Both the position numbers and the translations under genes were made by a program. Source: Lachnospiraceae bacterium AB2028 (GTDB lineage Bacteria; Bacillota; Clostridia; Lachnospirales; Lachnospiraceae). Taken from it: a stretch of DNA of 64,000 nucleotides. The stretch covers positions 124,001 to 188,000 of the forward strand of contig JHYJ01000008.1 of NCBI GenBank assembly GCA_000621425.1, in the 5' to 3' direction. The notes beneath the pieces were generated by a model that saw only the letters and a program-made list of their open reading frames with translations, was not told the origin of the DNA and made no database searches. Below, piece after piece: positions 1 to 64,000 of this stretch (positions within the stretch are counted from its first letter, which is position 1; each line of letters starts with the position of its first letter).

Positions 1-14
1 ATTACTCGGATCAT
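1..14 (-). CDS. Start of an unidentified divergent gene (partial)
   Basis: On the minus strand a ribosome binding site, GGAGGG, lies six bases before an ATG, and the reading frame (Met-Ile-Arg-Val) runs off the left edge of the window. A good promoter lies just upstream at 43-71. Only four codons are visible, so the product cannot be named. The call rests on the start signals alone. Confidence 0.4.
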
Positions 15-42
15 ATGCTTCCCTCCGGGATTTTAAAGGATG

Positions 43-71
43 ATTATAGCATATATAGGCTTTTTCGTAAA
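43..71 (-). promoter_or_regulatory. Sigma-A-type promoter for the divergent gene at the left edge
   Basis: Read on the minus strand, TTTACG (66-71) and TATAAT (43-48) are separated by 17 bases, and the -10 is extended by TGC. An inverted repeat (TTTTCGT, 7-base spacer, ACGAAAA; 62-82) overlaps the -35 and could be an operator. The distance to the start codon at 14 allows a short leader carrying the ribosome binding site. Confidence 0.5.
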
Positions 72-95
72 TAAAACGAAAATAACAATAATCTG

Positions 96-104
96 TGATA
101 TACT
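96..104 (+). promoter_or_regulatory. Possible extended -10 promoter for the thioesterase gene
   Basis: TGATATACT on the plus strand fits an extended -10 (TGn-TATACT) about 50 bases before the thioesterase start. I see no convincing -35, so this is a weak call. Confidence 0.3.
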
Positions 105-155
105 TACGCTCGGGCATTTTTCGCCAGGAATAGATTTTGAAAAAGAGGTCAAGTG

Positions 156-923
156 ATGTTTTATAAATTATCCCAGACAATAGGACTTAAGGATGTAGAT
201 AAAAACTGCAAAGTAAAAAATGTAGCCATTCTGGAAATGCTGGAAAACGCAGCCGGCGGCCACTCGGATGCCGCAGGATACGGAATGCTGGATATTAACA
301 ATAAGGGAGTTGCATTTGTCCTGCTGGATTGGTACGTGCGCGTCCTGGACAGACCGGGATACGGCGAAGACCTTACGGTATCCACATGGGGACGCCCTGA
401 AAAGCGTATGATGTCACTTATCCGTGACTATGAGCTTAGGGACTCTAAGGATAATCTCCGTGTCCTTGCTACTTCCAGATGGGTAATAATAGATATAAAC
501 AGGCACCGTATCACCCGCGTCACTCCTGAAGTACTCGAAGCTTTCGGCGCAGAAGAAAAGCAGGCTTTTGAAACCGATCCCATGGTAAAGATCGACAGGC
601 CAAAGGCAGCGTCTAAAGACACCCCTGATACAACTCCCGTAGAAATGGGAACATCCATCATAGGCCGCAGCTCATTAGACTTAGTCGGCCATGTGCATAA
701 CATAAAATATATAGATATGGCTGAGGACATGATGCCTGATGATATCTGGGCGCAGGCTCCCTTTGACAATTTTAGGATACATTACAGAAAAGAAATAACC
801 GAAGGTGAGAAGATCAGGTTTAACTATTCGTTTGTAGATGATCTGAAACATGAAATCCGAATGGAAAATGAAGACGGCGAACTCAATGCAGTAGTAAGGA
901 TGTGGAACACGCCCCTCACATGA
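156..923 (+). CDS. Acyl-ACP thioesterase (hotdog fold)
   Basis: A 255-residue protein with the tandem hotdog layout of the acyl-ACP thioesterase family (FatA/FatB-like, PF01643), which releases free fatty acids from acyl carrier protein in the cytoplasm. The N-terminal hotdog carries the LDWYVRVLDRPGYGE stretch near residues 68-82 that is typical of the family. The second hotdog contains GHVHNIKYIDMAEDM near residue 180, where the catalytic Asn/His lie in relatives. Length is normal for bacterial members. A GTG three bases upstream is in frame, but the ATG at 156 has the better spacing from AAAGAGG (142-148). The gene stands alone and its 3' end overlaps the convergent DUF1294 gene by 8 bases. 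The chain-length specificity cannot be read from the sequence. Confidence 0.88.
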   Translation: MFYKLSQTIGLKDVDKNCKVKNVAILEMLENAAGGHSDAAGYGMLDINNKGVAFVLLDWYVRVLDRPGYGEDLTVSTWGRPEKRMMSLIRDYELRDSKDNLRVLATSRWVIIDINRHRITRVTPEVLEAFGAEEKQAFETDPMVKIDRPKAASKDTPDTTPVEMGTSIIGRSSLDLVGHVHNIKYIDMAEDMMPDDIWAQAPFDNFRIHYRKEITEGEKIRFNYSFVDDLKHEIRMENEDGELNAVVRMWNTPLT

Positions 924-1206
924 TCTCGATCTGCCCGGATCCTATGATCCAGCATGCAATGCCTATCTGAACAGCCATAATAAGGGGCATTCCATATACG
1001 AAATACCAGTGCTTTGTCTTATGCCTGAAGGTATACATTCCTATTATGGATCCCAATGATCCACCGAAGATGGCAATAAGGAAAAGAACCTTTTCCGGTA
1101 TTCTCCATGCATGGTGAACAGCCTTCCATTTGTCTATCCCCATAGACGCAAATCCCAAAATATTCAGCACGGCAAAATATATGATTATTACAGTAATAAC
1201 ACCCAT
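916..1206 (-). CDS. DUF1294 family small membrane protein
   Basis: A 96-residue protein with a hydrophobic N-terminal helix (about residues 3-22) and two further membrane segments. Between them is the DUF1294 signature: GIDKWKA, then a basic RIPE, then GGSLGSIIGMYTFRHKTKH. Function of the family is unknown; some relatives are fused to cold-shock domains. The start is set at the second in-frame Met because GGGGGGA lies six bases before it, while the first ATG at 1221 lacks a site. The gene lies downstream of argG beyond a terminator, and its 3' end overlaps that of the thioesterase gene on the other strand by 8 bases, an arrangement that would make the two mRNAs complementary at their ends. 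Confidence 0.85.
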   Translation of the reverse strand: MGVITVIIIYFAVLNILGFASMGIDKWKAVHHAWRIPEKVLFLIAIFGGSLGSIIGMYTFRHKTKHWYFVYGMPLIMAVQIGIACWIIGSGQIEIM

Positions 1207-1232
1207 GGCCGTTCCCCCCATAGATCATTGTT

Positions 1233-1275
1233 AAAAAACAGGCTACCGAACATATGCGTCGGCAGCCTGTTTTTT
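1233..1275 (-). terminator. Rho-independent terminator after argG (works on both strands)
   Basis: A 12-base stem (AAAAAACAGGCT with AGCCTGTTTTTT) enclosing an inner imperfect helix, with an A/T run on each side. It lies 15 bases after the argG stop codon and ahead of the DUF1294 gene. Confidence 0.85.
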
Positions 1276-1290
1276 TAATTATTTTCTAAA

Positions 1291-2514
1291 TTAGTTGTTA
1301 GCCTTCTCAAGTTCCTGGTGCTTCATTCCGCGAACCTTGCTGGAAAGTCCGAAGAGATTGATGAAACCCTCTGCATCACGGTGGTCATAAAGATCACCTG
1401 TTGTGAAGGAAGCAATGCTCTCATTGTACAGTGAGTAAGGTGATGTCTCACCGGCCTTGATGATGTTGCCCTTGTAGAGCTTGAACTTAACATCACCTGT
1501 AACGTACTGCTGTGTTGACTCTATGAAAGCCTGAACAGCTTCGCGGAGAGGTGTGAACCACTTTCCTTCGTATACGATCTGGGCAAAGAGATTGCCCATA
1601 TCCAGTTTCATCTTTGTTGTCTCCCTGTCAAGGATAAGCTCTTCAAGCTGCTGATGTGCCTCGTAAAGGATTGTTCCGCCGGGTGTCTCATATACGCCGC
1701 GGCTCTTCATGCCTACCACACGGTTCTCAACGATATCAACAATACCGATACCATGCTTTCCGCCCAGACGGTTAAGCTCCCTGATAATATCGGAAACCTT
1801 CATCTCTTTTCCGTTTATGGAAGTAGGAACACCCTTCTCAAAATGCATTGTCACATATTCGCCTTCATCAGGAGCCTTCTCAGGAGTTGTGCCAAGTACA
1901 AGAAGGTGCTCGAAATTAGGCTCATTACCGGGATCCTCAAGCTCAAGACCCTCATGGCTGATGTGCCAGAGATTTCTGTCACGGCTGTATGAATTGTCAG
2001 CAGAGAAAGGAAGATTGATGCCCTTTTCACGGCAGTATGCGATCTCATCCTCACGGCTCTGCATTGTCCACTTTTCATTTCTCCATGCAGCGATGATCTT
2101 AAGGTCAGGAGCAAGCGCCTTGATGCCTAACTCAAATCTGATCTGGTCGTTACCCTTACCGGTAGCACCGTGGCAGATAGCAGCAGCACCTTCCTTACGA
2201 GCGATCTCAACAAGTTTCTTAGCGATAAGAGGTCTTGCCATAGAAGTTCCCAGCAGATACTTGTTCTCATATACAGCGTGTGCCTGTACACAGGGAACGA
2301 TATACTCGTCTGCAAATTCATCAGTTACATCGAGTACATAAAGTTTCTCGGCGCCACAGGACTTTGCTCTCTCATCCAGTCCGTCAAGCTCGGACTCCTG
2401 GCCGCAGTCTATGCATACGCAGACTACTTCGTAATCAAAATTTTCCTTAAGCCAGGGGATGATGGCTGTAGTGTCAAGACCACCGGAATAAGCAAGAATG
2501 ACTTTTTCCTTCAT
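1291..2514 (-). CDS. argG: Argininosuccinate synthase
   Basis: The enzyme joins citrulline and aspartate using ATP to make argininosuccinate in arginine biosynthesis. The 407-residue protein is of normal length. It begins with KVILAYSGGLDTTAIIPWL, the PP-loop nucleotide-binding motif of the family (SGGLDT at residues 10-15). It continues with the conserved GATGKGNDQIRFELG (about residue 116), the substrate segment SRWGHISHEG-like YSRDRNLWHISHEG, and EGKWFTPLREA near the C-terminus. GGAGG lies ten bases before the ATG. The gene stands as a single unit with its own promoter at 2573-2601 and terminator at 1233-1275; argH is not in the window. No ARG-box was recognised. Confidence 0.97.
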   Translation of the reverse strand: MKEKVILAYSGGLDTTAIIPWLKENFDYEVVCVCIDCGQESELDGLDERAKSCGAEKLYVLDVTDEFADEYIVPCVQAHAVYENKYLLGTSMARPLIAKKLVEIARKEGAAAICHGATGKGNDQIRFELGIKALAPDLKIIAAWRNEKWTMQSREDEIAYCREKGINLPFSADNSYSRDRNLWHISHEGLELEDPGNEPNFEHLLVLGTTPEKAPDEGEYVTMHFEKGVPTSINGKEMKVSDIIRELNRLGGKHGIGIVDIVENRVVGMKSRGVYETPGGTILYEAHQQLEELILDRETTKMKLDMGNLFAQIVYEGKWFTPLREAVQAFIESTQQYVTGDVKFKLYKGNIIKAGETSPYSLYNESIASFTTGDLYDHRDAEGFINLFGLSSKVRGMKHQELEKANN

Positions 2515-2572
2515 GATAAGTTACCTCCGTAAGTATATATAAATTAAAAGTTTCGTCCTTTCAGACGCATCT

Positions 2573-2601
2573 ATGATACAACAAACACCGTCACTTTGCA
2601 A
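2573..2601 (-). promoter_or_regulatory. Promoter of argG
   Basis: On the minus strand TTGCAA (2596-2601) and TATCAT (2573-2578) are 17 bases apart, followed about 60 bases later by the argG start. Each box matches consensus at four to five positions. Confidence 0.5.
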
Positions 2602-2620
2602 TTATGCCCAAACGCAATTT

Positions 2621-4720
2621 CTAATTGTCTTTACTATAATGATTACAGCGGATGCTGGTGTCGTATATGTCAAACTCCCACTCCCCTTCGCCTGTGGAAT
2701 ATACGCACTCGTATGTATTTTTTATATTGTCTTCATTCAGCTCAAACCACTGGCTGGTCCTGGCTGACTGGTCCACAATGATGTAGCGGATATTGTTCTT
2801 TTTTATCAATGACCTGAGTTCTTCCGGAGTATCAGCCCCGAACATTGCGATGACCTCTGCCTCCCGGCCGGCTGTATCATATCCGGCGCTCCAGGCAAAA
2901 TAGGGCCATCCATAATAAAGCATTGCCCCGCCCATGGTCACATTATTGATAGCATAAGTATCAGCAAGGAAGATGTCTTTTGAAGTGCTGTGTTCAAGCA
3001 CCCATTTAGTTACAGGATCATCCCTTTTGAAAACGAAACCGCTGTTCATTTCATAATTATTCTGTTTCATTAGGCAGTTCAGGTCATATATTCCCGTGGA
3101 TGTCAGGAGTACAAGTGTTATCACCACAGCAATCCTCATAATGATATTCTTTTTTTCCCACATAACGCAAAGCATGGCCGCAATCGGTATAGTGCAGAGC
3201 ATTGCACCTATCAGTACATATTTATGGTTCACATTAACATCCGTTGTCATCTGGAAGCAAAGGGCAAAAAATACAGGTGCCGCAAAAGAAATCATCAGCC
3301 AGCGCCTGAATGCATCAGACAGCAAAAATGCACTAAGCGCAATGAAAAAGGCCAGACCGAACAGCATGCAAAGGAAAAAGATCATTCCCGGCAGGTTTTT
3401 CTGCTCAGCAAGGTATCCGGGCTGCCACCTTAGATCCGTCACGCTGCCTGAAACAAAGTATGCAGCTTCAACCGAACTTATGGCCACTGCCAGGACTGCC
3501 GTTATAAGATATTCCAGCCTTCTGTCTGCAGCAAAAGCAAGAACAAAAAGCACCAGAAGACAGCCTATAAGCACTGCACCGTTAAAGAAACCGCTGAGTC
3601 CAAGCAGCACTCCTAATGCCACAGCCATGCCGGTATGTTTAGGAAGCCAGGCCTCCTTCTTAAAGATAAAGCGCCGTACATCATCAATCAGCTTAACGAA
3701 AACAGATGATTTCCCGGCCGGCTTAACCGCATCACTTCCGGATACGGCATTGCATGACATCCGCGCCTTCATAGCAAAACAGTTTTCAGTAAGCAGCAGC
3801 AGGGCCGACAGCATACCGGTCAGTCCCACGCAGAAATGCCTCTGGTTAGTGAATACATTAAGATTGTATAGTCCCCAGCTTTCATTCAGTGTTTCTCCGA
3901 TGAATGTAAGGTTCTCCGACAGTGCCCTATATATCTCATCAAAGCTGTTACCAGCCTTAGAAACAAACAGCCAGAATGCAGGGCTGCTCCTGAATAGAAA
4001 CAGGATAACACTGATCGTACCCACTGCTTTTCTTCCTGTGATCTTTACCGCATATGCATAAAGCAGCATACATACGGATGTAAAGAAAAATATGCTCGGC
4101 AGATTGAAGGCAAGATCCAAACGCATTCCTAAATGTTCGAGATTGCCCACAAAGAACTGATACATAAAATGGTACTTAAGATCGGCCCCCGCAAAATGGG
4201 AATACTGCGTCGGGAAGTTATCGCCATAGGCAAAGGAACGTATCATATCCAGGTGCGTGGCAAAGTCACCAAACACACTCATGCCGACATAATATTCATT
4301 ATCTTTCAGATAGAAAGCAGAAATCATTATCAGTGAACCGATCACTGCCGAAAGAATTATAACAACGATCTCAGTTATTCCGCAGTTCCTGAATATTGAC
4401 AGAAAAGAATTTAAAAAAGATTTTCTCTTAAAATAAACAACAGCTATATCAAAAAGCAGTGCCACGGCACATGCCACTATATCTGCAGTTGTCAAAGGCT
4501 TTGGAACGGTTCTTAAGACACACGCCGGTATGTATGTCATCCATGAAAGAAGCATGGTACCGGCAAATCCGGCGAAGGGTATTATAACCATGAAATCAGG
4601 AACCCCTATCTGCTTTTTGCCGTAACTCTTTTCACCAAAGCCCCAGAGTATTCCGAAAAAAACAGACAAAAAACAGTATCCGGTCAGTATGCATATTATA
4701 AGATACACTATCGCAGCCAT
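2621..4720 (-). CDS. Large polytopic membrane protein, possible GT-C-type glycosyltransferase
   Basis: A 699-residue protein with about a dozen hydrophobic helices and a soluble C-terminal part of about 150 residues, probably extracytoplasmic. The layout, with a loop containing DLKYHFMYQF after the early helices and a C-terminal domain ending in stretches such as FGADTPEELRSLI and NIRYIIVDQSAR, resembles GT-C-fold glycosyltransferases and uncharacterised relatives that move lipid-linked sugars. No DXD-type catalytic motif can be named with certainty, so the enzyme activity is inference. The gene stands alone between the thrS terminator and argG. It has no ribosome binding site; an extended -10 lies six bases before the ATG, which suggests a leaderless mRNA. 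The far C-terminus overlaps nothing. Confidence 0.6.
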   Translation of the reverse strand: MAAIVYLIICILTGYCFLSVFFGILWGFGEKSYGKKQIGVPDFMVIIPFAGFAGTMLLSWMTYIPACVLRTVPKPLTTADIVACAVALLFDIAVVYFKRKSFLNSFLSIFRNCGITEIVVIILSAVIGSLIMISAFYLKDNEYYVGMSVFGDFATHLDMIRSFAYGDNFPTQYSHFAGADLKYHFMYQFFVGNLEHLGMRLDLAFNLPSIFFFTSVCMLLYAYAVKITGRKAVGTISVILFLFRSSPAFWLFVSKAGNSFDEIYRALSENLTFIGETLNESWGLYNLNVFTNQRHFCVGLTGMLSALLLLTENCFAMKARMSCNAVSGSDAVKPAGKSSVFVKLIDDVRRFIFKKEAWLPKHTGMAVALGVLLGLSGFFNGAVLIGCLLVLFVLAFAADRRLEYLITAVLAVAISSVEAAYFVSGSVTDLRWQPGYLAEQKNLPGMIFFLCMLFGLAFFIALSAFLLSDAFRRWLMISFAAPVFFALCFQMTTDVNVNHKYVLIGAMLCTIPIAAMLCVMWEKKNIIMRIAVVITLVLLTSTGIYDLNCLMKQNNYEMNSGFVFKRDDPVTKWVLEHSTSKDIFLADTYAINNVTMGGAMLYYGWPYFAWSAGYDTAGREAEVIAMFGADTPEELRSLIKKNNIRYIIVDQSARTSQWFELNEDNIKNTYECVYSTGEGEWEFDIYDTSIRCNHYSKDN

Positions 4721-4726
4721 AGGGGT

Positions 4727-4735
4727 ATTATACCA
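4727..4735 (-). promoter_or_regulatory. Extended -10 directly ahead of a start codon (possible leaderless transcript)
   Basis: TGGTATAAT on the minus strand is a perfect -10 with TGn extension. The first base of the ATG (4720) is the seventh base after it, which is the usual transcription start distance. The six bases between (ACCCCT) hold no ribosome binding site. Confidence 0.5.
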
Positions 4736-4744
4736 GAAAAATAT

Positions 4745-4776
4745 AACAAGGCGGCTGTCCGATACGGCCAGCCGCC
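4745..4776 (-). terminator. Rho-independent terminator after thrS
   Basis: An 8-base GC-rich stem (GGCGGCTG with CAGCCGCC, 4750-4776) with an 11-base loop is followed on the minus strand by TTGTTATATTTTT. It sits 40 bases after the thrS stop and before the next gene's promoter. Confidence 0.75.
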
Positions 4777-4815
4777 CTGCGTATTATTTTTAATTCTTAT
4801 TAACGATGGAACCTT

Positions 4816-6630
4816 TTATTCCTGGCTCTCAATCAGATCTATGCAATGAGTCTCATTCATCTTCTTGCAGATCTCAATGAACTTATCAAGGGGCACATCA
4901 CGCATCTGCTTGTTACCGCGGATATTTACCGATACAGTACGGTTCTCAGCCTCGCTATTGCCAAGTACGAGAACATAAGGATCTCGGTAATTCCTGAAGG
5001 TCTTGATCTTATCCTTCATGTTCTTGTCACTGTAATCTGCCTCTACTCTTATGCGATTCTTCCTGCAGATCTCAACTACTTCTTTTGCATAGTCATTATT
5101 CTCCACACGGATAGGTACCACGCCAACCTGATAAGGACTTAACCAGAAGGGGAAGGATCCCTTGAAGTTTTCAATAAGTATTCCGATGAAACGCTCAAAG
5201 GAACCGAAGATAGCCCTGTGCACCATTACAGGACGCTGCATTGAGCTGTCTGATGCAACATACTTCATATCGAAATTAAGGGGCAGCTGATAGTCAAGCT
5301 GTATGGTTCCCATCTGCCACTCACGTCCTATGCAATCCTTCATCTTAAGGTCAATCTTGGGACCGTAGAAAGCACCGTCCCCTTCGTTTATTTCATAGCC
5401 GCCCTCGCCGTACTTATTATCGAGAATTCTCTTCAAAGCAGCTTCTGCAGCATTCCAGTCATTGATATCACCCATGTAGTCATCAGGCCTTGTGGAAAGC
5501 TCAGCTATGTAGGAAAGGCCGAAAGTAGAATAGATTTCTCCTGCAATATCCATGATATCACCGATTTCTTCCTCTATCTGCTCCTGCATGATAAGGTTAT
5601 GTGAGTCATCCTGACGGAATTCCTGTACTCTTAAGAGTCCGTTTAACTCACCGGATTTTTCCCTTCTGTGGATCACATCCAGCTCGTTAAAACGCAAAGG
5701 AAGATCCTTGTAGCTGCGCTGCTTGTTCTGATAAACCTTTATCGCATTAGGACAGTTCATGGGTTTCGCAGCAAACATACGGTCCTCGTCCTCTATATCT
5801 ACGAGAGATGATGCCCTGTCGTCTACCGGGTTATCTTTAGCAGGGGGAACAAGGAACATGTTCTTTTTATAATGTCCCCAGTGGCCTGATGTTTCCCACA
5901 GGCTCTTGCTGTTAAGAACCGGTGCGGATATCTCTGTGTATCCATGTCTTTCATGGATCTCACGCCAGTAGTCGATAAGAGCGTTATACATCTTCCATCC
6001 ACGGGGAAGCCAGTAAGGCATGCCGGGTGCAGTCTCATCAAACATAAAGAGTTCCATCTGAGGCCCCAGTTTCTTGTGATCACGCTCCATGGCCTCCTTT
6101 ATCATGGCAAGATGTTCCTTCAGTTCCTTCTTGTCAGGGAACGCATATACATATATACGCTGCAACTGGTCTCTCTTCTCATCGCCTCTCCAGTATGAAC
6201 CGGAAACGGACTTGATCTGAAAAGCTGCATTCATCAAAAGCTGTGAGTTATCAACGTGAGGTCCGCGGCAGAGATCCACGAAGTCGTCACCTGTATAATA
6301 AACAGTAAGAAGCTCATCCTCCGGCAGGTCGTTTATCAGTTCTAACTTGAACTTCTGGTTCTCAAAAAGCTTAAGGGCATCGGCACGGGATATTTCCTCC
6401 CGTCTCCAGTCCTCACGGCGCTTTATGATCTCACGCATTTTATCCTCGATGGTCTTGAAATCGTCATTTACGACAGTACGGGGCAGTGTGAAGTCATAAT
6501 AAAAGCCGTCACCTATCTGTGGGCCAATAGCGTACTGCACATTTTCCTTGCCAAAGATCTCTATCACAGCCTTAGCTAAGATGTGTGCGAGAGAATGGCG
6601 GTAAACTTCCAGTAATTCTTCTTTTTCCAT
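4816..6630 (-). CDS. thrS: Threonine-tRNA ligase lacking the TGS domain
   Basis: Charges tRNA-Thr with threonine. The 604-residue protein starts straight at the editing (N2) domain with HSLAHILA at residues 12-19, so the ubiquitin-like TGS domain of about 60 residues found in E. coli-type enzymes is absent. The class II core follows: motif 2 region with LRVQEFRQDDSH, zinc ligands in MNCPNA and in VHRAIFGSFERF (which also carries motif 3), and then the anticodon-binding domain beginning near WLSPYQVGVVPI. The start is placed at the second ATG because AGGAGG lies seven bases before it; the first ATG at 6636 abuts the binding site. Expression is controlled by the T-box leader at 6662-6905. Confidence 0.96.
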   Translation of the reverse strand: MEKEELLEVYRHSLAHILAKAVIEIFGKENVQYAIGPQIGDGFYYDFTLPRTVVNDDFKTIEDKMREIIKRREDWRREEISRADALKLFENQKFKLELINDLPEDELLTVYYTGDDFVDLCRGPHVDNSQLLMNAAFQIKSVSGSYWRGDEKRDQLQRIYVYAFPDKKELKEHLAMIKEAMERDHKKLGPQMELFMFDETAPGMPYWLPRGWKMYNALIDYWREIHERHGYTEISAPVLNSKSLWETSGHWGHYKKNMFLVPPAKDNPVDDRASSLVDIEDEDRMFAAKPMNCPNAIKVYQNKQRSYKDLPLRFNELDVIHRREKSGELNGLLRVQEFRQDDSHNLIMQEQIEEEIGDIMDIAGEIYSTFGLSYIAELSTRPDDYMGDINDWNAAEAALKRILDNKYGEGGYEINEGDGAFYGPKIDLKMKDCIGREWQMGTIQLDYQLPLNFDMKYVASDSSMQRPVMVHRAIFGSFERFIGILIENFKGSFPFWLSPYQVGVVPIRVENNDYAKEVVEICRKNRIRVEADYSDKNMKDKIKTFRNYRDPYVLVLGNSEAENRTVSVNIRGNKQMRDVPLDKFIEICKKMNETHCIDLIESQE

Positions 6631-6661
6631 GATCATTCCTCCTTAATGGTATATAGTAAAA

Positions 6662-6905
6662 TAAAAAATCCCCTGCTAAAGAAGCAAGGGACGCATATTC
6701 TGCGCGGTTCCACCCAAATTGCTGTATGTCCATACAGGACGTACAGCCACTCTTTATGACGGTAACGGTGTCGGCCGGACTTGATTGGAGTCTCTCAGAG
6801 GTGGTCTTCAATGACGTCCGCCAAGGCTGCTCTCAGCTTATGCAGCCATCTCTGTTGGAGGATGATGCCATCTACTCTTCTCTTCATCGATTTAGGCTAT
6901 TCAAT
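6662..6905 (-). promoter_or_regulatory. T-box riboswitch (threonine) controlling thrS
   Basis: The leader has the parts of a T-box in order on the minus strand. First is a stem I region with the GATGAAGAGAAGAGTAGA start and a CAGAGA...GCTGAGAG apical part. Next is a specifier loop whose sequence GAAGACCACCTCTGAG contains ACC, a threonine codon (6800-6805). Then comes the T-box sequence GGGTGGAACCGCGC (6703-6716), and last a terminator hairpin with CCCTTGC and GCAGGGG stems followed by six T (6664-6692). Uncharged tRNA-Thr would pair with the specifier and the T-box and let transcription continue into thrS. The leader begins less than 20 bases after the tRNA-Gly gene. Confidence 0.93.
6664..6692 (-). 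terminator. Regulated terminator of the thrS T-box
   Basis: CCCTTGC and GCAGGGG form the stem around a TTCTTTA loop, followed by ATTTTTTATTTT on the minus strand. It competes with the antiterminator formed by the T-box sequence. Confidence 0.85.
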
Positions 6906-6922
6906 TTTAAGACAGATCTAAA

Positions 6923-6993
6923 AGCAAGTGACGGGAATCGAACCCGCGTCCTCAGCTTGGGAAGCTGATGTTCTACCATTGAACCACACCTGC
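6923..6993 (-). tRNA. tRNA-Gly (anticodon CCC)
   Basis: A 71-base cloverleaf on the minus strand: acceptor stem GCAGGTG with CACTTGC (one G-U pair), D-arm with GGTTCAATGGTAGAAC, anticodon stem TCAGC/GCTGA around TTCCCAA (anticodon CCC, reading GGG), T-arm with GGGTTCGATTCCC, and discriminator base U. CCA is not encoded. It is preceded by a strong promoter (7006-7034) and followed almost directly by the thrS T-box leader. Confidence 0.96.
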
Positions 6994-7005
6994 GCGACAG
7001 TTGTT

Positions 7006-7034
7006 ATTCTATGACAACTGTTCGAAAAAATCAA
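7006..7034 (-). promoter_or_regulatory. Promoter of tRNA-Gly (possibly also of thrS)
   Basis: On the minus strand TTGATT (7029-7034) and TAGAAT (7006-7011) are 17 bases apart, ending 12 bases before the tRNA. An inverted repeat, ACAGTTGT with ACAACTGT (6997-7021), spans the -10. Confidence 0.65.
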
Positions 7035-7071
7035 GCGTAACTAAGCAGGTCATGACAGGGTTGTCCCTGCG

Positions 7072-7479
7072 TTAATTACGACGTTTACGGTCATCTCGCT
7101 GGGATCTTCTGCCGTTCTGGTTCTTCCCCCCCTGCATGAGTTCCTCATCAGAAGGAAGATTCATAGTCTCGACTATCTTCCAGGATTCTTTCATAGGAAG
7201 CTCACCATTTACACGGGCTATGTCATCCCTGGTAGGCTCCGCTGTCAAACCGGCAGCCTTGCGGCTCTCCACATATTCCATAAGATCCTTCTTGTGTATA
7301 GTAAGGGTTGCAAGTTCCCACTCTATACGTTTCAGGGTTGCCTTATCGTCCAGCGCAAGTGCACGCTCATATTCTTCTATAGTTTCAAGCTTTATGTTTT
7401 CTACAAAGTTGCTCTTTACCGGTTTCTTTGCATCATCCTCATGTTCCGTGAGGACTTTCTGTTCAAATATATCATCCAT
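7072..7479 (-). CDS. Conserved hypothetical protein, basic C-terminus
   Basis: A 135-residue cytoplasmic protein with no recognised domain. It starts MDDIFEQKV, is mostly charged and helical (residues 30-90), and ends in a strongly basic tail rich in Arg, Lys, Asn and Gln. The start is set at the Met preceded by GGAGG nine bases upstream; an earlier in-frame ATG at 7503 would overlap the binding site. It follows a 77-residue gene in the same direction with a 53-base gap, so the two may be co-transcribed. No catalytic motif is visible and the function is unknown. The basic tail could bind nucleic acid, but that is only a guess. Confidence 0.7.
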   Translation of the reverse strand: MDDIFEQKVLTEHEDDAKKPVKSNFVENIKLETIEEYERALALDDKATLKRIEWELATLTIHKKDLMEYVESRKAAGLTAEPTRDDIARVNGELPMKESWKIVETMNLPSDEELMQGGKNQNGRRSQRDDRKRRN

Positions 7480-7532
7480 AACTAATTGCCTCCTTCGGGG
7501 CATTATATCAGAAAGCAGATTCTTTTACCATA

Positions 7533-7766
7533 TCACCCCTTCGGCATCATGGACTTAAGCAATGCTAAAAATTCCAGATCCGATTGTGTTAATTTTAGAT
7601 TTGACTCTAATTTTTTCCCTTCCGGTGTAGTTACTGCGACCTCGATCACGCTGCCTTCAACGAGAGCCCCCTGGGATACAGCATTAACGAAAGGAAGAAA
7701 TTTGGGATGGTTTGCAGAGAAAGTCTGCCAGGCCTGTGCAATTTTCATCATTTCCATAGGATTCAT
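7533..7766 (-). CDS. Small conserved hypothetical protein (77 aa)
   Basis: A 77-residue soluble protein, MNPMEMMKIAQAW at the start, with two helical parts around a short central beta segment (VIEVAVTTPEG). GGAGG lies ten bases before the ATG. I do not recognise a characterised family. The N-terminal helix with WQTFSANHPKFLPF and the C-terminal helix LTQSDLEFLALLKSMM suggest a small folded domain. It precedes the 135-residue gene on the same strand. The AT-rich region upstream (7767-7941) contains the only visible promoter candidates for the pair. Confidence 0.65.
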   Translation of the reverse strand: MNPMEMMKIAQAWQTFSANHPKFLPFVNAVSQGALVEGSVIEVAVTTPEGKKLESNLKLTQSDLEFLALLKSMMPKG

Positions 7767-7786
7767 AACGTTTACATAACCTCCTA

Positions 7787-7850
7787 AAATCTGAATTTAT
7801 TATTTCATTTTAACCTTGTAAAAACCCAAAGTCGGTTAAATCTGAATTTA
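7787..7850. repeat. 13-base direct repeat in AT-rich spacer
   Basis: AAATCTGAATTTA occurs at 7787-7799 and again at 7838-7850, 51 bases apart, in the spacer between glgX and the 77-residue gene. It could be a pair of regulator sites ahead of the small gene. The rest of 7767-7941 is AT-rich with no other clear feature. Confidence 0.4.
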
Positions 7851-7941
7851 CAACCATCATTTTCAAATTTATGTTAATTCAAAATTATTAAATCTTGTTT
7901 TAATTCATTATCAACACTTTATTAATTCCATCATAAACAAT

Positions 7942-10071
7942 CTATTTGTTTTCAGTGGAACTACCTTTGCGTTTTCTTGTTTTTGGCCTGTGTCCGATGA
8001 GCAGCATCAGGCTTCTTGGCATAAGTTCCACAGTTTCTTCAGCCTTCCCCCTGCTCTTACCCGCTTTCTTTCTGTCACCGGAATAAGCAACCACCTCCCA
8101 TTTCATACCATCCGGAATGTCAGGAAGAGAGAATGTCATCTCTTCCCAGTATGCATTTACTGCGCAATAGATAAATACATCCTCATCGGTCCCATAATCT
8201 GCAGCAGGTTCTGCATACATAAATCCAAATGAAAGAAAAGGAGCATTTTCGTCAAAATCCCAGGGCCTTGTTCCATGAAATGAAAGTTCCGGATATCCGG
8301 ACGAATTCTGTTCCGTACAAAAATCGCTCCGCCGCAGAACAGGGTGTTTTGCCCTAAAATCTATAAGCGTCTTAAAAAAATCAAATATATCTTTATTTTC
8401 TTCCAGATTGCCCCAGTCAAGCCATGATATCCTATTATCCTGGCAGTATGCATTATTATTGCCAAACTGGGTATTTCCGAACTCATCACCGGACAGTATC
8501 ATGGGGATACCGCGGCTCAAAAGAAGCAATGCAGCCGAATTCTTTATCTGCCTATTTCTTAGACTGTTTATTTCAGGATCATCAGTCCCACCTTCAACAC
8601 CGCAGTTCCAGCTGTCATTATCATTACTTCCGTCCCGGTTTTCCTCACCGTTAGCCATATTGTGTTTCTCGTTATACGAAACCAGGTCACGCAGAGTAAA
8701 GCCATCATGGCAGGTTATAAAATTAACGGATGCCTCAGCACTCCGGTTGCCGTAAAGATCCGGGGAGCCCTTAAGCCTCCATACAAGCTCCGGTCCGCAT
8801 TCTGCGGAACTCTTAACGAATTTTCTCAAACAGTCACGGTATTTACCGTTCCACTCTGCCCATCTGCCCCAGGCAGGAAAACTGCCCACTTGATACAAGC
8901 CGCCGGCATCCCAAGCTTCAGCAATAAGCTTACTCTTCCCCAAAACCGCATCATGGGCCAGCGTCTCCAGAAGGGGCGGACTAGTCATAGGCGCACCGTT
9001 CTCATCACGGGAAAGAATAGCAGCAAGATCGAAACGGAATCCGTCAATATGATAATCCGAAACCCAGTACCTTAGCGCATCAAGAATGCAGTTCCGTACT
9101 ATCGCATTATTGCAGTTCATGGTATTCCCGCATCCGCTGAAATTATAATAGTAACCGTCAGGGGTCAACAGGTAATAGGTTTTATTATCTATGCCCCTGT
9201 ATGAAATATACGGTCCCTGCTCATTTCCCTCTGCGGTGTGATTGAACACCACATCGAGTATGACCTCAATTCCGGCCCTATGCAGACGCTTTATCAGATT
9301 CTTAAGTTCATCCGCAGCCATGCCCATAGGAGCCGATGCAGCATATCCTGCCTTTGGTGCAAAGAAACAAACAGTTGAATAGCCCCAGTAGTTATAAAGC
9401 CGTTCACCTTCCACTACCCTGCTGTTTTCAAACTCATCAAACTCAAATATAGGGAGCAGTTCTATGCAGTTGATCCCAAGCTCCTTAAGATAGGGAATCT
9501 TTTCAATAATTCCCGCAAAAGTCCCTTTATATCGTACACCGCTGGACTCATCCTTTGTAAAACTCCGTACATGTGCCTCGTAGATAACAAGATCCTTCAT
9601 GGGAATTTCCAGCGGCTTGTCCCCTTCCCAGTCATAATCTTCAAGTATCACCCTCCCCCTATGCTGGAACGGGTCATCCGGATCAGGATCTTCTCCCCAC
9701 ACATCCCTTCCGCTCACCAGTTTTGCATAAGGATCCAGCAGGATTTTTTCTTTATCAAAGCGGTATCCGTTTTCCGGGTCATATGGCCCGTCCATGCAAT
9801 AGCCATACTCCAAATCATCTATGTCGAGCCCATATACTATCATAGAAAATACATTGCCTATTCTGAAATCATCAGGGAAGGGAATCCTTGCAAAGGGAAC
9901 CTTCTCACCATGATGAAAAAGCAGCAATTCGCAGGAAGTCGCATCCTTGGAAAAAACAGAAAAGTTTATCCCATCATTTCCAACAACAGTTGCCCCGAAA
10001 GGCTGAACCCTTCCGTGGCGATATTTTATTCCATTTAGTTCATGTGTTGGAAAGTCATCAATTCTAATCAT
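7942..10071 (-). CDS. glgX: Glycogen debranching enzyme, GlgX/isoamylase type
   Basis: A 709-residue GH13 enzyme that cleaves alpha-1,6 branches of glycogen or limit dextrins. An N-terminal CBM48-like domain (about residues 18-110, GINFSVFSKDATSCELLLF) leads into the catalytic barrel with the usual motifs. These are DVVFNHTAEG (region I), DGFRFDLA carrying the nucleophile Asp (region II), LIAEAWD carrying the acid/base Glu (region III), and FITCHDGFTLRDLVSYN (region IV). A beta-rich C-terminal domain closes the protein, followed by a basic tail. Length matches GlgX (about 660-720). It stands alone, with GGTGAT eight bases before the ATG and no glycogen synthesis genes beside it. It is cytoplasmic: no signal peptide is visible. 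Confidence 0.93.
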   Translation of the reverse strand: MIRIDDFPTHELNGIKYRHGRVQPFGATVVGNDGINFSVFSKDATSCELLLFHHGEKVPFARIPFPDDFRIGNVFSMIVYGLDIDDLEYGYCMDGPYDPENGYRFDKEKILLDPYAKLVSGRDVWGEDPDPDDPFQHRGRVILEDYDWEGDKPLEIPMKDLVIYEAHVRSFTKDESSGVRYKGTFAGIIEKIPYLKELGINCIELLPIFEFDEFENSRVVEGERLYNYWGYSTVCFFAPKAGYAASAPMGMAADELKNLIKRLHRAGIEVILDVVFNHTAEGNEQGPYISYRGIDNKTYYLLTPDGYYYNFSGCGNTMNCNNAIVRNCILDALRYWVSDYHIDGFRFDLAAILSRDENGAPMTSPPLLETLAHDAVLGKSKLIAEAWDAGGLYQVGSFPAWGRWAEWNGKYRDCLRKFVKSSAECGPELVWRLKGSPDLYGNRSAEASVNFITCHDGFTLRDLVSYNEKHNMANGEENRDGSNDNDSWNCGVEGGTDDPEINSLRNRQIKNSAALLLLSRGIPMILSGDEFGNTQFGNNNAYCQDNRISWLDWGNLEENKDIFDFFKTLIDFRAKHPVLRRSDFCTEQNSSGYPELSFHGTRPWDFDENAPFLSFGFMYAEPAADYGTDEDVFIYCAVNAYWEEMTFSLPDIPDGMKWEVVAYSGDRKKAGKSRGKAEETVELMPRSLMLLIGHRPKTRKRKGSSTENK

Positions 10072-10136
10072 GTTATAACATCACCATAAATTTATCTTTT
10101 ATAACCACTCAAAACAGTACAAATTCTGAAATATTG

Positions 10137-10985
10137 CTACCTTTTTATCAATCTGCCTGCCAGTTCGCATACGATATACAGAATTATGTCCATCATCACT
10201 ATGGTTGCCCCAGGCGGAAATGAAAATACAACGGATATACCGATTCCGCTGACGGCACAGATGACAGCCATTATGGAAGAAAATAATACTACGCTTTTAA
10301 AACTCTTGAAAATCCTCATGGCCGATAAAGCCGGAAAAACAACCAGTGCCGATATCAGCAGTGATCCCACCAGTTTCATCCCCAGCACTATGACTACAGC
10401 CGTCAGAACTGCAAGGAGACCGCGATAGAAAAACGTCTTCATGCCTGTTGCCTCGCTGAAATTTTCATCAAAGGTCACAGCAAATATCCTGTTGTAGAAA
10501 AAGATGAATACTATCATCACCACAATTGAAAAGCCAAGACAGATAAACACATCCGAAGACTTAAGCGTAAGAATGGACGTGGAGCCGAACAGCGTCGTGC
10601 AGACATCTCCGGATACGTTAGACGATACCGAGAATACATTCATTATAAGATAGCCCATGGCAAGTGCTCCGGTAGAAAGCATGGCAATGGCAGCATCGCC
10701 TTTTATTCTCGCATTCCGTCCCATGCCTATAAGAAGCATGGCCACAAGTACGGTCACCGGCAAAACCACCAGGGTATTCTGGGTAACACCCAAGGCAGTG
10801 GCAACGGCCAGTGCGCCGAAAGCAACATGAGATAAACCGTCGCCAATGAATGAGTACCTCTTTAAGACAAGAGTCACACCAAGCAGTGCCGCACATAATG
10901 AAATAAGTGCCACAACGATCAGCGCAAACCACACAAAGGGGAATGAAAGATAAAATAAAAACTGTTGTATGATATTTCCGCCCAT
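10137..10985 (-). CDS. Metal ABC transporter permease (ABC-3 family, ZnuB/MntB-like)
   Basis: A 282-residue protein with about eight membrane helices, of the ABC-3 permease family that imports zinc or manganese. Family marks include RYSFIGDGLSHVAFGALA near residue 44 and FSFPPGATIVMMDI near the C-terminus. The ATPase gene lies 8 bases upstream and in the same direction. No substrate-binding lipoprotein is present in the operon, so either it is encoded elsewhere or the pair works differently. The metal (zinc or manganese) cannot be told from the sequence, and no Fur/Zur box was recognised. Confidence 0.88.
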   Translation of the reverse strand: MGGNIIQQFLFYLSFPFVWFALIVVALISLCAALLGVTLVLKRYSFIGDGLSHVAFGALAVATALGVTQNTLVVLPVTVLVAMLLIGMGRNARIKGDAAIAMLSTGALAMGYLIMNVFSVSSNVSGDVCTTLFGSTSILTLKSSDVFICLGFSIVVMIVFIFFYNRIFAVTFDENFSEATGMKTFFYRGLLAVLTAVVIVLGMKLVGSLLISALVVFPALSAMRIFKSFKSVVLFSSIMAVICAVSGIGISVVFSFPPGATIVMMDIILYIVCELAGRLIKR

Positions 10986-10993
10986 TATTAACC

Positions 10994-11749
10994 TCAGTTC
11001 TCCGGCTTATGGTATTCTGCCATGTAATGTTTCCTGGTATCTCTCGGATGAGTGTTAAGCCCAAGTTTATAATATGCCTTGCTTCTCACATAATCCTCTG
11101 TCTTGCCAAAATAAAGCTGTTTGTGCTCTCCTATCTGGAGTATATGGTCAGAGTCGCTTAATGCGGCATGCATATCATGGGATACCATGATTATGGTCAC
11201 ACCTTCATCATGAAGTTTCCTTACCGATTCATAAAATTCCTTTGCAGCCTTGGGATCCAGTCCGCTTACAGGCTCGTCAAGAATCAATAGCTTATCAGCC
11301 GCGCAGAATGCTCGTGCCAACAAAACCCTCTGCTGCTGCCCACCGGAAAGATTCCTGTAGCTCTTTTTGGCAAGGCCTGTTATATCCAGCTTTTCCATTG
11401 CATCATCCGCACGCTTCTTTTCCTTCTTTCCGTAAAAAGGTTTCAGTCCCATCCTGGAAAGATTCCCGGACATTACTATCTCCCGCACATTAGCAGGAAA
11501 ATCCCTCTGCACAATTGTCTGTTGGGGGAGATAGCCCACCTCATTCCTCTTAAGTTCATCGCTGAACTTAAGCTCACCGCCGGCAGGCTTTATAAGACTC
11601 AGCATAGTCTTCATAAGGGTGCTTTTTCCTGCACCGTTCTCTCCCACAATGCAGAGATAATCACCTTTTTCAACAGTGAAATCAATATGCTCTGCAACTA
11701 TGCCATCATCATATCCCAATGTAAGGTCTTTGCATTCAATGTACGTCAT
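10994..11749 (-). CDS. Metal ABC transporter ATP-binding protein (ZnuC/MntB-like)
   Basis: A 251-residue ABC ATPase with GENGAGKST (Walker A, about residue 36), LSGGQQQRVLLARA (signature), LLILDEPVSGLD (Walker B) and a switch His in MVSHDM. These are the features of the metal (ABC-3) importers. It powers the permease encoded immediately downstream. Its ATG overlaps the TGA of the SDR gene (ATGA), so translation is coupled to that gene. Length is normal. Confidence 0.9.
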   Translation of the reverse strand: MTYIECKDLTLGYDDGIVAEHIDFTVEKGDYLCIVGENGAGKSTLMKTMLSLIKPAGGELKFSDELKRNEVGYLPQQTIVQRDFPANVREIVMSGNLSRMGLKPFYGKKEKKRADDAMEKLDITGLAKKSYRNLSGGQQQRVLLARAFCAADKLLILDEPVSGLDPKAAKEFYESVRKLHDEGVTIIMVSHDMHAALSDSDHILQIGEHKQLYFGKTEDYVRSKAYYKLGLNTHPRDTRKHYMAEYHKPEN

Positions 11750-12477
11750 TGCTTATTTTTCCTTTTTATCCTATGAAATTGTGGCCTTATGACCAGCTCC
11801 TCTACTACTACTCCATAAGGTCTTGAGAGCACAAAGAGTACAGCATCGGCAACATCCCGGGGTAAAAGGGATGCTCCCTTTTCATCATCCGCTTCAAAAT
11901 CCGCATTTCTGTACAAATCTGTGTCTGTCATATCCGGAAGAATGGCAGTTACCTTCACGCCATGTTTCCTGGCCTCCTCAAAAACACTTCCCGAAAAACT
12001 TAACAACCCCGCCTTTGCAGCACCATACGCTGCACCATGGGGATTTGCATGGGAAATGGCCGTCACGGAAGAAATATTTATTATACTTCCTCCATTAGCT
12101 TTCATATCCCTTAATAGCATCTGGGTCAAGATAAGTGGTGTTTCCAGATCAGTCCGTACTATATCCTTTATCTTAGATGCATTTAACTCCTCATGAAGCC
12201 CATAGTATGCACAGCCTGCATTATTTATAAGCACATCTATATGATGCAACTTCCGAATCTCATTCACACATTTTTCCAAGGCGTCAGTGTCTGTTATATC
12301 ACATATAACACAGTGAAAATTTTCAGGACCTGATGATGCTTCATCATCAAAGTTTCTTCCAAAACCGTATACTTCGAAACCGTTATCTGCAAGAGTCCTT
12401 GAAACAGCAAGTCCGATTCCTGATGATGCACCGGTTATAAGTACTGTTTTTCTTTCATTTATTTTCAGCTCGTTCAT
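11746..12477 (-). CDS. SDR family oxidoreductase
   Basis: A 243-residue classical short-chain dehydrogenase/reductase. The cofactor loop TGASSGIG lies near the N-terminus, INNAGCAYYG (NAG motif) near residue 85, the catalytic Ser in INISSV, and YGAAKAG gives the YxxxK pair. The substrate is unknown. A longer frame reaching 12537 exists, but the ATG at 12477 forms an ATGA overlap with the stop of the upstream radical SAM gene and is therefore preferred. The same kind of overlap joins it to the metal ABC ATPase downstream, so all four genes (radical SAM, SDR, ATPase, permease) form one coupled operon. Confidence 0.87.
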   Translation of the reverse strand: MNELKINERKTVLITGASSGIGLAVSRTLADNGFEVYGFGRNFDDEASSGPENFHCVICDITDTDALEKCVNEIRKLHHIDVLINNAGCAYYGLHEELNASKIKDIVRTDLETPLILTQMLLRDMKANGGSIINISSVTAISHANPHGAAYGAAKAGLLSFSGSVFEEARKHGVKVTAILPDMTDTDLYRNADFEADDEKGASLLPRDVADAVLFVLSRPYGVVVEELVIRPQFHRIKRKNKQ

Positions 12478-13781
12478 TTCCATCTGAATACCTTTGCTCC
12501 GGGAACACTTTCTGAAATCAGTTCTTCCATATAGCATTCCATTTCATCTGCTATCTTCTCCGGATACTGGTAGTAACCGGCCACCACATCATAAGGATAT
12601 TGAACAAGTGCGGAACCGGAAAATCTTACACGCATGTTTTTCAGATAACTGTCTGAAATCCTGAAGCTCCCCACGCTGTAGTCCCTTATATGCATAAGGT
12701 CGATTTCATTCATGACACGCTCCCACATATCATGATACATTTCACGCCAGTCCTTCACATATATCATAGGATCGAAGCACAGTCTGAAGGGATAAGCTTC
12801 TGATCCGTCATTCACAGCAGATGCATAAGATTCCATCCCTGAAACTATAGCACTAATACGGTGTTCAAGATCAGGCGTACACTTCTCATACCTTTTTATG
12901 ATATCATCCGGTGACAGTGTGTAAGCAAATATCACACGGTCACACCATTCAATATCTTTCCACAGGTCCGTCCTGGCACATTTGGTTCTTATTTCAACAG
13001 TAAGATCCTTATGTAACTTTGTGAACTCACACCATCTTCTGACATATCCGGTAATGTCTTCCAATGCCATCAGGTCTGTGTCATAGGAAACACAGAGATG
13101 CACCGGAAACGATTCCAAAAGAGACTCAACCTCTTTGAAGATATCATCAAGATTTATGAATACCACCGGAACATCCGACGGATACATACCCTTCAGGTAA
13201 CAGTATTCACAATCATACAGACAGTTCATCACGCATGAAGTGTAATAAAAATGACTGTTTCCGAAATCCTGGCATACGGGTGCGCCCTCGTACAAAAGCC
13301 GTCCCGTCTTGTTAGCCAGTACCATACTCTTCCCGGTGGTTTCAGCACAGCCTTCTGATGACCCCCGCGCTAATATATCCTTGTAATGCCTGATGTATAT
13401 TAATTCCGGAAAGTTAAGTCTTTCCGTTATACGTTTAACATCTGCATTATCCTTTATGTCTTCTTCAATATAAAGGTGCATTCCGGAATTCTTACTTTTT
13501 TTCGCAAATCCTTCCGGATCATTACCGGCCAAAACTTCCCGGCTTTCCCGCGGCTGATCAATCCTAACATCCTCCGGATCAAACTGCATCAGTTCGCATA
13601 GCCTGTCTAAAGCCGCCTTGCCTGCCCTTTTGTCCCTGCATGGAATCAATCCTTCATTACGCAGCTTTTCCATGTAATCCGGGATATCCCTTCCTGCCGC
13701 ATCAGCATACAAGAAGAGCTGCCTTATGCGGTTTTCCATCGCAACGGATGCATGTATTTCCTTTGAAAAATAATCAACCAT
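12474..13781 (-). CDS. Spore photoproduct lyase-like radical SAM protein
   Basis: A 435-residue protein of the SPL family. The cluster-binding motif is CLYDCEYC at residues 187-194 (CxxxCxxC) inside YYTSCVMNCLYDCEYCYLKG, as in spore photoproduct lyase. It carries the SPL-type C-terminal half with CFDPMIYVKDW and IRDYSVGSFRIS. True SPL repairs the UV lesion 5-thyminyl-5,6-dihydrothymine in spore DNA. Here the extra N-terminal 140 residues (helical, with an EEDIK segment) and the SDR/metal-transporter operon leave the substrate open. It is the first gene of that operon and follows a terminator at 13802-13836. Confidence 0.82.
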   Translation of the reverse strand: MVDYFSKEIHASVAMENRIRQLFLYADAAGRDIPDYMEKLRNEGLIPCRDKRAGKAALDRLCELMQFDPEDVRIDQPRESREVLAGNDPEGFAKKSKNSGMHLYIEEDIKDNADVKRITERLNFPELIYIRHYKDILARGSSEGCAETTGKSMVLANKTGRLLYEGAPVCQDFGNSHFYYTSCVMNCLYDCEYCYLKGMYPSDVPVVFINLDDIFKEVESLLESFPVHLCVSYDTDLMALEDITGYVRRWCEFTKLHKDLTVEIRTKCARTDLWKDIEWCDRVIFAYTLSPDDIIKRYEKCTPDLEHRISAIVSGMESYASAVNDGSEAYPFRLCFDPMIYVKDWREMYHDMWERVMNEIDLMHIRDYSVGSFRISDSYLKNMRVRFSGSALVQYPYDVVAGYYQYPEKIADEMECYMEELISESVPGAKVFRWK

Positions 13782-13801
13782 CTGTCATTACACTTCCGAA
13801 T

Positions 13802-13836
13802 AAAAACAACGACTTTGTAACCGCCGTTGTTTTTTC
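13802..13836 (-). terminator. Rho-independent terminator after the RsbW-like gene
   Basis: AAAAACAACG pairs with CGTTGTTTTT around a 13-base loop. On the minus strand the stem is followed by TTTTTATTC. It separates the signalling operon from the radical SAM operon. Confidence 0.8.
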
Positions 13837-13867
13837 AGCCCAATATAACCGTTACGAACAATGACGC

Positions 13868-14284
13868 TTATATTTTCTTCATTATCGTAAGTATGTTTTT
13901 GCCATCCTCATTCCTATAACTTACATGGTCCATGCTTTTCTTTACCATAAATATTCCAAGGCCGCCTATCTCGCGTTCCTCTGCAGGTTTTGTCACATCA
14001 GGCTCAGGACGCTCCAGCGGATTAAAGGGCTTTCCCGTATCAATAAACTCCAGCGTTATCTTTTTTTCATCATCATCCTCAACTGTCACCCTTATTAACG
14101 CCTTATCATCCGCCTTCAGTCCGGAGTAAAAAATGATATTTGAAAAAATCTCATCGATAGCTACATCGATGGATATGATCTTTGCCTCTGAAGCCCCTTC
14201 TTCACGCATGATATTTTCTACAGTTTCATTGAGTATCCCTATGCTTTCTGTTTTTACATCTACATTAATATCAATTTCTTTCAT
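13868..14284 (-). CDS. RsbW/SpoIIAB-like serine kinase (anti-sigma factor type HATPase)
   Basis: A 138-residue GHKL ATPase of the small serine-kinase class that phosphorylates STAS antagonists and may bind a sigma factor or another target. The N box is DEIFSNII (Glu and Asn present, about residue 45), the G1 box DTGKPFNPL and the G2 box GGLGIFMVKK, all intact. It is the last gene of an operon with a SpoIIE-type phosphatase (53 bases upstream), a GNAT and the MFS-sensor fusion. A STAS protein that could be its substrate lies at 22022-22321. No sigma factor is found in the window, so the output may be a different protein. Confidence 0.88.
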   Translation of the reverse strand: MKEIDINVDVKTESIGILNETVENIMREEGASEAKIISIDVAIDEIFSNIIFYSGLKADDKALIRVTVEDDDEKKITLEFIDTGKPFNPLERPEPDVTKPAEEREIGGLGIFMVKKSMDHVSYRNEDGKNILTIMKKI

Positions 14285-14337
14285 ATGCTACACCATACCC
14301 CCCCGCAACGATAACGGTAAAATCATTAATATACATC

Positions 14338-15963
14338 TCATTCCATATACTTTTTATAATCAAGGCATAACATTGTAATATCATCAAACTGCGGTGCCTC
14401 GCCTACAAAAACATTTACATCTTCAAGAAGACCCTCTAACAGTGGCTTGGGACCAAGTTCCCTGTTTTTATTAAGATACTCGTTAAGTCTAACCATACCA
14501 TAGAGTTCTTCCTTTGCATCCGTTGCTTCCGGCACGCCATCTGAATACTGGACAAGCCTGTCACCCGGTTTCATCTCAAAGCTGGCTGCAGTATACGGTA
14601 TCCCCTCCATTCCGGCAAGAACGAACTGCGGGTTGGTCTTCTGCTCCACATACGCATACTCTCCATCCTCTACCCGCTGCAACAGGAAAGGATGCTCATG
14701 ACCGGCATTTACATAGTCCACCCTTCCGGTCTTTAAGTCGATCACAGCCTCATAAGCAGTGATAAACATCTGCTCTGAATTATTATCGCACAGCATGTTG
14801 TTAACTTCGTAAAAGACTTCACCTAAATTGTCTCCTACATTTGTGTGGTCCTTTATTAAATTCTTTCCTATAACCATGAACAAAGCTGCAGGAACGCCCT
14901 TGCCCGATACATCAGCAACAACTATAGCAAGATGGGATTCATCCACGAAGAACATATCATAAAAATCTCCGCCCACTTCCTTAGCAGGTTTCATGATGGC
15001 ATATATATCTATTTCATCACGATCCGGAAATGCCGGGAATTTATTCGGAAGCATAGAAGCCTGTATTCCCGTAGCAACAGACAGTTCAGCTCCGATCCTT
15101 TCTTTTTCAGCAACAACGCGTTTAACTTCCTCTGTATAATTTTCTATACGCTCTGCCATCATGACAAAGGAATCTGCTAACTGCCTCAGCTCATCATTAT
15201 GGGGATAGTCCTTCTCGTCTATCTTTATTACCCCATGGTCATAGTGTTCAACCGTGTTGTAAAGTGAACTGAGCGGTTCTATCACGCCCTTTCTCACATG
15301 AATGAGCATGAAAAGAATTATCACTGCGGCACATAACAATAATACCGCTGCAATCTGGAACATAAAACTATTTATATCATGATATATGTCATCCAGATAA
15401 TAGTCTGCTTCTACCACAAGCCGTATATCACCGTTATCGTCAAACACGGGAGCCCACACGCTTATGGATTTTCCGTATGTGGAATTGTTGTTGTAATTAA
15501 CACCTACAGAGCCTCTCTTCTCCTTAAGCGCCACCACTAATCCCTCATACTCCGTCTCACCGTAATCAAAACGGTCACCGTATGCAGAGATTCCTGACAT
15601 ATCATCCCCTTCCCTGACAGAATCGTAAACATAGACAAAGTGATCGTCATAAGGTACAAACATATACAGAAATGAGATATTCGGGAAATTTGTCTTAAAC
15701 ATATCAAGATAATCACATGTCACTTCAGCATATGTGTCTTTCTCTCCGGTTTCCGCAAAATGGTCTATGCCGTCATCCCACACTATGCTGTCCGCAATGG
15801 TATTTACCGCTTCCTGGGCAGACTCGCTGTAAAATACGATATAAGTATCCCGCAAGGCAAAATATGCCACTACCAGCGTAATGCCGGTCATGATAAGCAT
15901 CATTATGATGAGTGTTAAATTAAGCCTGTGTCCTAAACTGCCATACTTCTTTTTATCTTCCAT
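14338..15963 (-). CDS. SpoIIE-type PP2C phosphatase with extracytoplasmic sensor and HAMP
   Basis: A 541-residue membrane protein. An N-terminal membrane helix (about residues 14-34) is followed by an extracytoplasmic CACHE-like domain to about residue 195. Then come a second helix (about 198-220), a HAMP domain with a short coiled coil, and a C-terminal PPM/SpoIIE phosphatase. The phosphatase has the metal-binding Asp residues in EVGGDFYD, VVADVSGKG and LVQYSDGVPEATD. Such RsbU/RsbP-like enzymes dephosphorylate a STAS antagonist after a signal. The RsbW-like kinase follows directly, which makes the two opposing enzymes of a partner switch. The GNAT gene ends 27 bases upstream. The ligand is unknown. 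Confidence 0.92.
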   Translation of the reverse strand: MEDKKKYGSLGHRLNLTLIIMMLIMTGITLVVAYFALRDTYIVFYSESAQEAVNTIADSIVWDDGIDHFAETGEKDTYAEVTCDYLDMFKTNFPNISFLYMFVPYDDHFVYVYDSVREGDDMSGISAYGDRFDYGETEYEGLVVALKEKRGSVGVNYNNNSTYGKSISVWAPVFDDNGDIRLVVEADYYLDDIYHDINSFMFQIAAVLLLCAAVIILFMLIHVRKGVIEPLSSLYNTVEHYDHGVIKIDEKDYPHNDELRQLADSFVMMAERIENYTEEVKRVVAEKERIGAELSVATGIQASMLPNKFPAFPDRDEIDIYAIMKPAKEVGGDFYDMFFVDESHLAIVVADVSGKGVPAALFMVIGKNLIKDHTNVGDNLGEVFYEVNNMLCDNNSEQMFITAYEAVIDLKTGRVDYVNAGHEHPFLLQRVEDGEYAYVEQKTNPQFVLAGMEGIPYTAASFEMKPGDRLVQYSDGVPEATDAKEELYGMVRLNEYLNKNRELGPKPLLEGLLEDVNVFVGEAPQFDDITMLCLDYKKYME

Positions 15964-15990
15964 ATTCTATCTCCTCAAACCCCTTATCCT

Positions 15991-16554
15991 TTATTCCACT
16001 TCAGTCCTATGCAGTTCGATGCATGCACTGCAGCTACAGTGATCACCGCATATCGGACATGTCATTCCGTATTTATCCAGATCCTTATAGAAATCCTCTA
16101 TATACTCGCGGTAAACCACTCTGCCCAGACTAAGGACTGAATCTTCTGCCGGTATATCTCCACCCGGATATATCCAAAGTTCTGTGAGAATATATTTTGC
16201 TTTTCTCTCGCACATAAGCTTATAGCATTCCTCAAACATCCTATGGGAAATGCCATTTCCTCTATATTCCTCACGCACAACTACTGCATCACCGGTATAT
16301 GCAATGTCATCCCCAACTATTGCTTTCAGTCTTTCTTTCAAATCTGGATGCGGATAAGTAAAATCCAGCCCCTTGGCCATAGAAGCAAATCCAGCCATCT
16401 TATCTCCATCTACAGCCTTTACTCCCGTATAATCACACTCGGCATATTTCCGCCTAAGTTCCTGCTCAACATATTCACCGTCATTAAGATACTTTTTATA
16501 GAGCTCTATCATGCCCTCCAGATCATCGTCATTTATATACGAATAATCAATCAT
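15991..16554 (-). CDS. GNAT acetyltransferase with a C-terminal Cys cluster
   Basis: A 187-residue protein with the GNAT fold. The acetyl-CoA binding motif is REEYRGNGISHRMF near residue 95. The C-terminal 25 residues hold an unusual cysteine-rich segment, CPICGDHCSCSAC, that could bind a metal or iron-sulfur cluster; this is not part of the normal GNAT domain. The start overlaps the end of the MFS-fusion gene by 8 bases and the phosphatase gene follows after 27 bases, so it belongs to the signalling operon. Its acceptor substrate is unknown. Confidence 0.8.
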   Translation of the reverse strand: MIDYSYINDDDLEGMIELYKKYLNDGEYVEQELRRKYAECDYTGVKAVDGDKMAGFASMAKGLDFTYPHPDLKERLKAIVGDDIAYTGDAVVVREEYRGNGISHRMFEECYKLMCERKAKYILTELWIYPGGDIPAEDSVLSLGRVVYREYIEDFYKDLDKYGMTCPICGDHCSCSACIELHRTEVE

Positions 16555-19500
16555 TAGCCACCTCCGGCTTTTTGTTTCTCTTCAGTAGCTTTCCTATGCT
16601 GTTCTTATCAAAAGTAAATATAAGGAATAAGATTACAAGCACACCCATAATGACCATGAAATTCCTTATTCCTTCAACCATACCGAAAGAAAGCAGGAAT
16701 CCGTAAACTATAGGGCCCAGCGTCTGTCCGGCACTTTCCATCATGGAATAAATTCCCATGGCCTTTCCGCCACCATACGCCTTTACCTCGTTCAGTTCGC
16801 TGAAATAAGTATACTGGCAGGTGTATGCAAAGGATATGATCAGCGATAGGATGACCACTCCGACGATGGCTGAATATACAGTAGGGAATACAACATATAT
16901 AGCCATATTCGCAGCCATCAGTATGCTTGAACAAACCACTGAGCTACCTGCACCATATCTCTTTATCATGACGTTTGCAATATACGGTCCAATATACAGT
17001 ACAACCATTCCGCAGAGCAGGTAAATCTGTCCTATCCTTGTTTCCGAAATTCCCGCACCATCCGCAATGATAGGGAAAAAATACTCCCTATAGGACAGAG
17101 ACATCATAAAAGGGAGCAGTATCATCAGGAAAAATGCCACAACTCTCCTTCTGGTAAAAAACCATATAAATGACTTGTGTGCATCACCGTCTTCATCTTC
17201 TTTTTCTTTGGCTGATTCCTTAGCCCTAATTGTCGCAAGCAGGGCTTTTTCTTTCTTACGGAAGGGAACCATGAAGAATGAGATAACAAGGCCTAAACCT
17301 AACAGCACTGCACCAACAATATATATAAGTTTATAACCGCCCATAGAAAGCAGCACGGATGAAATACCGGCACCTATGGTCAGTCCAGAAAGAGTTCCTG
17401 CTGAAACTCCGGCAAATGCCTGCTCGGAGCTTTCTTCACCGTCAGCCTCTGATGCCGCAGTATTACACGACACATATACGACTCCCATGCCCATTCCTAT
17501 GAAAGCCTTACCAATGAGTAAGCCATAATAATTTCCGCTGGCAAAACAAATTATGAAACCTGCAGCCTGAAGGGCAAATCCGGTTATAAGCGCAAATTTC
17601 ACTCCAAATTTTTCAGCAAATCTGCCTCCAACCATTGAGAATATAGCCATAAGCAGCAGCTGCATTGACATCGGCAGCGCTATAGCTACGCCGCTTGCGA
17701 TAGGAAGGGAACCGTCATACAGTTCCGTACAAAGCAGGACCATAAAAACATCCTGCATGGAATCTGCCGCATAAGAAAGGAACATGAGTGTCCTTAAGGG
17801 AACACGCGACGGCATATCATTTGCCTTGATTTTATTTTTCTCAATTCTCTCCTCAACAAAATTAAACAGGAACAGGAACTCAAGCATAAACATAGTCATG
17901 ACAACTGCACAACAGATAACATTAAGTACCATTTCCTGCATAAGTTTTGTCTGTTCTCTCTGCATCTTGTCAAGATTCTGACCCACTTCAAGAAGTGCCA
18001 CTATCCTTCCGGAAGAATCCCTTACAGGCTCAAGTACAAATGACCAGGCACCATAACTACTGGTTTCAGTTGTATTTATCGGCAATCCAGTCCTCAGCAC
18101 CTCAGAATAGTCATTATCACCATATTCATAAACAGCTCCACCTGTGGCAACCGTCTCCTCATAATCCATGACAGAATTGATATTTACCTTATCAGTGGTA
18201 TATATTACATAATAGTAGTAAATGCCGCTGTTATATCCCACCTCTATCATTTCATCAAGCGGCTCTTTAACAGCAAGGTAATCTTCACTTCCGTATGAAT
18301 CTACAGAATCAATATTAGCAAGCTTTTGGGTATCTATCGCTGACAGCATCAATTCTGCAAACACCCTCACGCTGTCATTCCGGATCAGCAGGCGTTCTTC
18401 CTGTGCTTCTCCCATCAATATATAAGTAATAAAAGCAGCTATTATGATGCTGGCAATAACAACCATCAGGATTCTCAGCACGGACTCGCTCTCCAGTGCC
18501 ATATAGAGAAGTTTGACACCGGCAAAGAGCAAAAACAGCAATCCCAGGACACAAGTGAATATCATCACTATCCAGACAATCACAGTCATATAGAAATCAT
18601 TATTGCCCAGCATATTGACATATTCCAATGAACCAACATCGGAAAATGATGACCTTATTACTGCAGTATTATCAACACCTACAAACAGGTTTGCATCTGC
18701 ATCCACGCACATCTCATAAACCGGGTAACCTGTCTCCATCAGTTCCGTTGCTTTTCCGTCACCATGAAGATCATATGCGTATATAATGCATCTATTGGGG
18801 TCAGAAATGTAAATAACTTCATCTGCCACATCCAGTGTCCAAGGATTCGTTCCTTCAGGAAGATCTATGTCCACCCCGGTCGTATCGCCACTATCATACT
18901 GCACTACACTGCCATTACGATAGGCAACCACAAGTCTGTCATGCCCTGAGTCATACATAGCATCGTTTATCTTCATCCGTGCAGGGACGCTGCGGCACAT
19001 CACGGCATCACGCGATGCATTGAAAAAATAAACCTCAATGTTCTCACCCGTATCCCTGATAAAATATATTGTTCCCGCCTCATCATAAATTGTCTTTATA
19101 GTACTGTACTGAAGCGGTCCATCCTCGACCTCTGTATAATCCCTTTCCCAAAGAGTCTCATAACCCTTATCTCTAAAAAGCAGTATTCTCTCCTTGTCTA
19201 TAAGATTGCCGCGGCTGCCATATTCAACATCCACAATGTAAAGATTCTCTGCCTCATCCGCTGCCAGATGCTGCGCATAATAGAAACCGTATTCGCTCTC
19301 TCCGCCTGTCAGTTCATAATCAATCCTGTCATTTTCATCCATCACAAGCACAGTCTTCATGCTATGGTCAATGACAAGAAGATGCCCCGTTGCTCCCACG
19401 GTAGCCTCACTCGCCGAAGTCACTTCATATGTCAGTCCATCATCAAGATAATCACAGAAAAAACTTAAAAAAATGAGCAGTATGAGCAGCACAAAAAAAC

Positions 19501-19570
19501 ATGCCAACACAAGCACACGGTTTTCTGCAATCCGCTTTATCCGTTTTACCGACTGCATTCCTTTGCCCAT
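16547..19570 (-). CDS. MFS transporter fused to an extracytoplasmic propeller and CACHE sensor
   Basis: A 1007-residue membrane protein with an unusual build. One N-terminal helix (about residues 18-38) is followed by a beta-propeller-like ectodomain of repeated short strands (about 50-325, with units such as NLYIVDVEYG and EVIYISDPNR). Two helices follow, then a second ectodomain of CACHE type (about 395-560), another helix, and a full 12-helix major facilitator domain (about 610-995). An MFS-like motif GGRFAEKFG lies between helices 2 and 3, and a long charged loop (KEKEDEDGD) divides the two halves. The order of modules suggests a transporter gated or monitored by an outside signal. It is the first gene of the GNAT-PP2C-RsbW operon. 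The start could also be the Met four codons further in. Confidence 0.8.
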   Translation of the reverse strand: MGKGMQSVKRIKRIAENRVLVLACFFVLLILLIFLSFFCDYLDDGLTYEVTSASEATVGATGHLLVIDHSMKTVLVMDENDRIDYELTGGESEYGFYYAQHLAADEAENLYIVDVEYGSRGNLIDKERILLFRDKGYETLWERDYTEVEDGPLQYSTIKTIYDEAGTIYFIRDTGENIEVYFFNASRDAVMCRSVPARMKINDAMYDSGHDRLVVAYRNGSVVQYDSGDTTGVDIDLPEGTNPWTLDVADEVIYISDPNRCIIYAYDLHGDGKATELMETGYPVYEMCVDADANLFVGVDNTAVIRSSFSDVGSLEYVNMLGNNDFYMTVIVWIVMIFTCVLGLLFLLFAGVKLLYMALESESVLRILMVVIASIIIAAFITYILMGEAQEERLLIRNDSVRVFAELMLSAIDTQKLANIDSVDSYGSEDYLAVKEPLDEMIEVGYNSGIYYYYVIYTTDKVNINSVMDYEETVATGGAVYEYGDNDYSEVLRTGLPINTTETSSYGAWSFVLEPVRDSSGRIVALLEVGQNLDKMQREQTKLMQEMVLNVICCAVVMTMFMLEFLFLFNFVEERIEKNKIKANDMPSRVPLRTLMFLSYAADSMQDVFMVLLCTELYDGSLPIASGVAIALPMSMQLLLMAIFSMVGGRFAEKFGVKFALITGFALQAAGFIICFASGNYYGLLIGKAFIGMGMGVVYVSCNTAASEADGEESSEQAFAGVSAGTLSGLTIGAGISSVLLSMGGYKLIYIVGAVLLGLGLVISFFMVPFRKKEKALLATIRAKESAKEKEDEDGDAHKSFIWFFTRRRVVAFFLMILLPFMMSLSYREYFFPIIADGAGISETRIGQIYLLCGMVVLYIGPYIANVMIKRYGAGSSVVCSSILMAANMAIYVVFPTVYSAIVGVVILSLIISFAYTCQYTYFSELNEVKAYGGGKAMGIYSMMESAGQTLGPIVYGFLLSFGMVEGIRNFMVIMGVLVILFLIFTFDKNSIGKLLKRNKKPEVAND

Positions 19571-19739
19571 ACTATCTGTCCATTACACTTAAACAAAAAA
19601 TAACACACAATTATCTAAATATGGTATCATAAAATCGTTGAAAATTAAAGCTAACTATTCAGGACAGCACCATACACCTATTGCTGATGGCGTAACCAAA
19701 TTTAGCTCTCAATTATAGAATAATCCAGGAGTGTGTCAC

Positions 19740-20654
19740 ATGAAAAAAAGTCATGCAAGTCTCTTATTCCCCGCCATAGTACTATTTGTACTTACTTTGT
19801 TCGGACTGTTCAAGTTCGATGTATTTGTAAATATAATACTAATCACCCTTCACAGCATCCTTCTAATAATAATGTGCTGGCTTAATGTTTCTGAATGCAG
19901 TGAATCAATAGAAGACACCTCCAACGATGAAGAGTTTGAAGAATTGCAGCGAAAGAATATTGAATTAAAGAATATGCTGCAGGTAAGCGAAAAGAATGCC
20001 CAGGAAAAGGACGAAGCCCTGACAGGAATAAGGGAATTCAGTGAAAAACTCGGTCAGGAAAAGGAAGCCCTTGAAGCTGAAATTTTTGAGCTGAAAAAAG
20101 CAAAATCCGAATTAGAAAAAGAACTGGAAGAGAAATCAGCTGTCAAGGTACCTGAGAAGGCAGAACCCGATCTTTCCTCCCTGCTTCCTCCTATAAGTGA
20201 ATCAGAGACAGCCACTGTAGATATAATCGCCATTGCCAACGAAGCGGTCAACGAACTTAAAGAAAGTGCAAGGGATGCCGGTCTTGCCGTACATATCTCA
20301 ACGGTAGCTGAAAGCATGATGGTAAAGGCTTCCACCACCAGAATGCGGATCCTTTTCAAAAACATCATTGACAACTCCATAAAATACATGAAGCGTGCCG
20401 GCTCACTTACCATTACAATCTCCAACATTGGAAGCGATATTTTCATTGTAATGAAGGATACCGGCGAAGGCCTTTCAGAAAAGGAAACTGACAGGATATT
20501 CGAGCTGAACTATCAGGGTGCAAACAGAATAAGCGGCAACGGACTGGGACTCACCCAGGCACGGGCCATAGTAAATTACTACGGCGGTACGATTTACGCC
20601 AGAAGCAATGTCGGTGCGGGAATGGCTATCTACATCCAGCTTCCCACAACTTAA
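19740..20654 (+). CDS. Membrane HATPase protein without a recognisable DHp domain
   Basis: A 304-residue protein with two N-terminal membrane helices (about residues 5-45), a long coiled coil (about 60-135), and a GHKL ATPase domain like that of histidine kinases. The N box is NIIDNSIKYM, G1 is DTGEGLS, the F box IFELNYQG and the G2 box GNGLGLTQA. Where the phospho-accepting His helix should lie I see only coiled coil, so it may not be a normal histidine kinase, or its His is elsewhere. No response regulator is adjacent. The ATG at 19740 is preferred over a GTG at 19731 because AGGAG lies eight bases before it. The SH3 gene follows after 27 bases. Confidence 0.75.
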   Translation: MKKSHASLLFPAIVLFVLTLFGLFKFDVFVNIILITLHSILLIIMCWLNVSECSESIEDTSNDEEFEELQRKNIELKNMLQVSEKNAQEKDEALTGIREFSEKLGQEKEALEAEIFELKKAKSELEKELEEKSAVKVPEKAEPDLSSLLPPISESETATVDIIAIANEAVNELKESARDAGLAVHISTVAESMMVKASTTRMRILFKNIIDNSIKYMKRAGSLTITISNIGSDIFIVMKDTGEGLSEKETDRIFELNYQGANRISGNGLGLTQARAIVNYYGGTIYARSNVGAGMAIYIQLPTT

Positions 20655-20681
20655 GGATAACAGTCAGGCAGAAGGCAGATT

Positions 20682-21359
20682 ATGGATAAAAATAAAAAAT
20701 TACTATTTGCAGGAATATGGATTTATCTCGGACTGGGCTGTTTTTCAGCTTTGTTGTACTGTTTTTTCCCTTCGCTTTCAAGCAATGCCAGGGACAAGTT
20801 TGAAAACGATACCACTATAGTGGTAGACACTGACATGCAGGCGGAAAACATCATTACAGATACTCCTGCTGCAACAGAAGAGACTCCGGCCCCCACTGAA
20901 GAAACGGCTACGCCTACTCCGGAACCCACAGCTGAGCCTACGCCCGAACCTACTCCGGAGCCTACACCTGAAGCAACTGAAGAACCTACAGAAGCACCCG
21001 TAGATGACAGTATCGTGGGACCTATATATCAGGGAACCGTAAATACCGGTGGTCTCTCGCTCTGCCTGCGTGACAAGCCTGCTCTGGACGCTGCCGTACT
21101 GACTCAGATACCGAATGACTCCATGGTATACGCTTTCCCCACGGAAGAGGAATCCTGGTACAAGGTAATAACTCCCGACGGAAAAAACATTGGATACAGC
21201 TATAAATACATCAAACTTACTGAGATAAGTGAAGATGATCTTCCTGATGCCGTAAAAGAAACTTTAAAAAATTCAACTGAAGAAAACACGGAAAGCGAAG
21301 AATCGGAAAATGACGATTCCGCCGAAGAAACTGATGATTCAGAAACACCAAAGGGCTGA
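20682..21359 (+). CDS. Membrane-anchored SH3 domain protein with Pro/Thr/Glu linker
   Basis: A 225-residue protein with one N-terminal membrane helix (about residues 7-28). A low-complexity linker of repeated T-P-E-P units follows (about 65-105), then an SH3-like domain (about 112-175, with GLSLCLRDKPALDA and SWYKVITPDGKNIGYSY), and an acidic tail rich in Glu, Ser and Asp. Bacterial SH3 domains of this kind usually bind cell wall, so the protein probably sits outside the membrane and spans the wall with its stiff linker. It is co-directional with the HATPase gene and convergent with the FtsE-like gene, whose stop lies only 6 bases away. Confidence 0.82.
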   Translation: MDKNKKLLFAGIWIYLGLGCFSALLYCFFPSLSSNARDKFENDTTIVVDTDMQAENIITDTPAATEETPAPTEETATPTPEPTAEPTPEPTPEPTPEATEEPTEAPVDDSIVGPIYQGTVNTGGLSLCLRDKPALDAAVLTQIPNDSMVYAFPTEEESWYKVITPDGKNIGYSYKYIKLTEISEDDLPDAVKETLKNSTEENTESEESENDDSAEETDDSETPKG

Positions 21360-21365
21360 GCAGTT

Positions 21366-22025
21366 TTATTCTTCAATATAGTGCCCTGTATGATCTGACA
21401 GGACAAACTCTTTATATATCAAGCCTTCTGTGGCATCTACATTATGAGTAGCTACCAGGACAGTTATTCCCTGACTCCTTATAATGCTAAAGATTTTCAT
21501 AATCTCCCTTGAATTTGCGGGATCAAGATTACCAGTGGGTTCATCGGCTATCAGTAACCTGGGATTGTTCATAAGTGCCCTGCCAATACAAAGCCGCTGC
21601 CTTTCACCGCCCGAAAGTTCCAGCGGAATGTTGTTGAATTTATCCTGCATTCCCAAAAGAGTCAGAATGCTGGTTATCTTCCTTTCAGACTCCTTACGGC
21701 TTAAACCTATAACCTGACGTACTATATCAAGGTTCTCATATACCGTGGACTCCTCCAGCAGTCTAAAATCCTGAAAGACCACTCCCATATTTCTGCGATA
21801 AGCCGGCAGATCCCTGTCCTTAAGCTTTGTAATATCCTTACCATCAACAAGAATCTTACCCGAATCAGGTTTTAATTCAGCAGTTATAAGCTTGATAAGC
21901 GTGGTTTTGCCCACACCGCTCTCCCCTGTTACCAATACAAAAGAACCCGCATCAACCGTCATGTCGAGACCGGAAAAAACGGGTTCTTCTTTATATGCAA
22001 AATTTACATTGTTAAATTCAATCAC
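21366..22025 (-). CDS. FtsE-like ABC ATPase
   Basis: A 219-residue ABC ATPase close to FtsE in its pattern. GESGVGKTT is the Walker A, VFQDFRLLEESTVYEN follows the Q-loop (as in FtsE, VFQDFRLL), LSGGERQRLCIGRA is the signature, LLIADEPTGNLDP the Walker B, and VATHN the switch. FtsE normally works with the membrane protein FtsX to activate cell wall hydrolases during division, but no ftsX is present here. Its GTG start overlaps the TGA of the STAS gene (GTGA), so the two are translated together. The gene product could serve an unlinked FtsX or a dedicated partner. Its 3' end meets the SH3 gene tail-to-tail. Confidence 0.8.
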   Translation of the reverse strand: MIEFNNVNFAYKEEPVFSGLDMTVDAGSFVLVTGESGVGKTTLIKLITAELKPDSGKILVDGKDITKLKDRDLPAYRRNMGVVFQDFRLLEESTVYENLDIVRQVIGLSRKESERKITSILTLLGMQDKFNNIPLELSGGERQRLCIGRALMNNPRLLIADEPTGNLDPANSREIMKIFSIIRSQGITVLVATHNVDATEGLIYKEFVLSDHTGHYIEE

Positions 22026-22321
22026 TGTATCGTAAGAATATTCTTAAAGCCGGTCATCTTAAGTACTTCCATCACTGCATCGTTAACGTTTGTCAATACC
22101 ATGGAGCCACCCTTTGACTGGGCTGTTTTCTGTCCAAGCAGTAGACCGCGCAGACCGGCACTTGAAATATACGCAACTTCCTCAAAATCCAGAACGACAT
22201 TGCTGCATTTCTGAAACGCACCAAGAACTGCATTCTGAAACTCAGGTGCAGTATTTGTCTCTATACGTCCCTCTATGGAAAGGACAAGCTTGCCCTCTGC
22301 AAATTCATCAGTAATTGTCAT
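22022..22321 (-). CDS. STAS-domain anti-anti-sigma-type protein
   Basis: A 99-residue single STAS domain. The phospho-acceptor Ser lies in ISSAGLRGLL (about residue 57), as in SpoIIAA and RsbV, within VVLDFEEVAYISSAGLR. It is the natural partner for the RsbW-like kinase at 13868-14284 and the PP2C at 14338-15963. A TTG three bases upstream is possible, but the ATG at 22321 is favoured. The gene has a near-perfect promoter of its own (22383-22411) lying just after the last CIS gene, and it is coupled to the FtsE-like gene. Confidence 0.88.
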   Translation of the reverse strand: MTITDEFAEGKLVLSIEGRIETNTAPEFQNAVLGAFQKCSNVVLDFEEVAYISSAGLRGLLLGQKTAQSKGGSMVLTNVNDAVMEVLKMTGFKNILTIQ

Positions 22322-22382
22322 CAAGTTATACCTAAATTATGTTCTACCGTTAGTCGTCCTATTCTGTAAATCCTAACGATTC

Positions 22383-22411
22383 ATTATAATATATTATCTT
22401 TCCTATGTCAA
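22383..22411 (-). promoter_or_regulatory. Consensus sigma-A promoter for the STAS-FtsE-like pair
   Basis: On the minus strand TTGACA (22406-22411) and TATAAT (22383-22388) are exactly 17 bases apart, both perfect matches. The predicted transcript starts about 22376, giving a leader of roughly 55 bases. So the pair can be expressed constitutively and separately from the CIS operon upstream. Confidence 0.85.
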
Positions 22412-22437
22412 AATCACAGCCACAACAAATCGTTTTA

Positions 22438-23481
22438 TCACTGCAGCTTTATCCTGTCGCTGATACCCACGTTCTCATCAAGAACAACAGCCTTATCCTC
22501 AGGCAGATTTGCATTCATATCAAGGTAACTGCCGGAATCCATAACCGAACTCTCTCCCAAAACATCTATATGCAGAACCGTCCTGGCAGGGACAAACTGG
22601 TTAGCTAAGAAAAGCAACTGCTGGTACATGGTTTCCGACAAGCGTTTTCTCACTAAAACATCTACATCAAAGGGACCTCTTTCCGCATTTCCATAAGGCA
22701 GACCTTCTACAATATCATCCGTAAAGTTTATATTTTGGTTTTCGATTATCCTGACATCTTCACCTAAGATTATCTGAAATACTCTTTCAAGCGCATAACG
22801 TGTCCCCTTGTAGCCTGTCAGAGTATACAGCTCTTTTACAAATGTCCTGAGAGTCTCTTCAGGAAGAAATTTACTGCTGATTTCTATTCCCATCCACGAA
22901 GCATATACAGGCAGCAGTTCAACCGGGCAGGTATCAAGATCCAGTATCTTATCAAGCTCTTCTATTTCATCCTGAAACTCCCCATGAACAGTCGAAAAAA
23001 TCGACATATACCTATGTATGAAGGAATTCCTATCCCTATAAATTTCAGGGAGTTCTTCCATAAAGGTATCGCCATGCTGGTATACCTTCATATTCTCCAA
23101 TATGCAGCTACCGGTTTCTTCGATTGTTATCGCAAGATACAGATACCTTCCTTCCAGCGAATAAAGCAACACATCCTTCATTCCCTTGGTGCACTGTATG
23201 CTGTCACGCCTAAAGAACTCTATATTTGAAACATCGTCATCAGGAAGCTTATCGTTAACAGCAAAAGCAAAAACCGTGATCAGCATGTTTGAATCCATCT
23301 GTGCCTTAATAGCCAAACGTCCCCATTCTGAATCTTTTTTCCCGCTATCTATAGGTTTAAAGATAACAATATTTCTATACACCGACTCATCAGCAACTAA
23401 TGAGTCACCCTGTACGGTAAACCCTTCCAGAATAGCATCCTTTATTCGATTTTTCTTAATGGAATAAGTCTTTCCAGCCAT
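22438..23481 (-). CDS. CIS baseplate protein, phage tail protein I (P2 gpI)-like
   Basis: A 347-residue protein. The N-terminal 125 residues are a beta-rich domain of unknown role. The rest has the phage P2 gpI pattern: EELPEIYRDRNSFIHRYMSI, then TCPVELLPVYASWMGIEI, then LRTFVKELYTLTGYKGTRYA. It continues with a helical segment and a short C-terminal beta part (VPARTVLHIDV). In Afp/PVC and tailed phages, related proteins cap the wedge and attach fibres. It is the last gene of the CIS operon and follows the Afp12-like gene by 14 bases. No fibre gene follows it. Confidence 0.85.
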   Translation of the reverse strand: MAGKTYSIKKNRIKDAILEGFTVQGDSLVADESVYRNIVIFKPIDSGKKDSEWGRLAIKAQMDSNMLITVFAFAVNDKLPDDDVSNIEFFRRDSIQCTKGMKDVLLYSLEGRYLYLAITIEETGSCILENMKVYQHGDTFMEELPEIYRDRNSFIHRYMSIFSTVHGEFQDEIEELDKILDLDTCPVELLPVYASWMGIEISSKFLPEETLRTFVKELYTLTGYKGTRYALERVFQIILGEDVRIIENQNINFTDDIVEGLPYGNAERGPFDVDVLVRKRLSETMYQQLLFLANQFVPARTVLHIDVLGESSVMDSGSYLDMNANLPEDKAVVLDENVGISDRIKLQ

Positions 23482-23495
23482 TTTTAGCCTCCCTA

Positions 23496-25586
23496 TCAGT
23501 CAAAAGTGACAGCATTTACGTATAGTCTGCCGGGATAAAGCAATACATTTTTCTTCGGAACCAGCTCAGACTCCGAAACTTTTGCTGAACCGGCTCTCTG
23601 AACTGTCATGGAAATATCTGAAACATACTCAACACATTCCAGTGATTCCACATTTCTTATAACAGTTTCGTACTCCAGAGGATCACCAAAATTACTGTCA
23701 CCATCCACATAACGAATACTGTCACGCAACACTTCTTCTATGCTTTCCTTGTAATTATCGAAATAAGGCTTAACATATACATTTATGCGTATATCCACAC
23801 CTACATACTCTGGATCAAGAATCTCAAATTTGGTGGTAAGTATACGCCTTTTCTCAAGATATTCGGATATCAGTTTCTTGTATAACGAAGAAAGCTTTGG
23901 GCACTGTGCTCCGGTTCCGGGCATTACAGCTAAATAAACCGTATTATCTGCCGGTTCAGGCCATGCCCTAACCTTCCCTATGCAAAGCCCCGGGGTTTCC
24001 CTGACTATACGCTCATAGTCTGCTCCTGTTACCGCGGTGTTTGGATTATCCATATCCAATATCAGACGCTTTCTGACATCCTCAAATGACTCCCTGAACG
24101 CACCGCCTGTACCTGCAGAACAGTTCCTAAACTTTAGTCCCGGCAGAGCAGGAGACGTAAACTCACAACCTGAACGGATATTACCTGCAGAACCCCTTGT
24201 TACTGAAACACAGCCCATGAAAAGCTCCGCCCCGATGAAATCACCGGCATCCTCTATCACTATTCTGCCAGTTTTTTCAAGCAGATGATAATACAATCCA
24301 TTTTCAACAGCCTTGTCCGGTCTTACGAAATCATACAGGTATTCACCATTCTCGTCTTCCCTTCTGGCAATCAAAGTAAAGCTGTCCTTAACTACATTTT
24401 TCATCGGAAGTCTTATAGTCTCATTATCATAGCCATAAACCGTTCCAACGCGGTAATGTTTCATTACATCCTCTGAATAACTGATTATCCTTATAGGTTC
24501 TTTATAGTCACCCGGTGCATAGCCAAACTTTTCTTTACTAAAAGACACCTTATAGCTTACGCCATCATCACTGTCGATATCACAATATCTTCCAGTGTCC
24601 TCGCTGCCATTCGATATCTGATAGCGCCTATAGGAAGACCCTTTTTCCTCTTTTCCGAATATCAGGAAATATGGTTCCTTCGAAAGAACTGATTTAAATC
24701 TGAATTCTTTTTTTGATTGTATAATAAGCGATGCCCGGGTATCCCTCTGCCATGCTTCAAAAAGAAATCCGTCTACCTGATAAAACTCCGGCGTCACATC
24801 ATAATCAGCCCTTTTTACTCTCACCCTGAGACAGAATCCGCTTTCCTCAACCTTTTCAAAAAGTGCAGGACTTCCCTCAGGCATGCGGATCTTTACTTCA
24901 CCGCTTCCCATGAAACCGGCGGTATAGTCATGTACCTTTATCGGCAGAAAACCTGCTGCAGTATATATTTCCCATTCAAGGGATGCAAAAACATCATTTG
25001 CCCGATCAGTAAAAGGTGTACGTCCTTCAACATCACGCATAGTGAAATAGAAAATACATTCATTTCCTGCAGCTGGCAGACCATCGCAGATAAAATAGAG
25101 AGCTGCGCCTTCACTTACCTCGGAACCAAGAGCCTGTATGGGAACAACCGCATCTGCCTGCGTAAGGGTAGGCAAGAGCTTAAAATCTTCCTCGTTATCT
25201 GAAAAATAAACGGCATTCAGATGGCTTAAGCCTATATCCAGCTCCTTGCGGGTCTCAAAGCACATATCGCCTATCATAAATTTCTGAGAATCATCAATAT
25301 GCACTGAACGTCCTACACTATCTGTTGTCAGCAGTATACGCGCACATTTTCCTTTTCTGGGCATAAAGCCGAAAAGTTTCATAAGTGCCAGCCTCTGCTT
25401 ATTAGTAACCGCAGGAATTGTAGCTCCCTGTATGGCTACTTCATTTAAGAGTTCCTCCAATATGGTTACACCCGGATCAGAAGGATTGTAATTTGTCCAC
25501 TCCTTTGAATACATGGGAAGCCTTATAAGGGCATCCACGTACCTCGCCGTTAATTCTCTGTTTTTTTCATTTCTGATCTCAAGCAA
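23496..25586 (-). CDS. CIS baseplate wedge protein, Afp12-like (gpJ family)
   Basis: A 696-residue wedge component. The N-terminus carries the conserved YNPSDPGVTILEELLNE of Afp12-type baseplate assembly proteins, followed by the LMKLFGFMPRKG segment. The C-terminal half shows the gpJ-like pattern with DYERIVRETPGLCIGKVRAWP and the ILDPEYVGVDIRINVYVKP stretch that forms the inner wedge ring. The start is a TTG (25586) with GGGGAGG eight bases before it. It overlaps the end of the Afp11-like gene by 8 bases; a longer frame to 25610 has no binding site. It would form the wedge together with the larger protein upstream. Confidence 0.87.
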   Translation of the reverse strand: MLEIRNEKNRELTARYVDALIRLPMYSKEWTNYNPSDPGVTILEELLNEVAIQGATIPAVTNKQRLALMKLFGFMPRKGKCARILLTTDSVGRSVHIDDSQKFMIGDMCFETRKELDIGLSHLNAVYFSDNEEDFKLLPTLTQADAVVPIQALGSEVSEGAALYFICDGLPAAGNECIFYFTMRDVEGRTPFTDRANDVFASLEWEIYTAAGFLPIKVHDYTAGFMGSGEVKIRMPEGSPALFEKVEESGFCLRVRVKRADYDVTPEFYQVDGFLFEAWQRDTRASLIIQSKKEFRFKSVLSKEPYFLIFGKEEKGSSYRRYQISNGSEDTGRYCDIDSDDGVSYKVSFSKEKFGYAPGDYKEPIRIISYSEDVMKHYRVGTVYGYDNETIRLPMKNVVKDSFTLIARREDENGEYLYDFVRPDKAVENGLYYHLLEKTGRIVIEDAGDFIGAELFMGCVSVTRGSAGNIRSGCEFTSPALPGLKFRNCSAGTGGAFRESFEDVRKRLILDMDNPNTAVTGADYERIVRETPGLCIGKVRAWPEPADNTVYLAVMPGTGAQCPKLSSLYKKLISEYLEKRRILTTKFEILDPEYVGVDIRINVYVKPYFDNYKESIEEVLRDSIRYVDGDSNFGDPLEYETVIRNVESLECVEYVSDISMTVQRAGSAKVSESELVPKKNVLLYPGRLYVNAVTFD

Positions 25587-28500
25587 GGTTATCGCCCTCC
25601 CCGCCTTCAAAATTTACGTATATATGATGTTTCGCATTTCTTACACACATATCCGGTCTTATAGCTAAACTATCAAGATCCGTCTCGTGATCTCCGGTTT
25701 CATCAGTATAGGTAGCGGAAACCGTCATCTTTTTAAGTGATGCCATTCCTCTTACCGAATTTACCTTCATCATTATCTGTGAACGTTTCGGTATAACACC
25801 TATCCTCCAGCCGTCTCCCTTTCCACCGCTTACCGGATCAATATAATCCTCAAGCTCTTCGGCAATATGTTCCTGCAGTTCAAAACAGTCTTCAAGATCA
25901 TTCACATCAAGCCATGCGCTGACACTCAGGCTGACAAATATTGGCTCTGAAATATGGATATTGGATGCAGCAACCGTAAGCTCGCATTTTTCTAAAAGGT
26001 AATTCTTAAGCTTTGCAGAAAGCATATGGAAGGAAAACGCACCATCGTTATAATCCTTCATAAGAAGAAGTATAAGCACATCATCCTCTTTGGAAAGAAC
26101 ATCTGCCTTATCTATTCCTTCTGAATATCCTTTAACCAATCTCAAGTAATCTATCTTGCTTATAAGCCGTCTTCTTGAGCTGATAATGTCTGCGCCTCTG
26201 GCAAGCGCCTGTGGAATAGTTTCCATAGCAGATCCGCCATAGGACTTCACCGGATTGTCAACCAAATCTAAGAACATAGCGTTTCCGCTCTTTCCCGTAA
26301 TTGAATGTTCCGGAAGATTACCCCTGTCGCCGTCACTCCTGTATGTCTTTACTTTGAATGCAACATCATTGGTAACGGTAGGAATATCCTGATTCATTCC
26401 GTCACCGAATACCACCTCATTATTCAGGCGGTCAAGACAGTATATCCTACGTCTCTTATCAAACAGGAAATTCTCTGCCTCCTCCCATTTAACATAGAAG
26501 GCTGCTAAATTACCAAGCACATCATATTCTGCCCTTGCAATTTCGGGACTATGCTCTAATATATACTCTCTTTCTTCAGCTGTAATGGCACCGATCTCAT
26601 TTACCCAGAGATCAACTTTTAAAAGCTTATCCTTACCTAAAGCAAACCTCATCCCTGGAAGGGATTCATCCATATAGAAATCTTCTTCTATACCGGTGCT
26701 TATATTGGTAACAGTCATTCCGTTCATAAAAATACCGTTTACCACCGGTAGAAAACTCTTTCTGCTCTCAAGGACTCTGTGCTTTTGTGTAGCAACTATC
26801 CTTATCCAGTATCTTTCTCTGTCCTCAATTCTGCTCTTTATAAAATCCGAAGGCGGATCGAACATTATGATGCCGGATTTTGAAAAACCTTCTGTCAGAT
26901 CCAACACCCTTATTCTGCTGAAACCCCTTGTGGACCTATATTCAAAACGAAGTCCCAGAGTCTCATGGTACACACTGTCCTTGAGCATAAAAAGTATGCT
27001 TGCCGGACCTGCACCAATAGGCTTGTCAAAACCAAGATAAAGTGCATCATCCATATACTGTGAAGGTGCAAAAAGAGCTACACCTTCACTTGTTTTCTCC
27101 AGCTCCTGAACAGATTTTTTCTTTGTCCCCGATATGACTGAAACATTATTGCAGGGCATAAATCTGCCTTCGTAGCTATAAGATATCATCATATTCTTTA
27201 TACGGGGATAATGATGCACCGCCGGACGCATATAACAATTGTCCGCTCTCACACATCTCATACGTATCATACGACCTTCAGAGCTGCCGGCCTGTATTGC
27301 CTGCCACTCATCAGGGCAGATAAAGGACAAACTCATGTGTCCGGCCTCTCCACCTGCTAAATCGTAAGCGTAAAACCTGTCGCACTCAAGTTTCTTCCAT
27401 CCCATTCCGTTAAAATACTCAAGCACTATTTCGTTAACATATACATCTGCAAATTCCAGCCTGTTAACAAGCTTGGGCTTTCTTTTGATTATCTTCAGTT
27501 CACTGTCAATCTGCATCTGTGACACATCGATACGGTTTTCTTCATAGCTTATATCAGCCGAAATGGTAACCCTGGAACCGGCCTTTGCAAAATACGTATC
27601 AGATGCTATGTAACATTCCTTAGATGGAATAATTTCTTTATCAAAGGGCAGGAAATCATCCTTATCAAACTCAAAATCACTGTCACATACAGCATCAGGT
27701 ACAATTGGCTCGCCCTCTGAAGAAAAGCCTATTGACTTTGTAAACATTATCTCCTTTATAGGATCCGCTGCCTCGATAGCGATGACAGAATATTCCTCGC
27801 CATTGCTGCTGTACTTATCACACTCGCCCTTGAAACCGACATTGACAACTTCCGGATCACCAGTAGCCTCTACGCTGTCAGCAGGAACAAATGCACCATC
27901 ATCAAATCTGGATACGATAAACTCCCCATCCGTTATTCCTTGTACGATTCTTTCACCGCCTTCAAACTTAAGGCTCACCACACCATCAGTCTGGTCAAAA
28001 GCATTTTTATGCATGACAACAAAAGCATTCCTGCTTACACTGTCTTTTCCATCAAACATCTTAAAAGGTTTAAAGCCATTACCCTCTTCCTCGGAAGACC
28101 GATCATCGTCAACTGAAGGTTCCAATACTTCTTCCTCGGCATCTTCTCCGAACACGGCAGTCCCCATCTTTAAAAGTTCCGGCTTTTCAAATTTTCCAAG
28201 AACAGGGTATACATTTCCGTCCTCTTTATCCGTCAGGAATATATCCTTTACAGCAGCGGAAGTAACACATAAACTCCTGTCGGTTTCAAAAAGAACCGGC
28301 TCCGAATCGTCACCTTCGGTCACATCAGCAGAAAGAACAGTTCCCTTTGCCACAGGCACGCCCTCTCCATCTGCTGCCGCAGACTTCATGGTAACAACGC
28401 TCACTGCAGGTTTTACGCTCTTTAATGTAAGATCTAAAAGATTTATAAACTCCCCATGAAAACGGTCCATTGTTCCGTTCAAAAGCTTTATGTTCTCACA

Positions 28501-28656
28501 TACATTATCCGCATACACGTGCGCAATAACCGAACCTACATCAGGATTTGATACTGACTTATCAAGTATCCACTCCGGTGTATAGCTTACCCGCAGCTCA
28601 TCAATCCGATCAAGGATATCATTTTTTGTTCTTCCGTCTATTCTGGGATTATTCAT
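25579..28656 (-). CDS. CIS baseplate wedge protein, Afp11-like
   Basis: A 1025-residue protein, the largest of the cluster. The N-terminus, RIDGRTKNDILDRIDELRVS then YTPEW, matches Afp11-like baseplate proteins. The C-terminal third has the gpJ-like arrangement: a phage-type NNEVVFGDGMNQDIPT loop, a LRLVKGYSEGIDKADVL segment and a VSLSVSAWLDVND strand set. A large central beta-rich insertion fills residues 200-600. The start at 28656 is preferred because GGAGG lies six bases before it; a longer frame begins at 28713. The ATG overlaps the gp25 gene's end by 8 bases. It pairs with the Afp12-like protein to make the wedge. Confidence 0.87.
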   Translation of the reverse strand: MNNPRIDGRTKNDILDRIDELRVSYTPEWILDKSVSNPDVGSVIAHVYADNVCENIKLLNGTMDRFHGEFINLLDLTLKSVKPAVSVVTMKSAAADGEGVPVAKGTVLSADVTEGDDSEPVLFETDRSLCVTSAAVKDIFLTDKEDGNVYPVLGKFEKPELLKMGTAVFGEDAEEEVLEPSVDDDRSSEEEGNGFKPFKMFDGKDSVSRNAFVVMHKNAFDQTDGVVSLKFEGGERIVQGITDGEFIVSRFDDGAFVPADSVEATGDPEVVNVGFKGECDKYSSNGEEYSVIAIEAADPIKEIMFTKSIGFSSEGEPIVPDAVCDSDFEFDKDDFLPFDKEIIPSKECYIASDTYFAKAGSRVTISADISYEENRIDVSQMQIDSELKIIKRKPKLVNRLEFADVYVNEIVLEYFNGMGWKKLECDRFYAYDLAGGEAGHMSLSFICPDEWQAIQAGSSEGRMIRMRCVRADNCYMRPAVHHYPRIKNMMISYSYEGRFMPCNNVSVISGTKKKSVQELEKTSEGVALFAPSQYMDDALYLGFDKPIGAGPASILFMLKDSVYHETLGLRFEYRSTRGFSRIRVLDLTEGFSKSGIIMFDPPSDFIKSRIEDRERYWIRIVATQKHRVLESRKSFLPVVNGIFMNGMTVTNISTGIEEDFYMDESLPGMRFALGKDKLLKVDLWVNEIGAITAEEREYILEHSPEIARAEYDVLGNLAAFYVKWEEAENFLFDKRRRIYCLDRLNNEVVFGDGMNQDIPTVTNDVAFKVKTYRSDGDRGNLPEHSITGKSGNAMFLDLVDNPVKSYGGSAMETIPQALARGADIISSRRRLISKIDYLRLVKGYSEGIDKADVLSKEDDVLILLLMKDYNDGAFSFHMLSAKLKNYLLEKCELTVAASNIHISEPIFVSLSVSAWLDVNDLEDCFELQEHIAEELEDYIDPVSGGKGDGWRIGVIPKRSQIMMKVNSVRGMASLKKMTVSATYTDETGDHETDLDSLAIRPDMCVRNAKHHIYVNFEGGEGDNLA

Positions 28657-29119
28657 TATCATCCTCCGGCTCATATTCAATACCAAAGTCATCAGCCTCT
28701 TCAGGCACATCATTCCTATCCGTATTCAGGTAGAACGGGAATACAAGATTATCCTTGGTATTTGTTTCCGTAACGACATAATCGATACTTATTATCAAAC
28801 GCCCCTCTAACGACTGATATTCCGTCGAAATTTCCACATTGGATATGCGAGGTTCCTGACTCATGATCTGCCTTCTTAAGTCATCCTCCATAATGTTTAT
28901 GCTTGTCACATTAACATCCATAAAGACATAATTCATTATATTGCTGCCAAAATCCGGCCGTGCTATCCGCTCCATCTGCTGAGTCATAAGTATGATATAT
29001 ATGGACTCGCGGACACTATCCTCATATGAAGAAAGCCTGAAACGTCCTGTTGTAGGATCTATGCTAACAGGATATGCTGTTCCGGTTCCAAGAAAACTCT
29101 TGTCTTTTTTTTCTATCAT
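28649..29119 (-). CDS. CIS baseplate protein, gp25-like (Afp9)
   Basis: A 156-residue protein of the gp25 family, which nucleates sheath assembly at the baseplate. The family pattern is clear: a glycine-rich start (FLGTGTAYPVSID), SVRESIYIILMTQQMERIARPDFGS (core helix and LxTxxGE-like RP-GS turn), and then MSQEPRISNVEIS with the diagnostic EPR triplet. The acidic tail after residue 140 is longer than in T4 gp25. It lies between the spike protein gene and the wedge gene, as in other CIS loci. Confidence 0.9.
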   Translation of the reverse strand: MIEKKDKSFLGTGTAYPVSIDPTTGRFRLSSYEDSVRESIYIILMTQQMERIARPDFGSNIMNYVFMDVNVTSINIMEDDLRRQIMSQEPRISNVEISTEYQSLEGRLIISIDYVVTETNTKDNLVFPFYLNTDRNDVPEEADDFGIEYEPEDDNE

Positions 29120-29142
29120 TTTTATAAACCTCTTTACACTGC

Positions 29143-29982
29143 TTACTTATTCTTTATCATGGAGCCTGTGACTGTGGTGGAAGATGCACCATCACCCACT
29201 GTAGTGCTTGCAGAACCTGATCCTTTAAAGGTTCTTCCCGATGCAGAGAATTCTCCACTGGTCTTAAGCTCTACCTTCGCACCGGTTCCTGACGAATCAA
29301 CTATGAACTTGGTACATTTAAGATTAACCGTACCGCTGCTGTCGTTCATGGTAAGCTCTATGCTGTTTCCTACCTTTATGGTAAGTTTCTTCTCTGTCTG
29401 AATTGCTATATTTCCGTTATCGTCCGCTGTCTTTATTACAATTGAATTCTTTTTGTCCTTATCCGCAATGGTAATCAATCCCTTATCATTATCAAGCTCA
29501 ACAATATGGGCCTTTGCGGCTGTCTCTATTTTGATCTTGTCCTTAGTACCGTCTTCAGTCTCATTGTCATCCGTAAAGGTGATGGTAGATCCGTGCTTTG
29601 TGGTAATTGCCTTGGTTTTGTTGTTCTCATCAACAACATCCTTTAAAAACTGGTCCTTATCGTACTTGGGAACACATCCTATTATGTAGGGCCGCTCGAT
29701 ATTTCCCTGTTCAAAGGCAAGGAGTACCTGATCTCCCACTTCAGGAAGGAAATAATGTCCCCACTTATTACCGGATGACGGCTGTGCCACTCTTACCCAC
29801 ATAAGCATCTGATCCTGCTCCTGGTCTTTGGTAGTCACATTGACACAAACCCTGCCCGGCATCTTTGCATCATACTTATTCTGCACGGTGCCCAAAAGCA
29901 CGCCGTATATACGGTTATCGCCGGTCTCTGTCTTCTGGGTCTCAGCCGCAGATATATCGCTTATGATGTCAAATAATTCCAT
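29143..29982 (-). CDS. CIS spike protein, gpV/gp5 OB-fold and beta-helix (VgrG C-terminal half)
   Basis: A 279-residue protein. An OB-fold (about residues 22-105) shows the phage gpV/VgrG pattern with VLLGTVQNKYDAKMPGRVCV, then MLMWVRVAQPSSGN and FLPEVGDQVLLAFEQGNIERPYIIG. After a linker, residues 120-279 are a run of short beta strands rich in Thr, Lys, Asp and Gly, with repeats such as TAAKAHIVELDNDKGLITIADK, which would form the trimeric spike. It is half of a split VgrG; the other half is the gpD-like gene upstream, 76 bases away. The tip is probably supplied by the DUF4280 protein. Confidence 0.9.
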   Translation of the reverse strand: MELFDIISDISAAETQKTETGDNRIYGVLLGTVQNKYDAKMPGRVCVNVTTKDQEQDQMLMWVRVAQPSSGNKWGHYFLPEVGDQVLLAFEQGNIERPYIIGCVPKYDKDQFLKDVVDENNKTKAITTKHGSTITFTDDNETEDGTKDKIKIETAAKAHIVELDNDKGLITIADKDKKNSIVIKTADDNGNIAIQTEKKLTIKVGNSIELTMNDSSGTVNLKCTKFIVDSSGTGAKVELKTSGEFSASGRTFKGSGSASTTVGDGASSTTVTGSMIKNK

Positions 29983-30058
29983 GCTCTTTCCTCTGACAAT
30001 TCCTAAATTATGTTGTATTACCGCCGGCGGAATCCTGCACGGCGCCTACTACTTTAAG

Positions 30059-31180
30059 TCACTTTATTGTTGCAGTTCTGCCTTCCAGCACTGTCCTGAA
30101 CTTTCCTGTTTCACCCATCTGGGTATGCCTTACCCTGGTCAGATAAAACTGGTTGGACACCGTTGTTCCTAACTCTGAAAGTTCTATAAAGCAGCCCGGT
30201 ATAATTTCCGGAAGACCGACCATTTCAGCCTTTAATGAACCAAATCTATATGCTACCCTTTCCGCAAGATATTCGGACCTATACTGTGCAACAGTTTTGT
30301 CTTCAGCCGTAGGATCTATATAAACCTTCTTCTGACTGCCGATTATCTTCCTAGCCTTTGACTTCTGGGATATCTTGTTGTTCATCGTAGACGTCGAAGA
30401 AAACTGCTTAGCCTCTCCGGGGTTCTCATTCCTTACTTCTACCGAACCCACCAGACCGCTTATGTCATATGTCACATCAAAGCTCTGCAATAAAGTCTCC
30501 GGAGTAATTTTGATAAGAGGATTCTTATTCTCCTTGGCCTTCCGGAAATAAACCGTACCGCCTATGGTATAAAACTCATAATTAAATTTCTTAGCAGCCT
30601 TAACCACAAATTCATAATCGCTTTCACAATTCATCTCCAATGTATAGGCTGATGGATTCTCATCCGTATTCTCGGGAGTTTCGGTAATCTTTGCTGCGCC
30701 GTTAAGATAACTTTCATAGAAAGGCTGCTCAAGTATCTTCTTAACAGCTAACGAATACTTCATATCTCCCGTAAACTGCTTGAAAGAGCAGTTAGCCATC
30801 ATAGCCCCCTTGACATCCATTGCAGTGACAGTGATACACGGGGCATCCATCTTATGGTAGTTAAAATTTACCCTGGTTATGATTCCATAAAATACTTCCC
30901 TTGCAGATTTGCCGTATCCCATGAATATCTGTACAACTGCGCCCAAAGTTATGTATTTCTGCACATCCTCGGTAATGAATCCCGTAAGATCCCTGTCAAA
31001 GGTATTGTATAGAGAAAAGGATGCAACAGATGCTTCAAATCCGCTGGTCAGTTCTACCTGTATATCAGATATTGCAAAGCCAAGCTTATCATCCGCTATA
31101 CTTTTGCCGTCCACCCTGATGACTGACACCGGAGTACTAAAATTTCCATATGTCTTTTTTAATGAATCAAAATCCAACAT
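30059..31180 (-). CDS. CIS hub protein, gpD/gp27-like (VgrG N-terminal half)
   Basis: A 373-residue protein of the phage late-control gpD/gp27 family, which makes the trimeric hub on which the tube sits. Typical features are the beta-barrel start with SVIRVDGKSI, then VQIFMGYGKSAREVFYGIIT, CITVTAMDVKGAMM, the cysteine stretch MNCESDYEFVVKAAKKFNYEFY and the final PGCFIELSEL with YLTRVRH. Afp8-type proteins have hub and spike in one chain; here they are two chains. It follows the second Afp7-like gene by 11 bases. Confidence 0.9.
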   Translation of the reverse strand: MLDFDSLKKTYGNFSTPVSVIRVDGKSIADDKLGFAISDIQVELTSGFEASVASFSLYNTFDRDLTGFITEDVQKYITLGAVVQIFMGYGKSAREVFYGIITRVNFNYHKMDAPCITVTAMDVKGAMMANCSFKQFTGDMKYSLAVKKILEQPFYESYLNGAAKITETPENTDENPSAYTLEMNCESDYEFVVKAAKKFNYEFYTIGGTVYFRKAKENKNPLIKITPETLLQSFDVTYDISGLVGSVEVRNENPGEAKQFSSTSTMNNKISQKSKARKIIGSQKKVYIDPTAEDKTVAQYRSEYLAERVAYRFGSLKAEMVGLPEIIPGCFIELSELGTTVSNQFYLTRVRHTQMGETGKFRTVLEGRTATIK

Positions 31181-31191
31181 AACTTTAATCC

Positions 31192-32043
31192 TTACATATT
31201 GAATAATGTTTCGCCAAATTGCTTTACCGCGCTCGATCCAGCGTTGGAATCCTCAAATAACACAGCGTATGCCTTTTCCCATCGGCCCATACTGGTCGGA
31301 TCAACCTCTTCATCCAAGAGTACCAATTCTAAGTCCACGTTAGACCTGAGGGGCTCACCGTCTGATGTGAACATCGTATACTCCGCCGACACATTGCTCA
31401 CTACTCCTCTATAAAGCATATGCCCCCAGGCAAACTCAATTGTATTTGTTTCATCACGTCTGCAGATTGCAAGAAAAGCTTCAGTCCTTTCCTTTACCTT
31501 ATGTGCACCGGTCTTTGCGCGTATCGTTGCTTTTGCAGTTATTTCAAATGCATCCATCGCTGTAACCGCTGCAATCTGTCCGGCACTCACGCCAAAACTT
31601 CCGCTTGTAAGCGCTGATCCTGCTGTTGCTGCTACTAAAGCCTGCGCCTTTGAAATCATACCATAGTCCATATCTGCCCAAGTAACCTCATCAAATATAA
31701 GACGCACCCTCATAGTTATACGCGGATCTACTTTCTCATACGAAACCGCCGTTGACTGTTCTTCGCCTTCCTTTGCAACAGGATTAAAAGCTGTCTTATT
31801 TACCAGGTCACCGCCCATTCCGCTAAACTTCAGGGTCGTGGGGTTGAACTGGACAGTAAAAGCCAACCGCTTGACATTACTTCCATTTCCGATCATGTTT
31901 CCTATAGATCCGGAAGCCCCACCGGTCCCACTGGTCGCCGGCTCCTCACTAACTGCCTGTTTATCATGGGCGCCATATAATACAATTATCTGAGCCTTCT
32001 GTATTAGTCCTAAATTAGCCCTTGTCTGATCTGCAAAATCCAT
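31192..32043 (-). CDS. CIS adaptor protein, Afp7-like CIS-tube family (second copy)
   Basis: A 283-residue protein of the CIS-tube/Afp7 group that joins the tube to the hub. The family pattern is VQFNPTTLKFSGMG near the start and the gp53-like RGVVSNVSAEYTMFTSDGEPLRSNV near the C-terminus, with a helical insertion (about 130-180) between. LysM domain is absent. It is a paralogue of the gene directly upstream, to which it is joined by an 11-base gap. Having two adaptor copies in one cluster may make a two-layer collar. Confidence 0.87.
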   Translation of the reverse strand: MDFADQTRANLGLIQKAQIIVLYGAHDKQAVSEEPATSGTGGASGSIGNMIGNGSNVKRLAFTVQFNPTTLKFSGMGGDLVNKTAFNPVAKEGEEQSTAVSYEKVDPRITMRVRLIFDEVTWADMDYGMISKAQALVAATAGSALTSGSFGVSAGQIAAVTAMDAFEITAKATIRAKTGAHKVKERTEAFLAICRRDETNTIEFAWGHMLYRGVVSNVSAEYTMFTSDGEPLRSNVDLELVLLDEEVDPTSMGRWEKAYAVLFEDSNAGSSAVKQFGETLFNM

Positions 32044-32054
32044 ATAATTCCTCT

Positions 32055-32957
32055 TTAAAGATTTAGGTTTATAAGCTTGTTATTTGTATTTTCCGTAAAC
32101 TTGCTTGCAAGCCCGGTATCTTTATCTTCTTTAAACACTTTATTAAAAGCTTTGTCCCATACCTCATCGGATCCCGGGATAGAGGTACGCTGCCTGATCC
32201 TGATGTTAACAACAGCCCTTACCGGTTCCCCTGCCGGATTAAACATGGTATATGAACCGCTTACATTAACTAACTGCCCCCTAAAACACATACCCGACCA
32301 GTAAAACATAACCTGACTTGAAAAAGGACTGACTAAGAGCGCCATAAGTCCGTCAAGATATTTCTGGACTGAATGATACTTATCACCGCTCCCCAGCACT
32401 TGGCTTTTGGTCATTTCATTTACTGCCTTCTGCGCTATTCCATTTATTAGATTGTCCGTATAGGTTTGTTCCGTGAACGCATCATTGATCAACATATCTT
32501 CAAATACTAATTCACAGTTCATCACCACATTCGTGGACACCTTATTCTGTCTTATGTTTGTGGTAGCACCCGCACCCATTCCGGAGCCCTCAGCCTCTAC
32601 CTGTTTACCACTGGCAGCACTGAAAGACAGGCTCTTGGGATTATACTGAACCTCCAGTATGGAAAAATGATCCCTTTTAGCCATCATGGCCGCCCGCCTG
32701 GAATTTGAATTTGCCGAAGCCAGCTCAGCCCTTGAAGGATCAATACCACTCAATCTACTGGCATAACTCGGATCCGTTACTTTCACTCCTGTAAGTTCTT
32801 CACCGACACCGTCATTTAATTCCTTTTCGAGCTCCCATAACTCATCAGCCGCTGTCTTTGTAGCAGATTCCCTGGCCTCGTCACTTTTATTAACGATATC
32901 CCTATACTGATCTCTGAAATATGAAAATTTTGGAACACACAACAATGCTCTTTCCAT
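32055..32957 (-). CDS. CIS adaptor protein, Afp7-like CIS-tube family (first copy)
   Basis: A 300-residue protein of the CIS-tube/Afp7 family. After a helical N-terminal 90 residues it shows the ILEVQYNPKSLSFSAASGK start of the domain and the matching RGQLVNVSGSYTMFNPAGEP end (about residue 235), in which the last part equals the second copy's EYTMF..GEP motif. There is no LysM domain. Its N-terminal extension has no counterpart in the shorter copy. It lies between the coiled-coil candidate tape measure and the second copy. Confidence 0.87.
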   Translation of the reverse strand: MERALLCVPKFSYFRDQYRDIVNKSDEARESATKTAADELWELEKELNDGVGEELTGVKVTDPSYASRLSGIDPSRAELASANSNSRRAAMMAKRDHFSILEVQYNPKSLSFSAASGKQVEAEGSGMGAGATTNIRQNKVSTNVVMNCELVFEDMLINDAFTEQTYTDNLINGIAQKAVNEMTKSQVLGSGDKYHSVQKYLDGLMALLVSPFSSQVMFYWSGMCFRGQLVNVSGSYTMFNPAGEPVRAVVNIRIRQRTSIPGSDEVWDKAFNKVFKEDKDTGLASKFTENTNNKLINLNL

Positions 32958-32969
32958 AACTCTTATCCC

Positions 32970-35087
32970 TTATAACCCACGCCTGCTCTTTTCTAACTGC
33001 ATCCGATTTTCCAGTTTCGATACCACTGTCTCCGAAATGGTATTCATCTGCTGCCTTACACTCTGCTCTATCATACGTTTCAGTTCCACATCGCTTCTAA
33101 CCGTCTCACTGATCATATTGGCATTCTCGATCTGCCTTACCGATGTGGTATCCATACGGTTCTCAATTGTCTGCTCCTTAACCACCGTGTTATTTTCAAC
33201 AGACCTCTTTAACTGACCTATGGTCTCTATTATCTCTTCTTCATCTATTGTCTCATTAATACGGTGTACCATTGCAGGATTTGATCTGAAAATATTTTCA
33301 TCAGCCCTGCGAACAGGAATATCAGCGTTTCTTCCGGTGATACGGCCAAGTTCTTTCTCTGTCTGTTCAATGTTCACCTCGCTCACATGCTGCTCTGTAT
33401 ATTCCATTGGTACTGATGCTTTAGGCTGCTCAGGAATACGAGTCTCCTGCATAAGCTTGGCTATTGCATTTCTTGTCTCATCCTCTGCACGCTTTGTGGT
33501 ATCCCTGCCCTGTACATACTGCTCAATAACCTGCTTGATCTCGGGATAATCATCGCTGCCTGACTGAAGAGCCTCCATTATCGCCTGCTGCCTGATATCC
33601 TTTTTGACTTCAGGCTTAACTTCCGAAGGCGCCGGCTTGTAATTTCTGTCCAGAAGCGCTTTTACCGATTCCCTTCTTGTTGCCGTAGGACCATCAATTC
33701 TATCCCGCTCCTTTACGCTCTCCTGCTTCATGAGATTGTTCATTATCTCAACATATTTATCCTGCCTGAGAACATTCTGCTCGTTTATCTTAGTAAGCTG
33801 CTGCTGTAAAAGATTAATATCCTCTTCAGGTGAGATACGCTCCTTTACAACTCTTGGAACAGGTTCAGCCGTATTAGTTATATTTACAGTCGTGTTTTCC
33901 GCCTGTAAACGTTTTTCCCTTATCTCACTCCTGTTAAGCTGTGAAATCTTCTCCTCCGTCTCACGCTCGGTAAAGCTCTTAAGTTCACGCTCAACACGGT
34001 CTATTTCCGTAACTACAGGCTCTTCCGTTTCTTCAGGAATCACATTTTCCAGCTGAACGATCTCTATATTGCGGGCACCTTCATTTACGGTATTTACCCT
34101 TGTAGTAATATAATTATTAGCCGTCCTTGCTGCATCCGCTTTTATAAGTATGCGGTTAACGGTATCCCCTGCAGTCTGATATAAAGCATTCGAAATATCA
34201 AGGTACTGTGTGTTGCGGCTCTCAACCTTGTCAAACTGGCTGATATATAGATTCCTTATAGTATCCAGCAATACAGATGATGTGATCTGGTTCTTAACAT
34301 CAGGAGCTTTCCCTTCTTCACCTGCTTCAAAGATCTCATCCTCGTAGAGATTTTCATTTTTATAAATGAGCTGTGAAGGGTTTCCCGATGCATTCTCACG
34401 AAGCATATTCAGCATTATCTGTGATGCAGTATAATCCTGTGCTGCAAGGGTAATCTCATTATTCTCTACCTGCGCCGGATATATACTCTTCCTAAAATTA
34501 TTTATTATCCGGTAAACAGCCCCTGTCTTTAACCTGTTAAAAATATTCTGATAAAGTTCTTCATGATATTCATCAGAGTAGGATATGTTCTCCGGTGTTT
34601 CGACATCTTCAGTATGTATGTTTTCCTCATACTGCTCAAGGACCATGCGGAAGTTTTCCGCCTGTGAAAGATAATATCCTATCTTTTCCTGAGTTTCGTA
34701 TATATCATTCTTAGTGTTGCGCACCTCAGACATGAATGTCTTCACATCCGTTACGCCCATGCGCATAAGCACATCAGTTATATATACACGATCCTTGTAT
34801 GTAAGCTCAACATTGCCGTTGTAGAGCACCGTATTCAGGAAATGGTTTATTATCTCAGTCTTTTGGGCAAAGGTTCCTGTATTGCTTATATTGTTGAATA
34901 TACTGGTACTGTCACCCTCAGCAAAGATTATCTCGGGAGGTGTATTCAGCACATGAAGCAGATCCTCCCCCGAAACCTTACTGCTCATAAGCTTATACGG
35001 TACTTGGAGACGCTCTGCGAAACTTTCATTATCGCTGATCATCTGCCGGCTGCAATTCAGTTCGATTGGTGCCTTTATCGTTAGCAT
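32970..35087 (-). CDS. Coiled-coil CIS protein, candidate tape measure
   Basis: A 705-residue soluble protein, almost entirely helical and rich in Glu, Gln, Asn, Arg and Lys, with coiled-coil-like stretches such as LLQQQLTKINEQNVLRQDKY and the final ISETVVSKLENRMQLEKSRR. No membrane segment or enzyme motif is visible. It sits between the second tube-like gene and the Afp7-like genes. In phages and CIS a tape measure of long helical build sets tube length, and no other candidate of that kind exists in the cluster; so this is the best, but unproven, candidate. It could instead be a scaffold or chaperone. Confidence 0.5.
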   Translation of the reverse strand: MLTIKAPIELNCSRQMISDNESFAERLQVPYKLMSSKVSGEDLLHVLNTPPEIIFAEGDSTSIFNNISNTGTFAQKTEIINHFLNTVLYNGNVELTYKDRVYITDVLMRMGVTDVKTFMSEVRNTKNDIYETQEKIGYYLSQAENFRMVLEQYEENIHTEDVETPENISYSDEYHEELYQNIFNRLKTGAVYRIINNFRKSIYPAQVENNEITLAAQDYTASQIMLNMLRENASGNPSQLIYKNENLYEDEIFEAGEEGKAPDVKNQITSSVLLDTIRNLYISQFDKVESRNTQYLDISNALYQTAGDTVNRILIKADAARTANNYITTRVNTVNEGARNIEIVQLENVIPEETEEPVVTEIDRVERELKSFTERETEEKISQLNRSEIREKRLQAENTTVNITNTAEPVPRVVKERISPEEDINLLQQQLTKINEQNVLRQDKYVEIMNNLMKQESVKERDRIDGPTATRRESVKALLDRNYKPAPSEVKPEVKKDIRQQAIMEALQSGSDDYPEIKQVIEQYVQGRDTTKRAEDETRNAIAKLMQETRIPEQPKASVPMEYTEQHVSEVNIEQTEKELGRITGRNADIPVRRADENIFRSNPAMVHRINETIDEEEIIETIGQLKRSVENNTVVKEQTIENRMDTTSVRQIENANMISETVRSDVELKRMIEQSVRQQMNTISETVVSKLENRMQLEKSRRGL

Positions 35088-35102
35088 TTAAGTCTGTTCC
35101 TC

Positions 35103-36950
35103 TTAGTTGCCGCTAAGGAAAGCCGCCGACATACCTCTGTATCCCTTAGACGGATTACCCTTGTCATACTTCCATACGCCCTGGAAGGAAGCTGCCTGCC
35201 AGCCGTTACCATGGAAAACCTGTCTGGACTGAGCCCTAGGGGTCTTTACTGCATTATTGTTGCCATGGTCAAGCGGCGCCTGTATTGATGACACAGCCTT
35301 TCCGCCCTTCTTGCCATAATCCACCTTTCTGGTGAGAGCTCGCTTATTCTCCGGCGGAATCTTGCCTGACTTATATTCCCACTTTTCCTTAAGCTTAGGA
35401 TCATTAGTCTTGGCAGTATAATCAAACATGCCTGTAGACATGGCACGTTCATTCTTTGTGCCATTCTTAGAATCCCACTTAGCTGCATTTTCTGCTGCTG
35501 ACCATCCTCCGCCATGGTATACCTCGCGGCTAAGGGCGCGGACATTTTTCTGTGGACTAACGCCTGACTGGTATTTCCACTTCTCCGCAAGCTTAACATC
35601 TTTAGTCTTGGCAGTATAATCAAACATGCCTGTAGACATGGCACGCTTATTCTGTGTACCATTCTTTGAATCCCACTTGGCTGCATTCTCAGCCTGCTGC
35701 CAGCCTGCTCCGTGATAAATCTCACGGGAAAGGGCACGGACATTCTTCTGGGGACTTACACCGGACTGGTATTCCCACTTAGCCTTAAGCTTAGGATCAG
35801 TCTCAACAGCAGTATAATCGAATATACCTGTAGACATGGCGCGCTCATTCTTTGTGCCGTTCTTAGGATCCCACTTGGCTGCATTTTCAGATTTCTGCCA
35901 TCCGCCACCGTGATGTATCTCACGAGAAAGGGCACGGACATTCTTCTGGGGACTTACACCTGACTGGTATTTCCACTTCTCCGCAAGCTTAACATCTTTA
36001 GTCTTGGCAGTATAATCAAACATGCCTGTAGACATGGCACGCTTATTCTTTTTGCCGTCCTTTGAATCCCATTTGGCCGTAAGTTTAGCATCTGCTACAA
36101 CAGCCTTATAATCCGTATATATCTCCTTAGTATTCATGGCACGCTTGTTCTTCGTGCCATCGCTCTTAGCATCCCACTTTATCTGAAGCTTAGGATCTTT
36201 TTTAACAGCCTTATAATCCTTATAATAACCTGTATTCATGGCACGCGCGTTCTTTGTGCCGTTCTTAGGATCCCACTTTATCTGAAGCTTAGGATCTTTT
36301 TTATTCTTGGCAGTATAATTCAGTACAGCAGCAGACATGGCCCGGACATTTTCAGTACCGTCATCCGGCTCCCACTTGGCCGCAAGATCTTTCGCATCCC
36401 ACTTATCAGCATGGTACACGCTCCTTGTATTAGCCCATTTAGTCTTATTTCCGTCAGTCTTGAAGTCCCAGGGCTCTTTTCCGCCGCTGTCATTCAAGCC
36501 GTCAGGAATGTTTATGGGAGTCAGGGTCGTGTAGCCGATAGTAATGGTCTCCGTAAAGAGGCCGGCCTTTTCTGCAGAAAGCTCGCCGTACTCCTTTTCC
36601 ATTACCACACAGCCGGAAAATGAAAACATGGAGGCTAATGACCCCCTGTCATTCCATATGAAAAGAAGTACCGGCAGTACCAGTTCCGCACCGTTGGGAA
36701 GCGGATCTATATAGTCGGTACCCGCATATCTTTCAACCACAAGCTTAAAAGGCTGGCTGATGGGCTTTCTCCTTATATGGACATAGTCATTGAGTCCGCC
36801 TTCCTGGATAAATTCATATTCATTCGGTTTTGTAAAAGCCCTTATGCTTCTGCAGGGAACGTCAAAAATACCCCAGACCCTTAACATGAATCTGAAATTT
36901 ATCGTAGGATGTAAACCCTTATTGCTGACTAATATATTATCAGAAGCCAT
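35103..36950 (-). CDS. Second tube-type CIS protein with a 66-residue-repeat tail
   Basis: A 615-residue protein. Residues 15-150 look like a tail-tube (gp19/Afp5) domain: TINFRFMLRVWGIFDVP, YVHIRRKPISQPFKLVVERY, then MFSFSGCVVMEKEYGEL and FTETITIGYTTLTP, as in the tube of this cluster. From 171 to the end it is made of imperfect repeats marked by RA(M/L)(S/N/T) at about 13 places. In residues 293-523 two alternating modules of 33 residues (one with AKWDSKNGTKNERAMSTG and FDYTAKT, one with KYQSGVSPQKNVRALSRE and HGGGW) repeat with a 66-residue period. The tail is basic and Trp-rich. The function of the tail is not known. Confidence 0.65.
   Translation of the reverse strand: MASDNILVSNKGLHPTINFRFMLRVWGIFDVPCRSIRAFTKPNEYEFIQEGGLNDYVHIRRKPISQPFKLVVERYAGTDYIDPLPNGAELVLPVLLFIWNDRGSLASMFSFSGCVVMEKEYGELSAEKAGLFTETITIGYTTLTPINIPDGLNDSGGKEPWDFKTDGNKTKWANTRSVYHADKWDAKDLAAKWEPDDGTENVRAMSAAVLNYTAKNKKDPKLQIKWDPKNGTKNARAMNTGYYKDYKAVKKDPKLQIKWDAKSDGTKNKRAMNTKEIYTDYKAVVADAKLTAKWDSKDGKKNKRAMSTGMFDYTAKTKDVKLAEKWKYQSGVSPQKNVRALSREIHHGGGWQKSENAAKWDPKNGTKNERAMSTGIFDYTAVETDPKLKAKWEYQSGVSPQKNVRALSREIYHGAGWQQAENAAKWDSKNGTQNKRAMSTGMFDYTAKTKDVKLAEKWKYQSGVSPQKNVRALSREVYHGGGWSAAENAAKWDSKNGTKNERAMSTGMFDYTAKTNDPKLKEKWEYKSGKIPPENKRALTRKVDYGKKGGKAVSSIQAPLDHGNNNAVKTPRAQSRQVFHGNGWQAASFQGVWKYDKGNPSKGYRGMSAAFLSGN
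35382..36074 (-). repeat. 198-bp in-frame tandem repeats in the tube-like gene
   Basis: Corresponds to residues 293-523 of the protein. Units repeat with a 198-base period; blocks 396 bases apart (for example starting near 35571 and 35967) are nearly identical over more than 80 bases. This level of identity suggests recent duplication or gene conversion, so copy number may vary between strains. Confidence 0.8.
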
Positions 36951-36971
36951 GCGGTCCTCCTTCTTTATCTG

Positions 36972-37181
36972 TTATATGCGTCTGTCAGGCTTCATATCTA
37001 GTATGCTCTTTTCCTTCTTCTTTTTAGAGGGATTAAGGCTCTTATTGATCTCCGAAATCTCCGAGCACCATCTGCGCCTGCTCACATGATCCAGGGACAG
37101 GACCTCATCTTCACTCCAGTGGAAGTAGTAGGAGATAAAGGACATTTCCCTGTACAGCTCATCCTTCGGATAAAGCCTCAA
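36972..37181 (-). CDS. DUF6760-like small CIS protein
   Basis: A 69-residue protein whose pattern (YPKDELYREMSFISYYFHWS, then EDEVLSLDHVSRRRWCSEI) matches the DUF6760 proteins that accompany eCIS tail genes: a small helical protein with a conserved His-Trp pair and an ERRRW-like motif. It ends in a lysine-rich tail. The frame starts with a TTG that overlaps the TGA of the preceding gene (TTGA). The GGGGAGGG directly before it has no spacing, so it is translated either by re-initiation or by a -1 frameshift that extends the preceding protein. Confidence 0.7.
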   Translation of the reverse strand: MRLYPKDELYREMSFISYYFHWSEDEVLSLDHVSRRRWCSEISEINKSLNPSKKKKEKSILDMKPDRRI

Positions 37182-37540
37182 CCCTCCCCGGTAAAATTTA
37201 GCGGCACCTCAAATGTCTTGCCGCAGTCGGGGCATACTGCCGTCATTACCGGAGGCTCAATATCGTTTATCCTCTGATACATATCCTGAAGGAAAGCAAG
37301 ATCCGCTGTAAAAAGCTTTTCTATGACGGTAGCATTTACCATCTCTAAGCCTTCCAGCTCTGTAACCACGCGGCTTAAGATAACTATCGTGAGATAAGAG
37401 GGGTTGGATAAAACCCTGGGATCCCTTGTGGCAGATATCTCATCGCCTGCGGTTGCAAGACGCATCTTGCCGCGCCTGTGGAGCTCACCTGCTCCGTCCA
37501 TGTAACCCTTCGGAAGTTCGAACTCGTAAACTGTTTCCAT
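37178..37540 (-). CDS. CIS tail assembly protein
   Basis: A 120-residue helical protein of the phage tail-assembly type found next to the DUF6760 gene in eCIS loci (starts METVYEFELPKGY, then GKMRLATAGDEI). Its C-terminal part ends in a CPDCGKTFEVPL segment that resembles half of a zinc ribbon, with only one CxxC. Tail-assembly chaperones of phages often are made as a short form and a frameshifted long form; the overlap with the next frame fits that. It follows the tube gene after a 104-base spacer with a strong hairpin. Confidence 0.75.
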   Translation of the reverse strand: METVYEFELPKGYMDGAGELHRRGKMRLATAGDEISATRDPRVLSNPSYLTIVILSRVVTELEGLEMVNATVIEKLFTADLAFLQDMYQRINDIEPPVMTAVCPDCGKTFEVPLNFTGEG

Positions 37541-37590
37541 TTCAATTTCTCCATTCTTTTTTAGTGATCACTTTTTTCGTTTCCTCACAC

Positions 37591-37620
37591 CGTAGCACAA
37601 GGGTATTCCCTTGTGCTACG
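37591..37620 (-). other. Perfect 13-bp hairpin between tube and assembly genes
   Basis: CGTAGCACAAGGG pairs fully with CCCTTGTGCTACG around the loop TATT. On the minus strand (direction of transcription) no T run follows, so it is not a standard terminator. It may stabilise or mark the upstream sheath/tube mRNA. Confidence 0.8.
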
Positions 37621-37644
37621 TCCGTCAGAAAACGGATTTCTTGA

Positions 37645-38157
37645 TTAGTTAGGAATTACAAGTTCCTCGTATGCGATCTCGATAGACTCGATAGCAACAT
37701 CGGAATTCTTTGCATCCATATCAGGTGCATTGTACTTAGCAACCCATGCATTGGTAAGTATCCATACCTGTGTACCGCCGGTAAGTGCTTCAAGTGCAGC
37801 CTGGGGAGTACCCTGGTTTACATCGATAAGCTCGATGGAAACGTTGTGACGGGGAATCTCACCTCTGATTTCGGATACACACTCCTGTACCCATGTCTTA
37901 AATGCTGTACCCTGTACATAACCAAGCTTAAGTGTTACATTACCATGCTTTACGAGACCGGGAAGCTTAACAGGTGCCATGCTTCCTGCATTACCCTGTC
38001 TGAACTCGATCACGTCTACTGATGACTCAATGCCTGTTACTTCACTGAATGCAGCTGTTCCGTCTATACCGTCAACCTGAACGAAGAAGTTCATTTTTGT
38101 CAACGGATAAGCTGAACCCCTGCCATTTGTATAAGCATCCTGAGCTGTACCTGCCAT
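37645..38157 (-). CDS. CIS tube protein (Afp1-like)
   Basis: A 170-residue tail tube protein (gp19/Hcp-like fold) that stacks as hexamers inside the sheath. The conserved pattern is present: YPLTKMNFFVQVDGIDGTAA, FSEVTGIESSVDVIEFRQGN and VKLPGLVKHGNVTLKLGYVQG, then FKTWV and the final DVAIESIEIAYEELVI. Length is normal. It lies 91 bases after the sheath gene. The strong ribosome binding site (AAAGGAG) agrees with high expression. This is the main tube gene; the second tube-like gene at 35103 is larger and different. Confidence 0.94.
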   Translation of the reverse strand: MAGTAQDAYTNGRGSAYPLTKMNFFVQVDGIDGTAAFSEVTGIESSVDVIEFRQGNAGSMAPVKLPGLVKHGNVTLKLGYVQGTAFKTWVQECVSEIRGEIPRHNVSIELIDVNQGTPQAALEALTGGTQVWILTNAWVAKYNAPDMDAKNSDVAIESIEIAYEELVIPN

Positions 38158-38193
38158 AATTTAATCTCCTTTCAAATCTTCCTCGTAACTGCC

Positions 38194-38210
38194 CGGCCCG
38201 TTACGGGCCG
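38194..38210 (-). other. GC-rich hairpin between sheath and tube genes
   Basis: CGGCCCG and CGGGCCG form a perfect 7-bp stem around TTA in the 91-base spacer. There is no T run on the minus strand. With the hairpin at 37591 it means that both junctions around the tube gene carry a stem. Confidence 0.6.
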
Positions 38211-38248
38211 AACCATTACTTATTCTTTAACTTTAGTCAATACTCTCG

Positions 38249-39952
38249 TCAGCCTTCTTCTCCGCCACCACCGGCTTCAGCTGTATGCTGAGTTACACGG
38301 AAGATAACGAATTCGGCAGGCCTCGAAGGAGCGATACCGATGTTGCAGATAAGTCTGCCGTTCATGATGTCGTCCCTTGTCATTGTCGAGGTACCGATCT
38401 CTACGAAATAGCTCTCTGATGCAGTGCTTCCTGCTAACATGCCGTTTCTCCACAGACCATCCAGGAAGGAAGAAACAGTAAGTGCAACCCTCTGCCACAG
38501 CATCTGATCGTTGGGCTCGAATACAACCCAGTTGGTATTTGCCTTGATGCTCTCTTCCACGAAGATAAACAGACGGCGAACGTTGACATACTTGAATGCG
38601 GAATTGGAGCTTGCAGTCCTTGCACCCCATACTCTGATGCCCTGTCCGGGGAATGCACGTATAAGGTTGATTCCTTCAGGATTGAGGATATCCTGCTCAT
38701 CCTTGTTGTAGTTGGTCTTAAGACCGGTACAGAAGATAGTCTCGTTAGCAGGTGCCTTGTGTACGCCACGAGCGATATCGGTTCTGGAGTATACACCCAT
38801 GATTGCTCCCGAAGGAGGAATGAAACCGGCATTGCCTGTTGAGCGGTCAAGTACCTGGATCCAAGGATGATACATAGCTGCATAAGTAGAATCAATAAGT
38901 CCGCGATAACGGATGAGATCCTCTGTCTTATACATATCACCAGGCATATCGATAACTGCGAATCTGTTCTTTAAGTTCTCGCAGTGTGCAACAAGTGCAA
39001 CTACTACTTCAGGATCTGTAACACCGGGTACAGCGATCATTGAGATTGTGCTGTTCTCGATGAATGCCTGAAGACCGGTTCTGTTGCCGGGACCACCGTC
39101 CTCACCGATGAATGTTCCAGCCTTAACCTTAGCGATGGAACCATCAGAACCGCCTGCAAGAAGGAAAGCTCCGCTTGTAAGGCCCTTGCCGAGGATAGAC
39201 TCTACAGGGCTTAATGCCTTGTCAGTATCCTTAACTTCAAGCTTTACGATAGCGCTGTGCTTCATGCGGTTTGCGATGAATGCAGGTGACTGGTTGTTCA
39301 GTGTCATATCTGTGTATGTCTCTGAATCATCACCAGCTGTTACCATAAGGTCGAAGGTTACAAGATATACGAAGTTCTTAGGAACTGTGCCGTTATCAAC
39401 AGCGCTGTCCGGCATCTTGTCATCGAATACAACTACGTCATCAAGGATAGCCTTGATCTTGTGGAAAGTTCCGTTGTACTCTACAACGTCACCCTCTCTG
39501 AAGCCTTCGGTCTTCTTAGCCTTGTAGCCAACCTGAGTCTTCTCAATGAGCTGCATCTTTACCTTCTTAACGGTTGTTAAAGCTACCTGGATCTTGTCGC
39601 CCCACTTACCAGGGTTTGCAGCGATGAACTTTACAACGCCCTTGTCTGCGCTTGCAGGAAGAGCATCCTGTGGAGCTACACGCATTACGTAGCATCTTGT
39701 TCCTCCGTTGTTAAAGAACTGCTCAACGCTGTTAGCGAGATATCTGTACTCGCCATATTTGAATTCACTTAAGAAACCGCCAAACTGCTGACGGAAGCTC
39801 TTGAAGCTTGTCACAAGCTGAGGAATTCCTGAAACAGGACCTTTTTCAGCCATGCCGACGAAACCGGCTGTGCTTGTTCCTACACCCTCGATACTTCTGG
39901 GTGAATTATCATATTCCTCAACATAGACTCCAGGTGAAAAATATTCTGCCAT
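38249..39952 (-). CDS. CIS contractile sheath protein (Afp2-4-like)
   Basis: A 567-residue sheath protein, the only one in the cluster. The N-terminus has the sheath pattern FSPGVYVEEYDNSPRSIEGVG, TAGFVGMAEKGPV and VEQFFNNGGTRCYVMRV. A variable middle region (about 130-270) corresponds to the outward domain. The C-terminal handshake part contains NVRRLFIFVEESIKANTNWV, then FEPNDQMLWQRV and GRLICNIGIAPSRPAEFV. Contraction of this sheath drives the tube. It is directly followed by the tube gene and preceded by the DUF4280 gene (24 bases). CIS clusters of the Afp type often have three or more sheath genes; here one. Confidence 0.96.
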   Translation of the reverse strand: MAEYFSPGVYVEEYDNSPRSIEGVGTSTAGFVGMAEKGPVSGIPQLVTSFKSFRQQFGGFLSEFKYGEYRYLANSVEQFFNNGGTRCYVMRVAPQDALPASADKGVVKFIAANPGKWGDKIQVALTTVKKVKMQLIEKTQVGYKAKKTEGFREGDVVEYNGTFHKIKAILDDVVVFDDKMPDSAVDNGTVPKNFVYLVTFDLMVTAGDDSETYTDMTLNNQSPAFIANRMKHSAIVKLEVKDTDKALSPVESILGKGLTSGAFLLAGGSDGSIAKVKAGTFIGEDGGPGNRTGLQAFIENSTISMIAVPGVTDPEVVVALVAHCENLKNRFAVIDMPGDMYKTEDLIRYRGLIDSTYAAMYHPWIQVLDRSTGNAGFIPPSGAIMGVYSRTDIARGVHKAPANETIFCTGLKTNYNKDEQDILNPEGINLIRAFPGQGIRVWGARTASSNSAFKYVNVRRLFIFVEESIKANTNWVVFEPNDQMLWQRVALTVSSFLDGLWRNGMLAGSTASESYFVEIGTSTMTRDDIMNGRLICNIGIAPSRPAEFVIFRVTQHTAEAGGGGEEG

Positions 39953-39976
39953 AATTCTTACCTTATCCTTTCATTG

Positions 39977-40348
39977 TTATTGATTTTGTGTCTTAACTTG
40001 TCCGGCACTGTCAATTGTGATAGTCCCGCCGTATGCGCACATTGTTGTGCATGTGTCTGTAAGTATCGGATAGTTTCCTGCCATGTCCTTCGGATTTGCT
40101 CCCATCCAGGGTGTTCCTGTCATCGGAGTGCAGGGTTGGGGTGCTCCCAGCGCTGCTGCTACCGCCGGATTAGCCGGATTAGTACACATTCCGAATGGTC
40201 CAATGTTGGCAAAAGGCTGATTGTCACATATTGTTGCCACCGGCTTTCCCTCGATACTCAGTTTCATCTGTGATGTAACCTTTAGTGGGGCTGTCGTGGC
40301 ACTGAATGCACATCTGCACATCGCTCCGTTTGTTACAACATTCGGCAT
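39977..40348 (-). CDS. DUF4280 (PAAR-like) spike tip protein
   Basis: A 123-residue DUF4280 protein, the PAAR-like family in which a small, Cys-containing cone sits on the VgrG spike. The pattern is NGAMCRCAFSATTAPLKVT, then a KPVATICDNQPFANIGPFGMC region, TPMTGTPWMGA, and finally DTCTTMCAYGGTITIDSAGQ. Several Cys (MCRC, ICDN, MCTN, TCTTMC) are placed to bind a metal. A near-consensus ribosome site (AAAGGAGG) precedes it. Position beside the sheath gene is unlike the Afp10 layout, but the role is likely the same. Confidence 0.9.
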   Translation of the reverse strand: MPNVVTNGAMCRCAFSATTAPLKVTSQMKLSIEGKPVATICDNQPFANIGPFGMCTNPANPAVAAALGAPQPCTPMTGTPWMGANPKDMAGNYPILTDTCTTMCAYGGTITIDSAGQVKTQNQ

Positions 40349-40364
40349 TTAATCCTCCTTTCCG

Positions 40365-41135
40365 TTACTCGCTTTCTTCTGCACCATCCTGTACGTTCAC
40401 AGGTTTTCCATCATCCCCGAAGACAATCATTTCAAATTCTTCATGATCATCATATCGTTTGCAGATGATGTATCTGTCATTCGGCCTTCCTGCCCTTACA
40501 CGTATGATATAATGTCCGTTCTTAACCTGACCAAATATGATCCTGGCTATCGGTACATTTTTCTCCAGTTCTTCGGGCGGCGGTGCGTCGTATAGACGAA
40601 CCTTTTGTGTTGACAGTACCTCTTTGATCCTGACTTTTACATAGCCCTTTCTGTCCGGTTTCAGGATTGCGTAGTACTGGTTGTCGAATGTCAGACTGGT
40701 TCTTGCCTGACTGAAAAAATCCATTGAGTTGTCACGCTTGGTAAAGGACGCGAAGCTTATGTTAGTAGTATCAATGTTGATTGCTTCGATGGCCTTGATC
40801 ATAGGATCGTTGCCTGAGTAATCCATTACCGGTATTCCGCTCTTTTTGCTCTCTGAAGGCATCAGGAACAATAGACATTGCGGTACTCTTTCATCGAGCT
40901 CGGCATACTTTATAGGCACATCGCAGGACTCATATCCCCTTACCTCCACTCGCATGAGAAAGTCTTCTCTGTCCGTGTTGATAAAAATGTAGTTCCCGCC
41001 GCCTCTCGAAGCAGGCCTGGTCAGCTCTCCGTTGCGATAGATCCTCACATCAAGTGTGTTAACCGGTTGCCCGGTAGTCGTGTCAAGAAGTGACACCAAC
41101 AGATCCAGTCTCGCTCTGATTACAGAAATGCTCAC
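40365..41135 (-). CDS. CIS-associated protein with Ig/carboxypeptidase-regulatory-like fold
   Basis: A 256-residue protein that I cannot name. The N-terminal 90 residues resemble a carboxypeptidase-regulatory/Ig-like beta sandwich (DLLVSLLDTTTGQPVNTLDV, then NYIFINTDREDFLMRVEVRGY). The rest is a beta-rich domain with YAILKPDRKGYVKVRIK and GQVKNGHYIIRVRAGRPNDRY. It has no signal peptide or membrane helix. Position between the DUF4255 cap and DUF4280 tip genes suggests a structural part or a surface decoration or cargo. The function is unknown. Confidence 0.6.
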   Translation of the reverse strand: MSISVIRARLDLLVSLLDTTTGQPVNTLDVRIYRNGELTRPASRGGGNYIFINTDREDFLMRVEVRGYESCDVPIKYAELDERVPQCLLFLMPSESKKSGIPVMDYSGNDPMIKAIEAINIDTTNISFASFTKRDNSMDFFSQARTSLTFDNQYYAILKPDRKGYVKVRIKEVLSTQKVRLYDAPPPEELEKNVPIARIIFGQVKNGHYIIRVRAGRPNDRYIICKRYDDHEEFEMIVFGDDGKPVNVQDGAEESE

Positions 41136-41185
41136 ATTCCTCCTTTCTTCCCTTCAACCCTGCCACTTTACGCCTTTGGCAGAAG

Positions 41186-41779
41186 TCAGGATTCATTTTG
41201 ATCACCGGTCACGCCCAGATTGAATTCGCTATCAACAACCCGAGGCGTATTGATAACGATCTCACTCGACAGGTAAACAGGTGCCGCCTTATAGAACAGG
41301 CTTATCTGATAGGGCTTATTGATAGCCTGCCACACCCTTACCTTCTCCTCCAGACTTATCTTCGCTTGAGACAGTACTATCGGAGGTTCCTGCGTATCCA
41401 GCCAGCCCTGGAGCTCGTTGGGGTACACAGAGTTGTTGTCGTTGACGATCTGTGCAGCTCGTCCGATGATTTTTTGTATATCAGGGTCTTTCAGGCCCAT
41501 CTGGCCTCCCCCGTTTATAAAGACCATATAGAATAAATCATACGGTCTTGGCGGCTTTTGAAGCTGGATCCTTCCCTTCTGGATCCTCTTTGGCTGTGCC
41601 ACTTCCATGTCCTCTCTTATGTCATACAGGTAAAGTCCTACTATGTAGTCAACATCCTGTGATGCCGGAGAAGATATCTCTATATTGTTTGGTGAAGGAA
41701 TAGGCTCCGGGCACATTTTTTCACGAAGCATCCTCACGATATATGAGCTAACGTCCGAGATTATAGGATAATCAGCCAT
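41186..41779 (-). CDS. DUF4255 family CIS cap protein (Afp16-like)
   Basis: A 197-residue protein of the DUF4255 family. Afp16/Pvc16-type members cap the tube's far end and set its length. The pattern is ISDVSSYIVRMLREKM, EISSPASQDVDYIVGLYLYDI, KPPRPYDLFYMVFINGG and the late LSQAKISLEEKVRVWQAIN with PYQISLFYKAAPVYL. Length is near normal for the family. The gene follows the 878-residue coiled-coil protein by 3 bases. Confidence 0.9.
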   Translation of the reverse strand: MADYPIISDVSSYIVRMLREKMCPEPIPSPNNIEISSPASQDVDYIVGLYLYDIREDMEVAQPKRIQKGRIQLQKPPRPYDLFYMVFINGGGQMGLKDPDIQKIIGRAAQIVNDNNSVYPNELQGWLDTQEPPIVLSQAKISLEEKVRVWQAINKPYQISLFYKAAPVYLSSEIVINTPRVVDSEFNLGVTGDQNES

Positions 41780-41782
41780 CTG

Positions 41783-44419
41783 TTATTCTCCCTTCAATTC
41801 GCTAACTTTGCTCTCAGCATCATCCATTTTTTTGCTGAGCAGACATACTGCATAAGCACCGTTGCAATCCGGAACATTTACTGCTCTGCAGTCAAATATT
41901 GCCTTTGCATCTTCACTTCTCAAATACATGCTATTCTGTATTACCACTGTATGCAGAAGATCCTCTTCACTTGACTCGCCACCTTCAATCTTTTCATACT
42001 TAAGACCATAAGGCGAGAATGTATAAGTCAGTGAACCTTTGCTCTTTACCAGTGTACAGTTATCTCCGGTAGATACATATCTGTATCCTGCTGCTGCTGA
42101 TACGGACACAAGAGATATATAAATATTGTCCGCATCATTTTTATACGGTGTGTATATGTACGGATTACCTTCTTCGTTAAGCTCCTGGGCAATCTTTGCA
42201 GCCAGTGCAGCAAAATTGTCATAGCCTTCATTACCAAGTATCGAAAGGACTGCTAAGAATTCCGCCTTCATTCCGGGGCTCATATCCTCAAATGCCATTC
42301 CGAATAGTCCCTCTAAAAGAGACATCATTTCATCATCGGAAAGTCCAAGAAGCCCTGTCTTATCACCGTCACCATCAGTTCCGTCTCCCGCAAGTGAATC
42401 CGGACCGCTGTTTGCTTCAGCTTCTGCAAGTGCTGCTTCCGCTTCAGCCATCACCTCCGCATTTGCGCCCATATCTTCAAGCTTGTCAACAAGCTCCGCC
42501 ATCTGATCAGCAGCACCCATCTCAGCCAATGCATCCATGGCATTTGAAAGAGCATCTGCATTGCCTTCCGCAGCCGCCTCCTTTGCCTTATCAAGCAAGC
42601 TGTCTGCCAGGGCAGCGTTGTTACCTCCCAGCTCATCCATCTGCTTATCTACAGCAGCGATAAGTGCATCGTACTTTGCTGCGCCGGCTAAGTCATTATT
42701 ATCCAGCGCATTCTGGCGCTTTGTATTTAGGTCATCCTTCTGTTCCTGCAGCTTTTCCATATCATCCCGCAGGCTTCCGTCGGAATTCTTGATAGTGCTT
42801 TCCAAATCCTTCAGGTACTTTATGAACTTATCCAAGGCATCCTCTGCATCACCCTTAAAATCATCATTTGGAATAGTACCCTTTACTTCTTCAGCCCAAG
42901 CTCTTATGCTCTGTACATACTCAAGAGCATCAGCTGCATCCATTCTCTTCTGCTTTGCATCAATGAGTGCCTGGTACTGAGTACGCCTTGATTCAGTCTC
43001 ATTTGCAAGGTCTGTCAAGATCTGGGTCGTAACTGCCTTGGACTTGCCTGCAGCTACCGCACTTCTGTAATCATTACCTTCACCTGATGTAACTATGGAC
43101 TTAAACTGGCTCTGACCGTATGGAAGAAGGTCGCTTTCCAAAACTGTCAGTTCCTTGCTCTTGTCTGCGATAACATCCTTCTCAATATTCATGAGAGAAC
43201 GGAGCTTTGTAAGTGACTCCTCACTCTTGGATTCCATTACATTGTTGCTGTAAATATACTTGTAATGACCAAGCACTGTATTCTCGTCTGCAAGTGCCTT
43301 GGATGAATATTCTATATAACTGGTCTGGCAGGCACTGTTTGCTTCATTAATGGCATCCATTATTCCACTATCCTGTTCGAAGGGATCATCTTCATCATAC
43401 TGACTTCCCGAACAGATATCATACAGGGCTCCAACCAGGCTGCCGGTACGTGTATCATAGTTAACAGGATACTCCACCGGTGCGGAAAACCATCCAAACG
43501 AATTATTATCGGATTTCGGCATTACGGATGTGCCAAGCGCAGGATTTGCTGAATGCCAGTTTTCTGATTCTGTTGCCAGCTTGTCATATACTATGGCGCG
43601 TCTCTGTGCATCTATCATGGCACAGATGGAGTAAACCGTCTCGGCATCCTCATCGCGTCCTGCATTCATCAGTTCCTGTTTCCATGCATACATATTGGCA
43701 AGCTTAGCATCAAGCGCCTTTGTATCATCATCAGTAAGGTCAAGCTGGAAGAATGTGGATATAGCGTCGTACAGGTAATTGTCAGAATCCTCTACATTCT
43801 TGTCCTCTGAAAAACGGTTCTCGAGGAACTTATCTCTTGACACAGGATCATGTGATGTTGACTGTGCGTACTGGAACCAAAGCTGTTCAAACTCAGGAAG
43901 GTTTGAAAGATCATAAGGTGAAGGTACATCAAACGGATTAATGATCTCATCCTTATAGTTCTTTACAACGCCGTCCGCACCGACATAAAACTGTACGAAG
44001 AGGGGATCGATCTCACTCTCATCCACCAGTGCTGTACCGTCTGCAGTAATATCGCTTACATTTTCAGCCTGTGACAGGTCATACCATTCACCGTTACCGA
44101 TTTCAGACTTGTAATAAGGTATGTCCTGGCCTGATGCTGCAGCGGAATCATAAGCCTTCTCGTAAAGCTCTTCCGTCATTGCATCCTTGTGTATGATGTA
44201 GGTTCCGATAAAGAGTACGCTATTCTCTATGTTATGAGAAACCTTATACTCTTGGAAAGTAATGGCATCCGACTCATCAAATGCACCCCTGGCAGACGAA
44301 CCGTAAATTGCGATCACAGCTGAAACAACCATTACAACCATTGACAGTACGGCAATCTTTCCGAAACCGTTTTTAGCTGCGGTGCTGGATGCTTTTTTTA
44401 CTCTCTTGTTCTTCTTCAT
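41783..44419 (-). CDS. N-anchored coiled-coil protein of the CIS operon
   Basis: An 878-residue protein with a basic N-terminus (KKNKRVKKASS) and one membrane helix (about residues 18-40), so the bulk is probably outside. Residues 45-330 are mixed; 330-640 hold heptad-rich coiled coils with many Ala, Glu and Lys (AADALEYVQSIRAWAEEVKG and similar). About 580-690 is Ala-rich (AEAEAALAEAEANSG), and the last 130 residues form a beta-rich domain. There are no enzyme motifs. Its ATG overlaps the stop of the TolC-like gene (44416-44419), so the two are coupled. The pair may form an extracellular fibre or channel through the wall. Confidence 0.65.
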   Translation of the reverse strand: MKKNKRVKKASSTAAKNGFGKIAVLSMVVMVVSAVIAIYGSSARGAFDESDAITFQEYKVSHNIENSVLFIGTYIIHKDAMTEELYEKAYDSAAASGQDIPYYKSEIGNGEWYDLSQAENVSDITADGTALVDESEIDPLFVQFYVGADGVVKNYKDEIINPFDVPSPYDLSNLPEFEQLWFQYAQSTSHDPVSRDKFLENRFSEDKNVEDSDNYLYDAISTFFQLDLTDDDTKALDAKLANMYAWKQELMNAGRDEDAETVYSICAMIDAQRRAIVYDKLATESENWHSANPALGTSVMPKSDNNSFGWFSAPVEYPVNYDTRTGSLVGALYDICSGSQYDEDDPFEQDSGIMDAINEANSACQTSYIEYSSKALADENTVLGHYKYIYSNNVMESKSEESLTKLRSLMNIEKDVIADKSKELTVLESDLLPYGQSQFKSIVTSGEGNDYRSAVAAGKSKAVTTQILTDLANETESRRTQYQALIDAKQKRMDAADALEYVQSIRAWAEEVKGTIPNDDFKGDAEDALDKFIKYLKDLESTIKNSDGSLRDDMEKLQEQKDDLNTKRQNALDNNDLAGAAKYDALIAAVDKQMDELGGNNAALADSLLDKAKEAAAEGNADALSNAMDALAEMGAADQMAELVDKLEDMGANAEVMAEAEAALAEAEANSGPDSLAGDGTDGDGDKTGLLGLSDDEMMSLLEGLFGMAFEDMSPGMKAEFLAVLSILGNEGYDNFAALAAKIAQELNEEGNPYIYTPYKNDADNIYISLVSVSAAAGYRYVSTGDNCTLVKSKGSLTYTFSPYGLKYEKIEGGESSEEDLLHTVVIQNSMYLRSEDAKAIFDCRAVNVPDCNGAYAVCLLSKKMDDAESKVSELKGE

Positions 44420-46482
44420 TGCAGTTCCCTCATTATTACAGAGCCTGAAGTTGCAAAATATCCTGTTTCAATAAGTGCTTTTCCATCGTCGTAAAACTCT
44501 ACTGTCAGTGCCGACATATCACCGGTAATAAGATTCAGATACCTTAATGATTTGCCGGCCGCGATGTAGTCTTCACTGCCTATAAACTGTCCATCCGCGG
44601 TCCTGATCCTATAGAAGGCTGCATTGATATTTGCTTCTGGAGTAACAGTTATCGTTGTCATTCCCACTGTATCCGGGCCATCGGTTACATATGTTGCCAG
44701 TACATCACTTTCTACAGTCTCTGTTCCTCTGTCAACAACTATATCCAGATAATCACTGGTCTTGTTGGGAGATATCTCACAGTCATCAATGAATTCATCT
44801 CCGTTATAAAATCTTATAAACGCTTTATTTATGCAGTTCTTTGCTACCGACACATGACGAAGCTTTTCATCAATAGCCGTTCTCGGACCAACCTGCACAC
44901 CGTCGAGCCACAGCTCATAATCTGTTATTTCAGTATCAAAATCTTCAGGAATGGTGATCCTCAGTTCAAATTCCTGATTCTGGATTATGGACTCCAGCGT
45001 ATAATAAGCACGGTCTGAATCTTCCTTGTAGCTTATGCCGTTTGAGCCTGTGCCAAGTGTTGCAGACTGGTAATCCAAGTATCCGCTTACCCATCCTTTG
45101 GTAATGTCATCAAAGTTATTCAGTGTATCGGAATATGACTGAAGGGACTCTATCATAGTATTCTGTGCCTCTTCATAGCCTTCGAGCACCTGCTGGTACT
45201 CTTCAAAAGACATATCCCCTACCGCATTCTGGACTTTTGCCTTTTCAAGCAGATCCCTGTTGGTATTGACATTTTCCACTGCTGTTTCGTAAGCGCTCCT
45301 TGCGGAAACATATCCGTCAAAAGTATCCACAACAGAATTCTCAAGCTCAGTCTCGGCAAGTGCCCTGTCAGACCTTGCTGACTGGTAGTTCAGTGCATCC
45401 TCCTGAAGTACATAGGGATCATCCTCTACAAATCTTGTACCTGCAGTTGAACCCTTGAACCAGATCCTCGGTATCTTTATGAAAAGAATCCTTTTCTTGC
45501 CTTCCCAATAACTGTCTACTTTCTTAAGGAAATCCTTATAGGACTTCTTGAAAGCCTTCTTATTTATATCCTGGCCGTTAAGTGCCTGTGTAACATAGCC
45601 TGAGATAAGGTTTATATCGCTTCCGTACTTTCTCTTCATGATGTCATAATTTGTCTGAAGTGAAAGCTTTGCAGTGGTCTCAGCCATGCATACATCGTAA
45701 TAATTTTCATCCTTGTCCTTGGTCCACTGTATAATGGAATCAAGCCTGGAATCAGGAGCATTATACAGGTATTCCCTGTTTATATCAGCTGCAAGGAAGG
45801 GTTCCTCAAAAGAATACCCGGTACTTACATCTATACCAGTCTTCTGTGACATCTTTCTTAAGGAAGATGCAAGGCTTCTCTCTTCAGCTGCGATGGTCTT
45901 TTCCAAAGTATCATGCTTGGCCTGGAGTGCATCAATATCTGCCTGTGATGCTTCACCGGTTGCAAGCCTTGCCTTATTCTTTGCAAGAGCTTCATCTACG
46001 GACTCAAGCTTATCTTTATTGAAATCAAGCTGGACCTGGGTGGTATAAATGCTGCAGTAAAGTACATTTACATCGTCGTAAACCTTATACTTTACATTTG
46101 CAAGTTTTCTCTTTGCAACATCTATGTCAGCCTGCTTTTCTGTTATTGAAAATTCCAACTCATAGAGATCCTGCTGCTTAGGTGACTCCGGAAACTTAAA
46201 ACTAAGCAACGGGGTCCAACTGAAAGTGTTCAGCCTCCTATATGTAAGTTCCATTGCCTTTTTAGCACTCTCAAGAGCGATATATTTTGTTTCAAGGTCA
46301 TCCTCAGCGCTTTCAAACTCTGAGCTGTTTGCCAGCGCCAAAGTCCTGGCGGTTTCAATGGTGAGAACCTTATTCTGAGTTCCGGCTGCATCAGCCTTGA
46401 TCGTCCCGGTCCCCTGTACCATGCCGGCAAGCAGCGTTAAAGTAAGCATGAGTGAAACCATGCTCTTTACAAGCTTTCTCAT
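44416..46482 (-). CDS. Secreted TolC-like coiled-coil protein
   Basis: A 688-residue protein with a signal peptide (MRKLVKSMVSLMLTLTLLAG, cleavage probably after ADA near residue 32). Residues 40-480 follow the TolC layout: the opening VLTIETARTLALANSSEFES, a long helical hairpin with VDEALAKNKARLATGEASQA, the second-half repeat QSARSDRALAETELENSV and VQNAVGDMSFEEYQQVLEGY. After about 510 the protein changes to beta-rich segments not found in TolC. TolC is an outer-membrane channel in diderms, so its use in a Gram-positive is unusual. The start at 46482 follows the MORN gene's stop by 10 bases; a longer frame begins at 46554 but lacks a good signal-peptide start. Confidence 0.7.
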   Translation of the reverse strand: MRKLVKSMVSLMLTLTLLAGMVQGTGTIKADAAGTQNKVLTIETARTLALANSSEFESAEDDLETKYIALESAKKAMELTYRRLNTFSWTPLLSFKFPESPKQQDLYELEFSITEKQADIDVAKRKLANVKYKVYDDVNVLYCSIYTTQVQLDFNKDKLESVDEALAKNKARLATGEASQADIDALQAKHDTLEKTIAAEERSLASSLRKMSQKTGIDVSTGYSFEEPFLAADINREYLYNAPDSRLDSIIQWTKDKDENYYDVCMAETTAKLSLQTNYDIMKRKYGSDINLISGYVTQALNGQDINKKAFKKSYKDFLKKVDSYWEGKKRILFIKIPRIWFKGSTAGTRFVEDDPYVLQEDALNYQSARSDRALAETELENSVVDTFDGYVSARSAYETAVENVNTNRDLLEKAKVQNAVGDMSFEEYQQVLEGYEEAQNTMIESLQSYSDTLNNFDDITKGWVSGYLDYQSATLGTGSNGISYKEDSDRAYYTLESIIQNQEFELRITIPEDFDTEITDYELWLDGVQVGPRTAIDEKLRHVSVAKNCINKAFIRFYNGDEFIDDCEISPNKTSDYLDIVVDRGTETVESDVLATYVTDGPDTVGMTTITVTPEANINAAFYRIRTADGQFIGSEDYIAAGKSLRYLNLITGDMSALTVEFYDDGKALIETGYFATSGSVIMRELQ

Positions 46483-46492
46483 ATGGACTTTT

Positions 46493-47704
46493 CTATGCCT
46501 GCCGGATCCTGTAGAATTCAAAGGCTCCCTGGGCACTGCCGCATATGAATTCATAAATCAGCCCATCCTTCTCAAAACTGTAAAGGTAAACAACTGCTTC
46601 CCTGTTATATCCTGTCACCGTCGTCACATCAGTAAACTGCTCATTGCCGGATAACTTCACCTCATCGTATATCTTGCCATCCCTGCTCAGCTTATCTATC
46701 AGCACTGCCTCCGGGAAGATCACTGCCGATTCACCATCGTATAGCGGTGTTCCAAGCAGCGTTTTGATCTCCTCTATAGTACGAACACTAACCTTGCCTG
46801 CTTGGAATGAATCTGACATAACATACACTTCGCTGGTGGTCAGGTCATCTGACAGGGCTTCGGGATCAGCAACAGCAAAATACATTGCATCTATATCATC
46901 AAGTACTACGCAAACCCCTTCATCAGACTGGAAAACTTCACGCTCACCGCTGTATTTCTTTGCTGCTTCAGATGTGGGTATGCCCAGAAGGTCGGAATAA
47001 ACTATGCTGTCGTAGGAAAAGTTTCCGTTATACAGTTCATCTCCTGACGCATTGTACAGGATCCCTTCACCGTTACGATACCCTTCCATGAAGTTGCCAT
47101 CATATTCAAGGGTTCCGCTGCTCCTGTACTCCTTTCCTTTGCCGTCATACAGGTTATTATGGAAGTTTCCCACATAACATACTGCCCCATCTTCGTAGTA
47201 AGATGTTCCCTTGCCTTCATATTTGTTACCGGAAAAACTTCCGCTGTATGCGGTATTTCCGTTCGGGTAGTACAGCGTCCCGTTACCGGATACGCTTCCA
47301 TCTTCTACATTTCCGTCATAAGCTATGTATCCGTCATGAGCTTTTATCCTCACGTGCCCCGATACAAATCTTAATATGATTGAATTATACGAGTACGTGC
47401 GTACCGTATTCTGACCTTTTCCGTACCCAAATGCAGAAATATTTGAAAAAATGTACCAAAGACTGACCACTCCCAGGACAAAAAGGACCGCATGAGCCAG
47501 TTTTTTGCTTATCATCCAGCCAAAAATGGTGTAATAATCATTTTTATCCTTAGGCTTGATATTCAGAATCTTGGTTGCAAAAGTCCTGAACTTATCAATT
47601 ATACGTGCCTGAATAAAGCCCCTGCTGGTATAAAGCCTGAATTTCGCTACCAGCCTGGTGACCCTGGACTTAAGGACTGTAATTAATGTGCTTAATATGT
47701 TCAT
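46493..47704 (-). CDS. Membrane MORN-repeat protein of the CIS operon
   Basis: A 403-residue protein with a basic N-terminal cytoplasmic part (about 55 residues), one membrane helix (about 70-90), then four to five MORN repeats (about 120-230) in the form YPNGNTAYSGSFSGNKYEGKG, YYEDGAVCYVGNF and YRSSGTLEYDGNF. A C-terminal domain of about 160 residues follows with no clear family. MORN repeats usually bind membranes or proteins; outside the membrane this would place them at the wall or cell surface. It lies between the pseudo-cyclase and TolC-like genes with short gaps, so it belongs to the envelope module. Confidence 0.75.
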   Translation of the reverse strand: MNILSTLITVLKSRVTRLVAKFRLYTSRGFIQARIIDKFRTFATKILNIKPKDKNDYYTIFGWMISKKLAHAVLFVLGVVSLWYIFSNISAFGYGKGQNTVRTYSYNSIILRFVSGHVRIKAHDGYIAYDGNVEDGSVSGNGTLYYPNGNTAYSGSFSGNKYEGKGTSYYEDGAVCYVGNFHNNLYDGKGKEYRSSGTLEYDGNFMEGYRNGEGILYNASGDELYNGNFSYDSIVYSDLLGIPTSEAAKKYSGEREVFQSDEGVCVVLDDIDAMYFAVADPEALSDDLTTSEVYVMSDSFQAGKVSVRTIEEIKTLLGTPLYDGESAVIFPEAVLIDKLSRDGKIYDEVKLSGNEQFTDVTTVTGYNREAVVYLYSFEKDGLIYEFICGSAQGAFEFYRIRQA

Positions 47705-47732
47705 TTATCCTCCGAAAGTGGCAATCCTGCAA

Positions 47733-50135
47733 TCAGATATCATCGTTGTAATCAAGTACCATTCCTTCTTCGCCCATATAACCGCCGCTAAGGCACTTTT
47801 CACATTTGAAGAGATACCATTTTGCCAGCCTGTCTGCAGGACAGTTCTTCAGCAGATCTGAAAATCTGTTTCTTGCCAGATAGAAATCCGACTTATAAAA
47901 CAGGTCTATGGAATCCTCAAACTTCTTTCTGTATTCCATCTTGAGCTGCCTTTCCCTTGCATCACAGGCATCAAGAACTTCATACATATCCTCCCTGCTT
48001 CCATCCGGAAGGATTATGTATCCGATATACCTTACTTCAGCCTGTCCTGCATCGCGCTCCATTATCTTCTTGGTGATAACCATATTTATGCCCATATTGC
48101 TGAACCATTCACCAAAGTGCTCATATATTCTTACCTTAGGAGACGATATAAATGTCATAGCCTGGGTACTGTTACCTGCAATTCCTACAGTAAACTCTGA
48201 GTAGTACACCACAAGTCCCATGCTGCTGTTCATTTCTTTTCTTACGGAATTGGTGTAGTATCCTACACCTAACTCAAGCATACGCTTATTGCTCTTGTCA
48301 AAGAACATTTCAACCTTGGACAGCATGCTGTCATTGGATACGACCGTACCTTCCATATCTGCTGTTTCCATATAATCCATAAGGAATTTCATATTATCAA
48401 GGACTTCCCTGTTTTCCGGTGTCGAAGATGTTGAAAATACAACCATAGAGCCCTTTGCAACTGCCGTATCACCTTCATGTACCTCCGTAATGGAGTCCTT
48501 ATGCATCAGCTGTTCAATGTTCTTCGGTGAAAAACGATAATATGCCGAGTACATCTGGTACTTTGCATAGTTTATTCTGTTGATCCGTCTGACAAGTTCC
48601 CTGATAGCCGTATAGATCAGTTTCTGGTCATCGCTGACCTCCTTGGAAACCTCAGGTTCCTTTCCATCCTCAACAGCTTCCATCAACGCTCTCTTTATAA
48701 GGGCAATATCCCTGTATACTCTTACATCTACCGTGAAATAAACGATAAGGAAAATAATCGCCATCAGGCCCACACAGTTATTGATAAGCAGGGCTCCTAC
48801 CATCACATCACTGTCTGTCTCAGGGCTTATATACATACCGATAAGGCAATATGAAGAATTTCCGGCTGACATCATAGGTGAACATACAATATAGTACCTT
48901 GTACCATGAATGGTATTGACATCTACTTCCGAATCCTTGTCTATAGCACATTTTTCTACCATATGTCTATAGGAATCGCCCATAACCTCGCCGATATTCT
49001 GACGGTTCATAAGCTCAGTATCGAGTATGATATTTCCATTCTGTGCATTAACGATCAAGAATCTCTTGCAGTCTACCGTACCATATCCGCCAAGCTCATC
49101 CGTCACTGCCGAGTAAAGTGAATAATATCCGCTGCTCTCATAAAAATCCGCATCTCCGACACCGTAGTTCTCAAGCATACCTATGTCGTCTACGCTGTAA
49201 ACATTCTCATCAGTTGCCAGCACCGTTGCAGAGTCCTGGGTTATTTTTTCCATAACAGCATTAAGCACAAAAGAAACATTAACAGCTATGAAAATTACCC
49301 AAACCGTTCCGGAAAGGATCAGGCCCAGTACACGGCTCTTCTTTTTCACAACAAGCTGTACCATGATGCCCGAAAGAATCACAAGGCAGGTAAAAGCAAA
49401 CACGCCTGCAGTACGGGCACCACCGGTCTTCATTTCAATACCTATATTTGAATTTCTTAAATTGTAGATTTTTTTGATCTCATCAGGAACTGCAAATACT
49501 CCTGCCGGAGCATCTGAATCCATTCTTGTAAAAAGTTGTCCGTCCTGATAGCATGCCGAAGTAAATAAACGCGCCCCTTCACTTTCCTTTGAATAGATCA
49601 TTGACAATGATGATGAAGATTCGTTTTCCTCCTTATCTTCAAAAATATCTTTCCCCAGGAGGTAAACATTCGCCTGAGTACGCTCCTCATCCATCACGGT
49701 AACGTACAGATCACCATCCTGCACATCAATACTGCAAGCCCATACATCCTTGTCAATTTCAAATAACGCTGATGCCACAATAGGTTTCAAGCCCAGATCA
49801 TACTTGAGAATCTGGAAATATGATTTTCTGTCCTGTGTGGTCTTTGTGTACAGAACATAAATATTTTCCTCGTCTGCTGCTATGCCTTCTATCGAAGCCG
49901 TCTCATTTTTCTTACTATCCAAACGTGTGCCATACTTTATTTTCTTATTCGGCTTTATACCGTATATGCGCACATTATTTCCACAGTCGGAAGAATAATA
50001 GTATATGCCATTCTGTTCCACATACTTAGTGGTCTCGTTGAATTCTGATTTATCAGTATTCAGATCTATAAAAATACCAAAAAACATCAATGGGAAAAGA
50101 AGAACAATTATTATTCCTATAATCTTTTTAGCCAT
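47733..50135 (-). CDS. Membrane pseudo-adenylate-cyclase with propeller and CACHE domains
   Basis: An 800-residue membrane protein. There is an N-terminal helix (4-22), then a propeller-like ectodomain (about 40-235) with repeat strands such as ENIYVLYTKTT and GDLYVTVMDEER. Two helices follow (243-263, 269-293), then a CACHE-like ectodomain (about 300-440), a fourth helix (446-468), a linker, and a class III cyclase-like domain (533-722) ending in a helical tail. The cyclase pattern is visible as YYRFSPKNIEQLMHKDSITE, then FTVGIAGNSTQAMTFIS and YIGYIILPDGSREDMYEV. The two catalytic Asp are missing (VVFSTSST and VSNDSML where FSDIRGFT and GDxxxA stand in active enzymes). It is likely a sensor without cyclase activity. 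Confidence 0.75.
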   Translation of the reverse strand: MAKKIIGIIIVLLFPLMFFGIFIDLNTDKSEFNETTKYVEQNGIYYYSSDCGNNVRIYGIKPNKKIKYGTRLDSKKNETASIEGIAADEENIYVLYTKTTQDRKSYFQILKYDLGLKPIVASALFEIDKDVWACSIDVQDGDLYVTVMDEERTQANVYLLGKDIFEDKEENESSSSLSMIYSKESEGARLFTSACYQDGQLFTRMDSDAPAGVFAVPDEIKKIYNLRNSNIGIEMKTGGARTAGVFAFTCLVILSGIMVQLVVKKKSRVLGLILSGTVWVIFIAVNVSFVLNAVMEKITQDSATVLATDENVYSVDDIGMLENYGVGDADFYESSGYYSLYSAVTDELGGYGTVDCKRFLIVNAQNGNIILDTELMNRQNIGEVMGDSYRHMVEKCAIDKDSEVDVNTIHGTRYYIVCSPMMSAGNSSYCLIGMYISPETDSDVMVGALLINNCVGLMAIIFLIVYFTVDVRVYRDIALIKRALMEAVEDGKEPEVSKEVSDDQKLIYTAIRELVRRINRINYAKYQMYSAYYRFSPKNIEQLMHKDSITEVHEGDTAVAKGSMVVFSTSSTPENREVLDNMKFLMDYMETADMEGTVVSNDSMLSKVEMFFDKSNKRMLELGVGYYTNSVRKEMNSSMGLVVYYSEFTVGIAGNSTQAMTFISSPKVRIYEHFGEWFSNMGINMVITKKIMERDAGQAEVRYIGYIILPDGSREDMYEVLDACDARERQLKMEYRKKFEDSIDLFYKSDFYLARNRFSDLLKNCPADRLAKWYLFKCEKCLSGGYMGEEGMVLDYNDDI

Positions 50136-50165
50136 AACATTAAACCTCAGATAAACTATATTTCA

Positions 50166-51014
50166 TCATTCCAGCGACTGCGTACCTATCACTTTAAAAT
50201 TATTATAAAAAATTCTTAACCAGGGCTGATCTCCAAAAAACAGATTTGAGAGCAGCATGACTAACGCAACAATAGCAACAATAGTACACAATACAAACAG
50301 TATCCTAAAGAGCAGATCCGAATGCCTTGAGAAAAACTTCTTTATCCGTTTGAATATGCCTATCTTTCCTTCCGGAGCAGAGGCGATCCTGACATCACGG
50401 TACAGCTCAATAAACTGTGCATAACTCTTATTGGCACTCTTTTTCTCCAGTATCTGACAGGATATTGCTTTCTCAAAGGATGCTTTTTTAAGCAGTTCCG
50501 TAAGAATCTCTGCACAACATACAACGCACTCCCTTTCACCAATCTTTTCATCCATTTCGGAAAGGTCCACGCTATAGCTCAAATAAATTGAATCATCCCT
50601 GGAAATATTTACCAACCTGTGTTTCAAAATCAGATAAAGCAGCGGATAAGGAATCCCTGATGTAATACAGGCCAGAATTACATTGCAACATATGGTCTCA
50701 CACTGATTGATGGACATTCCTTCGCCCACAAAAAACTTATCCAGAGCCCTCTCCTGTCTATACGGAAATACGAAAAAATGATCCTTTCCGGTAGAAAAGT
50801 TTTCTATCATTACAGCGTTGCCGCCATCCGGAGTTGAATTCGCATCAAGCATTACCAGCAGCCTTTTTATCAGCTCATGAGAACGCACCAGGAAAACAGT
50901 ATACTTGCTCCTGTTTTCCCCCGACAGGTCATCACATATGAGCACATCAAAATCTTCCGTAGAAAGGACGGTACTCAGGACCTCATATTTTGCATTTTCG
51001 GATTCATATATCAT
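50166..51014 (-). CDS. C-terminally anchored protein of the CIS operon, unknown
   Basis: A 282-residue protein with no recognised domain in its first 225 residues (mixed strands and helices, with two conserved-looking Cys pairs ICCN and VCCAE). A membrane helix lies near the C-terminus (about 238-260, LLFRILFVLCTIVAIVALVML), with a short outside end. A basic patch IFKRIKKFFSRHSD directly precedes the helix. This tail-anchor-like layout would place the soluble part in the cytoplasm. It overlaps the next gene upstream by one base (TAATG). It could dock the particle or the ATPase to the membrane, but that is conjecture. Confidence 0.55.
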   Translation of the reverse strand: MIYESENAKYEVLSTVLSTEDFDVLICDDLSGENRSKYTVFLVRSHELIKRLLVMLDANSTPDGGNAVMIENFSTGKDHFFVFPYRQERALDKFFVGEGMSINQCETICCNVILACITSGIPYPLLYLILKHRLVNISRDDSIYLSYSVDLSEMDEKIGERECVVCCAEILTELLKKASFEKAISCQILEKKSANKSYAQFIELYRDVRIASAPEGKIGIFKRIKKFFSRHSDLLFRILFVLCTIVAIVALVMLLSNLFFGDQPWLRIFYNNFKVIGTQSLE

Positions 51015-52813
51015 TATGCTTCTGTCTCATCCCCTGTTATCTTCTTTACGATTGCATAAGCATAAGTGCATACTACAGGCATATCGGTGCAGTAGATCCT
51101 TATCTCATATACACCTTCCTTAGCAGGAGCCACATAGATACCGTCAGCAGATATCTCACCGCTTCCGGGTGCAGTAAGCTCATAAGCTATGCTGCTCTGG
51201 GGCATATTGTGGAATCTGACACCGAAATAGTGGCTTTCCTTGAGACCAAGCACAACTGTAGGTGTCTCAGCCGAAATGCTCTTATCATAATAATCACCGG
51301 GCATATCCAGATCATTCCCTGCAGGGAATTTGATTGCAACCCAACGGTATGTAAGAACAAGGTAATTTACGCTGCGATTCATCTTTGCAGCAGCCACAAA
51401 GCTTCCCTTGTCATTAAGCACCTTTACAGCCACCTCGGCATCAACCTTCTCTTCACCGGTCTCAAAAAGTGCCGGATTACCATATACCGTATTCTTGGCA
51501 TCCATCCCCAATGATTCATCATGGTCTATATGCTCATATCCCAGCTGTACATATACATTACCCTTACCAAGACCATGAGTGATCTCGCCTGAGAATTTCA
51601 CATCACCGGGCTGAACATTTCTGCCAAGGGGTATCTCCAGTATGCCGGTAGCCACCTCAGGGCCTGACTTTCTTTCCTTGGTTTCACTCCGTACATCTGC
51701 AGGACCCTGCTGTACCTCAATCCTTTCCATGATGTCCACATCCTTCTCATAGTATGAGATGAAGTGATTCCTCATGTACTCCTGGCCGGGTGCCGTGATA
51801 TATTTCTTTACGCCATCCTCTATGATGCGGTCAATGACGTATGCATTATCGGTACGAAGCAGCTTTATCTCTGCCAGCCTGATGTAATCATTCCTGCTGC
51901 CTATAGCCATCATCTCAAGATTAAGCATGCTGATACGGTTGGTAACCAGCTCCAAAGGTGTTGCATCCGACATTATGACTTTGATATGGAAACTATTTGC
52001 CGTAGGCACTGCCGTATCGTTTTCGTACGCATGTGCTGAACCGCTTCTGAGAATAACAGCTGTATCCTCCACATCAGCCGGCATAACCTTCATCCAGTAC
52101 TCTTTTGACCAGGTCTCACCCTTCTTAAGCTTAAGACCTGAACACTCAACCGCAATGATATTCTCTCCGGTGCTGCTCATGAAAAGGGGCGTCTCTAAAA
52201 GTCCGTCCATTGTCAGCTCAACATCTGCATCCGTAAGCTTTGTCACTACCAGCTCAAGCCTTACATTCCTGTCCTTGCTCACATAACCGGGGAGCATTAC
52301 CTCTACCAGGAAGTTGTCAGACTTCATGATCCGCTCCCTTACAAGGAATTCCGTCTCAGCCACATAATCAGGCTTAAGGTCATCCTTATCGGTAAGGAAC
52401 AGCTCGTATCCTTCGGAAATACGGTTATATTCGTATTCCTTGCTTGCATTTCCGGTGGAATTTACGGAATAAACCGAATGAACTTCCTTCTCATTATATT
52501 TGAGGCAAAGCACAGCCCTGTCGGTCTTCAGCGAATCGAAACCATCAATTGCTGACAGTTTCTTAACCACTGAATTGTCAACTATAATCTCCCTTCCTTC
52601 GCCGTCTATGGCAACACCGCTCTCTATCAGTATTGAAAGGTCATCCAAACTGAATGTTCCCAGTCCGCAGACGATACCGCTTCCATACATAAGTACATTG
52701 GAAAACCTCATACGATTAACAAAGTAATCCTGCTCTGCCTGAAAATCCGCACTTGTAAGCATCTTTCCCGGGTAGTAACGATTTTTTTCAAAAGGATACA
52801 TTTGATTTGCCAT
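51014..52813 (-). CDS. eCIS-associated protein with a conserved YxxGKxLTxxDFxxEQ N-terminus
   Basis: A 599-residue soluble protein. Its N-terminus, RYYPGKMLTSADFQAEQDYF then MYGSGIVCGLGTFS, matches a motif found at the start of many large proteins that accompany eCIS genes in bacteria. The rest is beta-rich, with several Ig- or jelly-roll-like blocks (for instance VMLPGYVSKDRNVRLELVV, then VTYRWVAIKFPAG-like LTYRWVAIKFPAG near 490) and a C-terminal Ig-like unit (GVYEIRIYCTD). It could be a structural or target-binding part. Function is unknown. It lies directly after the AAA+ ATPase gene. Confidence 0.65.
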   Translation of the reverse strand: MANQMYPFEKNRYYPGKMLTSADFQAEQDYFVNRMRFSNVLMYGSGIVCGLGTFSLDDLSILIESGVAIDGEGREIIVDNSVVKKLSAIDGFDSLKTDRAVLCLKYNEKEVHSVYSVNSTGNASKEYEYNRISEGYELFLTDKDDLKPDYVAETEFLVRERIMKSDNFLVEVMLPGYVSKDRNVRLELVVTKLTDADVELTMDGLLETPLFMSSTGENIIAVECSGLKLKKGETWSKEYWMKVMPADVEDTAVILRSGSAHAYENDTAVPTANSFHIKVIMSDATPLELVTNRISMLNLEMMAIGSRNDYIRLAEIKLLRTDNAYVIDRIIEDGVKKYITAPGQEYMRNHFISYYEKDVDIMERIEVQQGPADVRSETKERKSGPEVATGILEIPLGRNVQPGDVKFSGEITHGLGKGNVYVQLGYEHIDHDESLGMDAKNTVYGNPALFETGEEKVDAEVAVKVLNDKGSFVAAAKMNRSVNYLVLTYRWVAIKFPAGNDLDMPGDYYDKSISAETPTVVLGLKESHYFGVRFHNMPQSSIAYELTAPGSGEISADGIYVAPAKEGVYEIRIYCTDMPVVCTYAYAIVKKITGDETEA

Positions 52814-52871
52814 AGTGTTCTTCCTTCCTCATAAATTATATTTTTATGCTGCCTTTACTTTTATATTTATT

Positions 52872-55235
52872 TTACAGACCGATCTGATCCGCATAGGGTT
52901 CAAAATCCGATCTGGTAAATACCTTACCAACCTTAACAAACTCGTACTTTATTGCGCTAAGATAATGTCTCATGCATACCTTCCCATGTGCTGTCTCATC
53001 TGCTGCCGCAAGGAAAGCCGCATTCAGGATGCAGTTCTTGATATTACCACCGGCAAACTCGTACTTCTCTGCTAAGTACCTGATATCCACATCCTCATCC
53101 AAAGGAGTGGTCTTGGGTATCGTAGTCCTCCAGAGCATCTCGCGGGTATCCGCATTGGGGAACTGGAATTCTACGATGTACTTCATCCTTCGGAAGAAAG
53201 CCGGGTCGATGTTGTGCTTGTAGTTGGTTGCCAGTACGCACACACCGTCGTATGCTTCCATTTCCTGAAGGAGCAACGCTGTCTTGTTGTTGGCGGATGC
53301 CTGGTTGGAACCGCCGTCGTCGGAACGCTTCGCAAATATGGTGTCGCACTCATCAAAGAAAAGAACGACGTTACACTTCTTTGCTTCACGGAATATCATG
53401 GAAAGTGATTTTTCCGTTTCACCGACGTACTTATCTACAACCTTCGAAATATCTACCCTGTAAAGCTCCAGGTTCAGCTCATGGGCCAGAACCTGCGCCA
53501 TCATGGACTTACCTGTACCGGGAGCACCGAAGAGCAGAACCGTAAGGCCTCGTCCGTAAGGATACTTCTTTGTGTAATCCCACTGCTCATATACCTGCTT
53601 CTTGAAGTTCATCTGCTCTATGGCATGGGTGATGGTTTCCCGCTGGCTGGGGTTCATAACGATATCGTCGAAACCGAATTTTGCTTCCACTCGGGTAGCC
53701 TTCTGGGAAAGCTCGGATGACATCTGTCTGTTGCATCCCTTGAAGAGATTCTTTCTGGATATAACCGTTTCCTTATCCATAAGGGAAAGGTTCCTTGCTT
53801 CCTTAAGGGCGTCCTTAACCTTGCCGGCTGTAAAGATGAACTTGGTTGACATTTCCAGCAGATCCACATCATCATCAAATGAATACTGCTTTGCAAAAAA
53901 TTCCCAGCATGCAAGTCGGTCGGTAGTGGTAGGTGCCGGAAGTTCGAATTCCGCAAAGGTCTCCTTCGTGATCTCTTTCATGGAGATGTTCAGCTTGGAC
54001 ATTGCGAAAACGGTGATGTTTTTCTCAGTAAGCTTTGAGAACGCAAGATCCATATAACCGAAGAACTTTTCCTTTTCCTCTTCCCTATATGAAAGATCTG
54101 TCAGACAGCAGCACGCATTGGTAAGGATACACTCTCTGGTTACAGCCCAAAGCGCCCTGTTAACAAACTGGAAATCATAATCGAAAAGTTTCTTACAGTT
54201 GATGGTGATGGCACGGAGATTATTCTTCTCGCAGAATTTCTTAACGAAGAACTTACGTCCGCTTCCCTCATCGCCATAGTAATAGAAGATCCTGGTGCCT
54301 TCCGCATAAGCTATCTCCATAGCCTCTAAGACGGTAGCATTTGCCATTATGGGATCAAGTTCTTCTCCCGGCTTTGTCAGGGTACTGAAGAACCTTGAAT
54401 AATCTTCATCAAGCTTGAATGGATCCCTACCGAAAAGGAAGTCGATGACCCTTTTATCCGGTGATACGGCGGTAGAGAAAGGCATGCTGTTTACCACATG
54501 CAGGTCAAGTATGGGCATAAGCTGTTCAAGGCAGGCACTCATTCCGCCGTAGGCGCCTGTCACCGAAAACTTGTCCCCGTAATAAAGTCTTGCTGCTGAT
54601 TCTATGGTCGGACAGGAAAGTCCGCCATTTTCATTGACGATCTGATATACGCCGGCATAGTCAGTCTGAGTACTGGACAGGATTCCGGCAGTAAAACAGA
54701 ATATGGTAAAAGGTTCAAAATCTAACTTCTTGCATAACTCATAAAGCGGAAGCTTTACCCCTTTTTCAATGGATGCCTCTGCCCTGCTGATGATGAATTC
54801 TAAGGTTTCCTCCGCCCCCATTACATCGGATCTTGTAGGGATTTCCTTTACTTCCTCTTCATCATCTATGGCTTCTGTCAGGCTGGAGAAGAGATCCAGA
54901 AGGTCATCGCTTATAGCCTCTGTAGGCTCCTTCTTCTCGGCCTTCTTCTTTTTCTTTCCGCCTTCTTCATCGCCATCCTCATCAGTATCCTCTTCTGCTT
55001 CGGCGGACGGATCACCCATGACGAACTTCTCAATCCGTTCACGGCAGACATCACTGGCCACTTCGATATCGGGATATAGAACATTCTTGTACTGGCCCTG
55101 TCCTGTTGAGAAGACAGCCTTCATCCTTTCCAGGTAAGCATCTATGCATGTATTTACGCAGTCGAACATATACTGCATAAATTCATTATAATCCGCAAAC
55201 GGCTTATTTTTTAGTTTATTGCTATATCTATCCAT
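52872..55235 (-). CDS. Tandem AAA+ ATPase of the CIS (Afp15-like)
   Basis: A 787-residue protein of the Afp15-type AAA+ family that is needed for CIS assembly. After a helical N-terminus with an acidic and lysine-rich linker (80-105), it has a degenerate first AAA module (P-loop-like GDEGSGRK at 321-328, no Walker B Glu). It then has a complete second AAA module with GAPGTGKS at 570-577, LFFDECDTIFAKR at 625-637, a sensor-1 Asn in VLATNYKHNIDP, and the arginine finger region PAFFRRMKYIVEF. A tandem layout with one dead module is typical of this group. The small gene at 55263 lies directly upstream. Confidence 0.92.
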   Translation of the reverse strand: MDRYSNKLKNKPFADYNEFMQYMFDCVNTCIDAYLERMKAVFSTGQGQYKNVLYPDIEVASDVCRERIEKFVMGDPSAEAEEDTDEDGDEEGGKKKKKAEKKEPTEAISDDLLDLFSSLTEAIDDEEEVKEIPTRSDVMGAEETLEFIISRAEASIEKGVKLPLYELCKKLDFEPFTIFCFTAGILSSTQTDYAGVYQIVNENGGLSCPTIESAARLYYGDKFSVTGAYGGMSACLEQLMPILDLHVVNSMPFSTAVSPDKRVIDFLFGRDPFKLDEDYSRFFSTLTKPGEELDPIMANATVLEAMEIAYAEGTRIFYYYGDEGSGRKFFVKKFCEKNNLRAITINCKKLFDYDFQFVNRALWAVTRECILTNACCCLTDLSYREEEKEKFFGYMDLAFSKLTEKNITVFAMSKLNISMKEITKETFAEFELPAPTTTDRLACWEFFAKQYSFDDDVDLLEMSTKFIFTAGKVKDALKEARNLSLMDKETVISRKNLFKGCNRQMSSELSQKATRVEAKFGFDDIVMNPSQRETITHAIEQMNFKKQVYEQWDYTKKYPYGRGLTVLLFGAPGTGKSMMAQVLAHELNLELYRVDISKVVDKYVGETEKSLSMIFREAKKCNVVLFFDECDTIFAKRSDDGGSNQASANNKTALLLQEMEAYDGVCVLATNYKHNIDPAFFRRMKYIVEFQFPNADTREMLWRTTIPKTTPLDEDVDIRYLAEKYEFAGGNIKNCILNAAFLAAADETAHGKVCMRHYLSAIKYEFVKVGKVFTRSDFEPYADQIGL

Positions 55236-55262
55236 TAACCCTCACCCTATCTGTTCCAGAAC

Positions 55263-55484
55263 TCAATCATCCGTCCTGACTGATTTAAAAATAGCCCCCC
55301 TGTCAAATACCGACGGCGCTGTGTTCAGCGATTTTGTATCCTTTTGTGTAAAGACATCATCAGTGTCATTGAAATATTTTCTGCGCTCAGCAGGCTTGTA
55401 CATAAGTGTCTCTTCATCTTCGTCAAACACTTTTGTCTGCTTTTGCCTTTGCTTATTCTGTTTTATAAGCTCGTCTGCAAGCAT
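55263..55484 (-). CDS. Small first gene of the CIS operon, unknown
   Basis: A 73-residue hydrophilic protein, MLADELIKQNKQRQKQTK, then a region rich in acidic residues, with no membrane segment and no known domain. GGGGTG lies nearby before the ATG. It is the first gene of the operon, with a promoter about 40 bases upstream, and ends 27 bases before the ATPase gene. Being small, charged and likely disordered, it may be a regulator, an assembly helper or an adaptor for the ATPase; nothing in the sequence decides between these. Confidence 0.55.
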   Translation of the reverse strand: MLADELIKQNKQRQKQTKVFDEDEETLMYKPAERRKYFNDTDDVFTQKDTKSLNTAPSVFDRGAIFKSVRTDD

Positions 55485-55521
55485 AAAAACACCCCAAAAA
55501 TTTATAGCAAACCTATGCTAC

Positions 55522-55550
55522 ATTTTACCATAAAAGGTGTTTTTTTTGAA
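55522..55550 (-). promoter_or_regulatory. Probable promoter of the CIS operon
   Basis: On the minus strand TTCAAA (55545-55550) and TAAAAT (55522-55527) are 17 bases apart, and the -10 is extended by TGG. The start would be near 55515, about 30 bases before the first gene. I found no sequence of the sigma-B type (GTTT followed by GGGTAT), although partner-switching genes are close. Confidence 0.45.
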
Positions 55551-55621
55551 AAAATTCTGATAGTTTTCCAAAAAGACCGCTTTTTTCAAGACAATTAGAT
55601 TAGTTGAGTTTACATAACGTA

Positions 55622-58285
55622 TCACTCATTCGCCTTGAGACTGGCAACCATGTCGATTTTCCTAAGGCTCTGGGCCAAAACGATGCTGGTAATGACCATT
55701 ACAAGTATGGTTCCTGCAGATGCAATGATATACGCAGAAGGGTCTATATGAGCGTTGAAATCGTACTCCTCGCCTATGGCAAATACGAACAGGAAGTCCG
55801 TGAAACAATAACCCATAGGAAGTCCGATCGCAATTCCGCATAGGGTGATCCAGATATTCTGCATGGTATATATTCTCATGATCTTAGGGAAGCCGAAACC
55901 TAAAACCTTAAGAGTCGAAAACTGGTACATCTTCTCGTTCATAGAAAGCAGGCCCATATTATATATGATGATAAAGCCCAGTGCCCCGGCCACTACTATA
56001 AATAAGCCAAGCATTCCCTGTATCATGGACAGCATCCCGCTCATCTGCTCCCTTAGGGACGGAAGCGTACTTATGGCACTTACGCCGTCTATGTCCTCAT
56101 CGTCCACTCCGGTAAGGTCCATATACGTGTAAAGGGTATCCGGCTCGTACTTCTCGCCGAGGTTTTCAAAAGCCTGCCTGGTCATGGCAAACTGCTGGGC
56201 CTGGGGATCCCGGTTTGCGGCAGCTATACTGCTCTCGTACCAGTCATCGCTTCCCAGTATATGCCACTTCAGCGGTTTACTGATATCCAGGTTCTTATTC
56301 TTTATGAGCTTTTCCGTGGCAAAAAGAGCCCCGGGTGCGTTTATGTCGCTGTAGGTTGCTCCCGGTATGCCCTCATTGATATCATGGGAAACCTTGTCAT
56401 GGTCACACAGGGCGATCATCCCCTCCGAGTCATTTACGGTTATGACCGATGTCTGCAGCAGCCCGTTGCCGTCATAGTACTCTATGGGCACGCTCTGGGT
56501 GGTGGCATTTCCGTACTCCCTGTAAAGGTCGCTTCTCTCCACATTTGTTATATCCGAGTCAAAGGTAAGCTTTGATGTGAACCTGAGTATCCCGGAGAAC
56601 TCCCAGTCAAGGTAATTTAACATAGAGTCTTCCATTCCGTAGGCCATTACTATCAGAAGCGTGGATCCTGCCACACCTACGATACCCATTATGGTACGGG
56701 CTTTGCTCCTGGCCACATCCCTTAAGTTCCACTTGACTGCAAAGGAAAGCCTGGACATTATGCCACCCGGCTTCTCGCTCTTCTTTTTCTGCTTGATCTT
56801 GGGTACTTCCAGCCTGAGAGTCTGGGCCGCAGGTTCAGAAAGGATCTTCCGGCTTGAAAAATAAGTAACTATCGTGACCATGACCACAATTACCGCAGCT
56901 ACGATATAGTTTTTTTCAGCTATGTACAGGCCGCCTACCGGCACATCATAGAAAGCCATTTCTTCCGCATAAAGGCTCACGCCAAGAGACGGTATACCCA
57001 CCGCAAATCCTACTATCACACCGACCAGGCTGACAAAAAAGCCGTAAGAAATATAATGCATATATATCCTTGAGTTACGGAAGCCCAGGGCCTTAAGCGC
57101 ACCGATCTGCATACGCTGTTTTTTTACGAAACGGTTCATGGTGGTTATTACGGACAGCGATGCTATGAAAAGAAAAAGGAAAGTAAACATACCCGAAAAG
57201 GTATCCCCCTCTTCGGATTCCGATTTATATGCCGAATATGAAGCACACATATCCCGGCCGGTGACAGAGTCCACTGCATCAATCTCATACAGTTCCCTTT
57301 TTATACGGTCCAGCTTTTTATCAAAGGATCCGTCATCCTTATTGCCGCTGTATATTCCCGGAGCCTCGCCTTCCACATCCACGCAGACCATAGGATATAC
57401 ATAGGCCTTCTCCAGATTGAAATCGGGATCCAGGGCCTTTATGAATGCATGTTTCTTTTCCTCACCTGCAGTATCGTTTGCTATGTCAGGTGCCAGCTCA
57501 ATTGCTGTCTCCAGGTCCACATCCGGAGACATATCCCCTAACTGCGTCACAAGGATATCCCTCCATGACATGCCGCTTTCATGCATCATATTCAGTGAAT
57601 CACTGGCCGAAAGGAAGCCCTGCATGGCTTCGCTTTCTATCATACTGTCATACATGGCTTCCTGGGGAAAATAGCGCATGGACATATATGCCCATCCATA
57701 ATTCTCAGCCTCCTGGAAAATAACCGATGCATCCTGAGTCACATATACATGATCAGGAACAGAGATGATACCCAGTACCTCTTTGGAGATCACGGCATCT
57801 TCATACTCAAGGGTTATGATGTCACCGGGGTGGATATCCCTTGCTTCCGCAAACATACGGCCAAGCCACAGTCCATCCGTATCCGGGTCATAGCCTTTCC
57901 CTTCCTCAACCCTGAATTTATTGACAGAGAGTTCCTTTACAGACGTATCAATAAAAACGCCTTCCATAGGCACGGAAAAAGACTCCCTACGGCCGTCGGC
58001 ATACTCAACAGTTCCCGTCATGGAAAGGGGCATGTAACGCATGGCATCCTCCACGCCGTCCACAGCCTTTATCTTATCCATGTCAGACTCGGAAAAGCCC
58101 GGCCCCGAAAGCCAAAGGTCAGCAAGATTAAACTCTGCATACAGCTCGTCACCGGAGACTTTCATTCCGTCTCCGTAGGCACATATGCCCACATATACAG
58201 CCATTGCAATAGTGACCATGGCAAAGATTGTCAAAAATTGCGTGAAGTTGCTTACTATGTCACGCAGCATTTTTCTGATCAGCAT
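55622..58285 (-). CDS. MacB/FtsX-type ABC transporter permease (large)
   Basis: An 887-residue permease with the FtsX/MacB layout doubled. It has one N-terminal helix (about 17-38), a long extracytoplasmic domain (about 40-370), four helix groups with the FtsX-type segments (RMQIGALKALGFRNSRIYMHYIS), a second ectodomain (about 560-720), and a final helix set with FSTLKVLGFGFPKIMRIYTMQN. The two FtsX domains match the 8-10 helix permeases of the macrolide/lipoprotein export family. The ATPase gene lies 18 bases upstream and the adaptor gene further up. Export of a lipid, peptide or drug is likely, but the substrate is unknown. Confidence 0.87.
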   Translation of the reverse strand: MLIRKMLRDIVSNFTQFLTIFAMVTIAMAVYVGICAYGDGMKVSGDELYAEFNLADLWLSGPGFSESDMDKIKAVDGVEDAMRYMPLSMTGTVEYADGRRESFSVPMEGVFIDTSVKELSVNKFRVEEGKGYDPDTDGLWLGRMFAEARDIHPGDIITLEYEDAVISKEVLGIISVPDHVYVTQDASVIFQEAENYGWAYMSMRYFPQEAMYDSMIESEAMQGFLSASDSLNMMHESGMSWRDILVTQLGDMSPDVDLETAIELAPDIANDTAGEEKKHAFIKALDPDFNLEKAYVYPMVCVDVEGEAPGIYSGNKDDGSFDKKLDRIKRELYEIDAVDSVTGRDMCASYSAYKSESEEGDTFSGMFTFLFLFIASLSVITTMNRFVKKQRMQIGALKALGFRNSRIYMHYISYGFFVSLVGVIVGFAVGIPSLGVSLYAEEMAFYDVPVGGLYIAEKNYIVAAVIVVMVTIVTYFSSRKILSEPAAQTLRLEVPKIKQKKKSEKPGGIMSRLSFAVKWNLRDVARSKARTIMGIVGVAGSTLLIVMAYGMEDSMLNYLDWEFSGILRFTSKLTFDSDITNVERSDLYREYGNATTQSVPIEYYDGNGLLQTSVITVNDSEGMIALCDHDKVSHDINEGIPGATYSDINAPGALFATEKLIKNKNLDISKPLKWHILGSDDWYESSIAAANRDPQAQQFAMTRQAFENLGEKYEPDTLYTYMDLTGVDDEDIDGVSAISTLPSLREQMSGMLSMIQGMLGLFIVVAGALGFIIIYNMGLLSMNEKMYQFSTLKVLGFGFPKIMRIYTMQNIWITLCGIAIGLPMGYCFTDFLFVFAIGEEYDFNAHIDPSAYIIASAGTILVMVITSIVLAQSLRKIDMVASLKANE

Positions 58286-58303
58286 TAGTCCGTTTCTCCG
58301 TTC

Positions 58304-59014
58304 CTACCAGGAAACATCATCTATGTCCATAGGCGAAGGATTTTCATCCACGCTTACTATATGTCCGTTCTTAACCCTTATTACCACATCCGCCGTATCG
58401 GCGATAAGTGCGTTATGTGTAACGATGATCACCGTATTGCTTCCACGGTCCGCATCGCACTGCCTCTTAAGTATCTTTAAGACCATGGCACCGGTCTGTG
58501 AATCCAGGGCTCCGGTAGGCTCGTCGCACAAAAGCAGTGCAGGGTTCTTTGCAATAGCCCTTGCTATGGACACCCTCTGCTGCTCGCCGCCGGAAAGTTG
58601 GTTGGGGAATTTATAAAAGTGGTTTTCAAGCCCCACATCCCTTACCGCCTGCTTGGCATCCACCTTGGTCTTTGTTATCTCCTTTACAAGCTCCACATTT
58701 TCAAGCACCGTAAGCGACGGGAGTATGTTGTAAAACTGGAAAATAAAGCCTATGGTATGGGCCCTGAAGTCGCTTAACTGCCTGTCATTGTACTTTGAGA
58801 TATTCTCGCCGTTTACAATGACATCGCCGCTGGTGGGATTGTCCATTCCGCCGATAAGATTCAGAAGGGTGGACTTGCCGGCGCCGGAAGGTCCAAGGAT
58901 TACCACAAAGCGGCCTTCCTCTATATTCAGGTCCACATGGTCCAGCGCACGGTACTCAGTCTCGCCGGTCTTATATATCTTTGAAACATCTTTTAGAATT
59001 ACTTTGTCTGCCAT
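58304..59014 (-). CDS. MacB/LolD-type ABC ATPase
   Basis: A 236-residue ABC ATPase of the MacB/LolD class. Walker A GPSGAGKST (about residue 39), the Q-loop at TIGFIFQFYNILPSLT, signature LSGGEQQRVSIARA, Walker B LLLCDEPTGALD and switch His in IVTHN are all present. It powers the large permease encoded downstream. The ribosome site AAGGGAG lies six bases before the ATG and falls within the flank of the 300-base non-coding insertion. Confidence 0.92.
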   Translation of the reverse strand: MADKVILKDVSKIYKTGETEYRALDHVDLNIEEGRFVVILGPSGAGKSTLLNLIGGMDNPTSGDVIVNGENISKYNDRQLSDFRAHTIGFIFQFYNILPSLTVLENVELVKEITKTKVDAKQAVRDVGLENHFYKFPNQLSGGEQQRVSIARAIAKNPALLLCDEPTGALDSQTGAMVLKILKRQCDADRGSNTVIIVTHNALIADTADVVIRVKNGHIVSVDENPSPMDIDDVSW

Positions 59015-59023
59015 AAGGAACTC

Positions 59024-59340
59024 CCTTAATCCATCCTCTCAAAATAACATTCTTGAGTGCTATCGCCACCCGTAAGCAGTCCTGCGAAGAAGTCGTCCGG
59101 CAAGCGAATACCACGAAAACGCCCATATTTATACTAATCTTCCGGAGCCGTTCACATGCTACATCCATTTAGCATTATTCACTCGGCAGCTACCGCACCG
59201 CTTATTATGCGACAGCTTGTCATCACCTGACGGCCCGTTCCTATTCCTACGATGCATTTCCGGGATTCGCTAAGCCTCACTTTACATCGCAGGACCGCAT
59301 TACGGTCGGCACCCGCACTACACGACACTACCTTAATCCA
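59024..59340 (-). mobile_element. About 300-base non-coding insertion with 10-base direct repeats
   Basis: The 297 bases between the adaptor and ATPase genes are GC-richer than the other spacers. CCTTAATCCA lies at both ends (59024-59033 and 59331-59340), within a longer match of ACTnCCTTAATCCAnC. The insert holds no gene. It can fold: CCTGCGATG and CATCGTAGG (minus strand) form a 9-bp stem. Removing it would restore a compact junction, adaptor stop codon TAA followed by AAGGGAG and the ATPase ATG. I cannot assign it to a known element; some parts remind me of group II intron domain I, but I see no domain V. Confidence 0.5.
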
Positions 59341-60892
59341 CCACATCCACGCTGCTACCGGAGTATTCCATGTAGTTTGCAGCTTCCGTTATGTACTTGG
59401 TGCCGTTCTTTACATCGCTGCCTTCTATGACGCTCATATTCTTGCCGGCATAGACTATGGTCACAGCTGATTTCTGCAGCGTTACTTTGCCACTGTCTCC
59501 GGAAGCTGTCAGTATAAACTTGTTTCCGTTCTCGTCTGTGAATATGGCTTCGTTAGGAACTGCAAAGCAGCTTCCCTTTGAGTAAACCAGAAACTCCGCT
59601 TCGCCATTCATTCCTATCTTTATCTTTTCGTCAGGGTTTTCAATGGTAACGGTTACCTTATAGTCTGCGTCCTCGCCTGATGTGTCGGTCTTGCCGGATG
59701 CATTCTTATATGCTGAATCGGCAACACGCTTAACACTTCCGCCGTAGGTGTCCGAATTATCCGCCTTTGGAGTGACAAGGACGGCCATGTTTTCAGAAAT
59801 GCTGTTTATGTCCTTCTCCGGGACTTTTGCCGTAAGCACCAGTTCCTTGGTATCTTCTATAACAAACAGAACGCCGGTAGAGTTTTCACCAACTTCTATA
59901 TTGACTGCTGTTACCGTTCCGGAAAAATCAGCCAGTATCTGGGCATCCAAAAGCTTTTTCTGCAGCTGGGCCATCTGGATCTCGTCAACCGAAAGATCCC
60001 CCTTCAGCTGTGCCTGCTCAATGGCATCTGCACTGAGAGCCCTTGCATTTTCCAATGCCCTCACTGCTGCGTTATATGCGATCTGCGCCGTCATATAATT
60101 AAGATTTGCATCCTCTGCGCTCTTGGCATAATCAGCTAAGCGGATGTCGCTCTGACGCAGAAGGTTTTCCCTGCTCTGTACAGCCTGGACATATGAAAGA
60201 CTTGCGCTGTCCACGGCGTCCTCAGCTTTTTCCTTTTCTATATCGCTTACGCCGTGCTCATCATCCAGCTCGCTCTGCATGGACTTGGCCTGCTGGACTG
60301 CCGTAGCTGCCTTAGCCACAGCTTGGTCTGCAGCCACCAGTGTCGGATCCATGCCCAGGTTCAGTGACTCCTTATAATCATCATAAGCTTTCTGGGCCGA
60401 CTCGTAAGTCTCCCTTGCTACCTGCAGGTTAGCCATAGCCTCCACAAGGTTTACATCAGTTCCGTTATTCAGCCCTTCCGTATATATGTTGTACTGATGC
60501 CTTGCCGCCTCCACACTGGTGGAAGCACTTCTTTCCGTCAGGTCCATTGCAGCCTGCTTGACCTCTATCTGCTCTTCGATGGACTCCGTATCCAGGACGC
60601 ACAGCAGGTCGCCTGCCGATACCCGGTCGCCTTCCTCAACAAGTATTTTTTCAACCGGAAGTGTAAGGGTTGAATAAACATAGTAAGGCTTCGCGCATTC
60701 CACAGTTCCGTCGGCCTTCACATACTCCGTGAAATCCGCAGCTTCCATGCTGCCTATGCTTCCTGCAGGCATACCTTCTTTTTTCCCGCATCCGGTAATG
60801 GCAAACAAGGTTAAGACCGAATAAATACCAAGGACCAGGACAGCCTTTTTTCTGATCTTTTTAAGACTTCTCTTCTCTGCCGTATTTCTCAT
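59333..60892 (-). CDS. MacA/HlyD-type adaptor lipoprotein of an efflux system
   Basis: A 519-residue lipoprotein: a basic start, hydrophobic helix and lipobox ITGC (Cys near residue 35). Behind it lies a biotinyl-lipoyl-like beta motif in two halves (PVEKILVEEGDRVSAGDLLC at the front and ILADFSGTVTAVNIEVGENS after the hairpin), with a long helical hairpin between (about 110-310) and beta-barrel parts (VLTAKVPEKDINSISENMAV). The ATG at 60892 is preceded by GGAGGAG; an upstream GTG frame overlaps that site. It is the first gene of the efflux operon, controlled by the promoter at 60998-61029. It would link permease and outer parts. Confidence 0.88.
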   Translation of the reverse strand: MRNTAEKRSLKKIRKKAVLVLGIYSVLTLFAITGCGKKEGMPAGSIGSMEAADFTEYVKADGTVECAKPYYVYSTLTLPVEKILVEEGDRVSAGDLLCVLDTESIEEQIEVKQAAMDLTERSASTSVEAARHQYNIYTEGLNNGTDVNLVEAMANLQVARETYESAQKAYDDYKESLNLGMDPTLVAADQAVAKAATAVQQAKSMQSELDDEHGVSDIEKEKAEDAVDSASLSYVQAVQSRENLLRQSDIRLADYAKSAEDANLNYMTAQIAYNAAVRALENARALSADAIEQAQLKGDLSVDEIQMAQLQKKLLDAQILADFSGTVTAVNIEVGENSTGVLFVIEDTKELVLTAKVPEKDINSISENMAVLVTPKADNSDTYGGSVKRVADSAYKNASGKTDTSGEDADYKVTVTIENPDEKIKIGMNGEAEFLVYSKGSCFAVPNEAIFTDENGNKFILTASGDSGKVTLQKSAVTIVYAGKNMSVIEGSDVKNGTKYITEAANYMEYSGSSVDVVD

Positions 60893-60997
60893 AGCACTCC
60901 TCCACACTCACATACTTTGTTCATTCATATGTAACTACTTAGAACATATTACTTATTCTTTTTTTTTAATATCTTTTATTAACCCTTTGAAACATTG

Positions 60998-61029
60998 GTT
61001 AGTATATGCTAACTATTGTTTGTTGTCAA
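60998..61029 (-). promoter_or_regulatory. Promoter with overlapping operator for the efflux operon
   Basis: On the minus strand TTGACA (61024-61029) and TATACT (61001-61006) are 17 bases apart. The inverted repeat GTTAGTATATGCTAAC (60998-61013) covers the -10, as an operator for a TetR- or MarR-type repressor would. No such repressor gene lies in the window. Confidence 0.7.
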
Positions 61030-61122
61030 GTCGTATATTTTAATTTCACTAAATTGATCAATTTAACCAAATTTATTTTGCGGAAACCGCAAATTAAGAT
61101 ATTCTAATTTATCAGAAAAGGC

Positions 61123-61162
61123 GAAATAAAAAAAACGCACCGGCAGTTCAACTGCCGATGCG
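61123..61162 (-). terminator. Strong terminator after the YgjP gene (distal)
   Basis: CGCATCGGCAG pairs over 11 positions (one G-U) with CTGCCGGTGCG around TTGAA, followed on the minus strand by eight T and ATTT. It closes the rib-pse-YgjP transcript. Confidence 0.88.
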
Positions 61163-61182
61163 GAAAATTATGGTCAGTAAAT

Positions 61183-61215
61183 AAAACTTCCCACAGACTA
61201 CATTTGGGAGGTTTT
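61183..61215 (-). terminator. First terminator after the YgjP gene
   Basis: AAAACCTCCCA pairs with TGGGAAGTTTT (one G-U) around an 11-base loop, followed by ATTT on the minus strand, 12 bases after the stop codon. Together with the stem at 61136-61162 it makes a tandem terminator. Confidence 0.75.
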
Positions 61216-61227
61216 AGTTAATAAATA

Positions 61228-61806
61228 TCAGCCGGTCATCCGCCTCATTATATCATCGCCATGAGTTTCCAGCCATTTCTGCCATTTATGATAATCGGGA
61301 TAAACCCGCAATACTTCCGCATAGAATTTTTTGGAATGGTTCATTTCTTTCCTGTGGCACAGTTCATGGACTACCACGGAATCCAGGACTTCCGGCGGCA
61401 TCAGCATCAGTAGGCAGTTGAAATTAAGATTCCCCTTCGATGAGCAGCTCCCCCACCTGGATACCTGGTTCCTTATAGTGATCCGTCCATATGTCACACC
61501 AACAAGTGGCGCATAGTAGGCAACCCGCTCCGGAATAACCCGCATGGCTTCATCAGCTAACTTATCTATATCAGCGCGGGTAAGATGTTCGACGGGCTGC
61601 TGATTTTTCTTCTTTTCATCAAGAAGTGCGGTTTTCTTCCTGATCCAGTCCTTATGGTCTATTACAAATTTATCGATTTCCGCCACGGACATTTTTAAAG
61701 GCGCCCGGACTGTTACTCCCTCGTCTGTTACCTCGACGGAAATAGTCCTGCGCCTGCTGCGCATCAGTCTGTATTCGATTATGTTCCCATTTATTTCTGA
61801 CGGCAT
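61228..61806 (-). CDS. YgjP-like zinc metallopeptidase (M48-related)
   Basis: A 192-residue protein of the YgjP/DUF45 family. The zinc motif VVHELCHRKEMNHSKKFY (HExxH at about residue 148) is followed by a second-site His in the MNHS segment and a Glu further on. The N-terminal beta strands YRLMRSRRRTISVEV are typical of the family. A conserved SRWGSCSSKGNLNFN loop precedes the zinc motif. Substrates are unknown. The gene begins 3 bases after the pseI-like gene's stop, so it is co-transcribed with it. Confidence 0.9.
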   Translation of the reverse strand: MPSEINGNIIEYRLMRSRRRTISVEVTDEGVTVRAPLKMSVAEIDKFVIDHKDWIRKKTALLDEKKKNQQPVEHLTRADIDKLADEAMRVIPERVAYYAPLVGVTYGRITIRNQVSRWGSCSSKGNLNFNCLLMLMPPEVLDSVVVHELCHRKEMNHSKKFYAEVLRVYPDYHKWQKWLETHGDDIMRRMTG

Positions 61807-61809
61807 GAA

Positions 61810-62850
61810 TTACTCCGATATCATATCCCATGAAAGCGGTGTGCCATATTCGATGTCACATTTTGCGGTCTTTCCTAACACATCCTCAAAATGCTTAGGC
61901 TCCATACCATAGCCCGGCCTGATGACACGGATATTCTCCGGAGAGAACGTCTCTCCCTTCTTTACATTCTTCACCACAAAGATGGACTTCCTGAAATTCC
62001 TGCTGGCTTCCTCCTGGGGGCTGGGGCCGTATTTTACGCTGCCTATGGCTTTTTCCGCCTGTCTGATATCCTTTACCATCCGGGCAAATTCCGCCGGTTC
62101 CATTGAAAAATGGGAATCGGCAGTCTCTATGGTACGGTCAAGGCATATATGCTTTTCAATGATGCGTCCGCCTAATGCCACTGCCGTAACAGCTCCCACT
62201 GAACCTGCGGAATGATCCGACAGTCCCACTGTCACACCAAAACGTTCACCGATATCCTGCATGGTTTTTAAATTCATCTGATCCGTTATCGCAGGATAGG
62301 CACTGGCGCATCTCAGCAGAGCCAGTTCATTATTTCCGGTAGAACGCACAGCCTCTACTGCATCTTCTATCTCGGAAAGCGTTGCCATTCCGGTGCTCAT
62401 GATCATGGGCTTTCCCTTTGATGCCGTATACTTTATAAGGGGAATATCAACAAGCTCAAAGGATGCGATCTTATAGAACTCCACTCCCAGGTCTTCAAGG
62501 TAATCCACGGAAGTATTGTCGAAGGGCGTAGAGAAGAAATCTATGCCTGCATCCTCAGCCTCTTTTTTTAACTCTGCATGCCACTCCCAGGGAGTATAGG
62601 CCCTTTTGTAAAGGTCATGGAAATTCTCACCGTCCCAGGCACTTCCGTTAATACAGAAATACTTATTACGGCAGTCAATGGTAATGGTATCCGCAGTGTA
62701 AGTCTGAAGCTTTATGCAGTCCGCACCGGCATCCGCTGCAGCATGCACGATCTTCTTTGCTGTCTCAAGACTGCCGGCATGGTTCCCCGACATTTCAGCA
62801 ATTATGTATGTAGGATGATCGATATCAATTATCCTGTTTCGTATCTTCAT
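61810..62850 (-). CDS. pseI: Pseudaminic acid synthase
   Basis: A 346-residue enzyme of the NeuB/PseI family that condenses a hexose with phosphoenolpyruvate to give a nonulosonic acid. The barrel starts with YIIAEMSGNHAGSLETAKKI, contains DLYKRAYTPWEWH (a feature of PseI rather than NeuB) and FFSTPFDNTSVDYLEDLG. The final SAF (antifreeze-like) domain is marked by the RKSIFVVKNVKKGETFSPEN segment. Pseudaminic acid commonly decorates flagellin. No other pse genes are nearby; the gene lies 27 bases after ribH and directly before the YgjP gene. Confidence 0.85.
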   Translation of the reverse strand: MKIRNRIIDIDHPTYIIAEMSGNHAGSLETAKKIVHAAADAGADCIKLQTYTADTITIDCRNKYFCINGSAWDGENFHDLYKRAYTPWEWHAELKKEAEDAGIDFFSTPFDNTSVDYLEDLGVEFYKIASFELVDIPLIKYTASKGKPMIMSTGMATLSEIEDAVEAVRSTGNNELALLRCASAYPAITDQMNLKTMQDIGERFGVTVGLSDHSAGSVGAVTAVALGGRIIEKHICLDRTIETADSHFSMEPAEFARMVKDIRQAEKAIGSVKYGPSPQEEASRNFRKSIFVVKNVKKGETFSPENIRVIRPGYGMEPKHFEDVLGKTAKCDIEYGTPLSWDMISE

Positions 62851-62877
62851 TGAATCTTCCTTCTTTGTACCGGAATA

Positions 62878-63351
62878 TTACATCTGCCTCATAAGGTTTA
62901 CCATCTCAACAGCACTGAGCGCACAGTCATAGCCCTTGTTTCCTGCCTTGCTTCCTGCCCTTGCGATAGCCTGCTCGATATTATCTGTGGTAACCACACC
63001 GAAAAGTACAGGTACCTCTGTCTCAAGTCCTGCCTGGGCGATACCCTTTGCTGCTTCATTGCATACAAGGTCATAGTGGGAAGTCTGTCCCCTGATCACT
63101 GCACCAAGGCAGATAACTGCATCATATTTTCCGGACTTTGCCATCTTCTTGGCTATCACGGGAAGCTCGAATGCGCCGGGCACCCATGCTGCAGTAATAT
63201 TTTCCTCCGCTACGCCATGACGCACAAGGCCGTCAACAGCGCCACCAAGCAACTTGTTTACGATTATCTCGTTAAACCTTGATGCAACGATGCCTACCTT
63301 CATTCCCTCGGGTGCTACAACTTTTCCTTCAAGCAGATTGATTTCTTTCAT
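62878..63351 (-). CDS. ribH: 6,7-dimethyl-8-ribityllumazine synthase
   Basis: Makes the lumazine intermediate of riboflavin from dihydroxybutanone phosphate and the pyrimidine product of RibD. The 157-residue protein is of normal length, with [20 protein letters not shown] near the start, [16 protein letters not shown], then [21 protein letters not shown] and [20 protein letters not shown]. The start is at the Met preceded by AGGAGG seven bases upstream; a longer frame to 63414 lacks a site. It directly follows the ribA/ribBA gene. Confidence 0.97.
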
Positions 63352-63416
63352 TTCTTTTTCCTCCTGATAATTAATTGCAATTTTACAGCTTAATATTTCA
63401 TACGTTAAGTTCAATC

Positions 63417-64000
63417 TTATACTTTGATCTCATTAAATATATGCCCCATCCTGGTCTTCTTGGTCTTAAGGTAATTCTCATCATACTTTTGGGGCGGTAT
63501 CTCAATGGGTACCCTTTCCTTTATGTCCAGGCCAAAATCAGATAGACCGTAAACCTTGTCCGGATTGTTGGTCATAAGCCGCAAGCTCTTTGCCCCTAAG
63601 TCCTTAAGTATCTGTGCACCAACCCAGTACTCGCGAAGGTCAGGTGCGAAACCGAGCTTTACATTAGCTTCAACAGTATCGTACCCCTGCTCCTGAAGTG
63701 CATAGGCCTTTATTTTATTTATGAGTCCTATGCCCCTGCCTTCCTGCCTCATGTATAATACTATGCCCCTGCCGGCATTTTCTATCATCTCTAAAGATTT
63801 TTTAAGCTGCAGCCCGCAGTCACATCTGTATGAACCGAAAGTATCTCCGGTAAGACATTCTGAGTGAACCCTGCAAAGCACATCTTCTCCGTCGCCTATC
63901 TCTCCCTTTACCAGTGCTACATGGTGTTCGCCGGTTATGTCATTAATATAGCCGTACATTTTGAAATTGCCATGCTCGGTAGGGAGCAGCGCCTCCGCCT
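63417..64000 (-). CDS. ribA: GTP cyclohydrolase II, probably part of RibBA (partial)
   Basis: The reading frame runs off the right edge. The visible part contains the start of the cyclohydrolase domain ([22 protein letters not shown]), zinc ligands in [14 protein letters not shown], the [13 protein letters not shown] loop and [20 protein letters not shown]. It is the first step of riboflavin synthesis from GTP. In Firmicutes this domain is usually fused to the RibB domain (RibBA), which would be off the window; that cannot be seen here. The protein C-terminus is complete. ribH follows after 65 bases. Confidence 0.95.

Follow-up and report, generated by a model that had tools for sequence, protein, structure and literature searches.

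Envelope-bound contractile weapons are known in diderm bacteria and, more recently, in haloarchaea. Among the described contractile injection systems (CISs) closest to the locus analyzed here, that of Streptomyces fires only with CisA, a membrane adaptor carrying an extracytoplasmic, possibly sensing, domain (accessible part of PMC12237407). The thylakoid-anchored CIS (tCIS) of Anabaena has a Cis13-family protein in its fibre slot (accessible part of PMC8894136), while the T6SS of Halogeometricum, a haloarchaeon lacking an outer membrane, acts from the cytoplasmic membrane; Cis13 was proposed to take part in its attachment, and its closest Cis11 relatives were found in Bacillota (accessible part of PMC11566945). 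Nothing on a CIS of Lachnospiraceae or Butyrivibrio was found in the open-access papers searched, including PMC8213781, PMC12210884, PMC9230969, and PMC12923769.

The window, i.e., the whole analyzed stretch of 64,000 nucleotides from Lachnospiraceae bacterium AB2028, contains, as judged from its genes, a complete CIS of the Afp/eCIS type in one locus (Table 1), the only sheath locus of the host genome. The 25-gene leftward block described in an earlier note on this DNA is real: all 25 ORFs were found on the minus strand between 22438 and 55484, with spacing between neighbours of −65 to +104 bp (gap or overlap).

Table 1. Genes of the CIS block and of its downstream flank (positions within the window).
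Feature	Position	Strand	Basis
HATPase_c_2 protein, 138 aa, RsbW/SpoIIAB-like	13868..14284	-	Pfam PF13581 3e-22; partner-switch kinase candidate
SpoIIE-type PP2C phosphatase, 541 aa, HAMP-like stretch	14338..15963	-	Pfam PF07228 1.4e-42; HAMP 0.004, below cut-off
Membrane protein, 1007 aa, long N-terminal part and MFS domain	16547..19570	-	Pfam MFS_1 2e-31
Two-TM HATPase_c protein, 307 aa	19731..20654	+	Pfam PF02518 5e-19
SH3-domain protein, 225 aa, N-terminal hydrophobic segment	20682..21359	+	Pfam SH3_3 5e-5, below cut-off
FtsE-like ABC ATPase, 219 aa	21366..22025	-	Pfam ABC_tran 3e-37
STAS anti-anti-sigma-like protein, 100 aa, ISSAGLR motif	22022..22324	-	Pfam STAS 5e-17
Afp12/Tail_P2_I baseplate protein	22438..23481	-	Pfam 7e-12
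Baseplate_J wedge protein	23496..25610	-	Pfam 7e-11; TIGR02243 1e-24
Large baseplate wedge protein, 1044 aa	25579..28713	-	TIGR02243 2e-9; no Pfam match
gp25 sheath initiator/wedge	28649..29119	-	Pfam 9e-19
Spike (Phage_base_V)	29143..29982	-	Pfam 7e-21
Hub	30059..31180	-	Pfam YQBQ 3e-6; NCBIfam VgrG_rel 5e-8, below cut-off
CIS_tube (PF19266) protein 1	31192..32043	-	Pfam 2e-16
CIS_tube (PF19266) protein 2	32055..32957	-	Pfam 2e-10
705 aa protein, tape-measure position	32970..35087	-	Place kept, length variable among relatives
gp19-like second tube protein (by inspection), repeat-rich C-terminus	35103..36950	-	Homologues in OEP-bearing loci
DUF6760 protein	36972..37181	-	Pfam 6e-19
120 aa Cys-motif protein	37178..37540	-	Place conserved among relatives
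Inner tube (T4 gp19)	37645..38157	-	Pfam 5e-29
Contractile sheath	38249..39952	-	Pfam 2e-19 and 1e-15
DUF4280 PAAR-like tip	39977..40348	-	Pfam 6e-29
p256, 256 aa, adjoining the tip	40365..41135	-	Conserved with CIS
Pvc16/DUF4255 cap	41186..41779	-	Pfam 5e-28
p878, exported, coiled-coil-rich (by inspection)	41783..44419	-	57/59 loci
OEP712, exported TolC-like (OEP) protein	44416..46554	-	Pfam OEP 2e-10
MORN-repeat protein, one N-terminal TM	46493..47704	-	Pfam MORN 2e-12
p800, four-TM receptor, beta-propeller-like and Cache ectodomains	47733..50135	-	HAMP-like region, degenerate class III cyclase domain
p282, pseudokinase-like domain, C-terminal TM, IGT tail	50166..51014	-	Present in 77/77 loci
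p599, Cis13-family N-terminus, Ig-like C-terminus (by inspection)	51014..52813	-	NCBIfam CIS13_fam; putative fibre-slot connector
AAA+ ATPase	52872..55235	-	Pfam AAA 2e-28
p73, small protein preceding the ATPase	55263..55484	-	Homologues before ATPase in G277, G080, G041

The completeness of the CIS, as read in the earlier note, is borne out by the Pfam search, in which core parts reached the cut-off: Tail_P2_I, Baseplate_J, GPW_gp25, Phage_base_V, YQBQ (27.2 against a cut-off of 27 bits), CIS_tube twice, DUF6760, Phage_T4_gp19, Phage_sheath_1 and 1C, DUF4280, and Pvc16_N (DUF4255), with OEP, MORN, and AAA among the remaining proteins. The locus thus has the set of sheath, tube, gp25, wedge, spike, Pvc16/DUF4255 cap, and AAA+ ATPase known from Afp/PVC eCISs. 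No family was found for the 705 aa protein or p256 in Pfam and NCBIfam, or for p73 in Pfam; the second tube candidate, which matched no Pfam family above the cut-off, has homologues of 143–615 aa at the equivalent position in OEP-bearing loci, and the Cys-motif protein is, at a guess, chaperone-like. The ATPase has one clear AAA domain (residues 566–691), and the label "tandem" given to it earlier is unsupported because the second is at best a weak Hda-like NCBIfam match (residues 299–357, E 7.7e-4).

Unlike Afp/PVC eCISs, the locus contains no recognised receptor-binding fibre but a Cis13-type protein and an envelope block instead. Although no fibre was visible to the earlier note, the fibre slot is occupied by p599, residues 8–155 of which match NCBIfam CIS13_fam (NF053767; 2e-28), at 99.7 bits in the N-terminal part only and below the full-length cut-off of 370 bits. 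A simple hydrophobicity test of 79 p599 sequences revealed no credible TM helix, since 20 of the 21 that passed did so within the N-terminal core, in a segment holding two Asp residues, and the other at a probably wrong start. As in the Anabaena tCIS, a Cis13-family protein is placed in the fibre slot of a CIS presumably tied to a membrane; however, the Anabaena Cis13 has its own TM helix, whereas p599 is followed by the gene of a putative TM pseudokinase, and MORN, OEP, and cyclase-like parts are not mentioned in the accessible part of the source (PMC8894136).

The p599 stop codon and the p282 start overlap by one base. Profile comparison related p282 to kinases (90.9%, E 1e-6 over 78 columns) and to PAK kinases (2e-4), whereas with a 56-row alignment of close relatives the result was weak or negative and not convincing. 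None of the 16 p282 members had a Pfam kinase match, the catalytic Asp of HRD was present in 0 of 16 rows, and the GxGxxG Gly-rich loop was absent; an Asp aligned with DFG in 10 of the 16 rows, and the lysine could not be placed. The candidate p282 of G669 shows no TM, and in G632 and G472, p599, MORN, and p800 were present and p282 was not detected. The Cis13-family N-terminus of p599 and the overlap of its stop codon with the start of the putative membrane pseudokinase gene support, in direction, the earlier suggestion of an envelope-tied particle.

OEP712 was found in all 64 loci, with a hydrophobic N-terminus in 60/60, and matched TolC chains in the PDB from 0.005. The host genome contains no Omp85 (the same search was positive in 7 of 14 control genomes), so the outer membrane expected in a TolC/OEP host is not indicated. 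In p878, a hydrophobic N-terminus occurred in 47 of 48 length-filtered relatives, and the PDB yielded nothing convincing (best 0.007); the MORN protein was present in 64/64 loci, with a TM in 63. In the sheath tree (33 rows, 4 in no group), the 11 OEP-labelled rows formed one clade (1 change, 100/100). A single origin of the OEP gene is not claimed because an OEP protein of 1558 aa occurs in G242, which is labelled MORN_only in the tree, and a weak OEP candidate occurs in G532.

The predicted model of p800 contains a class III nucleotidyl cyclase fold (VIA-align comparison). The first metal-binding Asp is absent in 10/10 rows and the second in 9/10 (L069 keeps an Asp there); with these residues lost, the cyclase is probably catalytically dead. 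The Cache part is WalK-like. Three of the 10 OEP-bearing relatives whose sequence spans the p800 position (G176, G104, and G085) yielded no p800.

The unit extends past the 25 genes and their end at 22438: the STAS gene lies directly downstream, and the FtsE-like ABC, HATPase, and SpoIIE phosphatase genes lie beyond. STAS follows Afp12 in seven of the eight OEP-bearing relatives reaching that end and in 0 of the other locus sets, the ISSAGLR motif is present in 8/8 STAS rows, and the FtsE-like gene comes after STAS in G041, G080, G129, and G277. Homologues of the HATPase_c_2 protein adjoin STAS/SpoIIE at the CIS loci G129 and G149 and are fused to SpoIIE in G104. Further homologues near CISs were found for the MFS protein (G174, G129, L113, and L126), the 307 aa HATPase_c protein (G041, G080, G277, G129, and G180), and the SH3 protein (G277). 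A SpoIIE gene lay within 30 kb of the sheath, a limit chosen after positions were known, in 8 of 27 sheath-positive genomes against 1.05 expected; in the other 19, none lay that close on the contig of the sheath, some contigs ending early. STAS, HATPase kinase, and PP2C phosphatase genes, all identified by Pfam, together make up a predicted partner switch. The HlyD-ABC-FtsX genes (55622-60907) were rejected as members of the system. Of 80 loci, L076 alone had relatives of HlyD and FtsX at E<1e-8, and the 25 other locus sets had none, although some of the loci and sets stop short of the region upstream of the ATPase.

An outcome named in the earlier note as refuting its reading, envelope genes that are not kept with the CIS in other genomes, did not occur: they are conserved with it, their linkage being seen across 80 loci, which rules them out as chance neighbours; three loci with two sheath genes are without the envelope module. 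In rumen and gut Lachnospiraceae, the genes of this phage-tail-like syringe are accompanied by a conserved group of genes for membrane and cell-wall proteins, which suggests that the syringe is retained in the producer's envelope and triggered there instead of being released.

From gene content, linkage, the p800 fold, the lost catalytic residues, and predicted topology, we infer that the locus rather probably encodes a cell-anchored CIS of a monoderm bacterium, docked, scaffolded, and gated at its own envelope. The particle would be assembled in the cytoplasm, and its baseplate periphery would dock on the cytoplasmic membrane at the contact between p282 and the Cis13-type connector p599. Surrounding the exit site, exported OEP712, p878, and MORN would build a scaffold that reaches from the membrane into the wall. 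Where present, p800 may sense the wall or envelope via its Cache and propeller-like domains, with a conformational change relayed by the HAMP-like region to a dimer of the dead cyclase; in part of the family, a phosphorylation (partner) switch may be contributed by STAS, HATPase, and the SpoIIE phosphatase. Together, these proteins would control whether the particle docks or fires across the producer's envelope, in a T6SS-like mode without TssJLM. In line with the earlier note, TssJ, TssL, and TssM had no Pfam match among the 45 window proteins scanned (25 of the operon and 20 further); the proposed mode, that of a contractile machine working from the envelope, is shared with the classical T6SS, whereas the CIS-type core and the lack of Omp85 are not. 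The Halogeometricum T6SS likewise acts from the cytoplasmic membrane, but there a single protein, with six TM helices, is the putative anchor (accessible part of PMC11566945), compared with a block of five envelope proteins here.

It is unlikely that the locus encodes a conventional released eCIS, with receptor, pseudokinase, and partner switch forming a linked circuit for expression or release that makes no contact with the particle. The module is largely signalling-like (HAMP-like region, cyclase-like and kinase-like domains, STAS, and PP2C), and its conserved linkage also fits a purely regulatory role; however, the end of the Cis13-type gene runs into the start codon of p282, TolC-like and MORN proteins that are exported make improbable regulators, and the module is missing from the three two-sheath loci. 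Against release, Pfam recognised no holin, endolysin, or transcription factor in the operon, several proteins of which have no family. As stated in the earlier note, no toxin was recognised, an observation of little weight since effectors may be encoded at other sites.

Somewhat less likely still is an intracellular, stress-triggered CIS that is transiently docked by membrane adaptors and fired into the producer's own membrane, killing or remodelling it. CisA offers a precedent as a membrane adaptor needed for firing, with an outward, possibly sensing, domain in a Gram-positive CIS (accessible part of PMC12237407), and a WalK-like sensor with a partner switch would suit stress sensing. Yet Streptomyces has, in the same part of that source, one adaptor with a solute-binding-like domain, compared with a five-gene block and partner-switch genes here, and the exported set of OEP712, p878, and MORN exceeds what a trigger of this kind would require and, by predicted topology, points outwards.

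That the block is merely what remains of a prophage tail or tailocin, beside genes unrelated to it, is hardly credible. The sheath does have remote phage relatives (1937 matching phage records, all <60% identity), but this origin is rejected given the 26% identity of the best-covering phage match, the single sheath locus, and the lack of a Phage_portal match in the host genome (the same search was positive in 4 of 14 control genomes); the presence of DUF4255, DUF4280, AAA+, and Cis13-family parts and the linkage kept across 80 loci also speak against it. Among the 45 window proteins scanned, no capsid or terminase gene product was recognised.

The anchored CIS may, further, represent a distinct class that is common in Lachnospiraceae, also occurs in further families of the phylum, and parallels the T6SS in monoderms, which would fire via a TolC-like wall-spanning sleeve and be gated by pseudokinase, pseudocyclase, and phospho-switch; we regard this as possible, though short of probable. 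If the proposed mode is true, docking and gating of a contractile machine do not require TssJLM, the question of what triggers CIS firing would become testable through the dead cyclase and the kinase-like protein, and rumen and gut monoderms would gain an unrecognised means to act on neighbours, hosts, or themselves.

All 25 open reading frames (ORFs) that the earlier note assigned to a contractile injection system (CIS) were found, and its claim that every structural role could be named was borne out for most of them by Pfam or NCBIfam. The ATPase, described there as a tandem AAA+ protein, had one clear AAA domain, not two, and, although no fibre had been visible, a protein in the fibre slot, p599, exists and had been missed. 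The operon limits were correct for the ORFs; the unit itself extends further, into a STAS gene and more signalling genes. The genome contained one sheath locus and no phage portal gene, and a phage record spanning 97% of the sheath had an identity of 26%.

Positions of the CIS operon and other features (window coordinates unless a genome or locus is named)
Feature	Position	Strand	Observation
Spore photoproduct lyase-like protein	12474-13781		Pfam 5e-15
MFS-domain protein, 1007 aa	16547-19570		Long N-terminal part; also near CIS loci in G174, G129, L113, L126
STAS	22022-22324
CIS operon	22438-55484	minus
Protein at tape-measure position	32970-35087		Length very variable; 167 aa match in G085, 1500 aa ORF there in G242
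Second gp19-like tube protein	35103-36950		Long repeat-rich C-terminus; homologues at the same place in OEP-bearing loci, 143 to 615 aa
HlyD-ABC-FtsX efflux-type genes	55622-60907		Immediately upstream of operon; HlyD and FtsX relatives, among loci compared, only in L076 (closely related)
Sheath gene of G046	G046:C1:3754911-3756605		Falls with OEP clade on sheath tree; no further recognised CIS gene in 40 kb around it
Protein of G242 in usual OEP712 and p878 place	L226:6083 onward		1558 aa, N-terminal OEP domain
Cluster of several protein kinase domains, own genome	G000:C10, ~30.8-66.2 kb		Weak SpoIIE-like match

Residues 8-155 of p599 matched the NCBIfam model CIS13_fam (2e-28). Part of PMC8894136 describes Cis13 of Anabaena as a tail-fibre-like trimer whose own transmembrane (TM) helix anchors the CIS in the thylakoid membrane, whereas no credible TM was found in p599; in a passage of PMC11566945, Cis13 is postulated to aid attachment of the haloarchaeal T6SS. 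The stop codon of p599 and the start of p282 overlap by one base, and all 76 length-filtered relatives of p282 had the C-terminal TM, 73 of them also ending in an IGT tail. The positively charged flank, by inspection, suggests that the kinase-like part of p282 faces inside. An alignment of 16 close and distant p282 rows matched Ser/Thr kinases of related genomes (90.9%, E 1e-6, 78 columns) and, in PDB, PAK kinases (2e-4), as against 0.2% for cyclases. The HRD Asp occurred in none of these rows and no Gly-rich loop was seen, while an Asp aligned with DFG in 10 of the 16. The putative kinase fold rests on the distant rows, because the alignment of 56 close relatives was weak (PDB 0.019; kinases 1.2%) and Pfam found no kinase among the 16 members.

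The five envelope genes that the earlier note placed with the CIS were also kept with it elsewhere, tightly in close loci and more loosely in wider sets. Among the best 80 of at least 562 confirmed p599 relatives, counting only loci with sufficient sequence downstream of p599 and scoring genes truncated at the locus end as present, p282 was found in 77/77, the receptor p800 in 67/67, the MORN protein in 64/64, the TolC-like OEP712 in 64/64 and the exported p878 in 57/59; all five stood in order in 57 of 59 loci, L128 and L137 being without p878 alone. In 25 wider locus sets (24 genomes of the family) the block was less tight: p800 was undetected in three (G176, G104, G085) of the ten OEP-bearing sets covering its place, and a second locus group had p599, p282 and MORN, with p800 located elsewhere in several loci and OEP and p878 undetected except in G242. 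Flanks from 10 genomes of other families were compared. G691, G675, G532 and G669 kept p599, p282 (in G669 a short candidate without TM) and MORN, p800 being present as well in three of the four; G632 and G472 had p599, MORN and p800, with p282 undetected, and the contig of G409 stops after p599. In G706, G511 and G423 (L220-L225), which have two neighbouring sheath genes and are set apart on a long branch of the sheath tree, the Cis13-type N-terminus of p599 was the sole shared part and the block was absent from the CIS loci.

A sheath match was found in 27 of 299 genomes of the family. The p282 profile matched 45 of the 299, namely 23 sheath-positive genomes (22 at E<1e-30; G242 partially, 2e-11) and 22 sheath-negative ones, in which the matches were weak (7e-9 to 8e-4, ~60-140 residues, frames of 315-681 aa) and may be ordinary kinases; the sheath-positive genomes without a match were G006 and G233, with short sheath contigs, G046 and G253. 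With the OEP712 profile, 22 genomes gave a match; it was strong in 14, every one sheath-positive, and weak in 8 (~70-90 residues). The p599 alignment, scanned against public genomes, yielded at least 594 pattern matches and the confirmed relatives mentioned; titles of the best 80 named Lachnospiraceae, Butyrivibrio, Eubacterium, Acetatifactor, or only Clostridia or bacteria, with Rumen, Reticulum, Omasum or Abomasum in 24. Across the phylum, 18 of 398 genomes had p599 matches: nine over most of the length, including the genome of the window and a second member of the family, three in the N-terminus only (E near 1e-32) and six weak.

STAS followed the baseplate protein Afp12 in seven of eight OEP-bearing relatives covering that end and was not found in the other locus sets compared alongside. 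All eight STAS rows, the window's among them, contained ISSAGLR, whose second Ser we take, after SpoIIAA, to be the phosphorylation site. The order in G129 was STAS, an FtsE-like ABC gene, an RsbW-like HATPase, the MFS-type protein (1007 aa in the window), an ORF of 225 aa and SpoIIE; G149 had STAS, HATPase and SpoIIE, and G104 a SpoIIE-HATPase fusion. SpoIIE lay within 30 kb of the sheath, a limit set post hoc, in 8 of 27 genomes, versus 1.05 expected from SpoIIE gene number and rounded genome sizes (probability 4e-6); in two further cases, G054 and G076, it was located on other contigs, at most 7 kb away from p282. The main rival explanation, that the role of the envelope block is purely regulatory, is considered unlikely, and a self-directed CIS resembling that of Streptomyces is still less to be expected.

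CISs of Bacillota have already been published: parts of three papers list toxins for eCIS loci of Paenibacillus and Ruminiclostridium (PMC8213781), place the nearest relatives of haloarchaeal Cis11 in Bacillota (PMC11566945) and report fibre domains in Bacillota (PMC12923769). The literature searches returned no paper on a Lachnospiraceae CIS, the family name and CIS occurring together in PMC10266427 alone, and no description of pseudokinase, pseudocyclase or partner-switch parts of a CIS. The CIS core is of a known kind, and the envelope block is without a description in the literature searched. Its composition and linkage, the fold of p800, which has a degenerate cyclase domain, and the lost catalytic residues are established, and the particle is probably an envelope-docked CIS: p599 and p282 would attach the baseplate to the membrane, bracing of this site in the wall may fall to OEP712, p878 and MORN, and p800, together with the partner switch (STAS, HATPase and SpoIIE), would set the timing of its action.
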